A model generated the notes under the pieces. The model did no database searches, was not told where the DNA came from, and worked only from the letters and a program-made list of their open reading frames with translations. From Scenedesmus sp. ARA3 (Eukaryota; Chlorophyta; Chlorophyceae; Sphaeropleales; Scenedesmaceae), in NCBI GenBank assembly GCA_004335835.1, contig RWJK01001840.1, forward strand, positions 62,001 to 126,000: a DNA stretch of 64,000 nucleotides, in the 5' to 3' direction. The position numbers and the translations under genes are program-made. Shown one piece after another: positions 1 through 64,000 of the stretch. The number at the start of each line of letters is the position of its first letter. The first letter of the stretch is position 1.

Positions 1-1121
1 CCACACATCTCAAGCACAGCAAGTGGTGCAGTGGCACCCACTGCCAGCATCACGGCAGCAGCAGCAGCAGAGCTGGCAGCAGCAGCGGAGATGCTGCCAT
101 CGAAGCCGCTGGCAAAGCAGGCGGCTGCGAATGCCAAGTTCACTGCCAAGCTTGCTGCCATGAGTGCTGCGGAGCTGCGGCGCAAATATGCTGAGCTGGT
201 CATCCAGCAGGTGAGTGGTTGCGAAGTGTTATAACACTGTCACAACATGTGATCTGATCAGTGCTGTGACATTTCCCGCCTCCATGAGTGCTGCGGAGCT
301 GCGGCGCAAGTACGCTGAGCTGGTCATCCAGCAGGTGCGTGGCTACTAATAAAACACCATGTCATAACGTGTTGTTTGATCAGTGCTATGACATTCCTGC
401 CACCATGAACGCTGCTGAGTTGCGGCGCCAGTATGCTGAGCTGGTCGTCCAGCAGGTGTGTGGCTACGAATAACACAACACTGCCATAACATGTTATTCA
501 ATCACTGCTGTGACAATTCCGGGCGCCATGAGCGCTGCTGAGCTGCGACGCCAGTATGCTGAGCTGGTCATCCAGCAGGCTGGCTAGCAATGATTTTAGC
601 ATGACCTGTTACCTGATCTCTGTCATAACACTTTCTGCTGCCATGAGTGCTGCAAAGATTTGGCGCAAGCATGCATATAGTGGCTGCAGTGTGGTGCTGT
701 CAGCTTGCTGCTGCTGCTGCTGCTGCTGCCGGGTAATATACGCGCTTGGCGGCGTGGGCATCTTTATGGTGCAAGCATCAACCATTGCTGGTGGTGCTGC
801 TGCTGCTGCTGCTGCCGCCGCCAGGTCGTTCGAGCCTTTGGCGGCGTGGGCATCTTCATGGTGCTTGCGCTGTTCACTCCTCCAGTCTCCACCTGCCTGC
901 TGCCTCCCTGTGGGCTGCCCCCTGTGGTGGTGGCTGTGGTGCCGCTGCTGGTCAGCTTTGCAGTCAGTGCATTTGTGACAGTCAAAGACAAGTTTGTGCA
1001 CCGGCTGGTGTTTGCATTCGACTGGTGGATGCACCCGGAGGACAGGGAGCCAGGGAGGTGGAGCGTGCTGACCAATGGGGTGAAGTTGAACAGGGAGATG
1101 GCAGCTGAAGGCGTTGTGTAA
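1..1121 (+). CDS. Membrane protein of unknown family, 3' part
   Basis: Seen: an exon open from base 1 and ending in a GTGAGT donor after base 210. It is Ala-rich and closes with the charged stretch SAAELRRKYAELVIQQ. A second exon runs 825-1121, after a (CTG)n-CCGCCGCCAG acceptor, and ends in TAA; the phases agree (0/0). The last exon encodes 98 residues with two hydrophobic stretches, around GGVGIFMVLALF and PPVVVAVVPLLVSFAVSAFV, then a polar tail containing EDREPGRWSVLTNGV. Inference: the C-terminal end of a membrane protein whose 5' part lies outside the window. I do not recognise the family. The intron holds four degenerate copies of the first exon's tail and one of the second exon's head (about 735-775); the 3' flank holds three copies of the C-terminal codons. 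Confidence 0.55.
284..660 (+). repeat. Donor-side exon echoes, about 120-bp period
   Basis: Copies of the last ~54 bases of the upstream exon plus its donor begin near 284, 404, 528 and 642. Spacing from the parent at 162 is 122, 120, 124 and 114 bases. The first three still read SAAELRR-YAELV-QQ or nearly so and end in GTGCGT, GTGTGT and a broken GCTGGC; the fourth is decayed. Intronic sequence between copies is repeated too, so the unit is exon tail plus start of intron. Confidence 0.8.
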
Positions 1122-1147
1122 GGAGGGGGCGTGCCAGGGTCCAACAT

Positions 1148-1184
<37 letters not shown>

Positions 1185-1236
1185 GGCGGCAGCGGCTGCG
1201 GCAGCAGCAACGGCAGCGGCAGCCGCAGCAGCAACA

Positions 1237-1413
1237 CCGGGGAGGACAGGGAGCTAGGGCGCTGGAGCGTGCCGATGAATGGAGTGCAGATGAACAGGAA
1301 CACGGCGGCTGACGGTGCTGTTGTGTAAGGAGGGTGCGTTCCAGGGTCCAACGTCAGCAGCAGCAGCAGCAGGCGGCGGTGGCGGCAGCGGCGGCGGCGG
1401 CAGCATCAAAATT

Positions 1414-1471
<58 letters not shown>

Positions 1472-1645
1472 AAGCAGCAGCAGCAGCATTGGCAAAGAGA
1501 AGCAACAACCCGGAGGACCGGGAGCCGGGGCGCTGGAGCGTGCTCACAAATGGGGTGAAGATGACCAGAGATATGGCGGCTGAAGGCGTCGTGTAAGGAA
1601 GTTGTATGCTGGCAGCGTAACACCAGCAGCAGCAGCAGCAACATT

Positions 1646-1681
<36 letters not shown>

Positions 1682-1776
1682 GCAATAACCGGGAGGACCA
1701 GGAGCCAGGCAGGTGGAGCGTGCTTACAAATGGGGTGAAGCTGAACAGGGAGATGGCGGCAGATGGTATTGTGTAG
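1237..1776 (+). repeat. Three copies of the last exon's 3' end with stop codons
   Basis: Downstream of the stop at 1119-1121 the C-terminal codons (EDREPGRWSV...GVV-stop) recur, ending at 1328, 1596 and 1776. Each keeps the frame and a stop (TAA, TAA, TAG), with substitutions such as NGVQMNRNTAADGAVV. They are separated by CAG-rich spacers, including (CAG)n near 1148-1180 and 1411-1490. No start codon or acceptor makes them obvious separate genes; they look like diverged tandem duplicates of the terminal coding segment. Confidence 0.75.
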
Positions 1777-3746
1777 GGGAAGTGTGTTTCGGCAGTAACC
1801 CAAAGTGACACCAGCAGCAGAGGCCATACCAGCACCAGCAGCAGCAGGCGGCAGCGCGTGCGCTGACAGGTATACCATGACAGCGAGGTGGGAGCTGCCA
1901 TGTCAGTGACCTGCGGGGTTACGGGCAGATGTGCAAGGGGATGTGTAAGGGGAGCGGGGTGGGGGGCTGTCTATATTCCGACAGCAGCAGTGCAGCCAAA
2001 TGCAGGGAAGCTATGTGCCGGGTACAGTTTGCGCAAAAAGGACGCATGCTGGAAGCACTCATCACCACCGTTACCACCACCACCATCAGCAACATGGTGG
2101 TGCACCAGGTGCTGAGGCACCTGCGCATGGCTGTGTTCCAATAACAGAGATCCTTTATCATGGTTTGAAGTTCTGGTATGGTCTTGATGGCTGATGCCGC
2201 ATGGCTGCATGCAGAGTGTGATGGCCAAGCAAACATCATGTTTGCAATGATTGCTCGGGCCCTGTGCTTGTACAGGTGATCTGCTAGTGCACAACGGCAC
2301 CACCTTCAATAATAGTCGAGGCGTACAGTATGGTGTGGCTGCTAGCTCTTGCGTGTGATGAACACATTCCAGTGGATGTACCACCAGGTTTTGGAGAAGA
2401 CAAAAGGTCGGCTGGCTGGCTGGTTAAGAACCCTCTCTCTGATCAAAGCGCTGTTCACTGGAGCAAAGTACTGCATGTGTCATTGTACACATCACCGGTT
2501 CCAGACATTGCTGTATTGCAATCTGCTCGAACTAATGTTCAAGCATAGCTTGTGTCTGCTGGTGTGGATTTGCAGAAGCAGCAAGCTGCCAACAAGTAGG
2601 GTGCCCTGTGAGCAGCGCAGCTCCTTGTGGTTCATGCGCGGCATGGCGAGACAGGTGTTGCGTGCACTAGCAGCATCGTCATTGCAGAAGTTGGCGGGTG
2701 CTGTGTTGTAACATACCTTGTATCGCGTCACCCAGACCCCCAAATGCAGCACTGTCCGCTGGCAGTGACAAACGCACCTGAATCCCTGCGGAGTCATGCA
2801 TCACGTGCGCACAAGCAAAGGCATCATTCTCTCTGCTCGCTGCTGCATAGGATGCCGATCACGTTTTGGATGTAACACAAGTTACACAGTCAACGCAGCA
2901 TTGGCTCACATTCTCATCCTCACTCACTGGTAAAGCTGCCACACAGCAACAGTAACACTACATTTTTTGCTGTCTGCAGTGCCTACACGCATATCTTGAA
3001 GCTGCAGTATTGCGCACGACCCCTCCCTCCCCAGCTACATGTAAAAGCAACAACCCCACGACACTTGCAGCAGCAGAAACTGAGAGCTGCAGCAAACCAA
3101 CACCGCTGACTTATTCATGGTTGCTGCATCACATGCAGTTGGTATTCAGTACCATGACCATAACTGTGTGCAATCTGATGGGAAAAACATGCCTGGCACA
3201 CCCTGCCTACTACCAAAAACACCATGGTAGCAGAGAAGAGCTGAAAACAAAGAACCTCAGTTCGACTGATTGTCAGAGCACCTGGTGCACTTGTTGATGC
3301 ATTGCTGCAGCAAAGGCACGGCTACCACTCATACAAGCCATGTTGATTGACCACGGGGCAGCATTGTTCAGTTGATGACACGTTTGGAAACATACATTCA
3401 TGGTGTACATAATTCTTAACAGGCATACACGTGACAGCCGCCTGTGGCAGAACTATGTAACACCACAACCCAAGACAGTGCAGTAAAGCGTGTAAGTGTG
3501 CTGGAGCATTTGGGACAAAAGACACAGATTTTGACCTTTTGCTGTAAGTAGGTGGTCTGTTTATCAACAGATTGCAGGCTTTGAAACTATGTCTCATTCG
3601 AAGTATAAGCTGGCCAAAAGAGGCAACAGAGGTGCAACCAAAGCCACTGCCAATGCAATGTACGATCAATGATTGTCGGGAGAGGCATCATGACGGTAGC
3701 AGTTCAACTTTGTTTAAACAAACAGCATTTCCGTGGTCCCGCGGCC
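1777..3746. other. No recognisable gene
   Basis: About 2 kb with only short, low-quality open frames on both strands and no codon pattern or motif I recognise. It lies between the tail of the membrane-protein gene on the + strand and the end of the ShKT glycoprotein gene on the - strand, so both 3' untranslated regions probably lie here. Confidence 0.5.
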
Positions 3747-6700
3747 TCATTTGCGGGCACCCTTCTTTGCCAGGCATGCCGCAGCGTTGTTTGCGTGAGC
3801 CTCCGCCAGCGCCTGGCTGAAGGTTGCAGCACCGCCAGACGCCTCAGCCTTAGCATATGCCTCTGCAGGGAGAACAGCAGGATGCGGCTTGCACAACTTG
3901 AATGACGCAAAGCTGGCACTCTGGCTGGTGCATGCAGATGAAGCAGCACTACGCATGTGCATGGAGTGTACGTGCTGTTGACAATGAAGAAGACAAACAT
4001 GCAATCCTGGGCCTGCAATGTGAAAGATCTGGGGATCAGCAGCTTTGACCATGCAACACATAACAAGCAGGAATCCAGATAACGATTCACACTCACGTGC
4101 CAGTGCCTGTCCTGGTCCGCTGGCGCAGTCGTTGCCTGCTGCTGCCAGTGCCTGGTTGACAGCAACTGCAGTGGAGGTTGCAGTGGCAGGGCGCGTCAGC
4201 TGCTGCTGCAGCTGCGTGAAGTTGCTGGTGTCAATGTACGTAGATGCACTAGCACTTGCTGTTACAGTTGCTGAGCTGCTGGCTGCTGGTGCAGGAGCAG
4301 GGTTGTTGGCGCTGCTGGTCGTTGCTGCAGGAACAGGAGTATTGGCGGTGGTGGGTGTTGCTGCAGGGACAGGATTGTTGGAGCTGTGGGCAGACAGGCG
4401 TGGGCAGCAGGAGCGTGAGTACAACAGCAGGGACAGGCAGGGCCACACACCGCATATGCCTGATGAGTGCCAGTAGCTTGTTGCTGGCACATGGGGCAAG
4501 TGCCAGTACACACAGCACAGCCTACGCTTCACCAGTTGTTTGAGGCCATATCTCACGGCATAGATCATCTCTCTAGCTCATGATGAGCTGCTGAGATCAC
4601 ATGACAGTGCACCAATCATTGATGCTCTGGCATGATGAGCTGCTGAGATCACATTACAGTGCACCAATCATGATGCTCTGGCTGCTGGGTGCTTGGCCCC
4701 ACCTGGCGGTGGCAGTGCTTGTAGCAGAAGCCAATGCAGAGCTAGTTGCAGAGCCCAGGCAGGCCTGTGCATTGCCCGCATTGGCTCGCGCCAGTGCCTG
4801 GCTGAAAGCTTCAGCGCTGCCTGACGCCTGTGCCTGAGAGTACGCCCCTGCAGCAGCAGCGGCGTCAGAAGCAAAGGCAAGGTCAGTTAAGCCAATGTGG
4901 CCTGCTGACCCCACCTGTTGATGATACTTCAACATAGACCAGCGATGGCAAGTAAACGCACGGACATAAGCAAGTGTTGTATTTGACATACAGCACAACT
5001 TGGACAGAGCAGAGCCAATGTACCACGCTGACTTATTTCTTCACAGTGAATAACCTCCATAAGCAGCCAACTCATGTCATCATGGCAGTGCAAACCAAAC
5101 AGCTTACCTGCGAGTGCCTGCCCTGGCCCGCTGTTGCAGCTGCCGCCAGCAGCAGTGATCGCCTTGCTGATGGCTGAGGCAAAGGCTGGTGCTGACGCGG
5201 GGTTGGTCAAGCCCTGCTGCAGCTGCTGGGGATTGTTCACACCAACATTAGAGGTGGCTGAAGACGAAGCCTGGGCTGTTGCAGGGGTATTGCTGTCATC
5301 CTGGGTTGTTGATGATACAGGGGTTTGACCAGGGCTGCTTGTGGACGTGGATGTGGTTGTGGCAGTTGATGTCATGCTAGTAGTGGCCTGGTGGGTTTGT
5401 GCGGCTGGGGTTGTCTGTGGCACTGTGGGCCCCTGGCGGCCTGGCAGGAGGGCGCCCAGGTAAGCTGCAGCGTTGGGCCAGGACGGGAATTCAAAGCTTG
5501 GCCAGGTGGAGGAGCTGGCAGGTGGTGTGCTGGATGGCGTGGCAGGCGGTGTTGATGGCTGGGAGCTGGCTGCATCATAGCTGGGAGGGCTGCTGCTGCT
5601 GCTGGTCTTGATGTCAACAGCAGGTCTTGGGATGGTCGGTTGCTGCACAACAGCAGGGCTGGGGCTGATGGCCTGGTCAGCAATGACAGGGCTTGGGCTG
5701 GTCGGCACAGCCACTGCCACAGCAGGGCTGGGGCTGGCAGGCTGGTCAACCACAGTAGGACTGGGGCTGGCGGGTTGGTCAGCCACAGCAGGGCTGGGGA
5801 TGGTAGGCTGATCGACTACAGCAGGGCTGGGGATGGTAGGCTGATCGACCACAGCAGGACTGGGGCTGGCGGGCTGGTCAGCCACAGCAGGGCTGGGGAT
5901 TGTAGGCTGGTCAGCCACAGCAGGGCTGGGGATGGTAGGCTGGTCGATCACAGCAGGGCTGGGGCTGGCGGGCTGGTCAACCACAGCAGGGCTGGGGATG
6001 GTAGGCTGATCAACCACAGCAGGGCTGGGGATGGTGGGCTGGTCAACCACAACAGGGCTGGGGCTTGGGGGTTGATCGATCACAGCAGGGCTTGGGATGG
6101 CGGGCTGGTCGACCACAGCAGGGCTGGGGCTGGGCTGATCAATCACAGCAGGGCTGGAAATGGCGGGCTGGTCAACCACAACAGGGCTGGGGCTAGTGGG
6201 CTGGTCAACCACAGCAGGGCTTGGGATGGCGGGCTGGTCAACCACAGCAGGGCTGGGGCTGGGTGGCGCAATTACGATCACAGCAGGGCTTGGGCTGGGT
6301 GGTGCTTCAAGGACATGAGGGATGGGGCTGGTTGGATCCACTGATACATCAGGGCTGGGGCTTGGCAGCTCATCACCAGCAGCAGGGCTGGGGCTGGGTA
6401 GCGCAACCACGATTACATCAGGGCTGGGGCTGGGTGGTGCATCAATAACAGGAGAAGCTGCCGGGGTGGGGCCGCACTGCCCGCATGTGCGTGAACAAAC
6501 TGTGCGCCATAACCCATCTGCGCCCACACCTTTGAAGTTTTTCAATGCAGAACAGGAGTAACCTTCCTTTATCTGCGCAGCACAACAAACAAGAGCGGTC
6601 GTGATGATGGTCATGCTGTCTGTGTAGCAATCCCAGCAGACAGGGCGCTGCTCTAGAATCCATCTGCACATGCGTAAACCAGGAAGAATGGTTTGATCAG

Positions 6701-9700
6701 AACATTCAGGGCTGCACCTGCATCTGTCAAATTCTATTGAAGTGGCAAGCTGTGTGTCTGCTTACAGAGCTGCAATGCGTCAGCATACATACGCACCGCA
6801 TCTTGGCAGCTGTAAATGCCTTCAAAACCTTCAACCGGATATTCAAGGTTTTCATCGCACTCAAGGATAGGATAGTCTTCACTACCCAGAAGGGGGCTAG
6901 GTGGCGCCACATTCGGGGGCGCTGAGGAGTTGCCGCTAGTGCCGCACCGCCCGCATGAGCGCAGGCAGACGCCAAATCTTGCCAAATAATCACATTGACC
7001 CGGTGCAAGTTTTGGAACCTGCGGGGCACGATAATGACGGTGGTGGTAAGCAACAAATCACAACTTATGTATCACCATCCCGCACACTTACACAGCAGCA
7101 GAAGCAGTGCTCATTGTCTACCATCAGCGGCTGGTGGCCAATGCAGCAGTGCACACACACAACTCCTCAACTCCGACAGGGATGCATGTACATTGGCAAG
7201 GCTATACGTCTGCCTGCACTGGCCGCTGTAGTGGAAGCGCAATGCCAATGCTGTGGTGTGCTGTTGGCAGGCGGCATGCAATGCATGTCCTGGCCACGTC
7301 TACCAACGTAATGATTGTGCAAGATAATGTACCAGCTGGATTGGATGAGGCATCATACTGTGAACTGGGAAGACCAGCCACTTTGCTTGTTGGCACAGCA
7401 AATTAGAGATTTTGGCACTGTATGATTGTTTGATAAGCACATGCCAAGCTCGATCATTCAGGTTGTTGTATAGGCACAGCACTGACAACCTGTTTGCTGT
7501 CCTGCTTTTGAAAATTATCAAATAGCAGATGCAAAAAATACTCACCAAATCTTTACAGCGCGACAATTCTTGAGTATCCGGATCGTAGACTGCAATATCA
7601 GAGCATTCCTGTGAGGGCCCACTTGGGTTAGGCGACGCATCCGCAGTCGCATCAGGGCTGGGACTGAGGCTGCAGCGCCCGCACGAGCGCAGGCAGACAC
7701 CAGATCTTGCCAAATAATCGCATTGACCTGATGCAAGTTGTGAGACCTGCGGAGCACAAAATATGACTGTGGTTGTAAGCAGCAGACACAAAATCTGTGT
7801 CACCATCCCGCAAACTACACAGCAGCAGAAACAGTGCTCATTGTCCACAAACACACCAAGCATCAGCGGCTGGTGGTCATCATAGCAGTGAGCACACATA
7901 ACTTCCAACCTCAAGAGGAATGCATGTACATCAGCAAAGCCATACGTCTGCCTGCAATGTTGTAGTAGAAGCGCCATCCTAACGCTGCGGTGTGCTGTTG
8001 GCAGGCGGCACGTGATGCAAGTCCTGGCCACGTCTATAAAGACATGAATCTACAATTTGAGGTACGTGGTGGCCTGGATGAAGCATTATAATGTAAAGAG
8101 GGTGAGTGCAGCCACTTCACTTGTTTTCACAACACACCATTTCTTTACACTACAACTTTGGCACTGCAGAACGGTTTAAAAAGCACATGACAAGCTTGAT
8201 CATTCCGTTGCTGCCGTCAAGACACAGCACTAACAACCTGTTTGCCACCCTGCATTTGGTGGTTGGTGAATAGCAGCTGCACAAACCACGCACCACTCCT
8301 CTACACAGCACTGACGTCCTGTTTGCTGTCCTTCATTTGGTGGCTGGTGAATAGCAGCTGCACAAACCACTCACCACTTCTTTACATTGGTAGGTAATGC
8401 CAGTAGCTGTATTGATGAATCCATTATCAGAGCATTCCTCTGGGGGACCACTCGGGCTGGATGACGCATCCGCAATCACATCAGGGCTGGAGCTGGGTGA
8501 AGCATCTGCAACCAAATCAGGGCTGGGGCTGGGTGACGCATCGGCAGTCGCATCAGGGCTGGGGCTGGGTGACGCCGCCACAGTTACATCAGGACTGGGG
8601 CTGGGTGACGCCTCCGCAGTTACATCAGGACTGGGGCTGGGTGACGCCTCCACAGTCACATCAGGGCTGGGGCTGGGTGACGCCTCCGCAGTTACATCAG
8701 GACTGGGGCTGGGTGACGCCTCCGCAGTCACATCAAGGCTGGGGCTGGGTGATGCATCCACATTCACATCAAGGCTGGGGCTGGGTGATGCATTCACAGT
8801 CACATCAGGGCTGGGGCTGGGTGATGCATTTACAGTCACATCAGGGCTGGGGCTGGGTGACGCCTCCACAGTCACATCAGGGCTGGGGCTGCGTGACGCC
8901 TCCACACTCACATCAGGGCTGGGGCTGAATGATGCATCTACATCTGACTGAACAATCACATCTGGGCTGGGGCTGGGTGACGCATCCACAGTCACATCAA
9001 GGCTGGGGCTGGGTGACGCCTCTGCAGTCACATCAGGGCTGGGGCTGGGTGACGCATCCACAGTCACATCAGGGCTGGGGCTGGGTGACGCCTCTGCAGT
9101 CACATCAGGGCTGGGGCTGGGGGGCGCATCCACAGTCACATCAGGGCTGGGGCTGGGTGATGCCTCCACCGTCACATCAGGGCTGGAGCTGGGTTGCTCA
9201 TCAACTGCAGCAGGGCTGGGGCTTGGACTGGCGCTGGCTTGCTCGCCATCCGCAGGAGGGCTGGGGCTGGGTGAAGCATTTGCTGGCACCTCAGGGCTGG
9301 GGCTGGGTGACAAGACCACAGCGGGGGATGGTGAGGGGCTGGTGCTGCAGTGCCCACACGTGCGCAAGCAGTAGCTTCCTTGTTTCATCCATTTTTGTTG
9401 ACAAGCACCCCAGTTTCTCTGCACGGCGCACGACAGTGCAGGGACATAAGACAACATCAGACATAAGACAACCATCAGGCTGGTGATATCACCATCCCAC
9501 AAGCCATGCAGCAGCAAAGGAAGTGTTGTGTAGGTTTCCTGCAAATGGACAACAGCAAGATGTGGATGCTGCTTGACATGCCGTGTCAAACTTACCAAAG
9601 TTAGTCCACTTCAGCCCGTGGATCTGCCAGGAGCAGTAACACTTGAACCTGCTATGTTCACAGGTATGGGAGTGGCTGATGCATAGCTGCTCAAGACACC

Positions 9701-9936
9701 AGTGCCCCAATAAGACAACATCAGCGCTATCTGACGCAACAACACTGGCATAGCTAAGGTCGCTATGCATTTGTGCTTTATCCTATCAACAGCAACCACA
9801 CTATCACCACACACCTGCTGTTTGCAGCTGAAGAGGTTGTTGGGGGAAATATCAGTGCACCCCTTGGAGGGATCGCGCTGGGCAGGGTTGGCCCAGTACT
9901 TGGTTCCCTTGTTGTCAAACTCCCAGTGCCCACCAC
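3747..9936 (-). CDS. Secreted ShKT-domain / Ser-Pro-repeat glycoprotein
   Basis: Eight exons chain in phase: 9936-9815, 9418-8375, 7746-7546, 7018-6797, 6572-5108, 4847-4703, 4383-4097 and 3862-3747 (TGA), about 1,199 residues. The first exon, expected to carry a signal peptide and end in phase 1, was not found. Four six-Cys ShKT-like modules are visible (e.g. GVCLRSCGRC, SYCLRTCGHC, VCSRTCGQC). Each is split by an intron after its second Cys (FSCKQQ, YQCKEV, SRCKDL, YSCQDA). Exon 2 carries dozens of SPSPDVTV-type repeats and exon 5 SPAVVDQP-type repeats, typical of hydroxyproline-rich algal wall or matrix proteins. The C-terminus is a duplicated pair of modules (GPGQALA...FSQALA...AC). Known: ShKT modules occur in algal secreted proteins. 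Inferred: extracellular-matrix component. The splice model is mine. Confidence 0.75.
6797..8375 (-). repeat. Tandem duplication of a ShKT module with its introns
   Basis: The exons at 7746-7546 and 7018-6797 both begin with a near-identical half-module (GQCDYLAR-GVCLRSCGRC). Their upstream introns are also related: the stretch with gctgttggcaggcggca and ctggccacgtc occurs near 7260-7300 and near 7990-8030, about 725 bases apart. A smaller duplication near 8223-8300 and 8303-8375 repeats the exon end and intron start at the donor of the large SPSPDV exon. The module therefore spread as an exon-plus-intron unit. Confidence 0.65.
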
Positions 9937-10236
9937 CTGCACATGACAGGGTGAGGCAACAACAGCAGCAGCAACAACGCAGCATACTCAGCAGCCTGAA
10001 CTAAGAAAGGTTGCACCTAAGTATATGGGCAGGCAAGCACTTGCTTGCAGGAAACTGGCTAGCTGCCGCTGCTGACAACATGGAAGGCTCCACTCCCGGC
10101 AGGTTTGGCCAAAGAGTCAAGGGATATGCAGACGCTTCAAGCACAAAGGCGCTGGTTTAAGTGTGTGTTGCCTGATGTATGAGATTTGTGGCACTACCAG
10201 GGATGAGGCAGCGCAATGTGTGGATGCAGGACGATT

Positions 10237-10475
10237 TTACGCATGATGAAAGCATAGCTGCACACCTTCGTGTGCGGCAGAGCTCAGCTTGCGAACAAGA
10301 TCCACAACCTTGTCAGCACACTCACCCAGACGGTCGCCTAGTGACAGGATGTGGCGTGTAGTTTGCTGGTGCGCCTCTTCATGGGCCTCTCGCTTGCTGT
10401 CCTGCAAGGTCCGACCTGCAGCAGGGCGAGGAAAAGGGCCAAAGGCGGTTGCAGGAACTGATGGTGAGTGTTGTT
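10237..10475 (-). CDS. Possible 3'-terminal exon, unrecognised
   Basis: Read on the - strand, a frame without a start codon runs through a CTGCTGCAG acceptor-like site near 10418 and ends at TAA (10237-10239). After the acceptor it is charged and helical (SKREAHEEAHQQ, LGDRLGECADKVVDLVRKL) with no low-complexity bias, so it looks like genuine coding sequence. I cannot name a family. It could be the last exon of a gene whose earlier exons lie upstream, possibly including 11164-10907, or a transposon remnant. Confidence 0.3.
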
Positions 10476-10906
10476 GGTACCTTGCACAGGTGGTTAGCGG
10501 AGGCCATCAATCATGCTGTGCATCTGAGCCATTAGTGTAGGGTATGCATCTGCTTGCGACAAGGATTGTTGCATGTGTCACTGTAGCATGATGCAGCAGC
10601 ATAATCATGCTACTGGAACTGCTGCGCTTGCCACAGGCTGTCTAGCAGAGGCTGCCATCGCTGTAATCCGTGCACACTGATGCTGCAGTCTGTTGCTATC
10701 TGCATGCATGGTCAACTGCTTTCCTGCAAGCAATGTGGTGCTGCAACATGAAGCCGCCTACTACATGCTGCTGTACCATACTGCTTGCAGGAGAGCTGGA
10801 GTCCAGCCACTGCTGCCTAGCCTATGCATGGCTAGCCAGAACTAAACATCCGCATACAAGAGGTGCAGAACATCCGCTACTGGTTGTAAGTTCCAGGTCA
10901 TGCTGA

Positions 10907-11164
10907 TCAAACGCGTTGTTTCTGCTCGACCATCAGCTTGCTGCTGTTGCGTGCGTGTTGCCGCGCATACCTTTGATGCTGCTGGCTGTAAGCAGCATGA
11001 TAGCTGCCATCAGCAGCAATTCTATGCTGTTGCTCATAGTGGCAGTCGCTGCCTGCAATCACGTCGGGGTCCTGCATCAATTGCGTCAAATCGCTGCAAG
11101 CGTTTGGCAGCTGCGGGGCTTGTCTAGGAGCATCAACCCAAGCTACCAGCTGAACCGGCGTCAA
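10907..11164 (-). CDS. Possible small exon or ORF, unrecognised
   Basis: An 85-codon frame on the - strand starts with TPVQLVAWVDAPRQ and contains NACSDLTQLMQDPDVIAG before a Gln/His-rich end. A GTATGC donor-like site lies at about 10973, after which the sequence loses coding character. It may belong with the exon at 10475-10237 on the same strand, but no phase-compatible join was found. No family recognised. Confidence 0.22.
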   Translation of the reverse strand: MTPVQLVAWVDAPRQAPQLPNACSDLTQLMQDPDVIAGSDCHYEQQHRIAADGSYHAAYSQQHQRYARQHARNSSKLMVEQKQRV

Positions 11165-12170
11165 TCAAGCGATCACGCGTCTTCTGTGGTGCTGAGCTGA
11201 AGATTATTTCAAATAAGTGACATGAAGACCTTAGGGTTCACCTGCTGAAGTGTGGCAACAGCTGACGATAATTAATTGACGTGGACAAGCTTGAAAACGG
11301 AGCTTTATCAGTTGCAAACAGTTGGCTGTTGCTTTGGCCGCAGGAACCGGCATCAGGGACCGACATAAGACTATGCCATCGAAACAGTAGATGGCACGCT
11401 GCCAAGTACAGAAAAGGTTGTAGCAATTACGCATCTTCACAAGCTGTATTCATCATGAGAAGTTCATGACCACCATTGCATGCAGTTTGTTGTGATGTTG
11501 ACAGCCAACATGGGTGAGCATGCCATCCTCCCCACGGTGGGGTCAAGCTCATTTTCCAGGTAAAAGCTCTAAACCAACAGCACTGTTGGAAGCTTGCAGT
11601 TGCGGCTGCATGCGCTGTTCAATTGCCCTCATGGTGAGCCACATGACTGCTGTTCAATTGGGGTTCTGACACTTCACGGCGTGAGCAGCTGTCCAAGGTA
11701 TACCTTGGTTACGTACGTAACGGTAACCGACGGCGTGTCAGTCAGGTCCGCCCGCACCACTTGTCCTGACGCCTCAATAGTAGAGTCGGCAATGATAAGT
11801 GGAATGTTTAAACTGGCTTTTATGCCAATTGAATCGGCACAGCAGTGGGTGTCATGTTCTTGCCTCAGTTTGCCCCTGTCGGAGCTCGGAGGTGTAGTCC
11901 TCGTCAGCAGTGCGGCACTTGCCCGTCACTTTGAGTCACAGTAATTAACATATATGTCTACCTAGCATCGCTGCGTGCAACCGGCCTTCCAGTCGCATGA
12001 TCGGCGACATGCTGGCCTACAAACCTTGGCTGCTTGCACGGTAGCCTACATGCAATCGACATCTTCACAAACCATTTGATTTGATAAATACCAAATAATT
12101 ATACCTGCTGTAGATCCATCGCTGTAAACTAGGACCCACGAGTAGCTGTGCTCCCCATACAGCAAGCACC
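11165..12170. other. Intergenic, upstream of the LamG receptor gene
   Basis: No convincing gene. The 116-codon + frame at 11594-11944 has no recognisable domain. The last few hundred bases must hold the promoter and 5' untranslated region of the gene starting at 12171; no promoter element is clear enough to call. Confidence 0.4.
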
Positions 12171-12694
12171 ATGAAGGCCGTTTGCAGGCTGCTCCTGTGC
12201 AGCATCCTGCTGCTGCCAGCACATGCTGCACGCACCACTGCCTTTGGTGGTGGTGGTGATGCTGCTGCTGCTGCATCAGCCATGCAAGCAGCAGATCTTG
12301 CTAGAGAGCTAGATCAGGCCACACAGCCACAACAGCAGCAACAACAGCAACAGGCGAGCTCTTCTTTGGTTACAGAGCGAGCAGCAGCACATGCAAGGCA
12401 GATGCAGCAGAGTGCGGCAGCAGCACACCAGGGCTGCTCTTTTGATGCTGACTGTGTCAGCAGCAGCAGCAGTAGCAGCACCACCCGTGTATGTGTGCCA
12501 GCGTACCTGCAGGAGCTCTACATGCTGCAAAGCAGCAGCAGCAGCAGCAGAACAACAGTAGCAGATCATGCTGGTGGCATTGCAGCAGCAGCTGCTGCTG
12601 AGCTCACAACGCCCCAGGTCACAGCAACAGGGCCTGCTGCAATCTTCCAGGCACGCAGGCACCTTCCATCACCTGAGGTCACCACCGGCACCAC

Positions 12695-12738
<44 letters not shown>

Positions 12739-15700
12739 GCAGTGGCCGCAAGCTCAGCCACCATATTCCAAGGCCTGGAACACGCAGGGGGTGTGCAGAA
12801 CGACCAGCAGGTGGCTTGTTCCTGCCGCCGCTCGATGGTGTTGCTGCAAGCCAGCTGCCTCCGGATGTGCAGCAAACCCGCGAGCAACAGACAGCAGCAA
12901 GAGGAGAGGTGCTTTCAGGTGGGCCACTGATTGTAGAGTTACTGCTTTCGGCAGTGTAAACATTGCAGCAGCCTGATTGAAACGGCAAACCATATCTGCA
13001 TGTACGCAGCAGCAGGAGCAGCAGCATCAGCACAAGGCGCAGGATCTGTGCCGCGGCATCTGGCCCTGCTGTTCACTGTGATCTTACAGCATTGATCTCT
13101 TAGTGCTGCTGCTGCTGCTGCTGTTGTCGGGGCTGCTGCTGTTCTGCTGTACATTGCAGCGTCCCTGCCCCCGCTGTTCCTGTTCCCTCTCACCGCCTCC
13201 TCCCTGGCCTCATGGCCCCATGCCCTCTACAGCGGCGCACTGCTGGGGCAGCACCAGCAGCAACAGCAGCAGCAGGCGGCACCAGAGGCAACAGTAGCAG
13301 CAGCAGCGGCCATGCCATCCTGGGTCGTGGATGCGCCCTTCAATGCAACTGTGCTGTCCTGCAGCCCAACACCTGGTGAGGGTGGCAAGGAGGGTGCTGC
13401 CCCAGCATCTACAAAAAACGTGTGGCTGCTACTGCTGTTGGCAGGCCTGCAGGGAGAGCTGGCACTGGTGCATTACAGCTGTCCTGCGTTTCAAACTGCA
13501 AACCCATGTCAAGCTTGCTGGATGTTGTTGTTCTTGATGCTGGGCAGCATGCGGGGCAGCACACATGACGCTGCCCTTGCGCAGCTGCACAGAGTGCCCT
13601 GGCGGAGATGATCCTGCGGTTCCTGCAGCTGATCACAAAGCAGTGCAACTCAACATTGTGCTTGCTGCCCTTGGTTTGCTGCTGCTGCTGGTGCTGCTGC
13701 TGCTGCTGCAGGTGCCTGTCAGCTGTCCCTGCCCAGCCCCCCGTATGGCCAGCAGGGCAGCTTTGCAGTCAGCCTGTGGATCAAGGCAGCAGCAGCAGCA
13801 GCAGCAGCACCACCACCACCACCACCACATCCACCCTGCCACGGCCAGCAGCAGCTGCAGTGGCTGCCACTGCTCACACAAGCAGCAGGAACCAATGCAG
13901 AGGATCCTTCAACCAACAGTGGCCCAGCTGCTGCTGCTGCAAGCGATGACAACACTGCATACCGCACTGAGGGCAGCAGCAGCAGCAGCAGCAGTGGCCA
14001 CCAGGCTTGTGGCAGCAGCTTGGTGATTGCTGTGGGTGCGCCTGGCAGTGCAGAGGCTGGCCTGCTGAGGGTGGCCGTCAAGGTGCGCTGCTGCTGCTGC
14101 TGTGTGGCGTGTTAGCTTGTCTGGGACTAGACCTATGTTGGTTCTCACCTCCTTGCAGCAGGTTTATGTGTGTTGTTGAAGCCCTGTTTGTACACTGCTG
14201 CGGCTGCTGCCGCCACCCCTGCTCCCTCTATGCTGTGCAGGTTGACCCTGACTGCAGCAAGCCCACGACTGTGCTCTACTCCAATGGCAGCAGCAGCAGC
14301 AGTTGCAGCAGTGGCAGCAGTCCTCACACCGTCAACATAGCTGATGGTGCCTGGCACACTGTCACCATCAGCAGCAGCCAACCCAGCACTACTGCTGCTG
14401 CTGCTGCTGGTGGTGCTGGGGATGGTGCAGCAACAGCGGATGGTGCAGCAACAGCGCCTCTTGCTTTCCATTTGTATGTTGATGGACAGCTGGTGAGCAG
14501 CAGGAGCAGCAGCAGCAGCAGCAACGAAGCTGTTGGCCCTCAAACAACTGCAAGTGCAAACCCAGCAGCAACAGCAGCTACAGTTCAGGCAGGGGCCAGC
14601 GCAGCCAACCTGCTCTCAGCTGGCAGGATTGCCCTGTGCGGCAGCAGCACTGCTGCTACATTGCCTGCTGCTGAGGCAGCTGCTAGCTCAGCTGCTCCTC
14701 CTGCCGGCAGCAGCAGCAATGAGTGCAATAACGGCACCAGCAGCAGCAGGTGGCTGCTCTCCCAGCTAATGCTGTTTGACGGCGTCCTCAGCCCAGAAGC
14801 AGTAACAGCACTGCACACGCAGATGCAGCTGCATGTGCAGCACAGCACCAGCGCTCCTGCTGCCGCTGCTGCTGTTGCTGCTGCTGCTTCATCTGCAGTG
14901 CTGGAAAGTGCTGCAGATGCCTCCCAGGTCTTATTCAGGCCTGCTGTTGCTGCCTTTGGCGGCAGGCGTGTCATGCTGCAAAGCAGCAGCAGCAGCAGCA
15001 GCAGTGACAGCGGTTACAGCAGCAGCAGCCCTGTCATTGCCACCCCTGTGACCTCCTCCTACGAGGCCTACAATGCAGGCACCCTAAGGGACAGCAGCAG
15101 CAGCAGCAGCCCTGCAGGCAGCAGCGACAGCAGTGCCGGCTTTGTCACTGCCAGCCCAACCAGCAGCAGCAGCAGCAGCAGCAGGTATGGCAGCACCCCC
15201 AGCAGCACCTACCCTGCTGGCAGCAGCAGCAGCAGCAGCAGCAGCCCCAGTGGCTACTACCCATCCAGCAGCTCCCCTCCATACAGAGGCAGCAGCAGCA
15301 GCTATCCCGCTGGGAGCAGCAGCAGCAGCCCCAGTGGCTATAACCCATACAGCAGCCCACCTCCATACAGCGGCAGCAGCAGCAGCAGCGCTCCTGTGAC
15401 CGACCTCAGCAGCAGCTACGGCGACAGCAGCAGCAGCACCGGCAGCAGCAGCAGTGCGCCGCTGTTCACCCGCCCTGAGCCTCGCCCCGTGTTGCTGTGG
15501 GACCTGCCGGCTGGCTCTGCCTGCTCACTCAACCCCGGGGCTGAGCCTGAGCCCCGCTACTGCGAGCCTGGCCAGGTGCGGCTGTGTTGACAGTGTGACA
15601 GTTAACTTGTCATTCTTGCAGCATGCACACACACAGGCTAACGACATAGCTTGGAAGGATAACATAACCCAACCCGCCGTGGCTGCGGTGCTTCAAACAT

Positions 15701-15888
15701 TCAACGATAACTTGGCAGCCAGTTCAGCTTGCTTGCTGTACAGCAACAACATGTTTGAACCTTGGCTACCGCATGGCATGCACATCTCATGTGCTGCTGC
15801 TGCCTTTCCTCCTGGTCCTCACCTTCCTGCTGCACCTGCAGGTGTGCTACCCGAGCTACCTTGGACTCCCAGCAGACACCACCACCAC

Positions 15889-15919
<31 letters not shown>

Positions 15920-16704
15920 TACACGGCTGCAGCAGCAGCATCGCGCCTTGGCACCCAGCCTGATGCATCTGGCGTGTGTGCTACCCACCAGCCTGGGCTG
16001 CTGCTGCCAAGGGCCTACCCCACGCCCTGGCCCACACCCCTGGCCTACTTCCCACTCAGCCAGGTAGGTGTTCTGTGTTGTGTGGATTCTGATGTGCATC
16101 TCTTTTGTTTGTGTTGTGTTCGTGAACAACGGTAAAAAAGGTGCATGTTTTGTTGTTGTGCGTCACGAGGTTTGGGTATGGACCACAGGTGTGCTGCCCA
16201 CCAGCTGCTGCTGCTGCTGCTGCTGCTGCGGGCCTTTCCGCACCTTGGCTCACACCCCTGGCCTACTTAACTCTGAGCCAGGTGAGCACATCTACTTTTG
16301 TTGGTGTTGAGGGGTTGCCTTGGTGTTGAGATCAAGAGGTTTTGAATTTAAGCTGCTATAGGGGACGAGGTATGGGTATTGGGGCCACAGGTGTGCTGCT
16401 CATCAGCCGCTGGCCCCCTTGCCTCATCCTTGTCACCGGACTTTTGCCATGCTGCTGTTTTCACGCAACTGCTGCCGTTATATGCTCACCCTGCAGGACC
16501 TGTCCAGTTACCCAGACGCCGCCTGGTCAGGGTTTTACCACAAGGCTGCCCTAAACCCCAGCGAGCCCCGCTGGGGTTCTGCCCTGGCCTGCAACGCTGA
16601 CTCAGCAGCCTACGCGGCACTAGACCCTGCACCCTATGCTGCCAGCGGCGCATTTGCAGTTTCGATTTGGTTCAAAATGGCCCCTCGTGATGACAGCAGC
16701 AGCA

Positions 16705-16755
<51 letters not shown>

Positions 16756-17099
16756 GTGTTGACAGCCGCGGCGGCTTGGCTGGTGGCTTCCGTTATGTGC
16801 TGTCACATGGAGCGGCGGGCAGCAGCGGCAGCGTGTATGAGCAGAGCAACCAGGTGGGTGGTTTAGGGGCTTAGTGGGTGTGTTGAGTGTCTGCTGTGCA
16901 GCTGCAGGACTGCGGCACTCTCACTAGCCTGCATGTTGTGGTAACAATGTGCATTGGCAGCAACAACTACACATACGAAATGTTGATGCACTGCAGCTTC
17001 GGCCACTGCTGCCCATGTTGCAGTGTTAGTTGCCTGCTGCTTGGCGGCAGCAAAAGTCAATGCGGCTGCATCGGTGGGTTGAGTGATAGGGGTGCCTTC

Positions 17100-17142
<43 letters not shown>

Positions 17143-17295
17143 AGGTGGCGCTGTTCCTGCCCGGCCCTGGCCACCCCCGCCATGGCGTACTGCGGGCATT
17201 AATCCGGGACTGGGATGACATCACGCCAGCCACCAGAACCTACAGCAGGACAGACGTCTGGATTGACAGTGACGGAAGGATTGGAGACAACAGCC

Positions 17296-17342
<47 letters not shown>

Positions 17343-17553
17343 GAAGTTCCGCTATCACAGAACCCCAACATGGTTGACTTTGAGGATGGGGAGTGGCACC
17401 ATGTGGTGCTGTCAACCCTGCCGGCTGCACCCAGCAGCAGCAGCAGCAGCAGTGCCAGCAGCCGCCGAGGTTACCGCCTGTATGTGGATGGCCTGTTGAG
17501 GGCGGAGCTCAGCAGCAGCAGGAACAGGAGGGGGCTACAAACTGCCGATGGTG

Positions 17554-17585
<32 letters not shown>

Positions 17586-17781
17586 CGTGTGCATGTGGGT
17601 GGAAGGCTGGTTGACGTGGCCAGCATGACAAGCTGTGCTGTGCTGGGGGGATCAGATGCTGCATTGCATGGCCCACGCAGCATGCATGTGGTGCCTGCAG
17701 CGGCATCACACATTGTGGCTAGCTGCATATGATGCCGCCAGCGGATCTGCTGTTGATGTTGACGTGTCCTGCCGCCGCCGC

Positions 17782-17823
<42 letters not shown>

Positions 17824-17997
17824 AGGTTGCTGGCGGCGATCCCCTCACCTTCACCGGCCCCTTCATGCTGCGTTTTGCTCAAAAAGCGTCCGCTCAAGCT
17901 GCTGCTGCTGCTGCTGCTGCTGCAGGTTGCTGGCGGTGATCCCTCACCCTCATCGGCTCCCTCACGCTGTGTACTGCTCAGTTAGCTATTGCTCAAC

Positions 17998-18049
<52 letters not shown>

Positions 18050-18127
18050 AGCAGGTTGCTGGTGGCGATCCCCTCACCCTCATCGGCTCCCTCACGCTGT
18101 GTACTGCTCAGTTAGCTATTGCTCAAC

Positions 18128-18176
<49 letters not shown>

Positions 18177-18726
18177 AGCAGGTGGCTGGTGGCGATCCCC
18201 TCACCCTCACCGGCTCCCTCACGCTGTGTACTGCTCAGTTAGCTATTGCTCAACTTGCTGCTGCTGCTGCTGCTGCTGCTGCAGGTGGCTGGTGGCGATC
18301 CCCTCACTCTCTCCGGCCCCCTCACGCTGTGTGCACGGGCAGACCGCGACCCGCTGTCATACTTCTCTGGTCAACTATCCCAGCTGGCGCTGTTTGACCA
18401 GCCCCTGGGGGAGGCTCAGGTGGCAGCATTGTACTCAGAATATGCAAAGCAGGCGCTGCTGTACCCACGCGGCGGCTCTGGTGAGCGGTGTTACAGCCTA
18501 CATACGGTGCAGGGTTGTGGGCTTAGCCGCTGCATGCGTAGTATGCGAAGTAGGCGCTGTTGTTGCGCGCGGCAGTGCAGGGTGATGCAGGGCAAGGAAC
18601 GCTGCAGCTTGATGTAGGGCTGCAAATATATGGTGCTGCATGCAGTACTCGTGGAGGGCTTGGTGGGCGAGCATTGTTGCTGCTGCTGCCTTTGCCATGT
18701 ATCAACTACTACTACTACTACTACCG

Positions 18727-18766
<40 letters not shown>

Positions 18767-18920
18767 CCTCGTGCTGCCGCTGCAGGCGGCCTGCTACGGT
18801 ACACAACCCGTGGATCACGCTGCCTGATGCCGCTGAGCTATGCTGGCCAGCTGCAGTACAACTGCCTTGTACTGCCTGGCACCAGCAGTACAAGTGGCAG
18901 TACAACTGGCAGTACATCTG

Positions 18921-18953
<33 letters not shown>

Positions 18954-21900
18954 CAGCCGCAGGGGTAGGTCCAGGCTGCCTCTCTGGTCCCAGAGGTGAC
19001 TGGGAGGCATGTGAGCCATATGACAGCAGCAGCAGTGTTGCGTCATATGACAGTGTTATAACATCAGGAAATGACAGTGCTGATCAGGTGTCAGTCCTGG
19101 ACTTTGATGCCACCAACACCAGCAGCAGCGGAGGCAGCAGCATATCAGGCGGTTGGGCTGTCACCAGTACAGTATCACCAGCTGACATCACATCTAGCAG
19201 CCTCACTACAAGCAGAAGCATTGACAGCAGCGACGATGCAGCAGCAGCACTGGCAGCAGCGGCAGCAGCAGCGCCGCCAGCAGCAGCAGTGCCGCTGCAC
19301 CTGCAGGACCTCTCAGAGGCAGTACAAGCCTGGCTGGCTGTAGCAGCAGGCAGTACAATGTACAGCTACAGCCCGCGGCTGCCCCGCTACAGCCTGTCAG
19401 GGCAGGCCTGCTGGCAGCAGGGTTTCATGCTTCAGGGTTTGCTGACGCTGCCTGGTCAGTGTGCATCTGTGGGGGGCCGGGAGGTGTGCCCTGTGCTGCG
19501 CCACCCACAGCCGCCACTGCCTGATGCCATCAGTGAAGATGCTGGCAGCAGCAGCAGCAGCAGCAGCAGTACTGCAAGCTACTATGATCTGTTGGAGTGT
19601 GAGCCTCTTATTGAGGTGCCCATCAACAGCACTTACTGCTGGATCACAGCTACCCGCGCAGCCAGCAGCAGCAGCAGCAGCAGCAGCGCGAACGGCTTGT
19701 TCTCGGGCTGTGTGGCGCAGGCTGGGCTGGAGTTTTGCAAGGTGGCTGGAGCAGACGGACCCTGGCTGGCTTGTCCTGCAGGTGAAGAGGGGCGTGCCAT
19801 TTACCAATTTCTTATTGGGTTGGGGTTGGGGTTGCATTGCTCAGTGTGCTGCAGTGATTGATCAAGGTTGTGCTTTGGATGTGGGGTTCTCATGCGGTGC
19901 CAGCATGCCCCACATGTTCCAGAAGTGCCGCACATTGTTTGTCCTCATAATTTGGTGCAGCACAGCTGCAGGCCTTTCAGCCTTGCAGGCCATTCAGTAA
20001 CATCCGCTGCTGCTGCTGCTGCTGCCATGCCAATGTGCTGCCCATGCAGCTGGAGCGCCCCGTACAGAGGCTGGCAGTGGCTGCCTGCTGCCCTTTAAGT
20101 ATGGCAGTACAACACGCAGCGACTGTGTGGCACTGCCGGTACTACAGCTTGCTGATGCCTCAGGCAGTACACCAGGCAGTACAGTTGACGACAGTACAAC
20201 TGGCAGTACATCAGATGGCAGTACAGCCACCAGCAGCCAGCTGTACTGCCCCACAGCAGCCAGCTTGGTAGGCAGTACAACCGGCAGCAGCAGCAGCAGC
20301 AGTGATGCACAGCAGGCAGTACGTGTGTGGGCAGAGCAGATGTATCCATGTGATGATGCCTACCTGTATGCATCGGACACCTACACAGCAGCAGAAGCTG
20401 CAGCCAACATTGCAGCAGCAGCAGCAGCAGCACTGGACCCCCAACAGCCAGGTGACGCAGCATTACAGCAGCTCTCACTCTTCTCAGGCCTGCCTGGCAC
20501 TGGGTCACTCATTTTGGGGGGCCTGCTGGCGCCAGCTGGCAGCGGTACGAGGCGGTACAGTTTGTACAGCCAGCAGCCTTGCAGGAGCCCGCCGGCTGGC
20601 CACCTGGCGGGTGCTGACGATGCACTTGCAGGAAATGCGGCTGGCAGCAGCGGCGGCTACGGTCCTGCTGCTGCTGCTGCCAGGGATGCGACCCCTCCTG
20701 CTGGTGCTGCTGTGTGCCTGGTGGATCAGGAGCTGGGCCAGTTTCAGTGCCGGTCACAGGTGGGTGGTGCTGTGCTGCGCTTACAGAGCTTTTCAGGGCT
20801 TTTGTGTGCTGGTGCTGCCGTGTGCCTGGTAGACCAGGAGCTGGGCCAGTTTGAGTGCAGCTCACAGGTGACTGGTGCGGTTATGCGTGTGCAGGCTTCT
20901 GTTTAGGGCCTCAGGGTTTTCAGGGGCTTTCCAGGCTGTGATTTACTTGTGTGGCTGTCATGCTGGCTGATCAGGAGCTGGGCCAGTTTGAGCGCAAGTC
21001 ACAGGCATGTGATGCTTTACTTCGAAGCTACCATGCTGTAGCAACTTTCAGGTGGATGTAGCTACACTCTAACCTCACATCCTGGTGGACCAAGAGCTGG
21101 GCCAGTTTGAGTGCAGCTCACAGGTGACTGGCCGACACAGGTGACATGTTTTAAACGGCTGTTCACTTGTGTCAGTCGTATCTTGCTGTCGCAATCGGCT
21201 GTGCGTGCGGGGCTGTCATGCTGAGGCAACTGCCCACTCTGTCCACGCGCGTTGCCGGCTAGTTGCCGGCCACATGGCTTTGGCCAAGACTCACTGCTGC
21301 ACGTTTAATGCTTGCTTGGTTGCCTGTTTGCTGTCCAGCAGGACACCAGAGCGCCCTGCAGGGCGCTGTGAGCGTCACTGCTGCTCACGACATCGCAGCC
21401 TGCTGCTGCCTGCTGCCCTTCGCATGGCAACAAACCTCTCTCTGATTCACGCCTCCGCTGCAGCAAACATGCCTGCTTGCCTATGTGTGTGTGCAGGACA
21501 CCAGAGCAGTTGGCAGCAGGGTGTGTGCGCCGCTGCTGCGCCAGACAGTGCAGGGGCGCCGCTGCCTGCTGCCCTTTACTTGGAAAGGGTCCCCCCGTGA
21601 CGACTGCATTTGGCGACACGGCATGGCTGTGTGCCCCGTGGCAGGCAGGGCTGCAGAAGCAGCAGCAGCAGCAGCAGGATCTGGCACTCCACCAGATACA
21701 GACATAGCAGAATCAGCAGAGCAGCCTATGTCTGGCGTTGCAGGGCTGCTGGTGTCCCCTACGGGATCATCCCCGTGGGTGTGGCAGCAGTGCGCGCAGG
21801 ACTATGAGACGAAATGGGAGCAGCCGCCAGATGATGCACCCGGCCGCAGGTGAGGTGCTTATGTTGTTGCATAAAGAGCTAGCAAGCAAGGGATCGGTTC

Positions 21901-22259
21901 GTTGGCTGCAGGCTTTGGTGCTGGCAGCAGTGCTCGCCGCACAGGACCATGACACGAAGTGGGAGCAGCACCCGGACGCAGGTGAGGCGGTTGGTGTCAA
22001 GTGGGTTGCAGATTGTGGCAGCAGTGCATGCGGGACTTTGGGGGTTTTGACTTTGCTGCTGCTGCTATGCCTCTCTGCTGTGCCTCCATGCTGAGCCTGC
22101 TGCTGCTGCTGCCGCTGCTGCTGCTGCTGCTGCAGGTACAGCCTGTCAGGCCTGCCCTGTGTGCTGCCTTATGTAGCTGGCGGCAGCAGCAGGTGGGACT
22201 GCCTGGCAGTGCCGAAAGATGACACCAATGACACAACAGCAGCAGCCTCAGCCGCCGCC

Positions 22260-22292
<33 letters not shown>

Positions 22293-23637
22293 GCAGTACA
22301 CGTTGTTGCCGCTGCTGTGAGCGGCCTGATTTCGGGGCTGGGTGTGTGCCCCCTGAGCAGCGGGCAGTGGGGGGTGTGTGCGCCCCAGGTGACGCCATCA
22401 GGGCAAAGCAGGTGAGGCATGAGGCAGCAACATGGTGTTAATGTCGTTGTTTGTGACGTCAGCTCTTGCTGAATGGGGCTGTCGTGGCCTGTGGGACGTG
22501 TGTGCGCCGCAGGCGACGTTTCAAAAACCCATATTCCCGGTTTTTTGGAAGGCAGCGATGTTGTGTTGCAAAACGCACTTCAGCATCATTTCCTTTAGAG
22601 GTGTGCTGGCGCCCCAAGTGACGCACCGGGCCAGAGCAGGTGAGGAGACACTTTTAGGGCAGTGATGCTGTCTTGTAATACACCATTTGCATGTTATGTT
22701 GTTGTGAGGGGTGTTGGCGCTCCAGGTGACGCCCCCAGGCCAGAGCAGGTGAGGCGGGAGGCAGCGACGCAGCGTCACAAGGGATGCTATACCTCTATTG
22801 ACCAGGGATACTCAGGTAGGGCCGCAGGAGGCGCCACCAGGCCGGAGCAGGTTTAAAGACGTTACAAAGGCAGCCATGCTGTGTTAAAATACACCTATTT
22901 AATGGTTTCATCTGGGTGTGCTGGCGCCACAGGTGACGCCACCAGGGCAGAGCTAGTGAGGCAATGCGATGCAGCAATGGTGGTGCCAGCAGTTACGGGC
23001 TGTTGTAAAAGAAAGAATTTTTACAGTTGCGGCTCATCCACGCGCCTTCAAACAATGCTGTCATGTGAGTAGGTCAGGCTTGTGTGATGCAGCAGCATTG
23101 AATGCACCAGAGAACAGCATATGTGGTGCTGCAGGCTGTGTGAGCTCATGCGGCTTGACTCCTGTGCTGCTACAGCTCACGCACCCTGCAGCAGCACAAC
23201 ACCTACATACCTGCACTTGAGCACTGCATTACAACTAGTATGGCCCTTATGCATGCTGATATTGCCATTGAACCGCCACCCCTGTACCGGGCCACACTCA
23301 AGACTGCCGGCAAGCTGACCCTTGCCCGCTGCCTCTTTGGGCCCCCACATTCAGCATCAGGAATGTGCGGCCACACATGTACTGCCAAAACAGTATAGCC
23401 AAGTAGTACTGCCGCACTTGTACTGCCCGCAGGCTCACACTAGCAGGCCCCCCCTGCTCCTTCCCCTTTGGCGCATATGGTCAGCTGCACTACAGCTGCA
23501 GCAGCAGCAGCAGCAACGGCACTGCTGGCATGTGCAAAGATGCAGATGGCCTGTGGCAGAGCTGCCTGGCTGTTAGATTTGGTGCTGTGTCTGGACGGCG
23601 CTGCCTGCTGCCTGCCAGGCTGACTGATGTGGCAACA

Positions 23638-23695
<58 letters not shown>

Positions 23696-24960
23696 GTGCT
23701 GGGGAGGATGAGTCAGACGAGGATTATGAGGAAGATGAAGACGGCAGCAGCAGCAGCGGCAGGCGTCCGGGGTTGTTGATGACAGATTGCATCAGGGTTC
23801 CCAGCAACACACGATACTTGAAGCTGGCACCAGCACAGCAGCAGCAGCAGCAGCAGCGCCGGTGGTTTCTGGAGGCGTGTTTTACCAGCAGGGGGGTGCT
23901 GGAGCAGTGCCGGCCAAGGGGGATCAATGCAAGCAATACTGCTGCTGCAGGTGAGCCATCGCTGCTGCTGCTGCTGCTGGTGGTGGTGGCGGTTGTGGAC
24001 TGACACTGTGTGCTTAGCATCATCTGTACGTTCATTCACGTAGCAGCGTCAGCACCCTGTCACTTGCGATAGTTGCTGCTGTATTGCTGGCACAAGATGT
24101 ATTTGTCGCACAATTCCATGATCAGCCCACTCTAAGCGCCAGGAGCCTTTGGGCAGGAAGGCTTCTGGTCCAGCATTGTTTGCAGGTGTGCAGGTGTGCA
24201 GTTGTGCATTTACCATGCTAAAAACTGCCTTTTCAACTGCTGCTGCTGCAGGCCAAGCCACCACCAGCAACAGCAGCACTGCTGCCGCTGCAGCAGCAGC
24301 CTTTGAGCAGTCGTCTCGCACCCAACCCCGTGACAAGCAACCCCTGGCAGCAGCAGCAGCAGCAGCAGCACGGAAGCCTCATGGCAGCAGCAGCAACAAG
24401 GTGGTGCCTGTTGCAGTGGGTGTGGCAGTCGGAGTTGGTGGCACACTGCTGCTGGTAGCTCTGCTGGGAATGTTCGCTGTGAAGCGGGGTTTAGTGTATC
24501 AGTGGAAGGCGAATGGCTTCCACGAGATGCAGCTAGACCCTCATCTGCCTCAGGGTTCAAGCAGGGGGTTAGCACCTGCAGGGTTTACTGGCAGCAGCAG
24601 GGGGGGCGGCGGCAGGGGCGACGGCAACATGTTTGCTGCTGCTGCTGCCAGGCAGGGGTCTGAGTCATCACACAAGGGCCTGCTGCCTGCAGGTGCAGCA
24701 GACTCAGCTGCTGCTGGCAATGCTGCACTGCCCCTGCCAGCAGCAGCAGCAGTGCCATTCACCACGTTCAGTGTGGAGCCTGCTGCGGTTTTAACACCCC
24801 AGAAGACTGCAAGGGCAGCCAGCAAGCCAAGCAAGGCGATAGCTGAGTTCAACTGGAACAAGCCAGGTGGCAAAATTGACAGCAGCAGCAACAGCAGCGG
24901 CCATGTTGGTACAGCAGGCAGCGCAGCAGACAATGCAGTTGAGAAGGGCCACAACATCGT

Positions 24961-25003
<43 letters not shown>

Positions 25004-25805
25004 TCACCTCCCAGGCAGGCCTCGCTGCTGCAGCGGCTGCTGAGCAGGAGGAGCAGCAGCAGCAGCGCCAGCAGCGCACTGCTGCCAGCCGACCACGTCT
25101 CCAGCAACAGCAGCAGCTTCTTTGCACCTGAGCTGGTAGTACCAGCCGCACCTGCTGCTGCTGCTGCTGCTACTGCTGGTGATAGTCCAGCCAAAGTGCC
25201 AGCCACCCCTGGCAGCAGCAGCAGCAGCAGCAGCAAGCCGCCGCCTCTGCTGGAGATCAAACTCAGAGAGGAAGGGACACCCAGCAGCAGCCACACACCT
25301 GGCACTGCTGCTGCTGCTGCTACTGACTTGAGCAGCAGCCTTCCAGCCACTGCTGCTGCTATAACCGCCAACAGCACTGGCACCAGTGGTTTAGCTGCTG
25401 CTGCACCTGCGGTTGCAGCACCACCAACAGCTGCGGCGCTGTCACCTACCAACCCTTTCGCTGCCATCGCAACTGCCACTGCAGCCCCTGCACCAGCACC
25501 AGCAGCAGCAGCAGCAGCAGGTGATGCCGGTTTTGCAGCACAGCGCAGCTTCCACGAGGCACACTGTGTGGGCATACCAGCCATGGACAGCAGCAGCTTG
25601 GCAGTAGCACTGCCACCCACACCAGAAAAGACAGCAGCAGCAGCAGCAGCAGCAGATGCGCACGGGGTGGCTGATGGCGCGCCGGCTCCTGCCCGCGGTT
25701 TAGTGACGCAGGTGTATCAAGGTTTAGGGAAGGGCAGGAAGGCCAGGGCTCAGGGCTTTGCTGAGTGGAGTGGAGGCACAGATGGTGATGAGGAGTCTGA
25801 GGCAA

Positions 25806-25841
<36 letters not shown>

Positions 25842-25925
25842 GTGGTGGTGGTGGTGGTGGTGGTGGTGGTGTGGTGCGCAAGCTGGTGCAGCAGCTGACA
25901 GGAGGCAGGCCCAGCCAGGATGGTG

Positions 25926-25980
<55 letters not shown>

Positions 25981-26068
25981 TGACGAGGATGATGATGCAG
26001 CAGAGGCTGAGGCTGCTAACAGAGTGGTGGAGAGCCCTGGCAGTGCTGGCGGTGTGGGGCTGCTGTGA
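12171..26068 (+). CDS. LamG/FN2-like single-pass receptor-type protein
   Basis: Fourteen exons join in one frame to about 2,854 residues: 12171-12918, 13160-13375, 13712-14082, 14241-15575, 15842-16063, 16497-16853, 17145-17594 (or -17615), 18285-18480, 18786-19781, 20050-20759, 21497-21849, 22136-22411, 23433-23950, 24252-26068. A signal peptide is clear (MKAVCRLLLCSILLLPAHA). Two LamG/concanavalin-like domains follow, about residues 330-640 (FAVSLWIK, DGAWHTVTIS, FHLYVDGQL, LMLFDG) and 1000-1295 (FAVSIWFK, DGEWHHVVLS, YRLYVDGLL, LALFDQPL). About 1300-2240 carries seven or eight FN2-like modules of the type CLLPFxYxG...C...C...W..C. A transmembrane helix (VAVGVAVGVGGTLLLVALLG) lies near 2300-2326, with a ~530-residue Ala/Gly-rich tail. 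Poly-Ser spacers interrupt the domains. Inference: cell-surface lectin or adhesion receptor. No kinase or other enzyme domain is visible. Confidence 0.8.
16188..16412 (+). repeat. Donor-side echoes of LamG-gene exon 5
   Basis: After exon 5 (ends 16063) the intron repeats its tail. At about 16249-16281 the CACACCCCTGGCCTACTT...GAGCCAG block ends in GTGAGC. A further fragment with the same GGCCACAGGTGTGCTGC context lies near 16380-16412. Confidence 0.65.
17785..18300 (+). repeat. Tandem acceptor array before LamG-gene exon 8
   Basis: Four copies of a (CTG)n-CAG acceptor followed by the head of exon 8 (VAGGDPLTL...) begin near 17825, 17926, 18054 and 18182. The full exon begins at 18285. Later copies are 128, 128 and about 103 bases apart and also share TGTACTGCTCAGTTAGCTAT downstream. 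None of the four keeps a long frame in phase with its own donor, so they look like decoy acceptors or decayed duplicates. Confidence 0.8.
18529..18583 (+). repeat. Donor-side echo of LamG-gene exon 8
   Basis: A degenerate copy of the exon 8 tail, around the TATGCAAAGCAGGCGCTG equivalent, follows the exon by about 60-100 bases. Its donor position reads GGGTGATG. Confidence 0.45.
20815..21130 (+). repeat. Three donor-side echoes of LamG-gene exon 10
   Basis: The last codons of exon 10 (VDQELGQF, ending at 20759) recur near 20827-20868, 20965-21005 and 21083-21124. Their donor positions read GTGACT, GCATGT and GTGACT. Each keeps the block CAGGAGCTGGGCCAGTTT or AAGAGCTGGGCCAGTTT nearly intact. 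Confidence 0.8.
21341..21435 (+). repeat. Acceptor-side echo of LamG-gene exon 11
   Basis: An AG followed by GACACCAGAGC, then a CTGCTGCCTGCTGCCCTT block, lies about 155 bases upstream of the real exon 11 (starts 21497), which has the same opening and the same CLLPF codons. The copy is out of frame and decayed. Confidence 0.55.
21917..22050 (+). repeat. Donor-side echoes of LamG-gene exon 11
   Basis: The tail of exon 11 (WQQCAQDYETKWEQ..., donor GTGAGG) recurs at about 21920-21985 with the same GTGAGG donor. A shorter piece (gtggcagcagtgcatgcggga) follows near 22014-22040. Confidence 0.7.
22467..22957 (+). repeat. Five donor-side echoes of LamG-gene exon 12
   Basis: The exon 12 end (GTGTGTGCGCCCCAGGTGAC, donor GTGAGG) is echoed near 22467-22530, 22600-22645, 22700-22755, 22815-22853 and 22912-22957. 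Three still carry an AGAGC(A/T)-rich end followed by GTGAGG. Copies are about 100 bases apart and diverge independently. Confidence 0.78.
23640..23694 (+). repeat. (CAG)n microsatellite read as poly-Ser
   Basis: About 17 near-perfect AGC codons in the ectodomain of the LamG receptor gene, immediately before an acidic stretch (EDESDEDYEEDED). Similar poly-Ser runs in the same gene lie at 12700-12737, 14973-15004, 16697-16753 and 17297-17341. Confidence 0.85.
24959..25003 (+). repeat. (GCA)n microsatellite read as poly-Ala
   Basis: About 14 GCA units inside the cytoplasmic tail of the LamG receptor gene. A second run of about 18 units lies at 25926-25980, and GCT/GGT runs (poly-Ala then poly-Gly) at 25808-25870. 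Confidence 0.85.
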
Positions 26069-26168
26069 GCCGGGTGTGCCTGACACATGTTTCAAGGAGT
26101 GCTGGTGTTTTAGCCAGTCACAGGGCTGTTGAGCGTTGAGCTGGTGTGCGTGAATGAATGCGTAGATG

Positions 26169-26312
26169 CAGCTGAAGGGAGGCAGGCCCAGCCAGGATGG
26201 TGGAGCACCAGCAGCAGCAGCTAATGCTGATGCTGATGATGTCGAGGAGGGTGCAGCTGCTAACAAAGTGGTGGAGCGTCCTGGCAGTGCTGGCGGTATG
26301 GGGCTGCTGTAA
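26169..26312 (+). pseudogene. Copy of the last LamG-gene codons with stop
   Basis: About 100 bases after the gene's TGA (26066-26068) a 47-codon frame repeats its C-terminus: GGRPSQDG, an acidic stretch, NKVVERPGSAGGMGLL and TAA (parent NRVVESPGSAGGVGLL). The long poly-Ala of the parent is shorter here. No start or acceptor is obvious. It is a diverged duplication of the terminal coding segment, and could serve as an alternative 3' end only if spliced to. Confidence 0.75.
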
Positions 26313-27289
26313 GCCGGCTGCAGCTGAAGCGTAGAAGTTGCCTTGTTTTGATGTGTGGCGTGCTAGGTTACTGTAGCGCCAGGGATTCGGGCGTCAGGAA
26401 TTGATGTGGAGCTGGTGAGGGCGGGGCACTTTGTACAACAGCAGCAGCAGGGTGAGCGTGGGTCGCTAAACCAAAAGTCGGCGGTTGCAGTACAGACGTA
26501 GCGCGCAGGCTTTGTCTTTTGTATGCATGCAGGATATGTCCTTTCAGGTGTCAGCCATGTTTGCTGTGTTCATCACGTCAGCTACTTGTGCATGCCATGC
26601 GGGGTGTGTGTGGGCGTGTGTGGGCGTGAGTATGCGAACATGACTTGTACGTGCTTACGTGTGTGTGCTTCCCAAGCAGTACGTCGGCTGTGGCATAGCA
26701 CAATGGCTGCCTGCATGGGAATGTGTTAATCCAGCGACTGATGCGGTGGACCTGCAGTTGAGCTGCAGTTGAGATGAGCGTTGTGCCACCAGACTCATGC
26801 CTATGTCAACTGAAACTGCGTTGTATTGCGTCCACTTCTGGTGGATGCATTCCACTGGAATGGTGACAGGTGATGTTTTGCTGAGAAGATAGTGCTACAC
26901 CCTGTGTGCACTGCTGCGAGTTGCTCTTTTAAGTTGCTTGACTGTACTCAATCTTTACCAGGCGGCCTGTCAGTGGTTGCCAAGGGCTATTTGTAGTACA
27001 TGCAGCCGCCCATGTAACTTGTTACCTGTGGTGGCGCTACGCGTTGCAGGAAATACAGTTTGCAGCATCACAACGCAACAATATGCGCACTGGCATCGCT
27101 GCTCATCCCGGCAGCTGATAATATATTTAACAGGGACAGCCTGTGGGCTGCAAGCTCAGCCGCATCACTGATCAGTCATGAACAAGCACACACATTGCGT
27201 AACATACAAAAGCAATCCCTGTGTTGCATGTGTCAACCACACCACGAGGCTAGCAGCAGCAACAACAGCTTTTTTGTTCTTTTGTTATG

Positions 27290-27333
<44 letters not shown>

Positions 27334-28090
27334 TGTTGGTGTTTTTTTGTTACCAGGGGGGGACGAAATTCTACTGGCTAGTCACACGCAGCAGTCAGGC
27401 GAACCTGACTGCAGCAACACCAGCTTGCAACAGAAGCGTTTGCTGTGAAGCAGCCAATGTGTGGCGCACACCAGCCATGTGCAGCTAAAGGTGCAGACAC
27501 ACACAGAAGTATGGTGCAGCACTATGTGGAAAAAAAATGCCGGTTGCATTCATTACAGGCACAAGCACAAGGCAAAATCATGCATACTCGCATAGCTAGC
27601 ACCTGCAGAGACAGGCATTCTGCAACGGGCTATACATGTCCCCTGCCTCCCTATTCCTAGGCCACACAACCATGCCCATGCCGCCACCTCTGCAGCGGAT
27701 ACAGCACCAAGCAAGCCAGCTCCCAGCACGCCCACAGTGCGCCACCACGGCCGATTGAAACAGGCACAACCAATCACAAGGCACATGTACAACAATGTCA
27801 CAAAAATACGTCGCCCTGCTTTGTGCAAGTAAGGCACATCACCAGTCTGTTTACACGCAGTTGCGTGCAATCGCTTTGTAATAGAACAACAGCTGAAGAA
27901 AGTGTTCTATGGAAGCTGGGCTGCAATTGCAATGCTGCCTCAGGGCTCGCAGCCAGTCAAAGTTGAAGGCCACAAGCCAGTCAAAGTTCAAGGCCTGCAG
28001 CTGCAGCCAGCTGTTGCATGCTGCTGGCCGCTGCTGTTGCTGCTGCACAGCAGCTGCACAGCAAGCCGCCCGCAACCGCCTGCTGCTGCT
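26313..28090. other. Intergenic with a (TTG)n microsatellite
   Basis: No gene recognised. A (TTG)n run of about 14 units occupies roughly 27291-27332. The region separates the + strand LamG gene from the 3' end of the - strand Gln-rich gene, so it should contain both terminators. Confidence 0.5.
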
Positions 28091-28445
28091 TCAGCCGTGC
28101 AGGGTGGCCATGGCAGCAGCCTTGGGCGCAGCCACTGCCAGCAGCTGCTGCTGCGCTACAGCGCGCTCATACTGCAGCCGCTGCTGCTGCTGCTGCTGCT
28201 CAGTGCTGGTCCCGTATATTGAAGCCTGGCTTTGCTGGGTAAGTGGCAGTGACTGCTGCATCACAGGGGCAGCTGGCAGGTTGGACGGCTGCTGAGCAGC
28301 GGCAACAGCTATCACTCGCTGCTGCTGCTGCTGCTGCTGTGGGTGCGGGTCATGGCACTGCGCTGCCTGGCTGCCTGCAGCGGACATCCTCATTGGGGCA
28401 ACAGCTCCAGCAGCATGAGCGTGCAGACTCTGCTGCTGAGCAGGC

Positions 28446-28477
<32 letters not shown>

Positions 28478-28642
28478 ACTGAGGCCAGAGCACTGCCGCT
28501 TGGCAGGTGGCCGCATCACCTCATGTCCTTGTCCACAGCAGTGGCTGCCGCTGCCAGCTGCTGGCAGCCCAGGCTGCTGCCCGTCCAGTGTTGGTGCTGC
28601 TGCTGCTGCTGCATTGCAGCTGCACGGCAGGCTGCGCACAAC

Positions 28643-28673
<31 letters not shown>

Positions 28674-29570
28674 AACTGTGCACAGCAGTAGGGGCTTGCT
28701 GTGTCCATGAGGCTGGTGCGCTTGCCTAGGGCCGCTCTGTCATTATTGCCGCTGCTGTTCATTTGCTGCGGCACAACTGCTGCTGCTGCTGCTGCTGGCA
28801 TGCTATGGCTGCCCTGCCAGACTGCTGTGGCTGTATGTGCTGAGCTGGCTGCTGCTGGTGGCGCCTGCCGCACCAACTGCAGCTGCTGCTGCTGCTGCTG
28901 CTGCTGCTGTGTGCTTGCCTGTGGCCACTGCGCTGAGTCTGCCGGGCCAATCAGCAGTGTGCCAGGCAGCAGCTCAACAAATGACCTGTGAGCCAACTTC
29001 ACCGCCCGCAGCTTGCTTGCACTTCCTGATGCACTGCTGCTGCTGCTGCGCCGCTGCATCCGCAGCATTTCAGGCAGCATCACGGCAAACGCCTCGCCAG
29101 CTGCCGATGCTGTAGCTGTGTTGAAGCCAGCATCATGGCCGGAGGCTTCCTGCTGCTGCTGCTGCTGCTGCTGCTGGCTGCATGTGTTTAATGCTGGTGC
29201 TGCTGCCGGTGGCCCTACAGCAGCAGCAGCACGTGCTGCATGCTTCCGCCTCACCAGGCGCCCGATCAGCATTGACAGCAGAGGGCTCTGACGCAGCTCG
29301 ATTGCAAGCTGCTGCTGCAATGTGGCCTTCGTGAAGCCTGTGCAGGTGCCTCCAGCAGCAGCAGGGGCAGGATTGCTGGCTGCAGCAGAAGCAGCAGCTG
29401 GCCTGGCATGCGTGAAGCCTGTGCAGATGCCCTCAGCAGCAGCAAGGGCTGGGCCTGCTGTGGCTGCAGAAGCAGCAGCAGGGGCTGGGCCTGCTGTGGC
29501 TGCAGCAGCAGCTGCAGCTGCCCTGGCACACATGTCAGCCTGGCATGCCTCGCTGATGGCGGCACTGTCT

Positions 29571-29610
<40 letters not shown>

Positions 29611-30811
29611 CAGCTGGCTGCAGCATGGTGGCCGCCAGCCAGATCCTGTAGTAGCTGTCAGTTGCGCCAGCAGGTGGCGACACCGGGGTAGCCTGCTGCT
29701 GGCAGGCGCTGATGACACCCGCTGCTGCTGCTGCTGCTGACTCATATGGCTGCTGTGGGCTGGTAGTGGTGCTGCGGGTGCCATGTTGCCTGGCACTGCA
29801 GGCCTCCTCATGTCCCTGCATGGCAATTGCGGCTTCTGCTAGAGCTAGCAGGGGCGAGCAGGGCACATCCCTGGCACTGCTCAGCTGCATCTGCTGCTGC
29901 GGTTCATGTTGTGCATTTGCACATGTGCTTAGGCTGTAGCTGCCTGATGCTGCTGCTGCTGCTGCTGCCGCTTCTGCCATGCTGTTGAGGGAGCCAAGCA
30001 GCGGTGCACCACAGCTGCTGCTGATGCAGTACGGCTGACTATGGGCCTGAGAATGCTGCTGCTGCTGCTGCTGCATTAAGGCACCTGCAGGCATGCCTGC
30101 GTGGATGTTTGACAGGGCAGCTGCAGCAGCAGTCACATCGGCTGTTGCGGCTGCTTCTGCCCGGCTGTGTGGGGTGTGGGGTGATTTTGGCTGTGGTGCA
30201 ATGCACAGCAGCCCCTGCCGCCGCTGCTGCTGCTGCTGCTGCTGGAGCTGCTGCTTGGTCTGCTGTAGCTGCTGCTGCTCCCACTGCAGCTGCTGATGCG
30301 CCTGTGCTGCGATGTCTCTGAAGGATGAGTGGCAGCTGCTGCGGTTGTGCAGCAGACTGTACCCTTCAGGCAGAAAATTGGCTAACTGTGCTGACAGTCC
30401 GTGACTTATCGGTGTAACAACTGCTCCAAACAATTGGCTGTGTAGCTCCATGAGAGATGGTTGTCTCTGCTGGTCAACTGCAGCAGCAGCTGCTGCAGGT
30501 GAGGAAGCATTGGTCCAGGCAGCTGCACTGTCCTGGTCTGCCAGCCCCCGGAGCTGAGAGCTGGATGCTGCGTCAATGTAACTAACCAGCTGCTGAGGCT
30601 GTCGTTTTGAGGGCCTGCCGATGGAGGGTGGCTCTGCGTGGCCCATGCTTTGGAAAAGTGTACTGGACGGGCTCGAACCGGGATGCTTGTACGATCCCTG
30701 GCTTGATCGGTTCTGCAGCAGACAAACAATATAATCGTCACTTGGAGGTGCGATTTGATACCAAACATGAGAAAGTGCGCTGGCCTCCTGCTGGCAACTG
30801 TACAGCTTCAT
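28091..30811 (-). CDS. Gln/Ala-rich protein, possible transcription cofactor
   Basis: A 2.7-kb open frame of up to 906 residues ends ATLHG-stop at 28091. It is rich in poly-Gln and poly-Ala written by CTG runs read from this strand. Non-repetitive islands include KRQPQQLVSYIDAASSSQLR (about residues 68-87), a ~60-residue block around HSQLFGAVVTPISHGLSAQL, FTKATLQQQLAIELRQSPLL, and KLRAVKLAHRSFVELLPGTL. A CTGCTGCAG acceptor lies at about 30718, so the first ~30 codons may be intron and the true start upstream. No DNA-binding domain is recognised. The composition resembles transcriptional co-regulators, which is weak inference only. Confidence 0.5.
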
Positions 30812-31226
30812 GCATGAGTGCTGGGTTACACTGGTACCTACTGCAGTGCTTGCCGAAGCTCAGCTCAAAGCCTTGATGTTTAAGAACTTGTGGTTGATCG
30901 TTATTGACGACGTCGACAGGGTGGAACCAACGGGTGAGTGCTGCAGCACTGAGGGAAGCTTGCACCACTGCGATTATGCATGCATGCGTGTTCAAGCTAC
31001 TGCAATGATCACAAATTATAGTCGATGTTAATTGAACTCAAGGTAATAGTTGCTGCCAATCGCAGTGTCACAGGAAAGTAAAGCGGCCACCGAAGTGCAT
31101 GACTCACCGCTCGTAACAAGGAGCGTCACACCGCCGGGCAGCTGCGCAGAGCAGCGGATGCGATTATTGCAGAAGTGGATAGCATCTGACCACTGTATGA
31201 GAGATCTGCAGCGCGCTGCTGGATGA
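30810..31226 (+). pseudogene. NB-ARC/STAND ATPase-like fragment
   Basis: Two phase-compatible pieces: up to 30933 (donor GTGAGT) and 31066-31226 (TGA). The first contains KALMFKNLWLIVIDDVDR, a hydrophobic strand ending in two Asp like the Walker B/kinase-2 motif of NB-ARC ATPases (family pattern LLVLDDV). The second contains SPLVTRSVTP, similar to the following TTR (sensor) motif, then a charged helix. No P-loop was found upstream, where the - strand Gln-rich gene lies. Probably a truncated relic or the end of an unresolved gene. Overlap with the 5' end of the opposite-strand frame is noted. Confidence 0.35.
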
Positions 31227-32853
31227 GTCGCTTTGCTGATCAGCTTCTCTCGTGTATCTTGGGTGTTGCGCAGTTTCTGTCACTGGTCCTGCGACCGTTG
31301 ATCTAACTTTCCTTATACAAAAGCCTAGAATAAGGTTCAAGATACTTTTGTTTAGGAATTACACGTATCGCTGCGCGGCTGAGAAGTCGAAAAGTGTGAG
31401 TTGACCATTTTTTCACCACAGCTGCCAGTGAGGGCCGTCAGCAACGCTTGTGCACCAGACACCACGATCTTCACGGTCGATTCAACAGAATGCAGCTGCA
31501 ACAGGAAATTTCAGGCGTTCCTGAATCTGTACATGTTGGCGCTGCTGTAAATTTTGCAACAAGCATTGCCTGGGCCTGCCAGGCATATAGCCTTGCCCTA
31601 GCCTGAGCCTCAGCCGGGCTTGCCGCACTTGCAGCAAGTTTCAAAGTTCATGCGGCAGGCTTGCCACACATAGTCACATCACGAGTTGGCTGAATTCATC
31701 TAGACCACCTGTCCACCACACTGCACATGTGCTGGTTAAGCATGGTCAGCGTTGAACGCGGGTGACCTGATCGGGTCCGACAGCCAGCCCAGCAGCTGCG
31801 GGGGCGTGCAGATGTACACACGTCTGAAAAGTCCAGCAGGCCCGTGGCTCTGAGGCGTGTATGGTTGCATCAGCAGCCACGAACAGCTGTGCAGCGCCAG
31901 TCTGAAGTTACTCAGCACTGCATGTGTCAGGAAACGATGGTGCCATGCAGTGTCAGACAAGATCCAGCGCGTTTACAGCTGACTTCGTAAAGGCCGCACA
32001 AAGGGCTGCCACAGCACGTCAGGCATGCCACTTGCCGGCTGTTGTAACCAGCCCCTGGAGTCTTCTAGGAGCAGCAGCGGTGCGACATGAGGTGCCTGCT
32101 GCTGGCAGCAGTGGCAGGCTTGCAGGAAGACAGGCAGTTGCAGGGCAGCCGGGATCTGGTGCCCTGCGGAACAAGCTGCGTCAAGCAAGTTATGTGTGAC
32201 AGTTATGATGCTGCTGGACAAAGACTTTCCTGCGCTACCAGGGTACCCATGGATGCTGTAGCTACCTGCAGGCAGTCTGGCAGCTGTGACAGCATGACAG
32301 CATGTCATGTGAGGTGTTGCCCCCTGCAGTGACCCTCAAGACAACGTTGAATGATATAAACGTATGAAATGCCGGTCGCAGACCCGTTCAAGCAAGCTTT
32401 GCGTACATCACCATACCAAATGTCAGTGCCAAAACACTATGGTTGCACTCTTGGTTACAATGGTGCTGAGCAGGAGACGACGCCCATTACAGCCTCTTGC
32501 AGGACATGATGCGCTCCAAGTTAACATCATCAAAGGCTCTTGCACCCGCGAGCACTGTTGAGAGCCGATCAAGCCATCTGCTGTGCCTTGCTTTCCGTAC
32601 TCTTTCGCTTGCACAGCTCGACTGCCTTCAACACCACCAGTCGTTTTCGACAACTCAACTTGCTGATTATTTACTCCTCAAGCTCAGCTGACAACGGTAT
32701 CAGCTGCTTCGGGCAGTGAGGGGCCAGGGGAGCAGCAGCAGCAGCACCAGCAGTAGGGGCATAGGGAGCAGGCTGCACGAAGTGTCTGCAGCTGCTGCTC
32801 GGCCCTAGTAGCACCCTCTGGCTTAAGCCTTTCTGTTTTAAGTCGAGGCAGCC
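31227..32853. other. No confident gene; scattered open frames
   Basis: Candidate fragments only. On the - strand, frames at 32270-31973 and 31960-31736 (the latter ends in CTPPQLLGWLSDPI...) lack a known family. On the + strand, 32087-32332 could encode an 81-residue Cys-rich peptide beginning MRCLLLAAVAG. Both strands are open at 32420-32690. The end of the region holds the 5' side of the RRM gene. Confidence 0.3.
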
Positions 32854-33289
32854 ATGGCCACCACTGTTGTGGCCACTGGAGGCAAGGGCAGCAACCCTAA
32901 GACCACGCTGTATGTCGGCGGCCTGCATGAAACAGTGAACGAGGAAATCCTGCAAGGAGCCTTCCTGCCTTTTGGGGACCTAAAGGACGTGAATATACCC
33001 ATAGACCACGCTACTGGGCAGCACAGGGGATTCGGATTTGTTGAATTTGAAGAAAAGGAGGACGCAGCAGCAGCCATTGACAACATGCACAACTCAGAGA
33101 TTTACGGGCGAGTGCTCAAGGTACGGGTCTGCTGTAAGCCAGCAGCAGGAGCTACTGCAGCAGGTCATGAGCAGCAGCAATGGCCACTGAGCTATGCGTG
33201 TTCTTTTGCAGCCTGCATGTCGCATGTCAGCGCAACAGCCTACCTGTGCGTTGGTGCGGGCCTGCACTAGCTGTGTCCAGCCGTTCCCA

Positions 33290-33332
<43 letters not shown>

Positions 33333-34009
33333 GAGCACCAGGATGAGCAGCATCACCAGCGATACAGTGTCTGCACAAGATGCTGCTCCAAAGGGCAACA
33401 CCTCTGTTGGAGCATTGCATGAATCCCAGCTGTTGCAACATGAAGTGACAGGGGGCATCTGCAGAGTATGCTTGCCATCACTGTACAGTCGTTTGTTTGC
33501 TGCGTGCTGCGAACAGCTGTTGTGCCTCGGCATGTCAGAGCAGCACCTCACCTTCAAATGGTAGAGCAGCATCTGCAGTACATGGGGCACCCGCTGTACA
33601 GTTGACAGCGCCTGCAAGCACCTTTGCACTGTCGCGCTTCAGCATGGTGAACAGCATCTTGCAGGAGACAGTGCTGGGGCAGCCACTGTTACAGCAATGT
33701 GTGCGCTGCTTGCTGCTGCTCACTGCTGCGTGCTCACCGCTTATAACTCATCGTTTTTGTATGAACCTTCAATTCTTGCCGCAGGTAAACTATGCGCAGC
33801 CTATGAAGATCAAGGGCGGTGACAAGGGCTGGAGCCACCAACCGGTCTGGGCTGATGCCGATGAGTACTTGGCAGAGCAGGCAGCAGAGGAGGAGTTTTC
33901 GAAGCTTGAAAAGGAGCAGGATGACCGCAGGAAGCAGCAGGTACTGCAGCAGCAGCTGCAGGATGGGCCTGACCCCATGGAGGCACTGGAGGCAGCAGCA
34001 GCACAGTGA
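32854..34009 (+). CDS. RRM protein of the PPIE/CYP33 N-terminal type
   Basis: Two exons, 32854-33120 and 33785-34009, give 163 residues; the intron is GT-AG, phase 0. A single RNA-recognition motif spans about residues 16-92, with RNP2 LYVGGL and RNP1 RGFGFVEF. After it comes NYAQPMKIKGGDKGWSHQPV, the conserved linker that in human PPIE/CYP33 joins the RRM to a cyclophilin domain. The cyclophilin domain is absent: the protein ends in an acidic, Gln-rich coiled tail (LEKEQDDRRKQQ). Known: PPIE is a spliceosome-associated protein. Inferred: nuclear RNA-binding or splicing role. The intron contains (CAG)n near 33295-33332 but none of the exon echoes seen elsewhere. Confidence 0.9.
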
Positions 34010-35423
34010 AAGCAAGCATACTCTGCTGGTGTCCTGTGCCATTTCAAGCTGCTGCAGCAGCAGGCGGCAGCTGCTGCAGCGGCGGCCTCAGTGCTATGCT
34101 GCCTGGAGCGCTGGTGTTGTGTTGGCAGGCTGCTGCTGTTTATATGCGTGCAGGCAGCAGCGGGTGTTGGCAGCTGCTGTACAGGCTGCAGTCTGGTGCC
34201 TGGGTTGGCGCTGGCATCACAGTGCCTGCATGGCGTGATGCTGCACAGCAGTGCTACTCGTAGCTTGCACAGATGGAGCATGCACAAAGCAATGCAATGA
34301 TTTAAGGCTTGAACAGCCCGCAAGAGTCCAGCTTGGTGGACCTTGGTCAACATGTTACTATGCGTGGGTGTTTTTCTGTCATTGCTAGTAGCAGTGCTAA
34401 GCATGGAGGCATTATGGCATGCTACCAGGCAGCGGCCTAGCCTGAGTTATGTTAACCGGGTTGCATGCTCAGCTGCTGCTCTGCTGTGTGGCTGCATCAG
34501 TATGCTGCAGACGTATGATTTGAAAATTTGCAGCAGTCAAGGGTTGGTGGCTGCAGCGGCTTGCTCTATGCATTGCATTGTGGTCCTGCAGGAAATCTGC
34601 TGCCTGTCGTTGATGGGGCGGAGCCAGTGCACACTGCCAGCCAACTCGTGCCCTGCTATTCATCCTTGTACGCTGGTGTTTTGGAGTGCACTTGCTGATG
34701 GCTAAGTTACAGGGTTTGTATTCTATGGCATGCGTAACAACCTAAATGCGAATCGACTGTCTGGGTGCTGTCACAGTTGTCACAGTGTGCATGCACTGCT
34801 GTGACTTGGGTGGATGAGGTATAGCACTAGAAGGCTGATCACGGCCGTTTGTGGTCAGCTATTCCTTGATTGCTTGCATATCGGTGCTAACAAGGCCCGT
34901 AGATCAAGGGCGCGAGTCAAGAAGTTTGTGTCAAACCCTGGTGCTTGTCATGACACTGACCTTCATGTGGCGTGCAGGAGAGTTCGATGTTGCTGTTGTC
35001 TGTTCGGTTATCTAGTATTATATCCAGAACACGCGCAACTCTATAGGTGGCAACTGAGAAGCACCGAAAACTGAAACTGCTGTTTCTCCTCGACCATACC
35101 ATGGTACCTACAAGGACTAGAAACCATGCTTAGTCTGGAGATAGTTCATGAACATCAGAGAGTCGGTGAGAGCCCAGCAGCACTAGGCTGGCACGATATG
35201 CTTTGACCAGGTCCACCCGAGCTGTCAGTACGTCAGTGATAGAAACTCTGTTGTTGCGGTTATTACTCCACATTTAAGTGTATAGTCTTTTCGTCTCAAG
35301 TCGCTGACGGCGAAACAGCAGCATAGCCAGCATAGACTGGCCTGCGCTGCCGTGTCCTGCCCACAGCACCTGCATAAAAGCTTGAAAAGGATCCACTTGA
35401 TGCCTTTGTAGGCCGCAGTAGTG
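34010..35423. other. Intergenic, RRM gene to DYRK gene
   Basis: No gene recognised. It contains the 3' untranslated region of the RRM gene and the upstream region of the DYRK kinase gene. Short frames on both strands lack coding character. Confidence 0.5.
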
Positions 35424-38400
35424 ATGGGGAACACGTACTCTAGCGCCAAGCCCTCCCTGCCAGCCCTTAACTTATCGAAGGTGCGTGGAGGGGCGTGAAA
35501 GCTGCACGGTCAGCAACAGCTGCAGTGTTGTTCACTTGGTATTGAACTGTGCATGGTGAAGCAGCTGTGGCCTGCAGATGCCCCAGCGCAGTTGTCACAC
35601 TTGCCTCCAAGCTGTTGTACTGCCCACTGACTTCTGCTGCACTGCTCTGCCTGCATGTACATTCAGGTCAAGCAGACACCAGACAATCCGGATGACTTGT
35701 ACATAGGTAGCAGCCATCCACAGCGTAATGTTGTTTCACTCTCTAGCGCTCGCCTTCCTGGAGCAGCACGCAAGCTGCCGCCAGCGCAACAGCTGATGAG
35801 CACGCAGGAAGGAGCAGCAGGCCCAGGCACGATGGAGCAGCAGAGCGGCCGCATAGCGAATAATATTGTTCCTAAGCCCCAGGTACCAGCGCTCAACCTG
35901 GGTAGGCATGGTGATGGCTTTGGCAGTGACCAGTCGCTGACAGCACGGGTGCCTGGCCACGGCCCTGGCAGCCTGCCGCATATACAGCGAGGCGCTCACA
36001 CCAGCCGGCCAGCTGCATACGGGGCAGCAGCAGGTGTGCAGCAGCAGTACGGCAGCGACACCATCAGGACCACGCCAGCAGTGGAAACGGGGCCCATCAC
36101 CCCAGCACAGGCGCTGAAGCGCTACGGGGAGTACCTCACTGCATATGAGCAGAGCGAGATCCTGCAGTACACACATGTGAGTTGCCGTTCTTCTGCATGC
36201 AATGTTGTAGAAACAATTAGCAGCTGCAATACCACGCAGTCTCCATGGGACTTCTGTGCGTTGTGAACAATAGTCACTGCTCCTGCTCGGCTGGTGGTTT
36301 GTTGGTGACATCTCCAATGCGCAAGAGCAGCGGCGCAGCATACTGTATGCAGAGCTGCGCGCTTCTGGCTGCTGCAGCTTGAAGTGGCTCCGCTGCTTTC
36401 AATATATCTTGGCAAACCATGCAGTTGTCTCACCTATGTTGTATGCATTTCAACATCCTCCATGTAACCATGTAACCATACACTCCACCTGCAGATCTGG
36501 TTCCTGGGCAAGGCCGATGTGCAGAAGATCAAGGGCAACCCGCACCTGCAGAAGACCAACTACGGCTACGATGATGAGCGCGGTGACTACCATGTGACAC
36601 CTCGCGACCACATCGCATACCGCTACGAGGTGCAAGGCGTGTTGGGCAAGGGCAGCTTTGGCCAGGTGCTGAAGGTGCTGGACTACAAGACCGGCAGCTA
36701 CAAGGCACTGAAGGTCATCCGCAACAAGAAGCGCTTCCATCACCAGGTACGCGTGTTCTACTGCAGCACGTGTGGCACATGCACACCTTACAAATTTCAC
36801 AGCGTCCGGCATGCAGGGCAGGGTAGGCGCCTTGCTATGTCACAGGTATAATCTGACAGTTGTCAAGAGCAGCAAAGTTCACGGCTGAGCAGCTTGTACA
36901 CATCCATCATCGCTGATGCTTGGAATTACAACGCTTGAGCTGCCAAATTTGACGTGATGTAAGTCATGTCTTGCAGGCTCAGGTAGAGCTCAAGGTGCTG
37001 GAGCACCTGCGGCAGCATGACCCTGAGGATGCGCACCACGTGATCCACATCCAGGAGCACTTCACATTCCGCAACCACCTGTGCATCACGTTTGAGCTGC
37101 TGTCCATCAACCTGTACGAGTTCATCAAGCAGAACAATTTTGCTGGGCTGAGCCTGCAGCTCATCAAGCGCTTCGCTGCACAGATGCTGGTGTCCCTCAA
37201 GTAGGTGTTGCCCAAGAATTAGCTAGGCTTTGTACAGCTTTCATGCTACAGCTGTCCTGCATCATGCTTGTTGTTGACCAAGGCAGACATGCACATGTGA
37301 GATTTTGAATGCAGCAAGCTTTCTTAATCCATGCGCAGCAAACCTGCACAGCAACAGGCTGTTGCTGCTGCTGCTGTCATTGCCGACCTCTGCAACATCA
37401 ACTCTGCAGATGCTGACCTGCTTGCCACCCCACCTATCATGCCATGCCTGCAGGTTCCTGCGGCGCCACAAGCTCATCCACTGCGACCTCAAGCCAGAGA
37501 ACGTGCTGCTGGTTGCACCGCAGCGCTCTGCCATCAAGGTCATCGACTTTGGCAGCAGCTGCTTTGTGAACGAGCAGATGTACACGTACGTGCAGAGCCG
37601 CTTCTACCGCAGCCCAGAGGTCATCCTGGGGCTGAAGTATGGCTGCGAGATCGACATGTGGAGCTTTGGCTGCATCCTGGCTGAGCTGTTCATGGGCTAC
37701 CCTCTGTTCCCAGGTGGGCAGCATTCAGAGGCACAGTGTGCGTGCTTTGATGGTAACACATTCCCTGCAACACTGTGAGCATACTTATACTACTGGTGCT
37801 TTTGCGCATGGCTAGTTGGTGAATATCATCCAGGTCGTGTTGTATTGTACCAACTTTGTGTTGCGTTGTTTGCTACTGTGCTCTGCCTTGCAGGCGAAGA
37901 TGAGACTGAGCAGCTGCTGTGCATCATGGAGATCATGGGTTTGCCGCCTGCCTACTTGGTCGAGTCAGCCAGCAGGAGCAAGGTCTTCTTTGACAGCCAC
38001 GGCAACCCAAGCATCGTGCCCAACAGCAGAGGTGAGGATGCAGCCTGCTGTGGCTGCTAACATCCCTGCTTAAGTGGCATATGTGCGACAGCTTTTAACA
38101 GGCACCCTTGGAAGTTTGTTGCTACATCTAAGCCTTATGACCGGCCTGAAAACTCTGATTCTGCTGCCGCCGCAGGCAAGGTGCGCAACCCCGGCTCCAA
38201 GTCCCTGTGGAGTGTGCTGCGCTGCCAGGACCCCGTCTTCGTGGACTTCCTGGAGAAGTGCCTGCGCTGGGACCCTGCCGAGCGCCTCACGCCCGAGCAG
38301 GCCATGGCGCACCCCTGGATGCAAGACCAGATGACCAACAGCCTAGGAAGCTTCAAGTGGGTGGCAGGCTTGTTGGGGGCTGTAACGCAATAGGGGTTGC

Positions 38401-39804
38401 ATGCCCAAAGCACAGCAACACATGGTGGCTCAGATCTGTATGTGATTCTGAGAGCCTCTTGCTCAAGCAAAGTCGCCAGGATGGGCGTACTGTTACGGTG
38501 GGCTCCTGTTGCTTGCCCAGCAATTGACCTTCGATGTGTCTGTCTTGCTACCCTGCAGGCAGACCAGCCGCACCCGCCAGGACCAGGCGCAGGCGCCCGG
38601 CGCGGGGAAGCTGCAGCCCACCAGTGTGATGGCAGCAGCAGCAGCTGCGCTCAACGCGGGCGGGGCCGTGGGCAAGGCTGCTGCCAAGGCAGTGGGCATT
38701 CCACTCAACACGCGCTCCAACTCAGGGGCGCTGTGCAGTGCAGAGTACCGCGACACCGCTGTGCCTGCGCAGCACAACTTTGCCATGGGGGTGCCAGCGG
38801 CTGCAGCTGCAGTGGCTGGCGGCGCCCCAGCAACTTGGCAGCAGCCCAGCATGCAGCAGATGCAGGTGGAAGGCCACGCGGCAGGTGCTGTGAACCACAC
38901 ACCAAGGGCACTGCATGCGGCGCCTTCTAACGACACTAGCCAGAGTGGCATAGACTGCACGCCTAGGCAGCACAGTGGCACTGCTGCTGGAGCTGCAGGC
39001 ATGGGCGCTGCTGGTCATGCTACGCTGTCTGCTGCAGCGCCAATGGTCACCACAGGCGCCACCGTGGCTGCCCGCCTCAGCAGCAGCAACATCAGCTTCA
39101 CCCCGCGCGACATGGAGACTGATGCACCAGGCCTGGGTGGACAGCAGTCCTCCGCAGGCATTGCAGTGACCAAGCAGCAAGTGGTGAGTGTGCTGGCCAA
39201 TGGACAGCAGCCGCAGGTGGTGGTGCAGCAGCAGCGTAGCAGCACGCATGACGTGCATGGCCCTGACCAGGCAGCGCTGATGGCGGCCAGCAACCTGATG
39301 AAAGCGCAGGCCAGCATGGCGGCAGCAGCAGCGGCAGCAGGCGGCAGCAGCAACAGCACAGCGCCCACCTACCTTGCCTCGACCGCACTGCAGGGGCAGG
39401 GCATGCTCAACATGGGTATTACGTTACCCCAGCAGCATCAGCAGCAGGCGGCGTTTGTCATGCTGCAGCGACAGCAGGCAGCAGTAGCCGCTGCCATGCA
39501 GCAGCAGCAGCAGCAGCTGCAGGAGGGAGCATGGGCCGAGCAGCAGGTGGCAGCTTCACAGCTGGACATGACAGCCCCAGGAGCAGCCAGCAGGGCGGCA
39601 GCAGTCCTGAGCAGCGCAACTGGTGTCAGCCAGCAGGTGCTACTGCAGCAGCTGCTGCAGCAGCAGGAGCTCGCAGCCATGGGCTATGGCGTCGGCTCTT
39701 CGGCCATCAACCAGCCAGTGCAGCCAATGCAGACTGGGCAGGAGCAATTTGGCGGTGCTGGTTCTGTGATGGTAGACAGGCTGCTGCCACGGCTGCAGAG
39801 ATAA
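35424..39804 (+). CDS. Class-2 DYRK dual-specificity protein kinase
   Basis: Eight exons in consistent phase: 35424-35480, 35667-36176, 36495-36746, 36977-37200, 37454-37713, 37894-38031, 38176-38356, 38559-39804; 955 residues. A DYRK-homology box precedes the kinase ([11 protein letters not shown]...IWFLGK...[10 protein letters not shown]). The kinase domain is about 234-530: GKGSFG loop (240-245), ALK lysine K262, HCDLKPEN with D359, DFG D379, and the activation loop [13 protein letters not shown] with the autophosphorylated Tyr equivalent at Y393. All catalytic residues are present. The N-terminus MGNTYSS fits N-myristoylation. The ~420-residue tail is Gln/Ala/Met-rich. Known: in Chlamydomonas, plant-type DYRKs (TAR1, STD1/DYRKP) control lipid and starch storage under nitrogen starvation. 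Which subgroup this belongs to is not settled here. Confidence 0.93.
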
Positions 39805-41822
39805 GGCTTCTGCTTGCGCTGTGGCTGTATGTTGTGTGAGGGCCTAGTGCGGGGCGCTGCTTTGACGCGCTACACAATGTGGGTGTCCAATTGTTGACGT
39901 GCATGCTCTTTGCTGCTTCATTGGACCCTGTGCTGGCCAGTCATCGATTGCTTCTTCTTTGTGCTGCTGTGCTGCAATCATTGTTGTCAGAGCTTGGCGG
40001 CAGGAGGTGTGACCTTACGCATGCATGCCAAGCAGGCGGCTGTGTTTGCAGCGCGGTTGAATTAGTTTTCGTCATCAGCGTATGTGATGCGCTTTGAGAG
40101 TTTTGCAGTGTGGTTCAGGGTGGGCGCCTGGGTTAGGTAGCTGGTAGGGTAGCTTTGCCATGCAGGATGGGCTGTGGCAGCCTCTGCACCTGACAGTCAG
40201 TCAGCCTGTTGTGTGGCAGGGCATCAGCATCTGCAGCAGGGCGCTGCAGCTGACAGCACTGAAAGAGTGTGTTTGCCCTGTCTGTCTGGCGCCATGTATG
40301 CTGGGCGCGCTTGCTCACCTTGGCATGCAGCTGTGTGCTGTCTTTGACATCCTTTAGGCAGAGAGTGTTGAACTGGGTATGCAGCTGGTCAGGGCTGTCA
40401 TGTTCCTCATCTTATCGCTGTCGCCTGGTGCAGCTTCTAGCAGATCCTGCACGGCTGCAGGTAAGATAGGATACGTTACTGGTGCAGGCAAGCACTGTTT
40501 TTTGACGACGCGATCACATACAGCAATTTCTCGTGCTTTGATGCTGGTGCTTCGGATGCAGGTTGCTTGAGACTGACTTGATGCTGCTTGTGACCCGACT
40601 CTGCATAAGCCATTTGGGTGTGTGACGTTGCTGAAACATGCAACTTGAGGTGCTCGCACCAAGTATGTTGCCAGGCAGAGATTGCTGTAGGATGCTTCAT
40701 GCGCATACATCTTCACCAACCAGTACACTTAGTGGCGTGCTTTGGTCATCATGGAAATCATGGCACAGTATGCCTGCAGATGCAGCATGTGAGACAAGTG
40801 GTGACCCTGCAACACTCAAGCTTGCTGGGCTGGTGTGCAGCTTGTCTGCCGCGCTGCCACTCCAGGTGAAGCTCTAGGCTGTTAGGTATCAGTGTGTTTT
40901 GGTGTGTGTCATTCATAGCATTGTGTTGTTGGTGTCTGCTGCATTCTTATGTCGAGTGAACTGGAGCAGCCAGCAGGGTCACCATGTAGCATCATGCCAA
41001 TGATTGCTTTGTGGTGACCTGCTTGTGGTAAGCCAACAAAAGGTTGGTAACTCCGCTGAATTTTGAGTGCGTATTTTCTCCTTCTTATTCTGCACCCGAG
41101 TTCGAGGGCTTTGGCATTGAGCACTGGCAGTCGGGGAGAATGGCGCCAGCAGGTTGGCCCAACCTCATCAAATCAGCGCAATGCGGTGGATGCATTGCTT
41201 TGACAATATGGCTGGCTGCCAGAGAGAACCTGGTGTCAACCACAAAAAAAAACAATGCCATGTGAGCAATCCTGGCCTTGAGCTCAGCTGGCGGGTACAT
41301 GCAGTTTGGGCTACGTGGCACACCTCCCATTACGCAGTGAAATGCTCGACAATGTCACATTGCCAGATAAGCGCGCAGCCAAGTCAGGGCTTTCAGTTTC
41401 AATTCAGCTATGACTTCAAGGTTGGTGGAGATGAAGAGATGGCCCCAACTGCAGCAGGCAATGGCGCCCTTTCAGAGCCCGCCACTAGAGGACCACCCGT
41501 CGCGAGTGTGCCGAATGATCTGCAGCTACATACAAAATGTTATCAAGTAACAAATTTTAAGCCCTGCAAAAGCTTTGCTGAGCGCGGGCAGAAGCAAGAG
41601 CTGGTCCCTGCACTGGTGCCTGTCAGGCCGGTCCAAATAACAAAGGGGTGCACTCAACTGCGCACCGCTATCCGCGCTGACGACATATAAGGAACCATCT
41701 GCCATCGCTCAACCAAAGACTTTGTTGTGCGTGCTCTCCATTACTCGCTGTTCAAGCTGTACGTGCTGGACACGTTTTTCGTGCTCACCTTCACAATCCT
41801 CTGTCCCTAATTGACCGTCACA
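39805..41822. other. Intergenic; one possible small coding fragment
   Basis: No confident gene. It contains the DYRK 3' region, the possible - strand exons at 40241-40421, and a 178-codon + frame at 41154-41690 of unknown type. The last ~130 bases are the 5' side of the malate dehydrogenase gene. Confidence 0.4.
40241..40421 (-). CDS. Possible exon pair, unrecognised
   Basis: On the - strand a hydrophilic frame (EEHDSPDQLHTQ, then FNTLCLKDVKDSTQLHAK) ends at 40319 with a GTGAGC donor. A CTGTCAG acceptor follows, then a phase-0 frame starting LQRPAADADALPHNRL and ending at a GTGCAG site near 40180-40241. The sequence has coding character without repeats, but no start, family or full gene could be assembled. 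It may be a relic. Confidence 0.25.
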
Positions 41823-42490
41823 ATGGCTTTCCATTGGAGCAGCAGGAAGCCCATGAGGGTCCTGATCACTGGTGCCGCAGGTGTGCCTAGGACTTCTGCT
41901 GTTGCGAAGCACGTGTGCAGCGCCGTTGGCCCTGGGCGATGCGAGCGGCGCTTTGAAACGTTTCTTACTGCGTTACAGGTCAGATCGGCTACGCCATAGT
42001 GGCCATGGCTGCCAATGGCGATATGCTGGGCCAGGACCAGCCTGTCATTCTGCACCTACTGGACATCGAGCCCGCAAAGCAAGCACTGCAGGGCGTGAAG
42101 ATGGAACTGATGGATGCGGCATACCCTCTGCTTGTTGGTGAGCACTTTCAAGAAGCTGCAATGAGAGAGGATAGTTACATGTGGGTCCGGCAATGCTTCT
42201 TCGTAAAGGCTGGGGGTGTCAGCAATGACCCATGCTGCTGCTGCGTCTGCTGGTAACCATCTAGTAACCAACACTCACTGAATGCTTGCAGCTCCCTGCA
42301 ACCAATGCAACTGGAAGTCGTGCTGTATTCAGCATAACACTGCATAGATCGGTGTGATACGTGCTGAAACCTAGCCGCCCCTGCAGCTCCCTTGCTGGCC
42401 ATGTACCACTCTCATGCCCGCATTGCTTCTCATCTGATGCCTGGGCCAAAACAGCCCCTGCCAAACTCTCCTGGCTGCTGTTGCTGCTGC

Positions 42491-42532
<42 letters not shown>

Positions 42533-42646
42533 ATGTTGTGCCCACCACTGACCTGCAGGAGGCCTGCGCGGGCGTGGAGGTGGCTGCGGTGGTGGGCGGC
42601 TTCCTCCAATGCCACACAACTCAACTCAACACCTCTTCCTCAACAC

Positions 42647-42677
<31 letters not shown>

Positions 42678-45109
42678 ATGTCGTGGCCACCACCGACCTG
42701 CAGGAGGCCTGCGCGGGCGTGGAGGTGGCGGTCATGGTGGGCGGCTTCCCTCGCAAAGCCGGCATGGAGCGCAAGGACGTCATGGCCAAGAACGTCAGCA
42801 TCTATGCGCAGCAGGCGCGGGCCCTGGAGGCGCACGCCAGCAGGGACGTCAAGGTGAGGCACAAGCGAAGGATGAGTGAGTGTTTATGTGTGTGGCAGGT
42901 GGACGGGCGGCTGGGGCGCAGGGACAGACGTGAAGGTGAGGCTTGTGTGGGGCCTGTGGGAGGTGTCTGGGGGGGGGGGTATGGGGCACATGCATAGCTG
43001 CTTGAAGCTGCTGCGGCGTGTGCAGGCGCATGCTACCATGCTCATTGGGCAATATCTTTTGGTCCGCACCTGTGTGCGCCACGCTGGACAGTCAAGCAGT
43101 GATGTGCCGCCTGCTGGATGGTTGTAGCTCTCACACCAGCTGGCCTTGCTCAGCACGCTGCACCTCGTCAGGCTGCCCAGCTCACACCTGGTTTTGATTG
43201 CTGCTGCTGCTGCTGCTGCTGCCGCTGCTGCAGATCCTGGTGATTGCCAACCCCGCCAACACCAACGCGCTCATGCTCAAGGAGCACGCGCCGAGCATCC
43301 CCGCAGAGAACATCACAGCGCTCACACGTCTGGACCACAACAGGGCACTGGCACAGGTAGGCGCTGCTGCTGCTGTTGTTGTACCTGCTCAGTTGCTTGA
43401 TTTGGGCGCCACAGCATCCGTCGGAGAGTGTATACGGACGCAGATGCATAGGTGCCCCTGCCCTGCTGTCCTGCTGACATCATGCTTACAGCCTCCCACT
43501 GCTGTCCCTGCTGCCACTCTCTGCACTTGCCCCTGCAAACCGCACCATGCCCTTTTCTTTTGCTCATGCTCACAGCTGCATTGTTGCACCTGCTGCTGTT
43601 CCCTGCTCCTGCACATCTGCTCTTGCGTCAGATCGCTGCACGCGCCGGCACACATGTGAGCAACGTGCGCAACGTGATCATCTGGGGCAACCACTCCTCA
43701 ACACAGTTCCCTGATGTCGCGCACGGCACTGTGGACGGCCGGCCCATCCGGGAGGTGCTGCGGGGTGAGGAGGACGCTGCCTGGCTGGACGGCGAGTTCG
43801 TGGAGACTGTCCAGCAGCGCGGCGCGGCTGTGATCAAGGTGAGTGGTCAACACTGTTGTTGACAGAGAGATTGCATGTGGATGCATGCAAGCAGGCGTGT
43901 TGTGTGTATTAAGTCAGGCGCGACTGCAACAGGCGGTGTTGCTGGTATGTGTGTGCTGCTGCTGGTGCGCAGCAAGAGCGTGTTCATAGAGCTACAAGCA
44001 GTGTCAGAGGAAGGCGCAGCCTGGCGGGATGGACGCGAGTGCGTGGCGACAGTGCAGCAGCGCGGCGCTGCTGTGATCAAGGTGGGCTGGGTTGATATTT
44101 GTTGTATGTATCTCTGCATCTCTATGGCGTGTGCATTGTGTTCAGTAAGATTGTGCGAGTATGTGGAGACTGTGCAGCAGCGCGGCGCAGCCGTGATCAA
44201 GGTGGGTGTTGTGGTGGGGATTTGGGGCACTGGGACTGCTGCAGGCTTGAGCGTTGCCCCCAGGGCTCGAGTGCTGCCGCAGGTTCTTGCATGCTCTCAC
44301 GCTCTCGCTCACGCACACGCCCTCGCAGCCAACAGAGACAGCATGCGTTTAACTTGTACAGCTTGTACATCCATGACTTGTCCCCCGCTACAGTCCACAC
44401 ATTGCAAAACATGTCACCGTGCACTTCTCACGCACGCAGTCTGTCCTTTCCTGTGTTGCTCTGCAGGCGCGTGGCCTATCATCAGCGATGTCTGCCGCCA
44501 GCAGCGCATGTGACCACATCCACGACTGGTTCAACGGCACGGCCCCGGGCAAGTGGGTGTCCATGGGCGTGTATGGCGACGGCAGCTACGGCCAGCCCGC
44601 CGGCCTCATCTACAGCTACCCAGTCACCTGCCAGCACGGCAAGTGGAAGATCGTGCAGGTGATTACTTGCTGTCTTTGCGCTTAACTGTGTTTGCCAGTT
44701 GTGTCAGCTGTCTACAGCTACCCAGTCACCTGCCAGCATGGCAAATGGAAGATCGTGCAGGTGGTTCAGCTATGAAATGAATCTTTCACGAGCAGTTTGA
44801 TCATGTTGTCTGTTGGTTTGGGTGAGGGTGAGCAGGTTTTCAGTTGCACGGCCAGCTTTGCCCAGTGCCTGGTGCAACAGCAGCTTTGAGGCAGCAGTCG
44901 CAACGGCAGCGGCAGCTCCTTCAGCAGCCTCGGCTGGCCTCACCCATTTGTGTGCTGCTGCTGCTGCTGCTGCTGTCGCTGCTTGACTGCAGGGCCTGGA
45001 GATCGACTCGCACTGCGCAGCCAAGCTGAAGGCGTCTGCAGATGAGCTGCTGGAGGAGAGGGAGCTGGCCCTGGCCTGCATCAGCGAGGCAGCAGCAGCA
45101 GCACAGTGA
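41823..45109 (+). CDS. MDH: Malate dehydrogenase (NAD), cytosolic type
   Basis: Seven exons in phase: 41823-41880, 41979-42137, 42678-42853, 43234-43356, 43632-43838, 44467-44658, 44993-45109; 343 residues. It interconverts malate and oxaloacetate with NAD. The Rossmann motif GAAGQIGYAI lies at about 17-26. The substrate loop [18 protein letters not shown] and the catalytic His in IWGNHSS (H193) are all present. The closest family is the plant cytosolic form, with no transit peptide, only about 10 extra N-terminal residues, so a cytosolic location is inferred. The Ala-rich C-terminus (EAAAAAQ) is unusual. The introns and 3' flank carry repeated partial copies of the exons, listed separately; the parent exons are intact. 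Confidence 0.93.
42533..42605 (+). pseudogene. Decoy copy of the head of MDH exon 3
   Basis: After a (CTG)n-CCAG acceptor identical in form to that of exon 3, 73 bases repeat its start ([17 protein letters not shown] versus [17 protein letters not shown]). The sequence then departs from the coding sequence just after GGF, with no donor. It lies 145 bases upstream of the real exon 3 (42678). Use of it would disrupt the substrate loop, so it is read as a decayed duplicate. Confidence 0.8.
44015..44206 (+). repeat. Two donor-side echoes of MDH exon 5
   Basis: The exon 5 tail ([12 protein letters not shown], donor GTGAGT) recurs, ending near 44081 ([13 protein letters not shown], donor GTGGGC) and near 44201 ([12 protein letters not shown], donor GTGGGT). 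Both keep frame and a usable donor. Confidence 0.85.
44713..44766 (+). repeat. Donor-side echo of MDH exon 6
   Basis: About 100 bases after exon 6 (ends 44658) the block TACAGCTACCCAGTCACC...GATCGTGCAG is repeated almost exactly and followed by GTGGTT. Confidence 0.85.
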
Positions 45110-45180
45110 TGACGCTATATTCAATAGTATTGTTGGTAGTGGCGCTTGCCTGCATGCATGCGGGTAAATGCGGCACAGTG

Positions 45181-45474
45181 AGGGAGCTGGCCCTGGCCTG
45201 CATCAGCGAGGCGGCAGCAGCAGCAGCACGGTAGTTTGCCAAGCTTGGTGCACGTTATTTTTGCCTTTTTGCTGCTCGTGCTGCTGGTGAGCTGCTGGCA
45301 GAGAGGGAGCTGGTGCTGGCATGCATCAGCGAGGCGGCAGCAGCAGCACAGTGATGACGCTATATTTAAAAGTTTTGTTGGTGGTGGCGCTGGCATGCAT
45401 GAGGCAGCGAAGCAGCGCGAGAGCTGGCGCTGGCATGCATCCGCAAGGCAGCATGGCAGCAGCAGCAGTACAAT
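45181..45474 (+). repeat. Copies of the last MDH codons with stops
   Basis: [14 protein letters not shown]... recurs at 45181-45234 (TAG) and as [16 protein letters not shown] at 45304-45354 (TGA), then as a decayed piece near 45415-45474. The 3' flank is also repeated: TGATGACGCTATATT follows both the true stop (45107) and the stop at 45352. The unit thus spans coding end and 3' untranslated region. Confidence 0.82.
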
Positions 45475-47223
45475 GCGGCACCGCAGGGCAGTGAGGCTGT
45501 TGTTGTTCACATATGCATTGAACACAGGAGGGGCCAGCAGCAGTGTAGTGACTGCACTGCTGCGTGCGCTGTGGTGGTTGTGCGTTTTCACACATGCCGT
45601 AATCGCATGCAGCCGCATCACTGGCTGCCTGGCTGTCTCACCAGGGCGCTGCTCTGTGCAGGATTCTTTTATACATAGGCATTTCTTCTGTTACATAGGC
45701 ATTACTGTGGAGAGCTGTTGTTGCGAAGCATCAAAGAGACATGAGACAATGCATTGCCAGCAGCACTGCTGCAGCAGCAGGCGCAGCGCACAGCCTGGCT
45801 TGATAGCTGCCTGTTCTTTTACCTGCCTAGGGTTTGCTGGTGGGGTTGCTCTATGTATTGAGCCGCAGCAAGCGTGGTGCTTTTCAAGTGCTTGGGACAC
45901 TATGAATTGTTTTGCAGGAGTCTTTATCTTGGTGGCTAGTCTCCATTGGCGACATGGCATGCATGCCATATGGCACAGCGGTGGCTAGCTTTGAAGCTGG
46001 ATGCGAAGGCGTTGAATTGAAAGCTGGACTTCAGGCGTTGCTCAGCAGCAGCCTTGGTGTGTTGCGGTAACATGTGCAAGCTGATGCGAAAAAAAAAACA
46101 GCTGACCTCGTCATGAGGGTGCCAGTTCAAACCTTACTTTGTTCAACGTCACAAGCGGCTGTGCCCTGCTGTGACCATGTGAGTACGCATTACTTTGCAC
46201 CTAGCCATGTGAATACGCCTATGTGTCGCATTGTGCTTGTAATGTGTGACCTGCAACTCAATACATTGTGAACATGCTGACTGAGCCTTTTCACCATGAT
46301 GGTGACAGGCGTACGCGTGCAACATGGCTTGGTGCTGCCGATGGTCCTTAGCAGACTGCAGAAATTGGCAGGAGTACTGCTTGAACATGCTATGATGTTT
46401 CGGAACATTTCATGTCTGTATTATTGAGAGGAGAGTTGATGATTGTGGTGTCACCCGCTGCTGCCTAAGACAGCTGGCCGGCAGTGATCCAGTGCGTCAA
46501 TTACATGGCGGAAACGAAGCAGCCAGATCACCGCACCTTAAGCAGATTCACGTATCAAATGTTGTGAGAGTTTTGGCTCTCTGCAGCTGCCTCCACCAGA
46601 CTCGTCGCGTCTAAGCCAGGCTGCGGCCCTGCTGTCATGAGCGACGTGGATTTGACGCCTGATCAAAGCTTGCAGAACCCAGCATAAAGTGACCACGTGA
46701 CACCACGCACAAACATGCTGCTTCATAACCCAGTACATGCAGCTGATCTTGCAGGATCAGGCCGGGATTGAGGGCTCCTGCTGACTAGACCGCAGGTAAC
46801 GCCGCTCTACTGCTCACAGGACCTCAAGGCTCCAGCAACAGCTGGAAGCTGTCGGAGTTTGTGTAGCTTGCAGATGTTTACACGTTGTGTGACAACGCGC
46901 CTGGCTGCTCGCTATTAGAGGCCGTTTACTCAACACGCGAATGCGTCAGCTGTGTCACAGCCTCAGAGGGACCGACATGCGTTGATTACCAAGAGTTGAT
47001 TGATACACTGGTGATACTTTGCTCTTGGCACCATTGGCCGCTTAACCATAGTAATGCCGGGAAGGCCAAACCTACTTGACATTTCTCCTCGATACAGCTC
47101 TTCCTGCATATAATTGCCGCAGTACTACCAAACATTCCGTCAATGCATTCGCCTTCGTGGCAGCAGTTTTGACTTCGGGGAGCCGTTCAACAGCGAACAG
47201 CAGTAGCAGTCAAGGTTGTTGGG
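45475..47223. other. Intergenic, no gene recognised
   Basis: Only short frames without coding character on either strand. The distal part contains the 5' region of the lipase gene. Confidence 0.45.
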
Positions 47224-50200
47224 ATGCATCGGCCTGGACTAGCCGTCTGGCTGTGCCTGCTAGTGCTAGTCGGGACATTTGGTCCCATAGGTAAGCAATT
47301 GTGGCCTTCTGCTGCAGCAGCTGACTCCGGTACAAGGCCGGCCTGCTGCTGGCTGTGCTGCATGGAGGTCCTCTGCAGCAGCACTGCAGCAATGATACCC
47401 CGCTGTCTTGACCAGCACTTGCTGCCTCCTGCAACTAGCATGTTGCATCACGTTACAGCATCCTAGCATCCTCTTCTCCAGTTTTTTTAGCAACCTTGAA
47501 GTGCAATTGACCCCTTATCAAGAACATCACTGTCTGCTTTCTCTGTTGTCCTTGCCTTGTAATGATGCCTTGCAGGAATACATGCCAGCCCCATAGCAGC
47601 AGCAGCAGCAGCACTAGGCCGGCGTGCCCTGCTGGCCCCAGGCAGCCTCGACGCCACGTCAGCAGCCTGTGCCAGTTTGAATTCAAAGCAGCTGCTGGTC
47701 AACGGCTACTTCAACAAGGTTGACCTGTCAGACATGCACAACATGCTGCTGATGGCCAGCCTGGCAAATGACGTGTACCCATGGAGCAAGCAGTACAACA
47801 TCCCGCTGCTGGATGTGGCAGACGGCCTGGATAAAGAACAGGTGCGGCAGCTGCATTCTTGTAGATGCATGATCCTATGAGTACATATGCGTACATGCAG
47901 CTGTGGTGTTGTGTGGCATTGGCTAAGGCAGCAGCAGCCAGCCGGTGGATGTGGCAGATGGCCTGGATACAGAACAGGTGGGGTGTTGGCCGCATGCAGG
48001 TGTTTTGTGTGTTGCAACACTCGTGTCGTTGTGCATGCGATGTGTACCCCTGGAGCAAAGCAGTACAACATCCCGCTGCTGGATGTGGCAGACGGCCTGG
48101 ATAAAGGACAGGTGGGGCTGTTGGCCGCATGCATGTGTTTCGCAACACCTTGATCAATGTGCATGCAATGTTAGTGTGCAAGCAGTACAACATCCCGCTG
48201 CTGGATGTGGCAGATGGCATCCTTAAAGAAGAGGTGCGGCTGTTGGCCGCATGCATGTTTGCAACACTTCATTCATTGTGCATGCAGTGTGCATGCAGTG
48301 GTAGCTCGAGTGTGCAAGCAGTACAACATCCCGCTGCTGGATGTGGCAATGGCTTGGTTAGAGAACAGGTGGGGCTGCTGGCCCCATGCATGTGTTTTGC
48401 AACACATTTTTTCTTGTACATGAAATGTTGGCTCGAGTGTGCAAGCAGTACATCCCGCTGCTGGATGAGGCAGATGACTTGGGTAAACAACAGGTGCGGC
48501 TGTTGGCCGCACGCATGTTTGCAACACTTCATTCATTGTGCATGCAATGTTGGCTCGAGTGTGCAAGCAGTACAACATGCTGCTGCTGGATGTGGCAGAT
48601 GACTTGGACACAGAACAGGTGCGGCGGCTGAGGGCATCATGACGCATGTGTTTAAGTATATGTGTATGAGCAACTGATGCTGGCGTAGTGATGCCATACT
48701 AATGTGGTGGTAGCTGAGGTAGCAGCGGCCAACAAGGCTGGCTAGCTGTTGCGCGTAGCAGTGCAGCAGCAAGCTGGCTGTTGAGCAGCAGCGGCTTGCA
48801 GCAAGGCAGGCTTGCTTGCGCAGCAGCACCAAGCCTTGCTTGTGCAGCAGCTTGTGCCACAGCGCCATGTTGCTTGCATGCTCATCTTCATCAACAGGAC
48901 CACATGTCAACACATGTGTTGGGTGGTCAGCCGCGCTTGCGCAATCAGCTGCTTACGCTCACCTGCTGCTGCTGCTGCTGCCGCAGGCTGCGCGCTTTGA
49001 GCGCCTGTTTGGCGAGAAGTACAGGCAGCTGGGTGCGACCAGCATCCAGTTCCTGGACTTCTACGAGACGCCACACATCCCCATCACGGGCGCAGCGGCA
49101 CACGCGGTGGTTCTGAGTACACCCAGCGACGTGTTCGTGGCCATCAGGTGGGTGAAGTGTCATGCCGCAGCTGTCATGTTGAGATTGTGTCATGTCTCTT
49201 CGTATTGTGCCATAAGTTGGTGCTGAGCACACCCAGCGACGTGTTTGTGGCCTGAAGGTTGGTGTAGCGTCATGCTGGCGGCTGTAGATACATGTTTTTG
49301 ACTCGTGTCATACATGTCAAATCGTGTCATGCGGTTAATGCTGGGCACGCCATCAACCTGTTTGTGGCCATCAGGTGCGCGCATTGCAATGCTGGCAGCT
49401 GTTTGTTGGACTCTTGAAACCCGATTCACTGAAATGCTCCGCCGGCAGCACTGAAATATGCTTTGCACAGCAGACGCTTGAAAGGCAGCAGGTGGCAAAG
49501 CCTGGCCTATGTCCTCAGCAGCAACCACCCATGTCCATGCACAGCACAATTCGGCACTGGCCCCTCTCCCCTGCGTTTGCATTGCCTTGTCAACAACGCA
49601 CTGCTCATATTGGATGCTTTCCTCTTTATCATTCTGCAGGGGCACAGCAGATGCCGGTCAGGTGCGCATCACCGGACACTATTACACCGAAAAATGGACG
49701 ATCTACAACACAACTCTGGACGTGTACTATGCCCCCTACGCCTCCTTTGTGGGTGGGCTGTGGCCGCAGCTGCTGCCGGCTGTCAAGCGCGCAACAGCCG
49801 CAACTGACAGCCCGAGCACCGCAAATATCTACATCACGGGACACAGCTTGGGCGCTGCGTCAGCATACATGGCGGGCCTGTCCCTGAAGGAGGCTGGGTT
49901 TAGGGTGTCTGGGGTTTATGCGTTTGACCCATACCATGTCGGCTACAGCTGCGAGGCGGGGCAGGCGTGCTGGGTGTCGCTGTATGAGCAGCACCTTGGA
50001 GACGTGACCTACTCCTGGTGGAACAACCAAGACCCGGTGAGGCGCCGCAGCAACCTTGTTTGGCCTAAGTCGCGCCTGCCACTCTGTTTGGTCTGCACAG
50101 TGCAAGTATCCACATGCAGTTGCAGCGCACGCCAAGCGCCCCGCCTTTGTGCTATGCGTCTGCTGCTCCTCCCTGATGCTGAGCATGACCTTCACCCTGA

Positions 50201-50745
50201 CGCCAGCCCTGCAACCGCATCCTACGGACACCGCATATCCTGCAGTCGCTGCTCATGTCCCTTTGATTGTGTTGCTGATGCCTGCCTTCCGCTGCAATGC
50301 CACTGCAACACCTCCTTCACCCCCGCAGATCCCTCAGCTGCTGGACTTCCACTTTCAGGGCACGCCCAGCGGCAGCCGCTTCGGCCACGTGCACGCTGAC
50401 GGCCGCAACTGGATGCGCATTGTGGGCGACAAGTGCCTCTCAGCACACAACAACCGCCTCATGGAAGCCTGCCCGCCAGAAATCGATGCAGCAGATGGCG
50501 CTGCAGATGGCGCCTGCCCCAGCAAGTTTGGGGACCACCTGCCTTGGAAGATCCTGATGCGCATCGCACACTGCGCACTGCTGCAGCCGCAGCAGCAGCA
50601 GCAGCAGCCGCCGCCTGCCAATGCGCGGCTGGCATCGCGGCTGCAGCAGCAGCAGCGCTCGAAGGAGGGGCTGCGGCTGAGTGCTTGCTCGAGCTCCAGC
50701 GTATGGAACATCTTGCTGGGGCTGCCACCGCCCGGCAGGAAGTGA
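47224..50745 (+). CDS. Secreted class-3 (Rhizomucor-type) lipase
   Basis: Five exons in phase: 47224-47290, 47576-47841, 48987-49147, 49640-50036, 50329-50745; 435 residues. A signal peptide starts MHRPGLAVWLCLLVLVGTF. The alpha/beta-hydrolase motifs of the lipase-3 family are present: oxyanion region VFVAIRGT (about 160-167), nucleophile elbow ITGHSLGAA with Ser234, and NNQDPIPQL carrying the probable catalytic Asp296. The intron between exons 4 and 5 falls exactly within this DP-IP motif. The His is probably in GHVHADG or GDHLPW; I cannot decide. The C-terminal ~60 residues are Gln/Ser-rich. Known reaction: hydrolysis of acylglycerol esters. Inferred location: secretory pathway or extracellular. 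Confidence 0.88.
47937..48625 (+). repeat. Six donor-side echoes of lipase exon 2
   Basis: The tail of exon 2 (KQYNIPLLDVADGLDKEQ, donor GTGCGG) is copied in intron 2 with ends near 47979, 48111, 48233, 48367, 48492 and 48618. Each is followed by GTGGGG or GTGCGG. Several copies contain one- to three-base indels that shift frame. Following intron sequence (ttggccgcatgcatg) is repeated as well; spacing is about 120-135 bases. Confidence 0.9.
49218..49380 (+). repeat. Two donor-side echoes of lipase exon 3
   Basis: The exon 3 end (STPSDVFVAI, donor GTGGGT) recurs as CTGAGCACACCCAGCGACGT... near 49222-49257 and as a weaker copy ending GCCATCAG-GTGCGC near 49374. Confidence 0.8.
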
Positions 50746-50895
50746 GGCAACGCACAGGCGGGTGCAGATGTGGGTGCGTTGCTGTGGTCGGTTCTAGGCA
50801 GACGGTGTTGTGCTGCTTCCAGGCAGTGGTGTGCAGGCTATGCTGTGCGCCTGCCTGCCTAGTGTATCGGTGCCAGGCATGGTGTGTTCATCCAG

Positions 50896-51003
50896 CTGCA
50901 GCAGCAGCAGCAGCGCTCGAAGGAGGGGCTGCGGCTGAGTGCCGGTTCAAGCTCTAGCGTTTAGGACATCCTGCTGGGGCTGCCGCCACCCGGCAGGAAG
51001 TGA
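50896..51003 (+). pseudogene. Copy of the last lipase codons with stop
   Basis: CAGCAGCAGCAGCGCTCGAA... to the PPPGRK codons and TGA repeats 50642-50745 at about 90 percent identity by eye. It carries an internal TAG after SSSSV. The copy starts about 150 bases after the true stop. Confidence 0.82.
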
Positions 51004-52235
51004 TGTTATTTGAGTACTTCAGTGCTGGAGGAGAGCGCGGGTGGCGGCGGGGAGGGGTGGTGTAGCTGTGGCCTAGCCTGCTTCCTCCTGGTGCCAGTTA
51101 CAGAACACACATGTCAGCTGCCGTTGAGCAGGGAGTGAGGGCTTCAGCACGACACTGCTTATGCGCAGCTTGCATATGGGCAGCAGCAGGGCTGCAGCGA
51201 GGGGCTGCCACTCGGCAAGCAGTGGAGCTGAGGCGCTGCTGCTGGGGACGTCGCTGTGGCTGTAATGTGTCGAAGTACAGCACTCTCACGCAGTGTGCCA
51301 TCCAAGCGTTTGGAAGGCACACTCAGTATCAGTGCTGTATTTGCAACATGATGCTGGCCGGCTGTGGCTGGAATTTGAGCCACTGCCCCATCATTGCCTT
51401 GCTGCTTGATGGAGACCCTAATGAATAAAAAAGGAATATCATATCTACTAAGTTTTGCTATACTATGATGTGTATTAGTTTTTTTGTCACACAGGTGTGG
51501 CCACCCTGCTGGATGAGCAGCAGGGGTGCTGTGGCGCACTGTGTTGCGCTGTGTTGCGTGATGGCAAGTCTGTTGTTGTGGGTGTCGGCAGCAGGTGAGG
51601 GCAGCTGTGCAGGCAGTACATACGAGTGGCTGGCTGCACCCCATGATGCTGAACATCTGCTGCCGTTGAGGATGACTCTGGTGTTGGTGGCACAGCAGCT
51701 GTGGCCTAGTTTATTTCTTTGCTGCGGAGCAGCTTACAGCTTGTGTGTGAGTGTGATAGGTGGGGATGCGCTGCAGGATGGATGGTGCTGTTTGGTGGGA
51801 TATGACGCTAATTACATGTGTTTTTATGTTACGTCTGGACCTCAGGGACTGCGGCTGTGGTTGGTTCAGTGGTTGATGGGTTGCCCACACTGCAGGGCTC
51901 TGCCTGGTTGCTGCGGGCGGGCCTTCTGACTGACTGGTGAGCAACAGCTTGTGGGTGCTGACCAGCTGCTTGCTCTGTGGCGTGACAGCATGCATTGCCG
52001 TGGATGTATGTTGAGTGCTGCCCACATCGGCAGCTGCAGTTTTGTGGCGTGCTTGGTCTGTGTGGGGCGTTGTCCGATGTACTGTTGAGGCGGGCGTTGT
52101 CGAGCCAAGGCACACATGCATGCCGTAGTTTTGATGCAGCGACGTCGCCTCCTAACCCATCATCTGCTTGGGTCTATGGCCCAGCTATGGTGGGTGTGGG
52201 TGTGACCTGTTGCGACTAATTTCCACGGATGTGAC

Positions 52236-52388
52236 TTCTGCTGGGGAGTGTGACTGCAGTGACGCACGTTTGACCGAGAAGTGTGACTTCACTGTTGCTG
52301 GCTCGATGGACGAGTGTTACTGCAGTGACGCACACTTGATTGAGAAACGTGACTCCGGTGGTTGCTCGCTGGACGGAGAAGTGTGACT
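52236..52388 (+). repeat. Short tandem repeat, about 65-bp unit
   Basis: Roughly two and a half units of GTGTGACTGCAGTGACGCAC-type sequence, each followed by a TTGA(C/T)(C/T)GAGAA(G/A)(T/C)GTGACT block. Imperfect copies; no coding role visible. Confidence 0.55.
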
Positions 52389-54027
52389 ACTGTGTGCACA
52401 TGTGGTGGAGTGTGTGACCCCTGCTGGCAATGCACACAGCAATGCACCCACACTTGACCCAACCCATTTGGTTGGGTTTACTGACAGAGCATGGCTCTGA
52501 TTTATCTTTTATACGAGTATGACGTGTCACGGATTCCGCCGACATATTTGCTACATTTGCTTTTCAGTGTGCACTGTTGTGGACCGCAGGTCGTGCATGA
52601 CTGACTTCAGTGCCGACACAGGTATTGCGCTACACGCACAAGTGTACACCTACACTTGACAGCATTTAGTGGCCTAGCTGGCCAGTCTGCTGCAGACTGT
52701 CCTGAGGCTGTTGCTTTGTGCTGTCGTGCTTCACCAGCAGCGCTGCTCCTGCTCTGCGCTGCGTTTACTATTTCATCTGGTGCTCGACTACTATTTCATG
52801 TTGTGGTGCTGCTTGGGTTGCCGCAAGCACCCACCAGCAAGTTTACTTTCGTGTTTCATGCAGTGGCAAACCTGTGTATATTGCTGGCAGCATCGCACTG
52901 CCTAAGCCCCTACACCTTTTCAAGCTGGCACACCCAGCCTGGGCCAGTGGCCTACCCCAGCGTTGAGGCCTCCCCTTTCAAGCCGCCTCGTGAGGTCTGC
53001 CGCAGCCGGCTGTATGCTGTTTGACAGCATGGCATGCCCGCCACTGCCTGGCTTGCCATGATCATGCTGCCAGCAGTGCAAGCGTTGTGACCCCTCTTTT
53101 CGTGCCGCCTCGTGTGGTCTGCCGCAGCCGGCTGTATGCTGTGGCACATTACTTACTCTCAGCGCTCTTGGCGCTTGCAGCTTGACCCACTTCACAGCTG
53201 ATACCTACAGAAGCTGACTGAGTACCAGTTTTGGTGTAGCGTGCTCCTATGCTGCCAGCAGTATGCATTGTCCCGTCCTGTTGTGTGATGTGCTGTTCTG
53301 TTTTGCAAGCTGCGGCTGCGTGCTTGGCAGGCAGCCAGTCATGGCAGCGTTGGTTGGCAGGCAACTATGTCCGTGTGGGGTGCCTGCATGGCGCTGCGTA
53401 CTATACACATTGATGGGCTTGCCGTGCTACCTTTTGCTTTTGACAGCAATGTGTGCGTTTGCGCTGCTACGTGATGAGGCTTCAGCTCCAGTTGTACCAT
53501 ACCTTCCTACACCTCTTGAATTTGGTTGGACCATGCAGCGTGTGCCTGCCTGCCAGGTGCAGCAGAGGCATGGGCTGTTGTTAGTTTACTAGCAGTACTG
53601 TGTTTTTACATTGACGCGAGTTGTGCCTGTCGGTGAAGGGATATGCGGGTGTCTGGCTAGTCCTGAGCCTGAGTTAAGGGCGCTGCCATAGCAGCGCTGC
53701 TGGCCTGATTGCAGCGGCGGCACATGGCTCCACCTGCATGCTACTGCAGCAGCGTTGTCTGAAGTAGGTGGGAGTGGTGTCAACAGACCAGCCGTTTGCA
53801 GCTGGCAGCAGCTGCCATGATGGCAGGTGCATGGCTCCTTTGTCAGCCTGTGGAGCGGTGCGTAGTGGTGTGCATTCACCTGGTCGCCTGATGTTGCATG
53901 TGCATTGCGATGTGCTGATTGGTTGCTGGGACGCTGCTTTGAGGAGTGCTGTGCCTGCTTGCTGTGCATCGATGCACAGGTATCTGTTTGGCAAGGTTTG
54001 GTAGAGACTCATGCGCTGCCCATTTGT

Positions 54028-54225
54028 GCATGCTTTGAAGAACAGCATGTCTGACTGTGCTACAGTGCATAGCAAAGTGTCGGGCAGAAACACTGGCATT
54101 CATTTGGCGAGCAGCAGCCGCGTGCATGCATTGAAGAACAGCATGTCTGGCTGTGCTGCAATGCATAGCAAAGTGTCGGGCAGAAACACTGGCATCCATT
54201 TGGCGAACAGCAGCCGCGGAGCAGC
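54028..54225 (+). repeat. Tandem duplication, about 97-bp unit
   Basis: Two units begin GCATGCTTTGAAGAACAGCA (54028) and GCATGCATTGAAGAACAGCA (about 54125). Both contain CAAAGTGTCGGGCAGAAACA and end in CAGCAGCCGCG. Identity is above 90 percent by eye, indicating a recent duplication. Confidence 0.75.
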
Positions 54226-54480
54226 CGTGCATAGTGGAAGAGTTTCTGTATTCAGCATGGTTTGGCTGCTGGCGGTGCTGCTGCTGCTGCTGCTGCTGGT
54301 GTGTGCGGTATGGTGCATACATATTGCTGCCCTGTGGGTGCCACCAGTAATAGAGCATGGCTACTGCTGCCTTGTGCTCACAGAGGTGTCCACAGCTGCC
54401 CTCAGCTTCTGGACTCAGGCACTAAAGGCAGCAGCACGGCTGCTGCTGGTGTGATGGTGCATGCAGAAGCACAATGCTGT

Positions 54481-54740
54481 GTGTAGCAACGTGTGCGTCT
54501 GCAGCACGCTGCGTATGTGGTATGCTTGACGACTGGCACGAGGCAATCTAGCATCGTGGCAACGTGCGTATCTGCAGCAATGCGGCTGCAGTATGGTTGA
54601 CGGTTGGCATTGCGATTAGGCGCTCTTGCATGCGTGGCAACGCGCGTACTTGCAGCGCACTGCGGCTGCGATATGGTTGACGTAATGGCTGGCATACGGC
54701 ATTCCTGCATGCGTGGCAACGCGCACGTATGCAGCCCAGC
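54481..54740 (+). repeat. Four-unit tandem repeat, about 77-bp period
   Basis: Units carry GTGGCAACG(C/T)G(C/T)G-TA, a CTGCAGC step and TATGGTTGACG. They start near 54485, 54558, 54636 and 54712. They are diverged, and no donor or open frame is shared by all units. Confidence 0.6.
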
Positions 54741-55636
54741 ACTGTTGATGGCCATGGCATGGCGCGTCACTGCAGTACACCTGGCTTGCTTCTTGAGGAG
54801 GGATGCTGCCAGGCTGTGATGCGCCGTGCCAGGCGCCAGAGGAACTGCTCCCTACCTGCGTGTCCACTGTGGCCGCGCAACCATTGTGAACATAATATTA
54901 AATTTCAATTGGTGCAGTTCACCTGCTGGGCAGAGATGTCCTGGCACTGCTGCACTGTGTGCCCTGCCCTGAGGGACTGGCTGGACGTGTCATCACACTG
55001 GCAAGGATGGCTGCGTGCCGCTCTATCGTGGTGTGATGGTTGCTGCACTTTGCAGTACTGATGGTGTTCCAGTCCATGCATTAGTGGCACTGCATGTACT
55101 GCCTATACTTAGAGACTTTTGAGCATCACTAGCGGTTCACCCGTGGCATGATGCATCGTTGCCGTGGGCATTGTCAAGTTGCTAGCTAGGTGGCACTGGC
55201 ACTGGCAGTTGGTTGCAGTTCACAGCACAACTGTAGTGCCAGGTACATCTTTAAGACGTTTTCCTATAACACAACTGTCATGTGGTGCTGTTTGCAAAGT
55301 ATGAACGTTGCAATGGGCTAAAAAGGTTGCCATGTCGTCCCTTGCTACCAGAGCACATCATGCAGGGTGTGCTGTGCCACAGCATACAGAGGCGGCTTTG
55401 GTGGCAGTATGGCTGAAAGGCCATTCAAGTGGAAACAAAAAGCGGAAATAACTTGCTTACGCGTGGTTACAAGGCTTGCACTGCACGGTCTCAAACCCCA
55501 CAGACCTGCCCATGTCGTTTGCCATAAACTGCGATCCAACAACAAGTGAACTCCTTGACCCGTTTAGAAGACGTAGCTTTGTTTGCAGCCCGTTGAAGGG
55601 CGAACAGAGGCGGCAGACGTCTGAGGTCTTTCAAGG

Positions 55637-56072
55637 ATGGCTTTCGTGCTGAGCTCGAAGGGCCTGCAGGCCTCCACAGGTGCTTGTTCTACGCTATCAA
55701 GGCTAATGCGAGCCTGTACATGCCCACACACTGCGTTCTGTTGGACGCCGAAGTGCCATTAGAGGGCTGTTTACCGACCTGGAGAGCACCATGCAGCTGC
55801 TACCCTTCGCAGCCATGTTTCATTTGCAAATAGTACTTCCTTGTCCAGCCGCGATCTGCTGCACCGCGACACGTGGCAGCAGTAGCAGCAGCAGCTGTCA
55901 GCAGCATGCGCTGAGGGCCTGGCTAGCAGCTCAAACTGCGATCGCTGCTGCGTTGACTCGCAGGCAAGCCATGTGCTGGAGCTTCCAGGCAGCAGGTCAA
56001 GGTCAATGCTGTGGTGGCACCACCCACCGCTGCTCGCTCCCCTGCCAGCACTGGCTCGGTGAGTGAGCCGCT

Positions 56073-56104
<32 letters not shown>

Positions 56105-59100
56105 GAAAGCAGTAGCATCGGCAGTTGCAGCTGGTATGCAGCAGCTGTGACAACTGCAGCAGGGGGCAGCAGGTGCAGCTTGTGTTAGAGGGCATGTGGC
56201 GTGGCGCTGCCAGCCAAACTGCTTGACATTGCTGCATGCATGGCATGCCATGCAAGCGTTGTGAAACTCCCTCATGCAGGCAGCAGCTGTTTGGGCTAGC
56301 TTATGTATGCAAGGCATGGCAGCTGTTCCTTGGAGTGGGCGGCGTTGTGCAGCAGCTGCATGTGGGGGTGCATGCACGAATGTGCGCAGCAACCGCGGCT
56401 GAGCGATGCTGTGTGTAGTGCAGACAGTGTGCATGTGTGGAGATGGGCGAGTGCCTGCGGTGTTGCAACAAGCCGAGTGAAACCAGGCAGCGCTACGTGG
56501 GGTTGGGTGCCGCCGTTCTGCTCTGCATGGTTGGGCACACTAAACACTGCGTGATGTTGAACCCAATTCTGCAAAACCGCGTGCAGGTGAAGAACCCCAT
56601 GACCATGACTGAGAAGATCCTGGCCAACCACAGCGACAACAAGCTGGTGAGCCTCGCTTGTTACGTTCGTGTTACGTTATGTTATATATCATGTTACTGA
56701 GCTGCAGAGTGTGTGGGGTTTCCGTCAGCTCAGCAGAGCTTAGCCAGCAGCAGTTCCACAAGATGTGCCAGCAGCATGATGTGCTAGGACCGTACACAGC
56801 AAGCACAGCAGGCTGTTGTGTGGCTTGGCCCAGGACTGTGCTGTGGCTGTATTGGTGCGCCTGCTGATGTGCCGGCCTGCAAGTGATCAATCAGTGTCGG
56901 GCAGCAGCGGCACCGTCAGTAGCCTGCCATGCTGCATGATCATGCCTGTGGTGTGCTGCACTTTAAACAGCCCTGCTACCATGCATGCTGACATGCGCGT
57001 CTGCTGCCGCTGCTTTGTCAGGTGGTGCCGGGCCAGAACATTCGCTGGGGTCGACCTCCCTCTGCATGCCACATGCTTCTAAACTCTGCTGGTGCTGCTG
57101 CTGCTGCTGCTGCTGCTGCTGCAGGTGGTGCCGGGCCAGAACATCTGGACCAAGGTGGACAAGCTGATGACGCACGACGTGTGCGGCCCAGGCACCTTTG
57201 GCATCTTCCAGAAGGAGTTCGGGGAGAACGCACAGGTGAGCTATAATCTCCACCAGCAGCAGCAGCAGTGGCGGCGGCAGCAGCAGCAGCAGCCACAGCA
57301 GCAGCAGCAGCAGGACCCATGCGGCAGCTTGGGTGGATGGTGTTTGAGGTCTGAACTTTTGTGCTTGCAAAGTGGCGGGATGCGGCTGCGCAGATGGTGG
57401 GCAGCAGTGCGCAGCAGCAGGCTGCAGCAGTAGCAGCAGCAAGCGCTGGATTAGTGGGTGGGTGAAAGGTTAGGAGAGCAGCAGCGTGAACAATTTGCAG
57501 TAGTGGCAGCAACAGCAGAGGGTGCCAGTTGCAGCTGCTTGTGTTGCAGCAGCAGTAGGGGGGTTGTGTTGCAGCAGCAGTAGGGGCAGCAGGGGCAGCA
57601 GCTCAACCACCTGCATCAGCTTTGGGTGGGGCACGTGTTATGGCTCTTGCATGTTGCTGTGTTCTCAATGCGCCCGCTGCTTGTGCTGCCTGTGCCTGGT
57701 TAGGTGTGGGACCGCGAGCGTTGCGTTGCAGCATGGGTGGCTGGCATTTGAGTTTGAGCAGCAGCAGCAGCAGCAGCATGGGTGGCTGGCATCCGAGTTA
57801 ATGCAGCAGCAGCCTGGCGTCCGAAGGGAAGCAGAGCAGCAGCATGTACAGCAGGAGGTGACTGCGGCAGTGGTGGCCCTTGCAGATGCTTGTGCAGCAG
57901 CCAAAGCAAGTGCGGCAGCAGTCCAAGCGAGTGCGGCAGCAGGAGCAGCAGGGCCTGCAGCTCAACAGCCTGCATGCTCCACCCCAGAGGAAGCGCTGTT
58001 GCTGACAGCAGTACGTCAGTCTTGCAACATGTTGGCGGGGCACAGGCCCCGCCACGGGTGGGGTAGGTGTAATGGCCCTTGCATGCGTTGCTGCTCTGTT
58101 CCTAAGCGAGTTGCACTGCTGCTGCTGCCTGTTTGTGATGCTTCAGGTGTGGGACCGTGAGCGCGTGGTCATCATCCCCGACCACTACATCTTCACGGCG
58201 GATCCGCGCGCCAACAGGAACGTGGACATCCTGCGGTGAGCGGCGCGTTGGGCATCTTACGTTTTTCTTACGAGCATAGTCGCAGCGAGAGGGCGGCCAA
58301 CCATGACATCAATCACAGAAATTTTGCATAAGCCACATCAACTTGGCCAGACTCATGCACTCACGCTGCTGCTGCTACTGCCGCATGCTGTTTATCAACT
58401 CTATGTCATGCTGCTGCTGCTGCTGCTGCAGCGAGATGGCGGGCAAGTACAACATCAAGTACTTCTACGACATCCAGGACCGCTCCAACTTCAAGGCTAA
58501 CCCAGACTACAAGGGCGTGTGCCACGTGGCGCTGGCGCAGGTGCGGGCATCTCAAACAACAACCCTAACTATTTCTTGTCTCTGTTCTAAGCATCCCATG
58601 GCATCTATGCTTTCAATGCTTTTTATGCTTCGATGGCTACAAGGGCGTGTGCCATGTGGCGCTGGCGCAGGTGCGGGCAGTTTGGTGCTACTGTTGCACT
58701 GTTGTGCAGGGGTGCTGCTGGTGCACTGAGGAGTTGTTGATTGAGTGCAGCATGCTGCAGCAGCGTGCAGCAGCAGCAGCTTGAAGCAGCAGCAGCGTGA
58801 AGCATAGAGCGGCAGTGTTGCAGCTGTATCAAGGACCAACTTGGTGTCAGCAGCATGGTCTCTGCTACGTTGACAGGCTTGGCTAGCTGTCGCCAGTCGC
58901 CATAGTCCATCAACAAGGTACACGGCGCTTGATCAGCATCGTCACCTCCACTGCTGCTGCTGCTGCTGCTGCTGCTGCAGGAGGGCCACTGCAAGCCTGG
59001 TGAGGTGCTGTTTGGCACCGACTCCCACACTTGCAACGCCGGCGCCTTTGGCCAGTTTGCCACGGGCGTGGGCAACACTGACGCAGGCTTCATCCTGGGC

Positions 59101-61164
59101 ACGGGCAAGCTGCTGATCAAGGTGCGGCTGCTGCTGGGATCTGTGTTCCTTTACCTGAATTCTGATGCAAGGTGTAAATGTAGTTGATACTTTGGCTTTG
59201 TCCTGGGCACGGGCAAGCTGCTGATCACGGTGCGGCTTTGTTCTGTTACACACCGCTTACATAACGCTTACTTCTGTCAGCGCTACTCCTCAGCGTCGGC
59301 GGGGTGGTGTGTGTGAGGGCAACACTGGCGCGGGCTTCATCCTAGGCACGGGCAAGCTGCTGATCAAGGTGCGGCTTTGTACTGTTACAGAACGGCTATG
59401 AACGGTTATTCCTATCTGCATAACTGTTATTTCTGTCAGCACTACTTTTCAGGGTTGGCAGGGTGGTGTGTGCGGGGTAAACACTGATGCAGGCTTCATC
59501 CTGGGCACGGGCAAGCTGCTGATCAAGGTGCGGCTGCTGCTGGCGTTGAATTTTGTTTTATGCTTTACGAAACTATAGACAAACTTGGTGTGACGTCATC
59601 CGGAACCCCGGATTACGCCACATCAAGTTTGTCTATAGTTTCGTAAAGCATAAACCAAGATTCAACGCCAGCCGCAGCCGCACCTTGATCAGCAAGCTGG
59701 GGTTCCGGCAAGCTGCTCTGATCAGGGTGGTGGTGCTGACAGTGCTGCTGCTGTTGCTGCTGCCTGCCCTGCGCAGGTGCCCCCCACTATGCGCTTTGTG
59801 CTGGACGGCGAGATGCCTGAGTACCTGCTGGCCAAGGACCTCATCCTGCAGGTGGGCTGCTTTTGTATACATGTATTCACGGGGGGGGCACTAAGAAATC
59901 TGACAGACACTATGTTGATTAGTTCGAAAGGGGGGGTACCCCCACCCCCCCTTCCTCCATCAAAAGGGCTCAAACAGCCGTTTACACCCCCCTAAATATT
60001 AATTATATATATTGTTTAATTGATATGCGGGTTTATTTGGGGTAGTTCGTGCTGTATGACACAGTTGTGATGCCTGGATCGATCCATCGATCGAACCGCT
60101 GCGTGACAGCTGCAAGACAGCATCGACCTTAACAAAGCCCTAACATATAGGCGGTTGCAAAGCATGTACAAAGCGGTTGCTATGGCCTGGTTCACTGTGC
60201 TGCGCTTCGCCCTGAGGTCGCAAGCACCCCTCTGCCTCTGCCTGAGCTGTCAGCGGTGCCCCCCTAAAAGTGCCTGTAGCACCCTCTGGTCACCAGAACT
60301 TAAGTAAGGAACCTACAAACCACCTTAATCAACTCATATCAACAATAGCTTGCATTTGAGCTGCGTACGGCGCTGATCCGACGCCTACAAAGAAAGTTGG
60401 CAGCAAGACAGCAAGATACCTGAACCCCCCCCAGACCCCCACCCCCCACCCTCTTTTGACCTTGTCAGATGGGCGATTATCTATTATTTTAAGTTATTTA
60501 TATCGTAATTAATATATTGTGTAAGTTTCGATCCAAATCAACTTAGTGTCAAAAAGTTACAGAGTGCCCCCCCCCCTTGATGTATTCGTGGATATTCTTG
60601 ACGAAAAATGTGTGAGCATCGCAAGCGTTGCGACATATGGAGTACCTGCTGGTCAAGGAATTCATCCTGCAGGTGGGATGCTTGTGATTTTCTCTCAATG
60701 CATGTGTTTTGTGACTAAGTGACATGTGGCTTTGTGATTATGTGACATGTGGCTATGTGACATGAAAAGGCACGCATTGCAACATGTATGTAACTGCTGG
60801 CCAAGGACGCATCCTGCAGGTGTGCTGCTTGTGTGCTAATCTCCTTAAACAATGGGGTGCAATGTGTCGATGTTTTCACGCATGAATGCTACAAGCATTG
60901 CGACGGACGGAGTACCTGCTGCTGCTGCTGCTGCTGCTGCTGCAGATCATCGGCAAGAGCAGCATGACGGGTGCCACCTACAGGGGCATGGAGTTCACCG
61001 GGTCTGCCATTGAGGGCATGAGAACACGAACATGGCTCACACACCCTGCTGCTGCTGCTGCCGCTGCTGCTGCTGCTGCTGCTGCTGCCAGATCATCGGC
61101 GAGATCAGCGTTGCTGGTGCCACCTACAAGGCCATGGAGTTCACCGACTCACACACTCACCCAC

Positions 61165-61202
<38 letters not shown>

Positions 61203-63764
61203 ATCATTGGCGAGATCAGCGTCGCGGGTGCCACCTACAAGGCCATGGAGTTCACACGCTCACATACCCTGCTGCTGCTGCCGCCGCTGCTGCTGTGCTG
61301 CTGCTGCTGCTGCTGCTGCTGCAGATCATCGGCGAGATCAGCGTTGCCGGTGCCACCTACAAGGCCATGGAGTTCACCGGCTCACATACCCTGCTGCTGC
61401 CGCTACCGCTACCGCTGCCGCCGCTGCTGCTGCTGCTGCTGCTGCTGCCGCCGCCAGATCATCGGCGAGATCAGCGTTGCCGGTGCCACCTACAAGGCGA
61501 TGGAGTTCATCGGCTCAGCCATTGAGGGCATGAACATGGATGAGCGCATGACCGTGTGCAACATGGTTGTGGAAGCGGGCGGCAAGAACGGCGTCATTGC
61601 GCCCGATCAGACCACGTTTGACTATGTGCGGGAGCGCACTAGCGAGGAGTTTGAGCCAGTGTACACCGACGCTGCCGCCAGCTTCTGCGCAGACTACAAG
61701 TGAGTGCGGGTTTCGGGGTTTGGGGGTTTATGTGGGTGGGCAGAGAGCCTGAGCTTTTGGGGCCTGCGGTGCAAGGCCATGCTGGTGTGGAGCCATGCAC
61801 TACAGCCTGTAGTACAGGCGAACGCGCAAGAGGGGCTATGGATTATTGTACCGGGTGTTGCAGGGTGTTGCAGGATGTTTGGGGTGGTGCATGGTTTTTT
61901 TCTGCACGGAAGGATCAGAGTTATGCTGAGGAGTTTGAGCCGGTGTACACTGACGCTGCCGCCAGCTTCTGCGCAGACTACAAGTGAGTGGGGGTGCGCA
62001 GCTGCGGGGTAGCAGCTTGGGGGACGAGCAGGGTGCTACGTGTTGTAGGACATCTGCAAGAGTGTATATCTCCAGAATCTGCTGCTATCAACCCTGCGTG
62101 ATGTATTCATGGTATCTGACATCCAACGTATTGTTTTGTTGTGTCAGTTGTTCAACAGCAGAACCTCGTCTCACGCTTTAACGCAGGTGGGATGTGTCCA
62201 AGCTGGAGCCGCTGGTGGCTGCCCCACACTCGCCAGACAACCGCAAGACGGCGCGCGAGTGCAGCGACGTGAAGATCGACCGCGTCTACATCGGCAGCTG
62301 CACAGGTGCGGAAAATGGCTGTTGTTTGTGTGAGGTATGTACAGCGACTGGCTATGTGAGGACGGCTGACTTCAGAGCAGCCGGCACGTCAGCACACCGC
62401 TGACCATGTTTGACCGGCCTACTCAATAGCTGCTGCTGCCTCTCTGCTGCCGCTGCTGCATGCTTATGATAATTGCTGCAGGCGGCAAGACGGAGGACTT
62501 CATGTCAGCCGCCAAGCTGTTCCACAGGGCCAAGCGCCAAGTGAAGGTGCCCACGTACCTGGTGCCCGCCACGCAAAAGGTGTGTTTGGGTAACGCCGGA
62601 AAGATGACAATTTTCATGATATCATAATGTCATATTATCAAAGATTGAAGGTGGATATTATAATGCAAAGACGGCGCCCGCCGCGCGAAGGTTGCGGCGC
62701 AGCGCGTTGGTAATTGGCTGTTGTGGGGTGCACAGGTGAGCGAAGCAAGCTGTATGCTGCTGAGCTGGTGCGAAACGTTGCAGTTGCCACTCACACCACT
62801 CACACAACTTTCATGCTGGTGCTGACTGTGCTGTGCTGTGTGCTGCTGCCGCAGGTGTGGGCTGACGTGTACACGCTGCCAGTGCCCGGCTGCGACGGCA
62901 AGACAGCAGCGGAGATCTTTGAGGAGGCCGGCTGCACCACGCCCGCAGCACCCAGCTGCGCAGCGTGCCTGGGCGGGCCCCGCGACACATTCGCGCGCAT
63001 GAACGAGCCCGAGGTAAGCATTTTTGTGTTTGCATGTGTTTTTATGCGGATGCTGGGGTTGTTTCAGCATGTTGGCGTGCCTGGGCGGCCTTTGCGACAC
63101 CTTTGCGCGCATGAATGAGCCCTGGGTGCGATGGGTAGTGTCACAAAGCAATCCCACTGTCAACATGGATTGCGGTGGCGGCGGCGGCTGCTGCCTATTG
63201 CTGGTGTTTGCATGTAGAGATGCGCGCATGAACGAGCCGGGGGTGTGTGCAGCGGATGCAGGGCCGTCGGTGGCCCATGCAGTACCTGCCTGCTCTAGCA
63301 GTGTATGTTTGTTGCAGAACAAACACGACTTAACGAGCTCCTGCCTGCTGCTGCTGCTGCTGCTGCTGCAGGTGTGTGTTAGCACCACCAACCGCAACTT
63401 CCCCGGGCGTATGGGCCACAAGGAGGGCCAGGTGTACCTGGCCAGCCCTTACACCGCGCACATGTCTGACCTGCTGCACTGCTGCTGTTGCTGCTGCTAC
63501 TGCTGCTGCGGTGCCTGTCATGTGTGTGTCAGCATGCACCACCAACCACAACCATTAATGGGGCACACTACGTCTTACGCGTGCCTTACTGCCTTGCTGC
63601 TCTGTTTTTTCACACTGCCCTGCCAGGTGTGCGTCAGCACCACCAACCGCAACTTCCCCGGGCGCATGGGCCACAAGGAGGGCCAGGTGTACCTGGCCAG
63701 CCCCTACACCGCAGCAGCATCAGCACTCAAGGGCTTCGTGTGCGACCCACGCGAGTACATGTGA
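55637..63764 (+). CDS. LEU1L: 3-isopropylmalate dehydratase large subunit, chloroplast
   Basis: Core exons in phase: 56587-56646, 57125-57235, 58147-58235, 58432-58540, 58981-59121, 59777-59851, 61458-61699, 62187-62305, 62482-62579, 62855-63013, 63627-63764 (TGA), 446 residues. Likely transit-peptide exons are 55637-55679 ([14 protein letters not shown]) and one from 55797 ([20 protein letters not shown]). The join from there to 56587 is unresolved, so a small exon may be missing. It isomerises 2- and 3-isopropylmalate in leucine synthesis with a small-subunit partner. Aconitase-superfamily signatures are present: [25 protein letters not shown], and 4Fe-4S Cys in GSCTGGKTEDF and [12 protein letters not shown], then NRNFPGRMG. 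All ligands are intact. Symbol by analogy with Chlamydomonas. Introns are full of partial exon copies. Confidence 0.93.
57022..57048 (+). repeat. Acceptor-side echo of the VVPGQN exon
   Basis: TTTGTCAG followed by GTGGTGCCGGGCCAGAACAT repeats the opening of the exon at 57125, about 100 bases upstream of it, then diverges. Confidence 0.75.
57702..57720 (+). repeat. Short acceptor-side echo of the VWDRER exon
   Basis: A TTAG followed by GTGTGGGACCGCGAGCG matches the start of the exon at 58147 (GTGTGGGACCGTGAGCG). The match is 16 of 17 bases, about 440 bases upstream. Confidence 0.5.
58637..58677 (+). repeat. Donor-side echo of the [11 protein letters not shown] exon
   Basis: CTACAAGGGCGTGTGCCATG...GCGCAG followed by GTGCGGGCA repeats the exon end at 58540 and its donor with a single visible substitution. 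Confidence 0.88.
59188..59536 (+). repeat. Three donor-side echoes of the TGKLLIK exon
   Basis: The tail of the exon ending at 59121 (GCTTCATCCTGGGCACGGGC... with donor GTGCGG) recurs ending near 59229, 59369 and 59528. Copy 2 and copy 3 reach back to the GNTDAG codons. All keep GTGCGGCT at the donor. Intron sequence between them (TACTGTTACA..., TTCTGTCAGC) is repeated too. Confidence 0.88.
59511..59700 (+). repeat. Near-perfect inverted repeat (hairpin) with exon-derived arms
   Basis: Left arm 59511-59594 and right arm about 59618-59700 are reverse complements with few mismatches; the spacer is about 23 bases. The core ATGCTTTACGAAACTATAGA pairs with TCTATAGTTTCGTAAAGCAT. The left arm contains the third exon echo (GCTGATCAAGGTGCGGCTG), and the right arm carries its complement (CAGCCGCACCTTGATCAGC), so the palindrome formed by inverted duplication of an echo. 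Transcribed with the gene, it would fold into a stem of about 80 pairs. Confidence 0.9.
59878..60579. mobile_element. hAT-like non-autonomous TIR element in an intron
   Basis: About 702 bases with imperfect terminal inverted repeats of roughly 45 bases: CACGGGGGGGGCACT... at the left end and the complement of CAAGGGGGGGGGGCACT... at the right. Both ends share GACACTA-GTTGATT and TCGAA further in. The flanks carry a direct ATGTATT at 59871-59877 and 60580-60586, 8 bp (ATGTATTC) if the left end is set one base in. TIRs starting CA-rich-G and 7-8 bp target duplications fit the hAT superfamily. The interior has C-homopolymers and A/T-rich blocks near 59995-60020 and 60480-60520, unlike the surrounding DNA, and no transposase frame. 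Confidence 0.75.
60638..60830 (+). repeat. Two donor-side echoes of the LLAKDLILQ exon
   Basis: After the TIR element, TGGAGTACCTGCTGGTCAAG...CTGCAG-GTGGGA (to about 60672) and AACTGCTGGCCAAGGACGCA...CTGCAG-GTGTGC (to about 60819) repeat the exon ending at 59851 with its donor. The element therefore inserted between an exon and its echoes. Confidence 0.85.
60920..61457 (+). repeat. Four-copy acceptor array before the [13 protein letters not shown] exon
   Basis: (CTG)n-CAG or CCAG followed by the exon head occurs at 60946, 61092, 61203 and 61325 before the full exon at 61458. The first is divergent ([17 protein letters not shown]...) but longest; the next three read [18 protein letters not shown] almost unchanged. 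Each copy ends after 50-75 bases and runs into the next CTG tract without a donor. Spacing is 146, 111, 122 and 133 bases. Confidence 0.9.
61925..61990 (+). repeat. Donor-side echo of the CADYK exon end
   Basis: GAGGAGTTTGAGCCGGTGTA...GACTACAA followed by GTGAGT repeats the last ~60 bases of the exon ending at 61699, almost exactly and with the same donor. Confidence 0.88.
63063..63245 (+). repeat. Donor-side echoes of the [15 protein letters not shown] exon
   Basis: Near 63073-63122 the block TGCCTGGGCGG...TTTGCGACACCTTTGCGCGCATGAATGAGCCC repeats the exon end at 63013. A shorter GCGCGCATGAACGAGCCG lies near 63221-63240. The donor position reads TGGGTGCG in the first and GGGGTGTG in the second. 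Confidence 0.8.
63372..63556 (+). repeat. Acceptor-side copies of the last isomerase exon
   Basis: A (CTG)n-CAG acceptor and about 88 bases of the last exon ([15 protein letters not shown]...LASPYTA) occur at 63372-63459, where the reading departs at HMSDL. A shorter piece (GTGTGTGTCAGCATGCACCA) follows near 63523. The full exon starts at 63627. Using the first copy as terminal exon would lose the C-terminal [10 protein letters not shown]. Confidence 0.88.
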
Positions 63765-64000
63765 GGCGGCAGCTATGTTCGAGGCAAAGGCGAAGCTGTT
63801 ACTGCTGCGCAGCAGACTCGCGCCCACTGCAGCAGCTGTGCAGGCGGATGTGTTGCAGCTGCAGCTGCAATGTCAGCGCAGTGCAGTGCAGCTGCTGGAT
63901 GAGGTGCTGCTGCTGCAGCAATGATGTGCTGAGCTATGGATGGGGCTCCTGCAAGCCGCTGTGCGGCTGCAGGGGTGCCTGGAGTGGCAGTGCTGTGCGC
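63765..64000. other. 3' flank of the isomerase gene
   Basis: CTG/CAG-rich sequence after the stop at 63762-63764. I see no copy of the last codons in this part and no new gene start before the window ends. Confidence 0.4.

Follow-up and report, generated by a model that had tools for sequence, protein, structure and literature searches.

Copies of exon edges recur in introns of a scenedesmacean green alga, anchored on splice junctions and at preferred distances

One model of intron gain starts from a segment internal to an exon, which is duplicated so that an intron is made. Tandem duplication has also been described across an exon border: according to the excerpted account of a potato gene, a single tandem duplication over the intron-exon border created a new intron (PMC4974935). 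For introners, insertion into nucleosome linkers is discussed in the excerpted text (PMC9860276), and RNA-guided double-strand-break repair, as outlined in the excerpts of another source, is a setting in which transcripts can affect repair in their own gene (PMC11390984). In Scenedesmus acutus, intron retention and exon skipping are described for one gene, in a paper whose main text, as excerpted, does not contain the word 'repeat' (PMC12899622). Here, we describe introns that contain diverged copies of their own adjoining exon edge, weigh how these copies might arise, and compare them with the systems above.

The window, meaning the whole 64,000-nucleotide stretch analysed, covers bases 62001-126000 of contig 1427 in an assembly of 87.3 Mb and 1567 contigs; Pfam matches in its genes comprise class 3 lipase, malate dehydrogenase and a protein-kinase domain. 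Our curated set consists of three hand-spliced, frame-consistent gene models with 20 introns together: malate dehydrogenase (MDH, 6 introns), the class 3 lipase (4 introns) and isopropylmalate isomerase (leuC, 10 introns, with exon numbering starting at 56587). The MDH model is identical over 343 aa to annotated Tetradesmus obliquus protein P0001, and the alignment of the lipase model to T. obliquus protein P0241 has one gap and 432 matches among 434 aligned residues. P0121 covers 100% of the leuC model at 95% identity and is encoded on a JGI contig of only 1.7 kb, which leaves no space for introns in it. These protein matches make the 20 curated introns well founded and identify the alga as T. 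obliquus or a species very close to it.

The wider sample of about 260 kb comprises the window, 30 kb adjoining it and about 166 kb from 16 other contigs (loci L001, L002 and L024-L029 lie outside it). Our own gene finder, trained on the three curated genes, divided this sample into 42 gene pieces with 274 predicted introns; apart from the curated genes, all of these models are predictions. Longer self-training of the finder fused genes and was hence replaced. Before counting, 50 predicted exons resembling a neighbour's edge were reset to intron, some of which may be genuine exon duplicates; this step leaves the curated set of 20 introns unaffected. A copy was called when an exon edge aligned to its own intron with a score of at least 44. 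The tests of spacers, indels, codon positions, donor positions +1/+2 and synonymous changes used the 78 junction-anchored rows of an earlier list in which masked N could match N; the corrected list likewise holds 78 such rows, which may not be the same ones throughout.

By this measure, 10 of the 20 curated introns contain 23 copies of their own exon edge, 20 of which reach the junction exactly, with the remaining three ending 2-5 nt before it. The curated control gave 6 of 760 foreign pairs at a score of at least 44, in a comparison where masked N could match N. In the wider sample, 55 of 274 predicted introns carry 88 copies (51 donor-side and 37 acceptor-side), spread over 8 of the 17 contigs sampled. 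Exon edges matched none of 5480 foreign introns paired with them and none of 548 reversed own introns, no inverted edge copy reached score 44 among the 274 introns, and 7 of 1706 comparisons with introns at least two introns away in the same gene gave a match. Most copies (78 of 88) lie within 6 nt of a predicted junction; ten lie 9-85 nt off it, some apparently from misplaced predicted donors, and were omitted from later tests, and two of the 88 sit 78 and 85 nt within a predicted exon rather than at its border. The exon-edge copies are thereby confirmed as real, and they are more regular than first described. The first-pass annotation had proposed a genome-wide scan of introns against their own exon edges, and the 260-kb sample yields the clear excess it anticipated; its claim that most multi-exon genes are affected was too broad, with copies in 20% of sampled introns and in half of those in the three curated genes.

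Copy content differs strongly among genes (permutation p<0.0005). The kinase gene at 35796-39839, which we take to be the DYRK gene that the same annotation described as free or nearly free of copies, indeed has them in 0 of 9 introns, and in the wider sample one 20-intron gene and one 12-intron gene lack any copy. Copies occur in 26 of 43 introns of at least 450 bases versus 29 of 231 shorter ones. Among the 274 sampled introns, the lengths of those without copies cluster near 180-300 bases, and no convincing period was found in the lengths of sampled introns. The copies mapped in the window, headed by one real edge for orientation, are as follows, with distances in bases.

158-210, plus strand: real exon edge (MSAAELRRKYAELVIQQ) in the predicted model of the window's 5' gene, with its donor following 210
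282-455, plus strand: two donor-side copies of the 158-210 edge, ending at about 334 and about 455, distances 124 and 245
42533-42613, plus strand: acceptor-side copy of the start of MDH exon 3 (real exon 42678), distance 145
44007-44201, plus strand: two donor-side copies of the end of MDH exon 5 (real junction 43838), at 44007-44081 and 44155-44201
44711-44760, plus strand: donor-side copy of the end of MDH exon 6 (real junction 44658), distance 102
45180-45469, plus strand: more copies of the MDH coding end, beyond the stop codon
47938-48493, plus strand: five donor-side copies of the end of lipase exon 2 (real junction 47841), successive distances 122-136
49218-49252, plus strand: donor-side copy of the end of lipase exon 3 (real junction 49147), distance 110
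50895-51003, plus strand: copy of the lipase coding end (original 50637-50745), distance 258
58637-58679, plus strand: donor-side copy of the end of leuC exon 4 (real 58507-58549), distance 130
59194-59543, plus strand: three donor-side copies of the end of leuC exon 5, at 59194-59237, 59317-59376 and 59472-59543
60640-60834, plus strand: two donor-side copies of the end of leuC exon 6, past an insertion of a repeat element of about 700 bp
60946-61384, plus strand: four acceptor-side copies of the start of leuC exon 7 (real 61458), each preceded by CTG repeats and CAG
61928-61995, plus strand: donor-side copy of the end of leuC exon 7 (real 61644-61711), distance 284
63075-63122, plus strand: donor-side copy of the end of leuC exon 10 (real 62963-63010), distance 112
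63372-63455, plus strand: acceptor-side copy of the start of leuC exon 11 (real 63627), distance 255

Some of these copies are nearly intact. Those of MDH exon 6 and leuC exon 4 are identical at 48 of 50 and 42 of 43 positions, respectively, beside spacers without significant similarity, and the copy of the leuC exon 11 start matches at 80 of 84, with all 4 changes synonymous. Besides splice-edge copies, ends of coding regions are copied, in MDH (repeats spanning 45036-45469) and in the lipase gene (50637-51003). These coding-end copies hint that the copied boundary need not be a splice site, although three of the four coding ends inspected contain GTGA, which makes them donor-like. A predicted coding-end copy also lies on the minus strand at 2747-2932 of locus L018, where the stop TAG has become TGA and the changes, by eye, are mostly synonymous with an in-frame insertion. 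The element of about 700 bp in the leuC intron 6 array (59878-60573), which separates the real edge from its copies, is related, at 75-92% identity, to sequences on contigs 859, 1151 and 264. A 178-bp inverted repeat (91%) at 59517-59694 adjoins the third copy of the leuC exon 5 end and includes a 19-base inverted stretch of that edge. Elsewhere in the window, minisatellites of 33-36 bp at 5617-6262 and 8454-9194 lie inside long minus-strand open frames that encode repeats rich in proline and serine.

Nearest copies lie at two preferred distances from the real junction, 118.4±15.8 bases in 39 of 52 cases and 238.7±11.6 in 11, with two between; the corresponding bins are 80-149, 210-269 and 150-209. 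Uniform placement within introns put a mean of 9.8 and a maximum of 20 copies (2000 runs) in the 80-149 bin, compared with the 39 observed. A unit of 100-135 bases, as proposed at the outset, thus describes one peak (118±16) but not the second (239±12) of a bimodal spacing; at distances near 240, some cases have a worn middle copy and others have none above shuffled background. The copied stretch extends about 35-85 bases into the exon. Among 30 copies at distances of 80-149 from exons of at least 120 nt, the copied exon part has a median of 48.5 nt, which is not what whole-exon copies with their own acceptor and donor would give, and is at most 70 nt in 90%, versus 53% expected (KS p 1.8e-6). 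Donor-side and acceptor-side copies have similar geometry: where the nearest copy lies within 150 bases, the median exon part is 43 for donors (n=23) and 48 for acceptors (n=16), and the median intron part is 72 and 66, respectively. Divergence of the 78 copies spans 0 to about 24% without a single age peak (14 at 0-4%, 26 at 4-8, 13 at 8-12, 14 at 12-16, 8 at 16-20 and 3 above), so the process looks ongoing.

Self-comparison of introns with their exon edges found junction-touching repeats in 64 introns versus intron-only repeats in 3 (96%); the clearest of the latter is a 27-bp minisatellite in a predicted intron at 6760-7030 of locus L009. Position count alone would give a junction share of 39-51%. 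We simulated 900 duplications of 118 bases, placed at random but never wholly within an exon, whose neutral copies then acquired indels and 0-0.22 substitutions per site; 421 were detected as junction and 288 as intron-only, or 59% versus the observed 96% (p 1.1e-11). The simulation takes intron-only duplications to be viable, ages to be uniform and the predicted introns to be correct, and its indel rate is a guess. Random intronic tandem repeats require positions independent of exon borders, and the introns depart from this. Taken with the non-uniform exon share of the unit, this contrast supports the early suggestion of a process centred on splice junctions.

Of the 51 nearest copies, 23 showed significant spacer similarity (z>2), with z>3 in 19 of them and 2-3 in 4; another 7 had a z of 1-2, and the z of 21 did not exceed 1. 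Donor copies with an edge identity of at least 0.90 have a spacer z<1 in 8 of 17 cases, a combination seen in 0 to 0.8% under a neutral whole-unit simulation; two of these eight 'unrelated' spacers (L011 983 and L017 2403) retain a similar stretch beside the junction, making the 'edge-only' class less clean than the score implies. Edge-only and whole-unit classes share the same distances. Moreover, synonymous differences per copy are similar (86 in 34 edge-only, 91 in 31 intermediate and 29 in 13 whole-unit copies), and edge-only copies are therefore not simply older. A reading of the spacers as all-or-none, drawn from X-drop extension, was rejected when a more sensitive test and ten alignments gave a mixture. 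Searching the sample with spacers as a possible shared repeat element (20 of 21 cases) gave no strong cross-junction match among the matches listed, with weak ones elsewhere. We infer two outcomes of one type of event, either full tandem duplication or insertion of the edge alone.

The copied donor sites are strong. GT is kept in 40 of 46, and they score 6.96 versus 7.20 for real donors and -0.89 for other intronic GTs, and 38 of 46 exceed the 95th percentile. The picture is less clear for copied acceptors, of which 26 of 32 keep AG and 14 of 32 exceed the 95th percentile. Differences at donor positions +1/+2 (9%) are on par with the copied edge, and copied donor edges have an AG close to where they begin in 21 of 46 cases versus a background of 0.34. 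In the database proteins of MDH, lipase and leuC, every copy is skipped, and the copy attached to the exon body is the version found in the protein. The idea that the copies are decoy sites therefore holds as a potential, given the strength of the copied donors, but finds no echo in the proteins of these three genes. Among the 274 introns, 69 are followed by an exon that starts with GT; at a score of at least 24, the start of 12 resembles that of the following exon and the end of 17 that of the preceding exon, compared with 0.5% and 1% of shuffled pairs. These are possibly introns born by duplication or slips of the gene models.

Differences between edges and copies number 98, 75 and 197 by codon position, and indels are mostly of 1-2 nt, in equal-length alignments, so gaps tend to pair. 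Counting one copy per junction, 143 changes are synonymous and 124 non-synonymous, for an omega of 0.60 (0.44-0.82), or 0.50 (0.35-0.71) in donor and 0.83 (0.43-1.39) in acceptor copies. In 16 arrays with at least two copies, changes private to a single copy comprise 55 synonymous and 76 non-synonymous ones against a neutral expectation of 28.5% synonymous (omega 0.55 with a CpG-aware spectrum, z 3.4); columns classed as shared (9), real-or-root (12) or complex (7) are excluded from this count. Synonymous-only differences mark 11 copies with at least two changes, versus 6.3 expected. An omega of about 0.5-0.6 on the copied edges is unexpected for pure by-products; the short indels and the ordinary loss of GT and AG count against steady use. 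The deficit of amino-acid changes may mean that the copied edges are partly used as coding sequence, that they arose through exchange between diverged haplotypes, or that some mutation bias remains. Coding-like selection as the sole cause was set aside on codon positions and indels, was reopened by the omega results and is now a rival. Gene conversion between edge and copy was rejected by argument only, as it should lower the synonymous share rather than raise it.

The reading we favour, with a probability of roughly 0.52, is that DNA spanning splice junctions is repeatedly re-copied nearby at a fixed step, resulting partly in full tandem duplications and partly in edge-only copies. Such an event could begin near the junction, when copying slips or switches template backwards by about 118 bases. 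If copying simply went on, exon edge and spacer would be duplicated together; if the template switched forward again just beyond the splice site, the edge alone would be inserted, a two-switch step that has no direct sighting among the copies. Events internal to exons would be purged by selection, since they alter the protein, although such purging alone does not account for the scarcity of intron-only events. Most copies would then be decaying by-products that meanwhile act as strong decoy splice sites and lengthen introns. Chromatin, nascent RNA or a repair enzyme are candidates for setting the step and tying it to the junction. No ancestral or allelic empty site was found, as a 2.5-kb leuC query matched no second copy in the assembly. 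A bolder version, which we regard as doubtful, would be a dedicated or chromatin-guided DNA-copying process in Tetradesmus. Recognising exon-intron borders from either side, it would copy the edge again along with about 5-16 adjoining intron bases at a donor or 3-8 at an acceptor, and place the copy one or two steps of about 118 bases into the intron, perhaps with nascent RNA as guide or template; intron growth in this genome would stem mainly from it.

The alternatives each capture part of these data. Ordinary tandem duplications could arise anywhere, with exonic ones purged and exon-touching ones recognisable for longer through exon constraint, without any junction preference. Purging predicts the near-absence of copies far inside exons (two, with 78 of 88 within 6 nt of a junction), and many pairs do show whole-unit similarity; nevertheless, we consider this account unlikely, because the simulated 59% falls well short of the 64 of 67 introns observed, exon position and spacing are both non-uniform, and dissimilar spacers beside edges at least 90% identical are not reproduced. 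Unequal exchange between diverged haplotypes or lineages, in which copies are born with coding-like divergence and diverged introns, would jointly explain the synonymous excess and the faster-looking divergence of introns. It leaves the fixed spacing and the junction preference unexplained, however, and no second leuC haplotype was matched in the assembly, leaving it a small chance.

That the copies are used, with alternative splicing or translation keeping copied edges under purifying selection as spacers drift, draws on the omega of 0.55 in the 16 arrays and of 0.50 in donor copies, on donor sites equal in strength to real ones, and on the 11 synonymous-only copies. It seems rather improbable in view of the 9% change at donor +1/+2, the broken GT in 6 of 46 and AG in 6 of 32, the indels of mostly 1-2 nt, the acceptor omega whose interval (0.43-1.39) spans one, and the MDH, lipase and leuC proteins that skip all copies; great age would also require more synonymous differences in edge-only than in whole-unit copies, which are alike. 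An assembly artefact, in which two haplotypes or strains are falsely joined end to end, would likewise yield conserved edges with diverged introns. Arrays of up to five copies, a repeat element inserted inside one array, many levels of divergence, a constant step and copies on 8 of 17 contigs make it an unlikely source, with a very slight chance of being correct. We give next to no credence to a mobile element or introner family carrying the repeats, even though algae are rich in introners according to the excerpted source (PMC9860276), as each copy resembles its own exon and no foreign pair of the 5480 matches. Random duplication with selection, introners and minisatellites, as tested, thus fail in part or in whole.

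If recurrent re-copying across junctions is the correct reading, one genome offers a repeatedly sampled process of intron lengthening and of strong spare splice sites, at ages from fresh to nearly erased. Intron growth, the spliceosome's choice among near-identical sites, and a possible influence of chromatin or transcripts on local duplication would all become testable. Automated gene prediction and read alignment may place splice sites wrongly in such genes; our own finder called 50 copy-like stretches exons.

Single duplications across intron-exon borders are known, whereas searches of open-licence PubMed Central papers turned up no description of a pattern with this scale, position and step. 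The model of exon-internal duplication shares with our case a short local duplication in genes with consequences for splice sites, but it makes an intron, whereas the algal copies lengthen existing ones (an intron start resembling the following exon was seen in only 12 of 274). Closer is the potato gene, in which, as the excerpts have it, a tandem duplication likewise spans the intron-exon boundary and carries splice signals along (PMC4974935). Boundary-crossing duplication, the mark of intron gain by tandem duplication, is thus present here too. In that account, however, the potato case is one event that made a new intron, whereas the alga has tens of events within a small sample, with a fixed step and on both sides of exons, and its copies are skipped in the three genes checked; no new intron by duplication was found in MDH, lipase or leuC, and in other genes such introns may be among the 12 of 274. 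Introners also represent large-scale intron change in algae, but are described in the excerpts as families common to several genes (PMC9860276), in contrast to copies private to each junction and with no sequence shared between introns of different genes in 5480 foreign pairs. RNA-guided repair offers a mechanistic analogy only, as junction duplication is absent from its excerpted description (PMC11390984). Finally, intronic minisatellites and variable tandem repeats can form head-to-tail arrays with units of about 100 bp, as some of these copies do, but the algal copies differ in being anchored on the junction and placed non-randomly.
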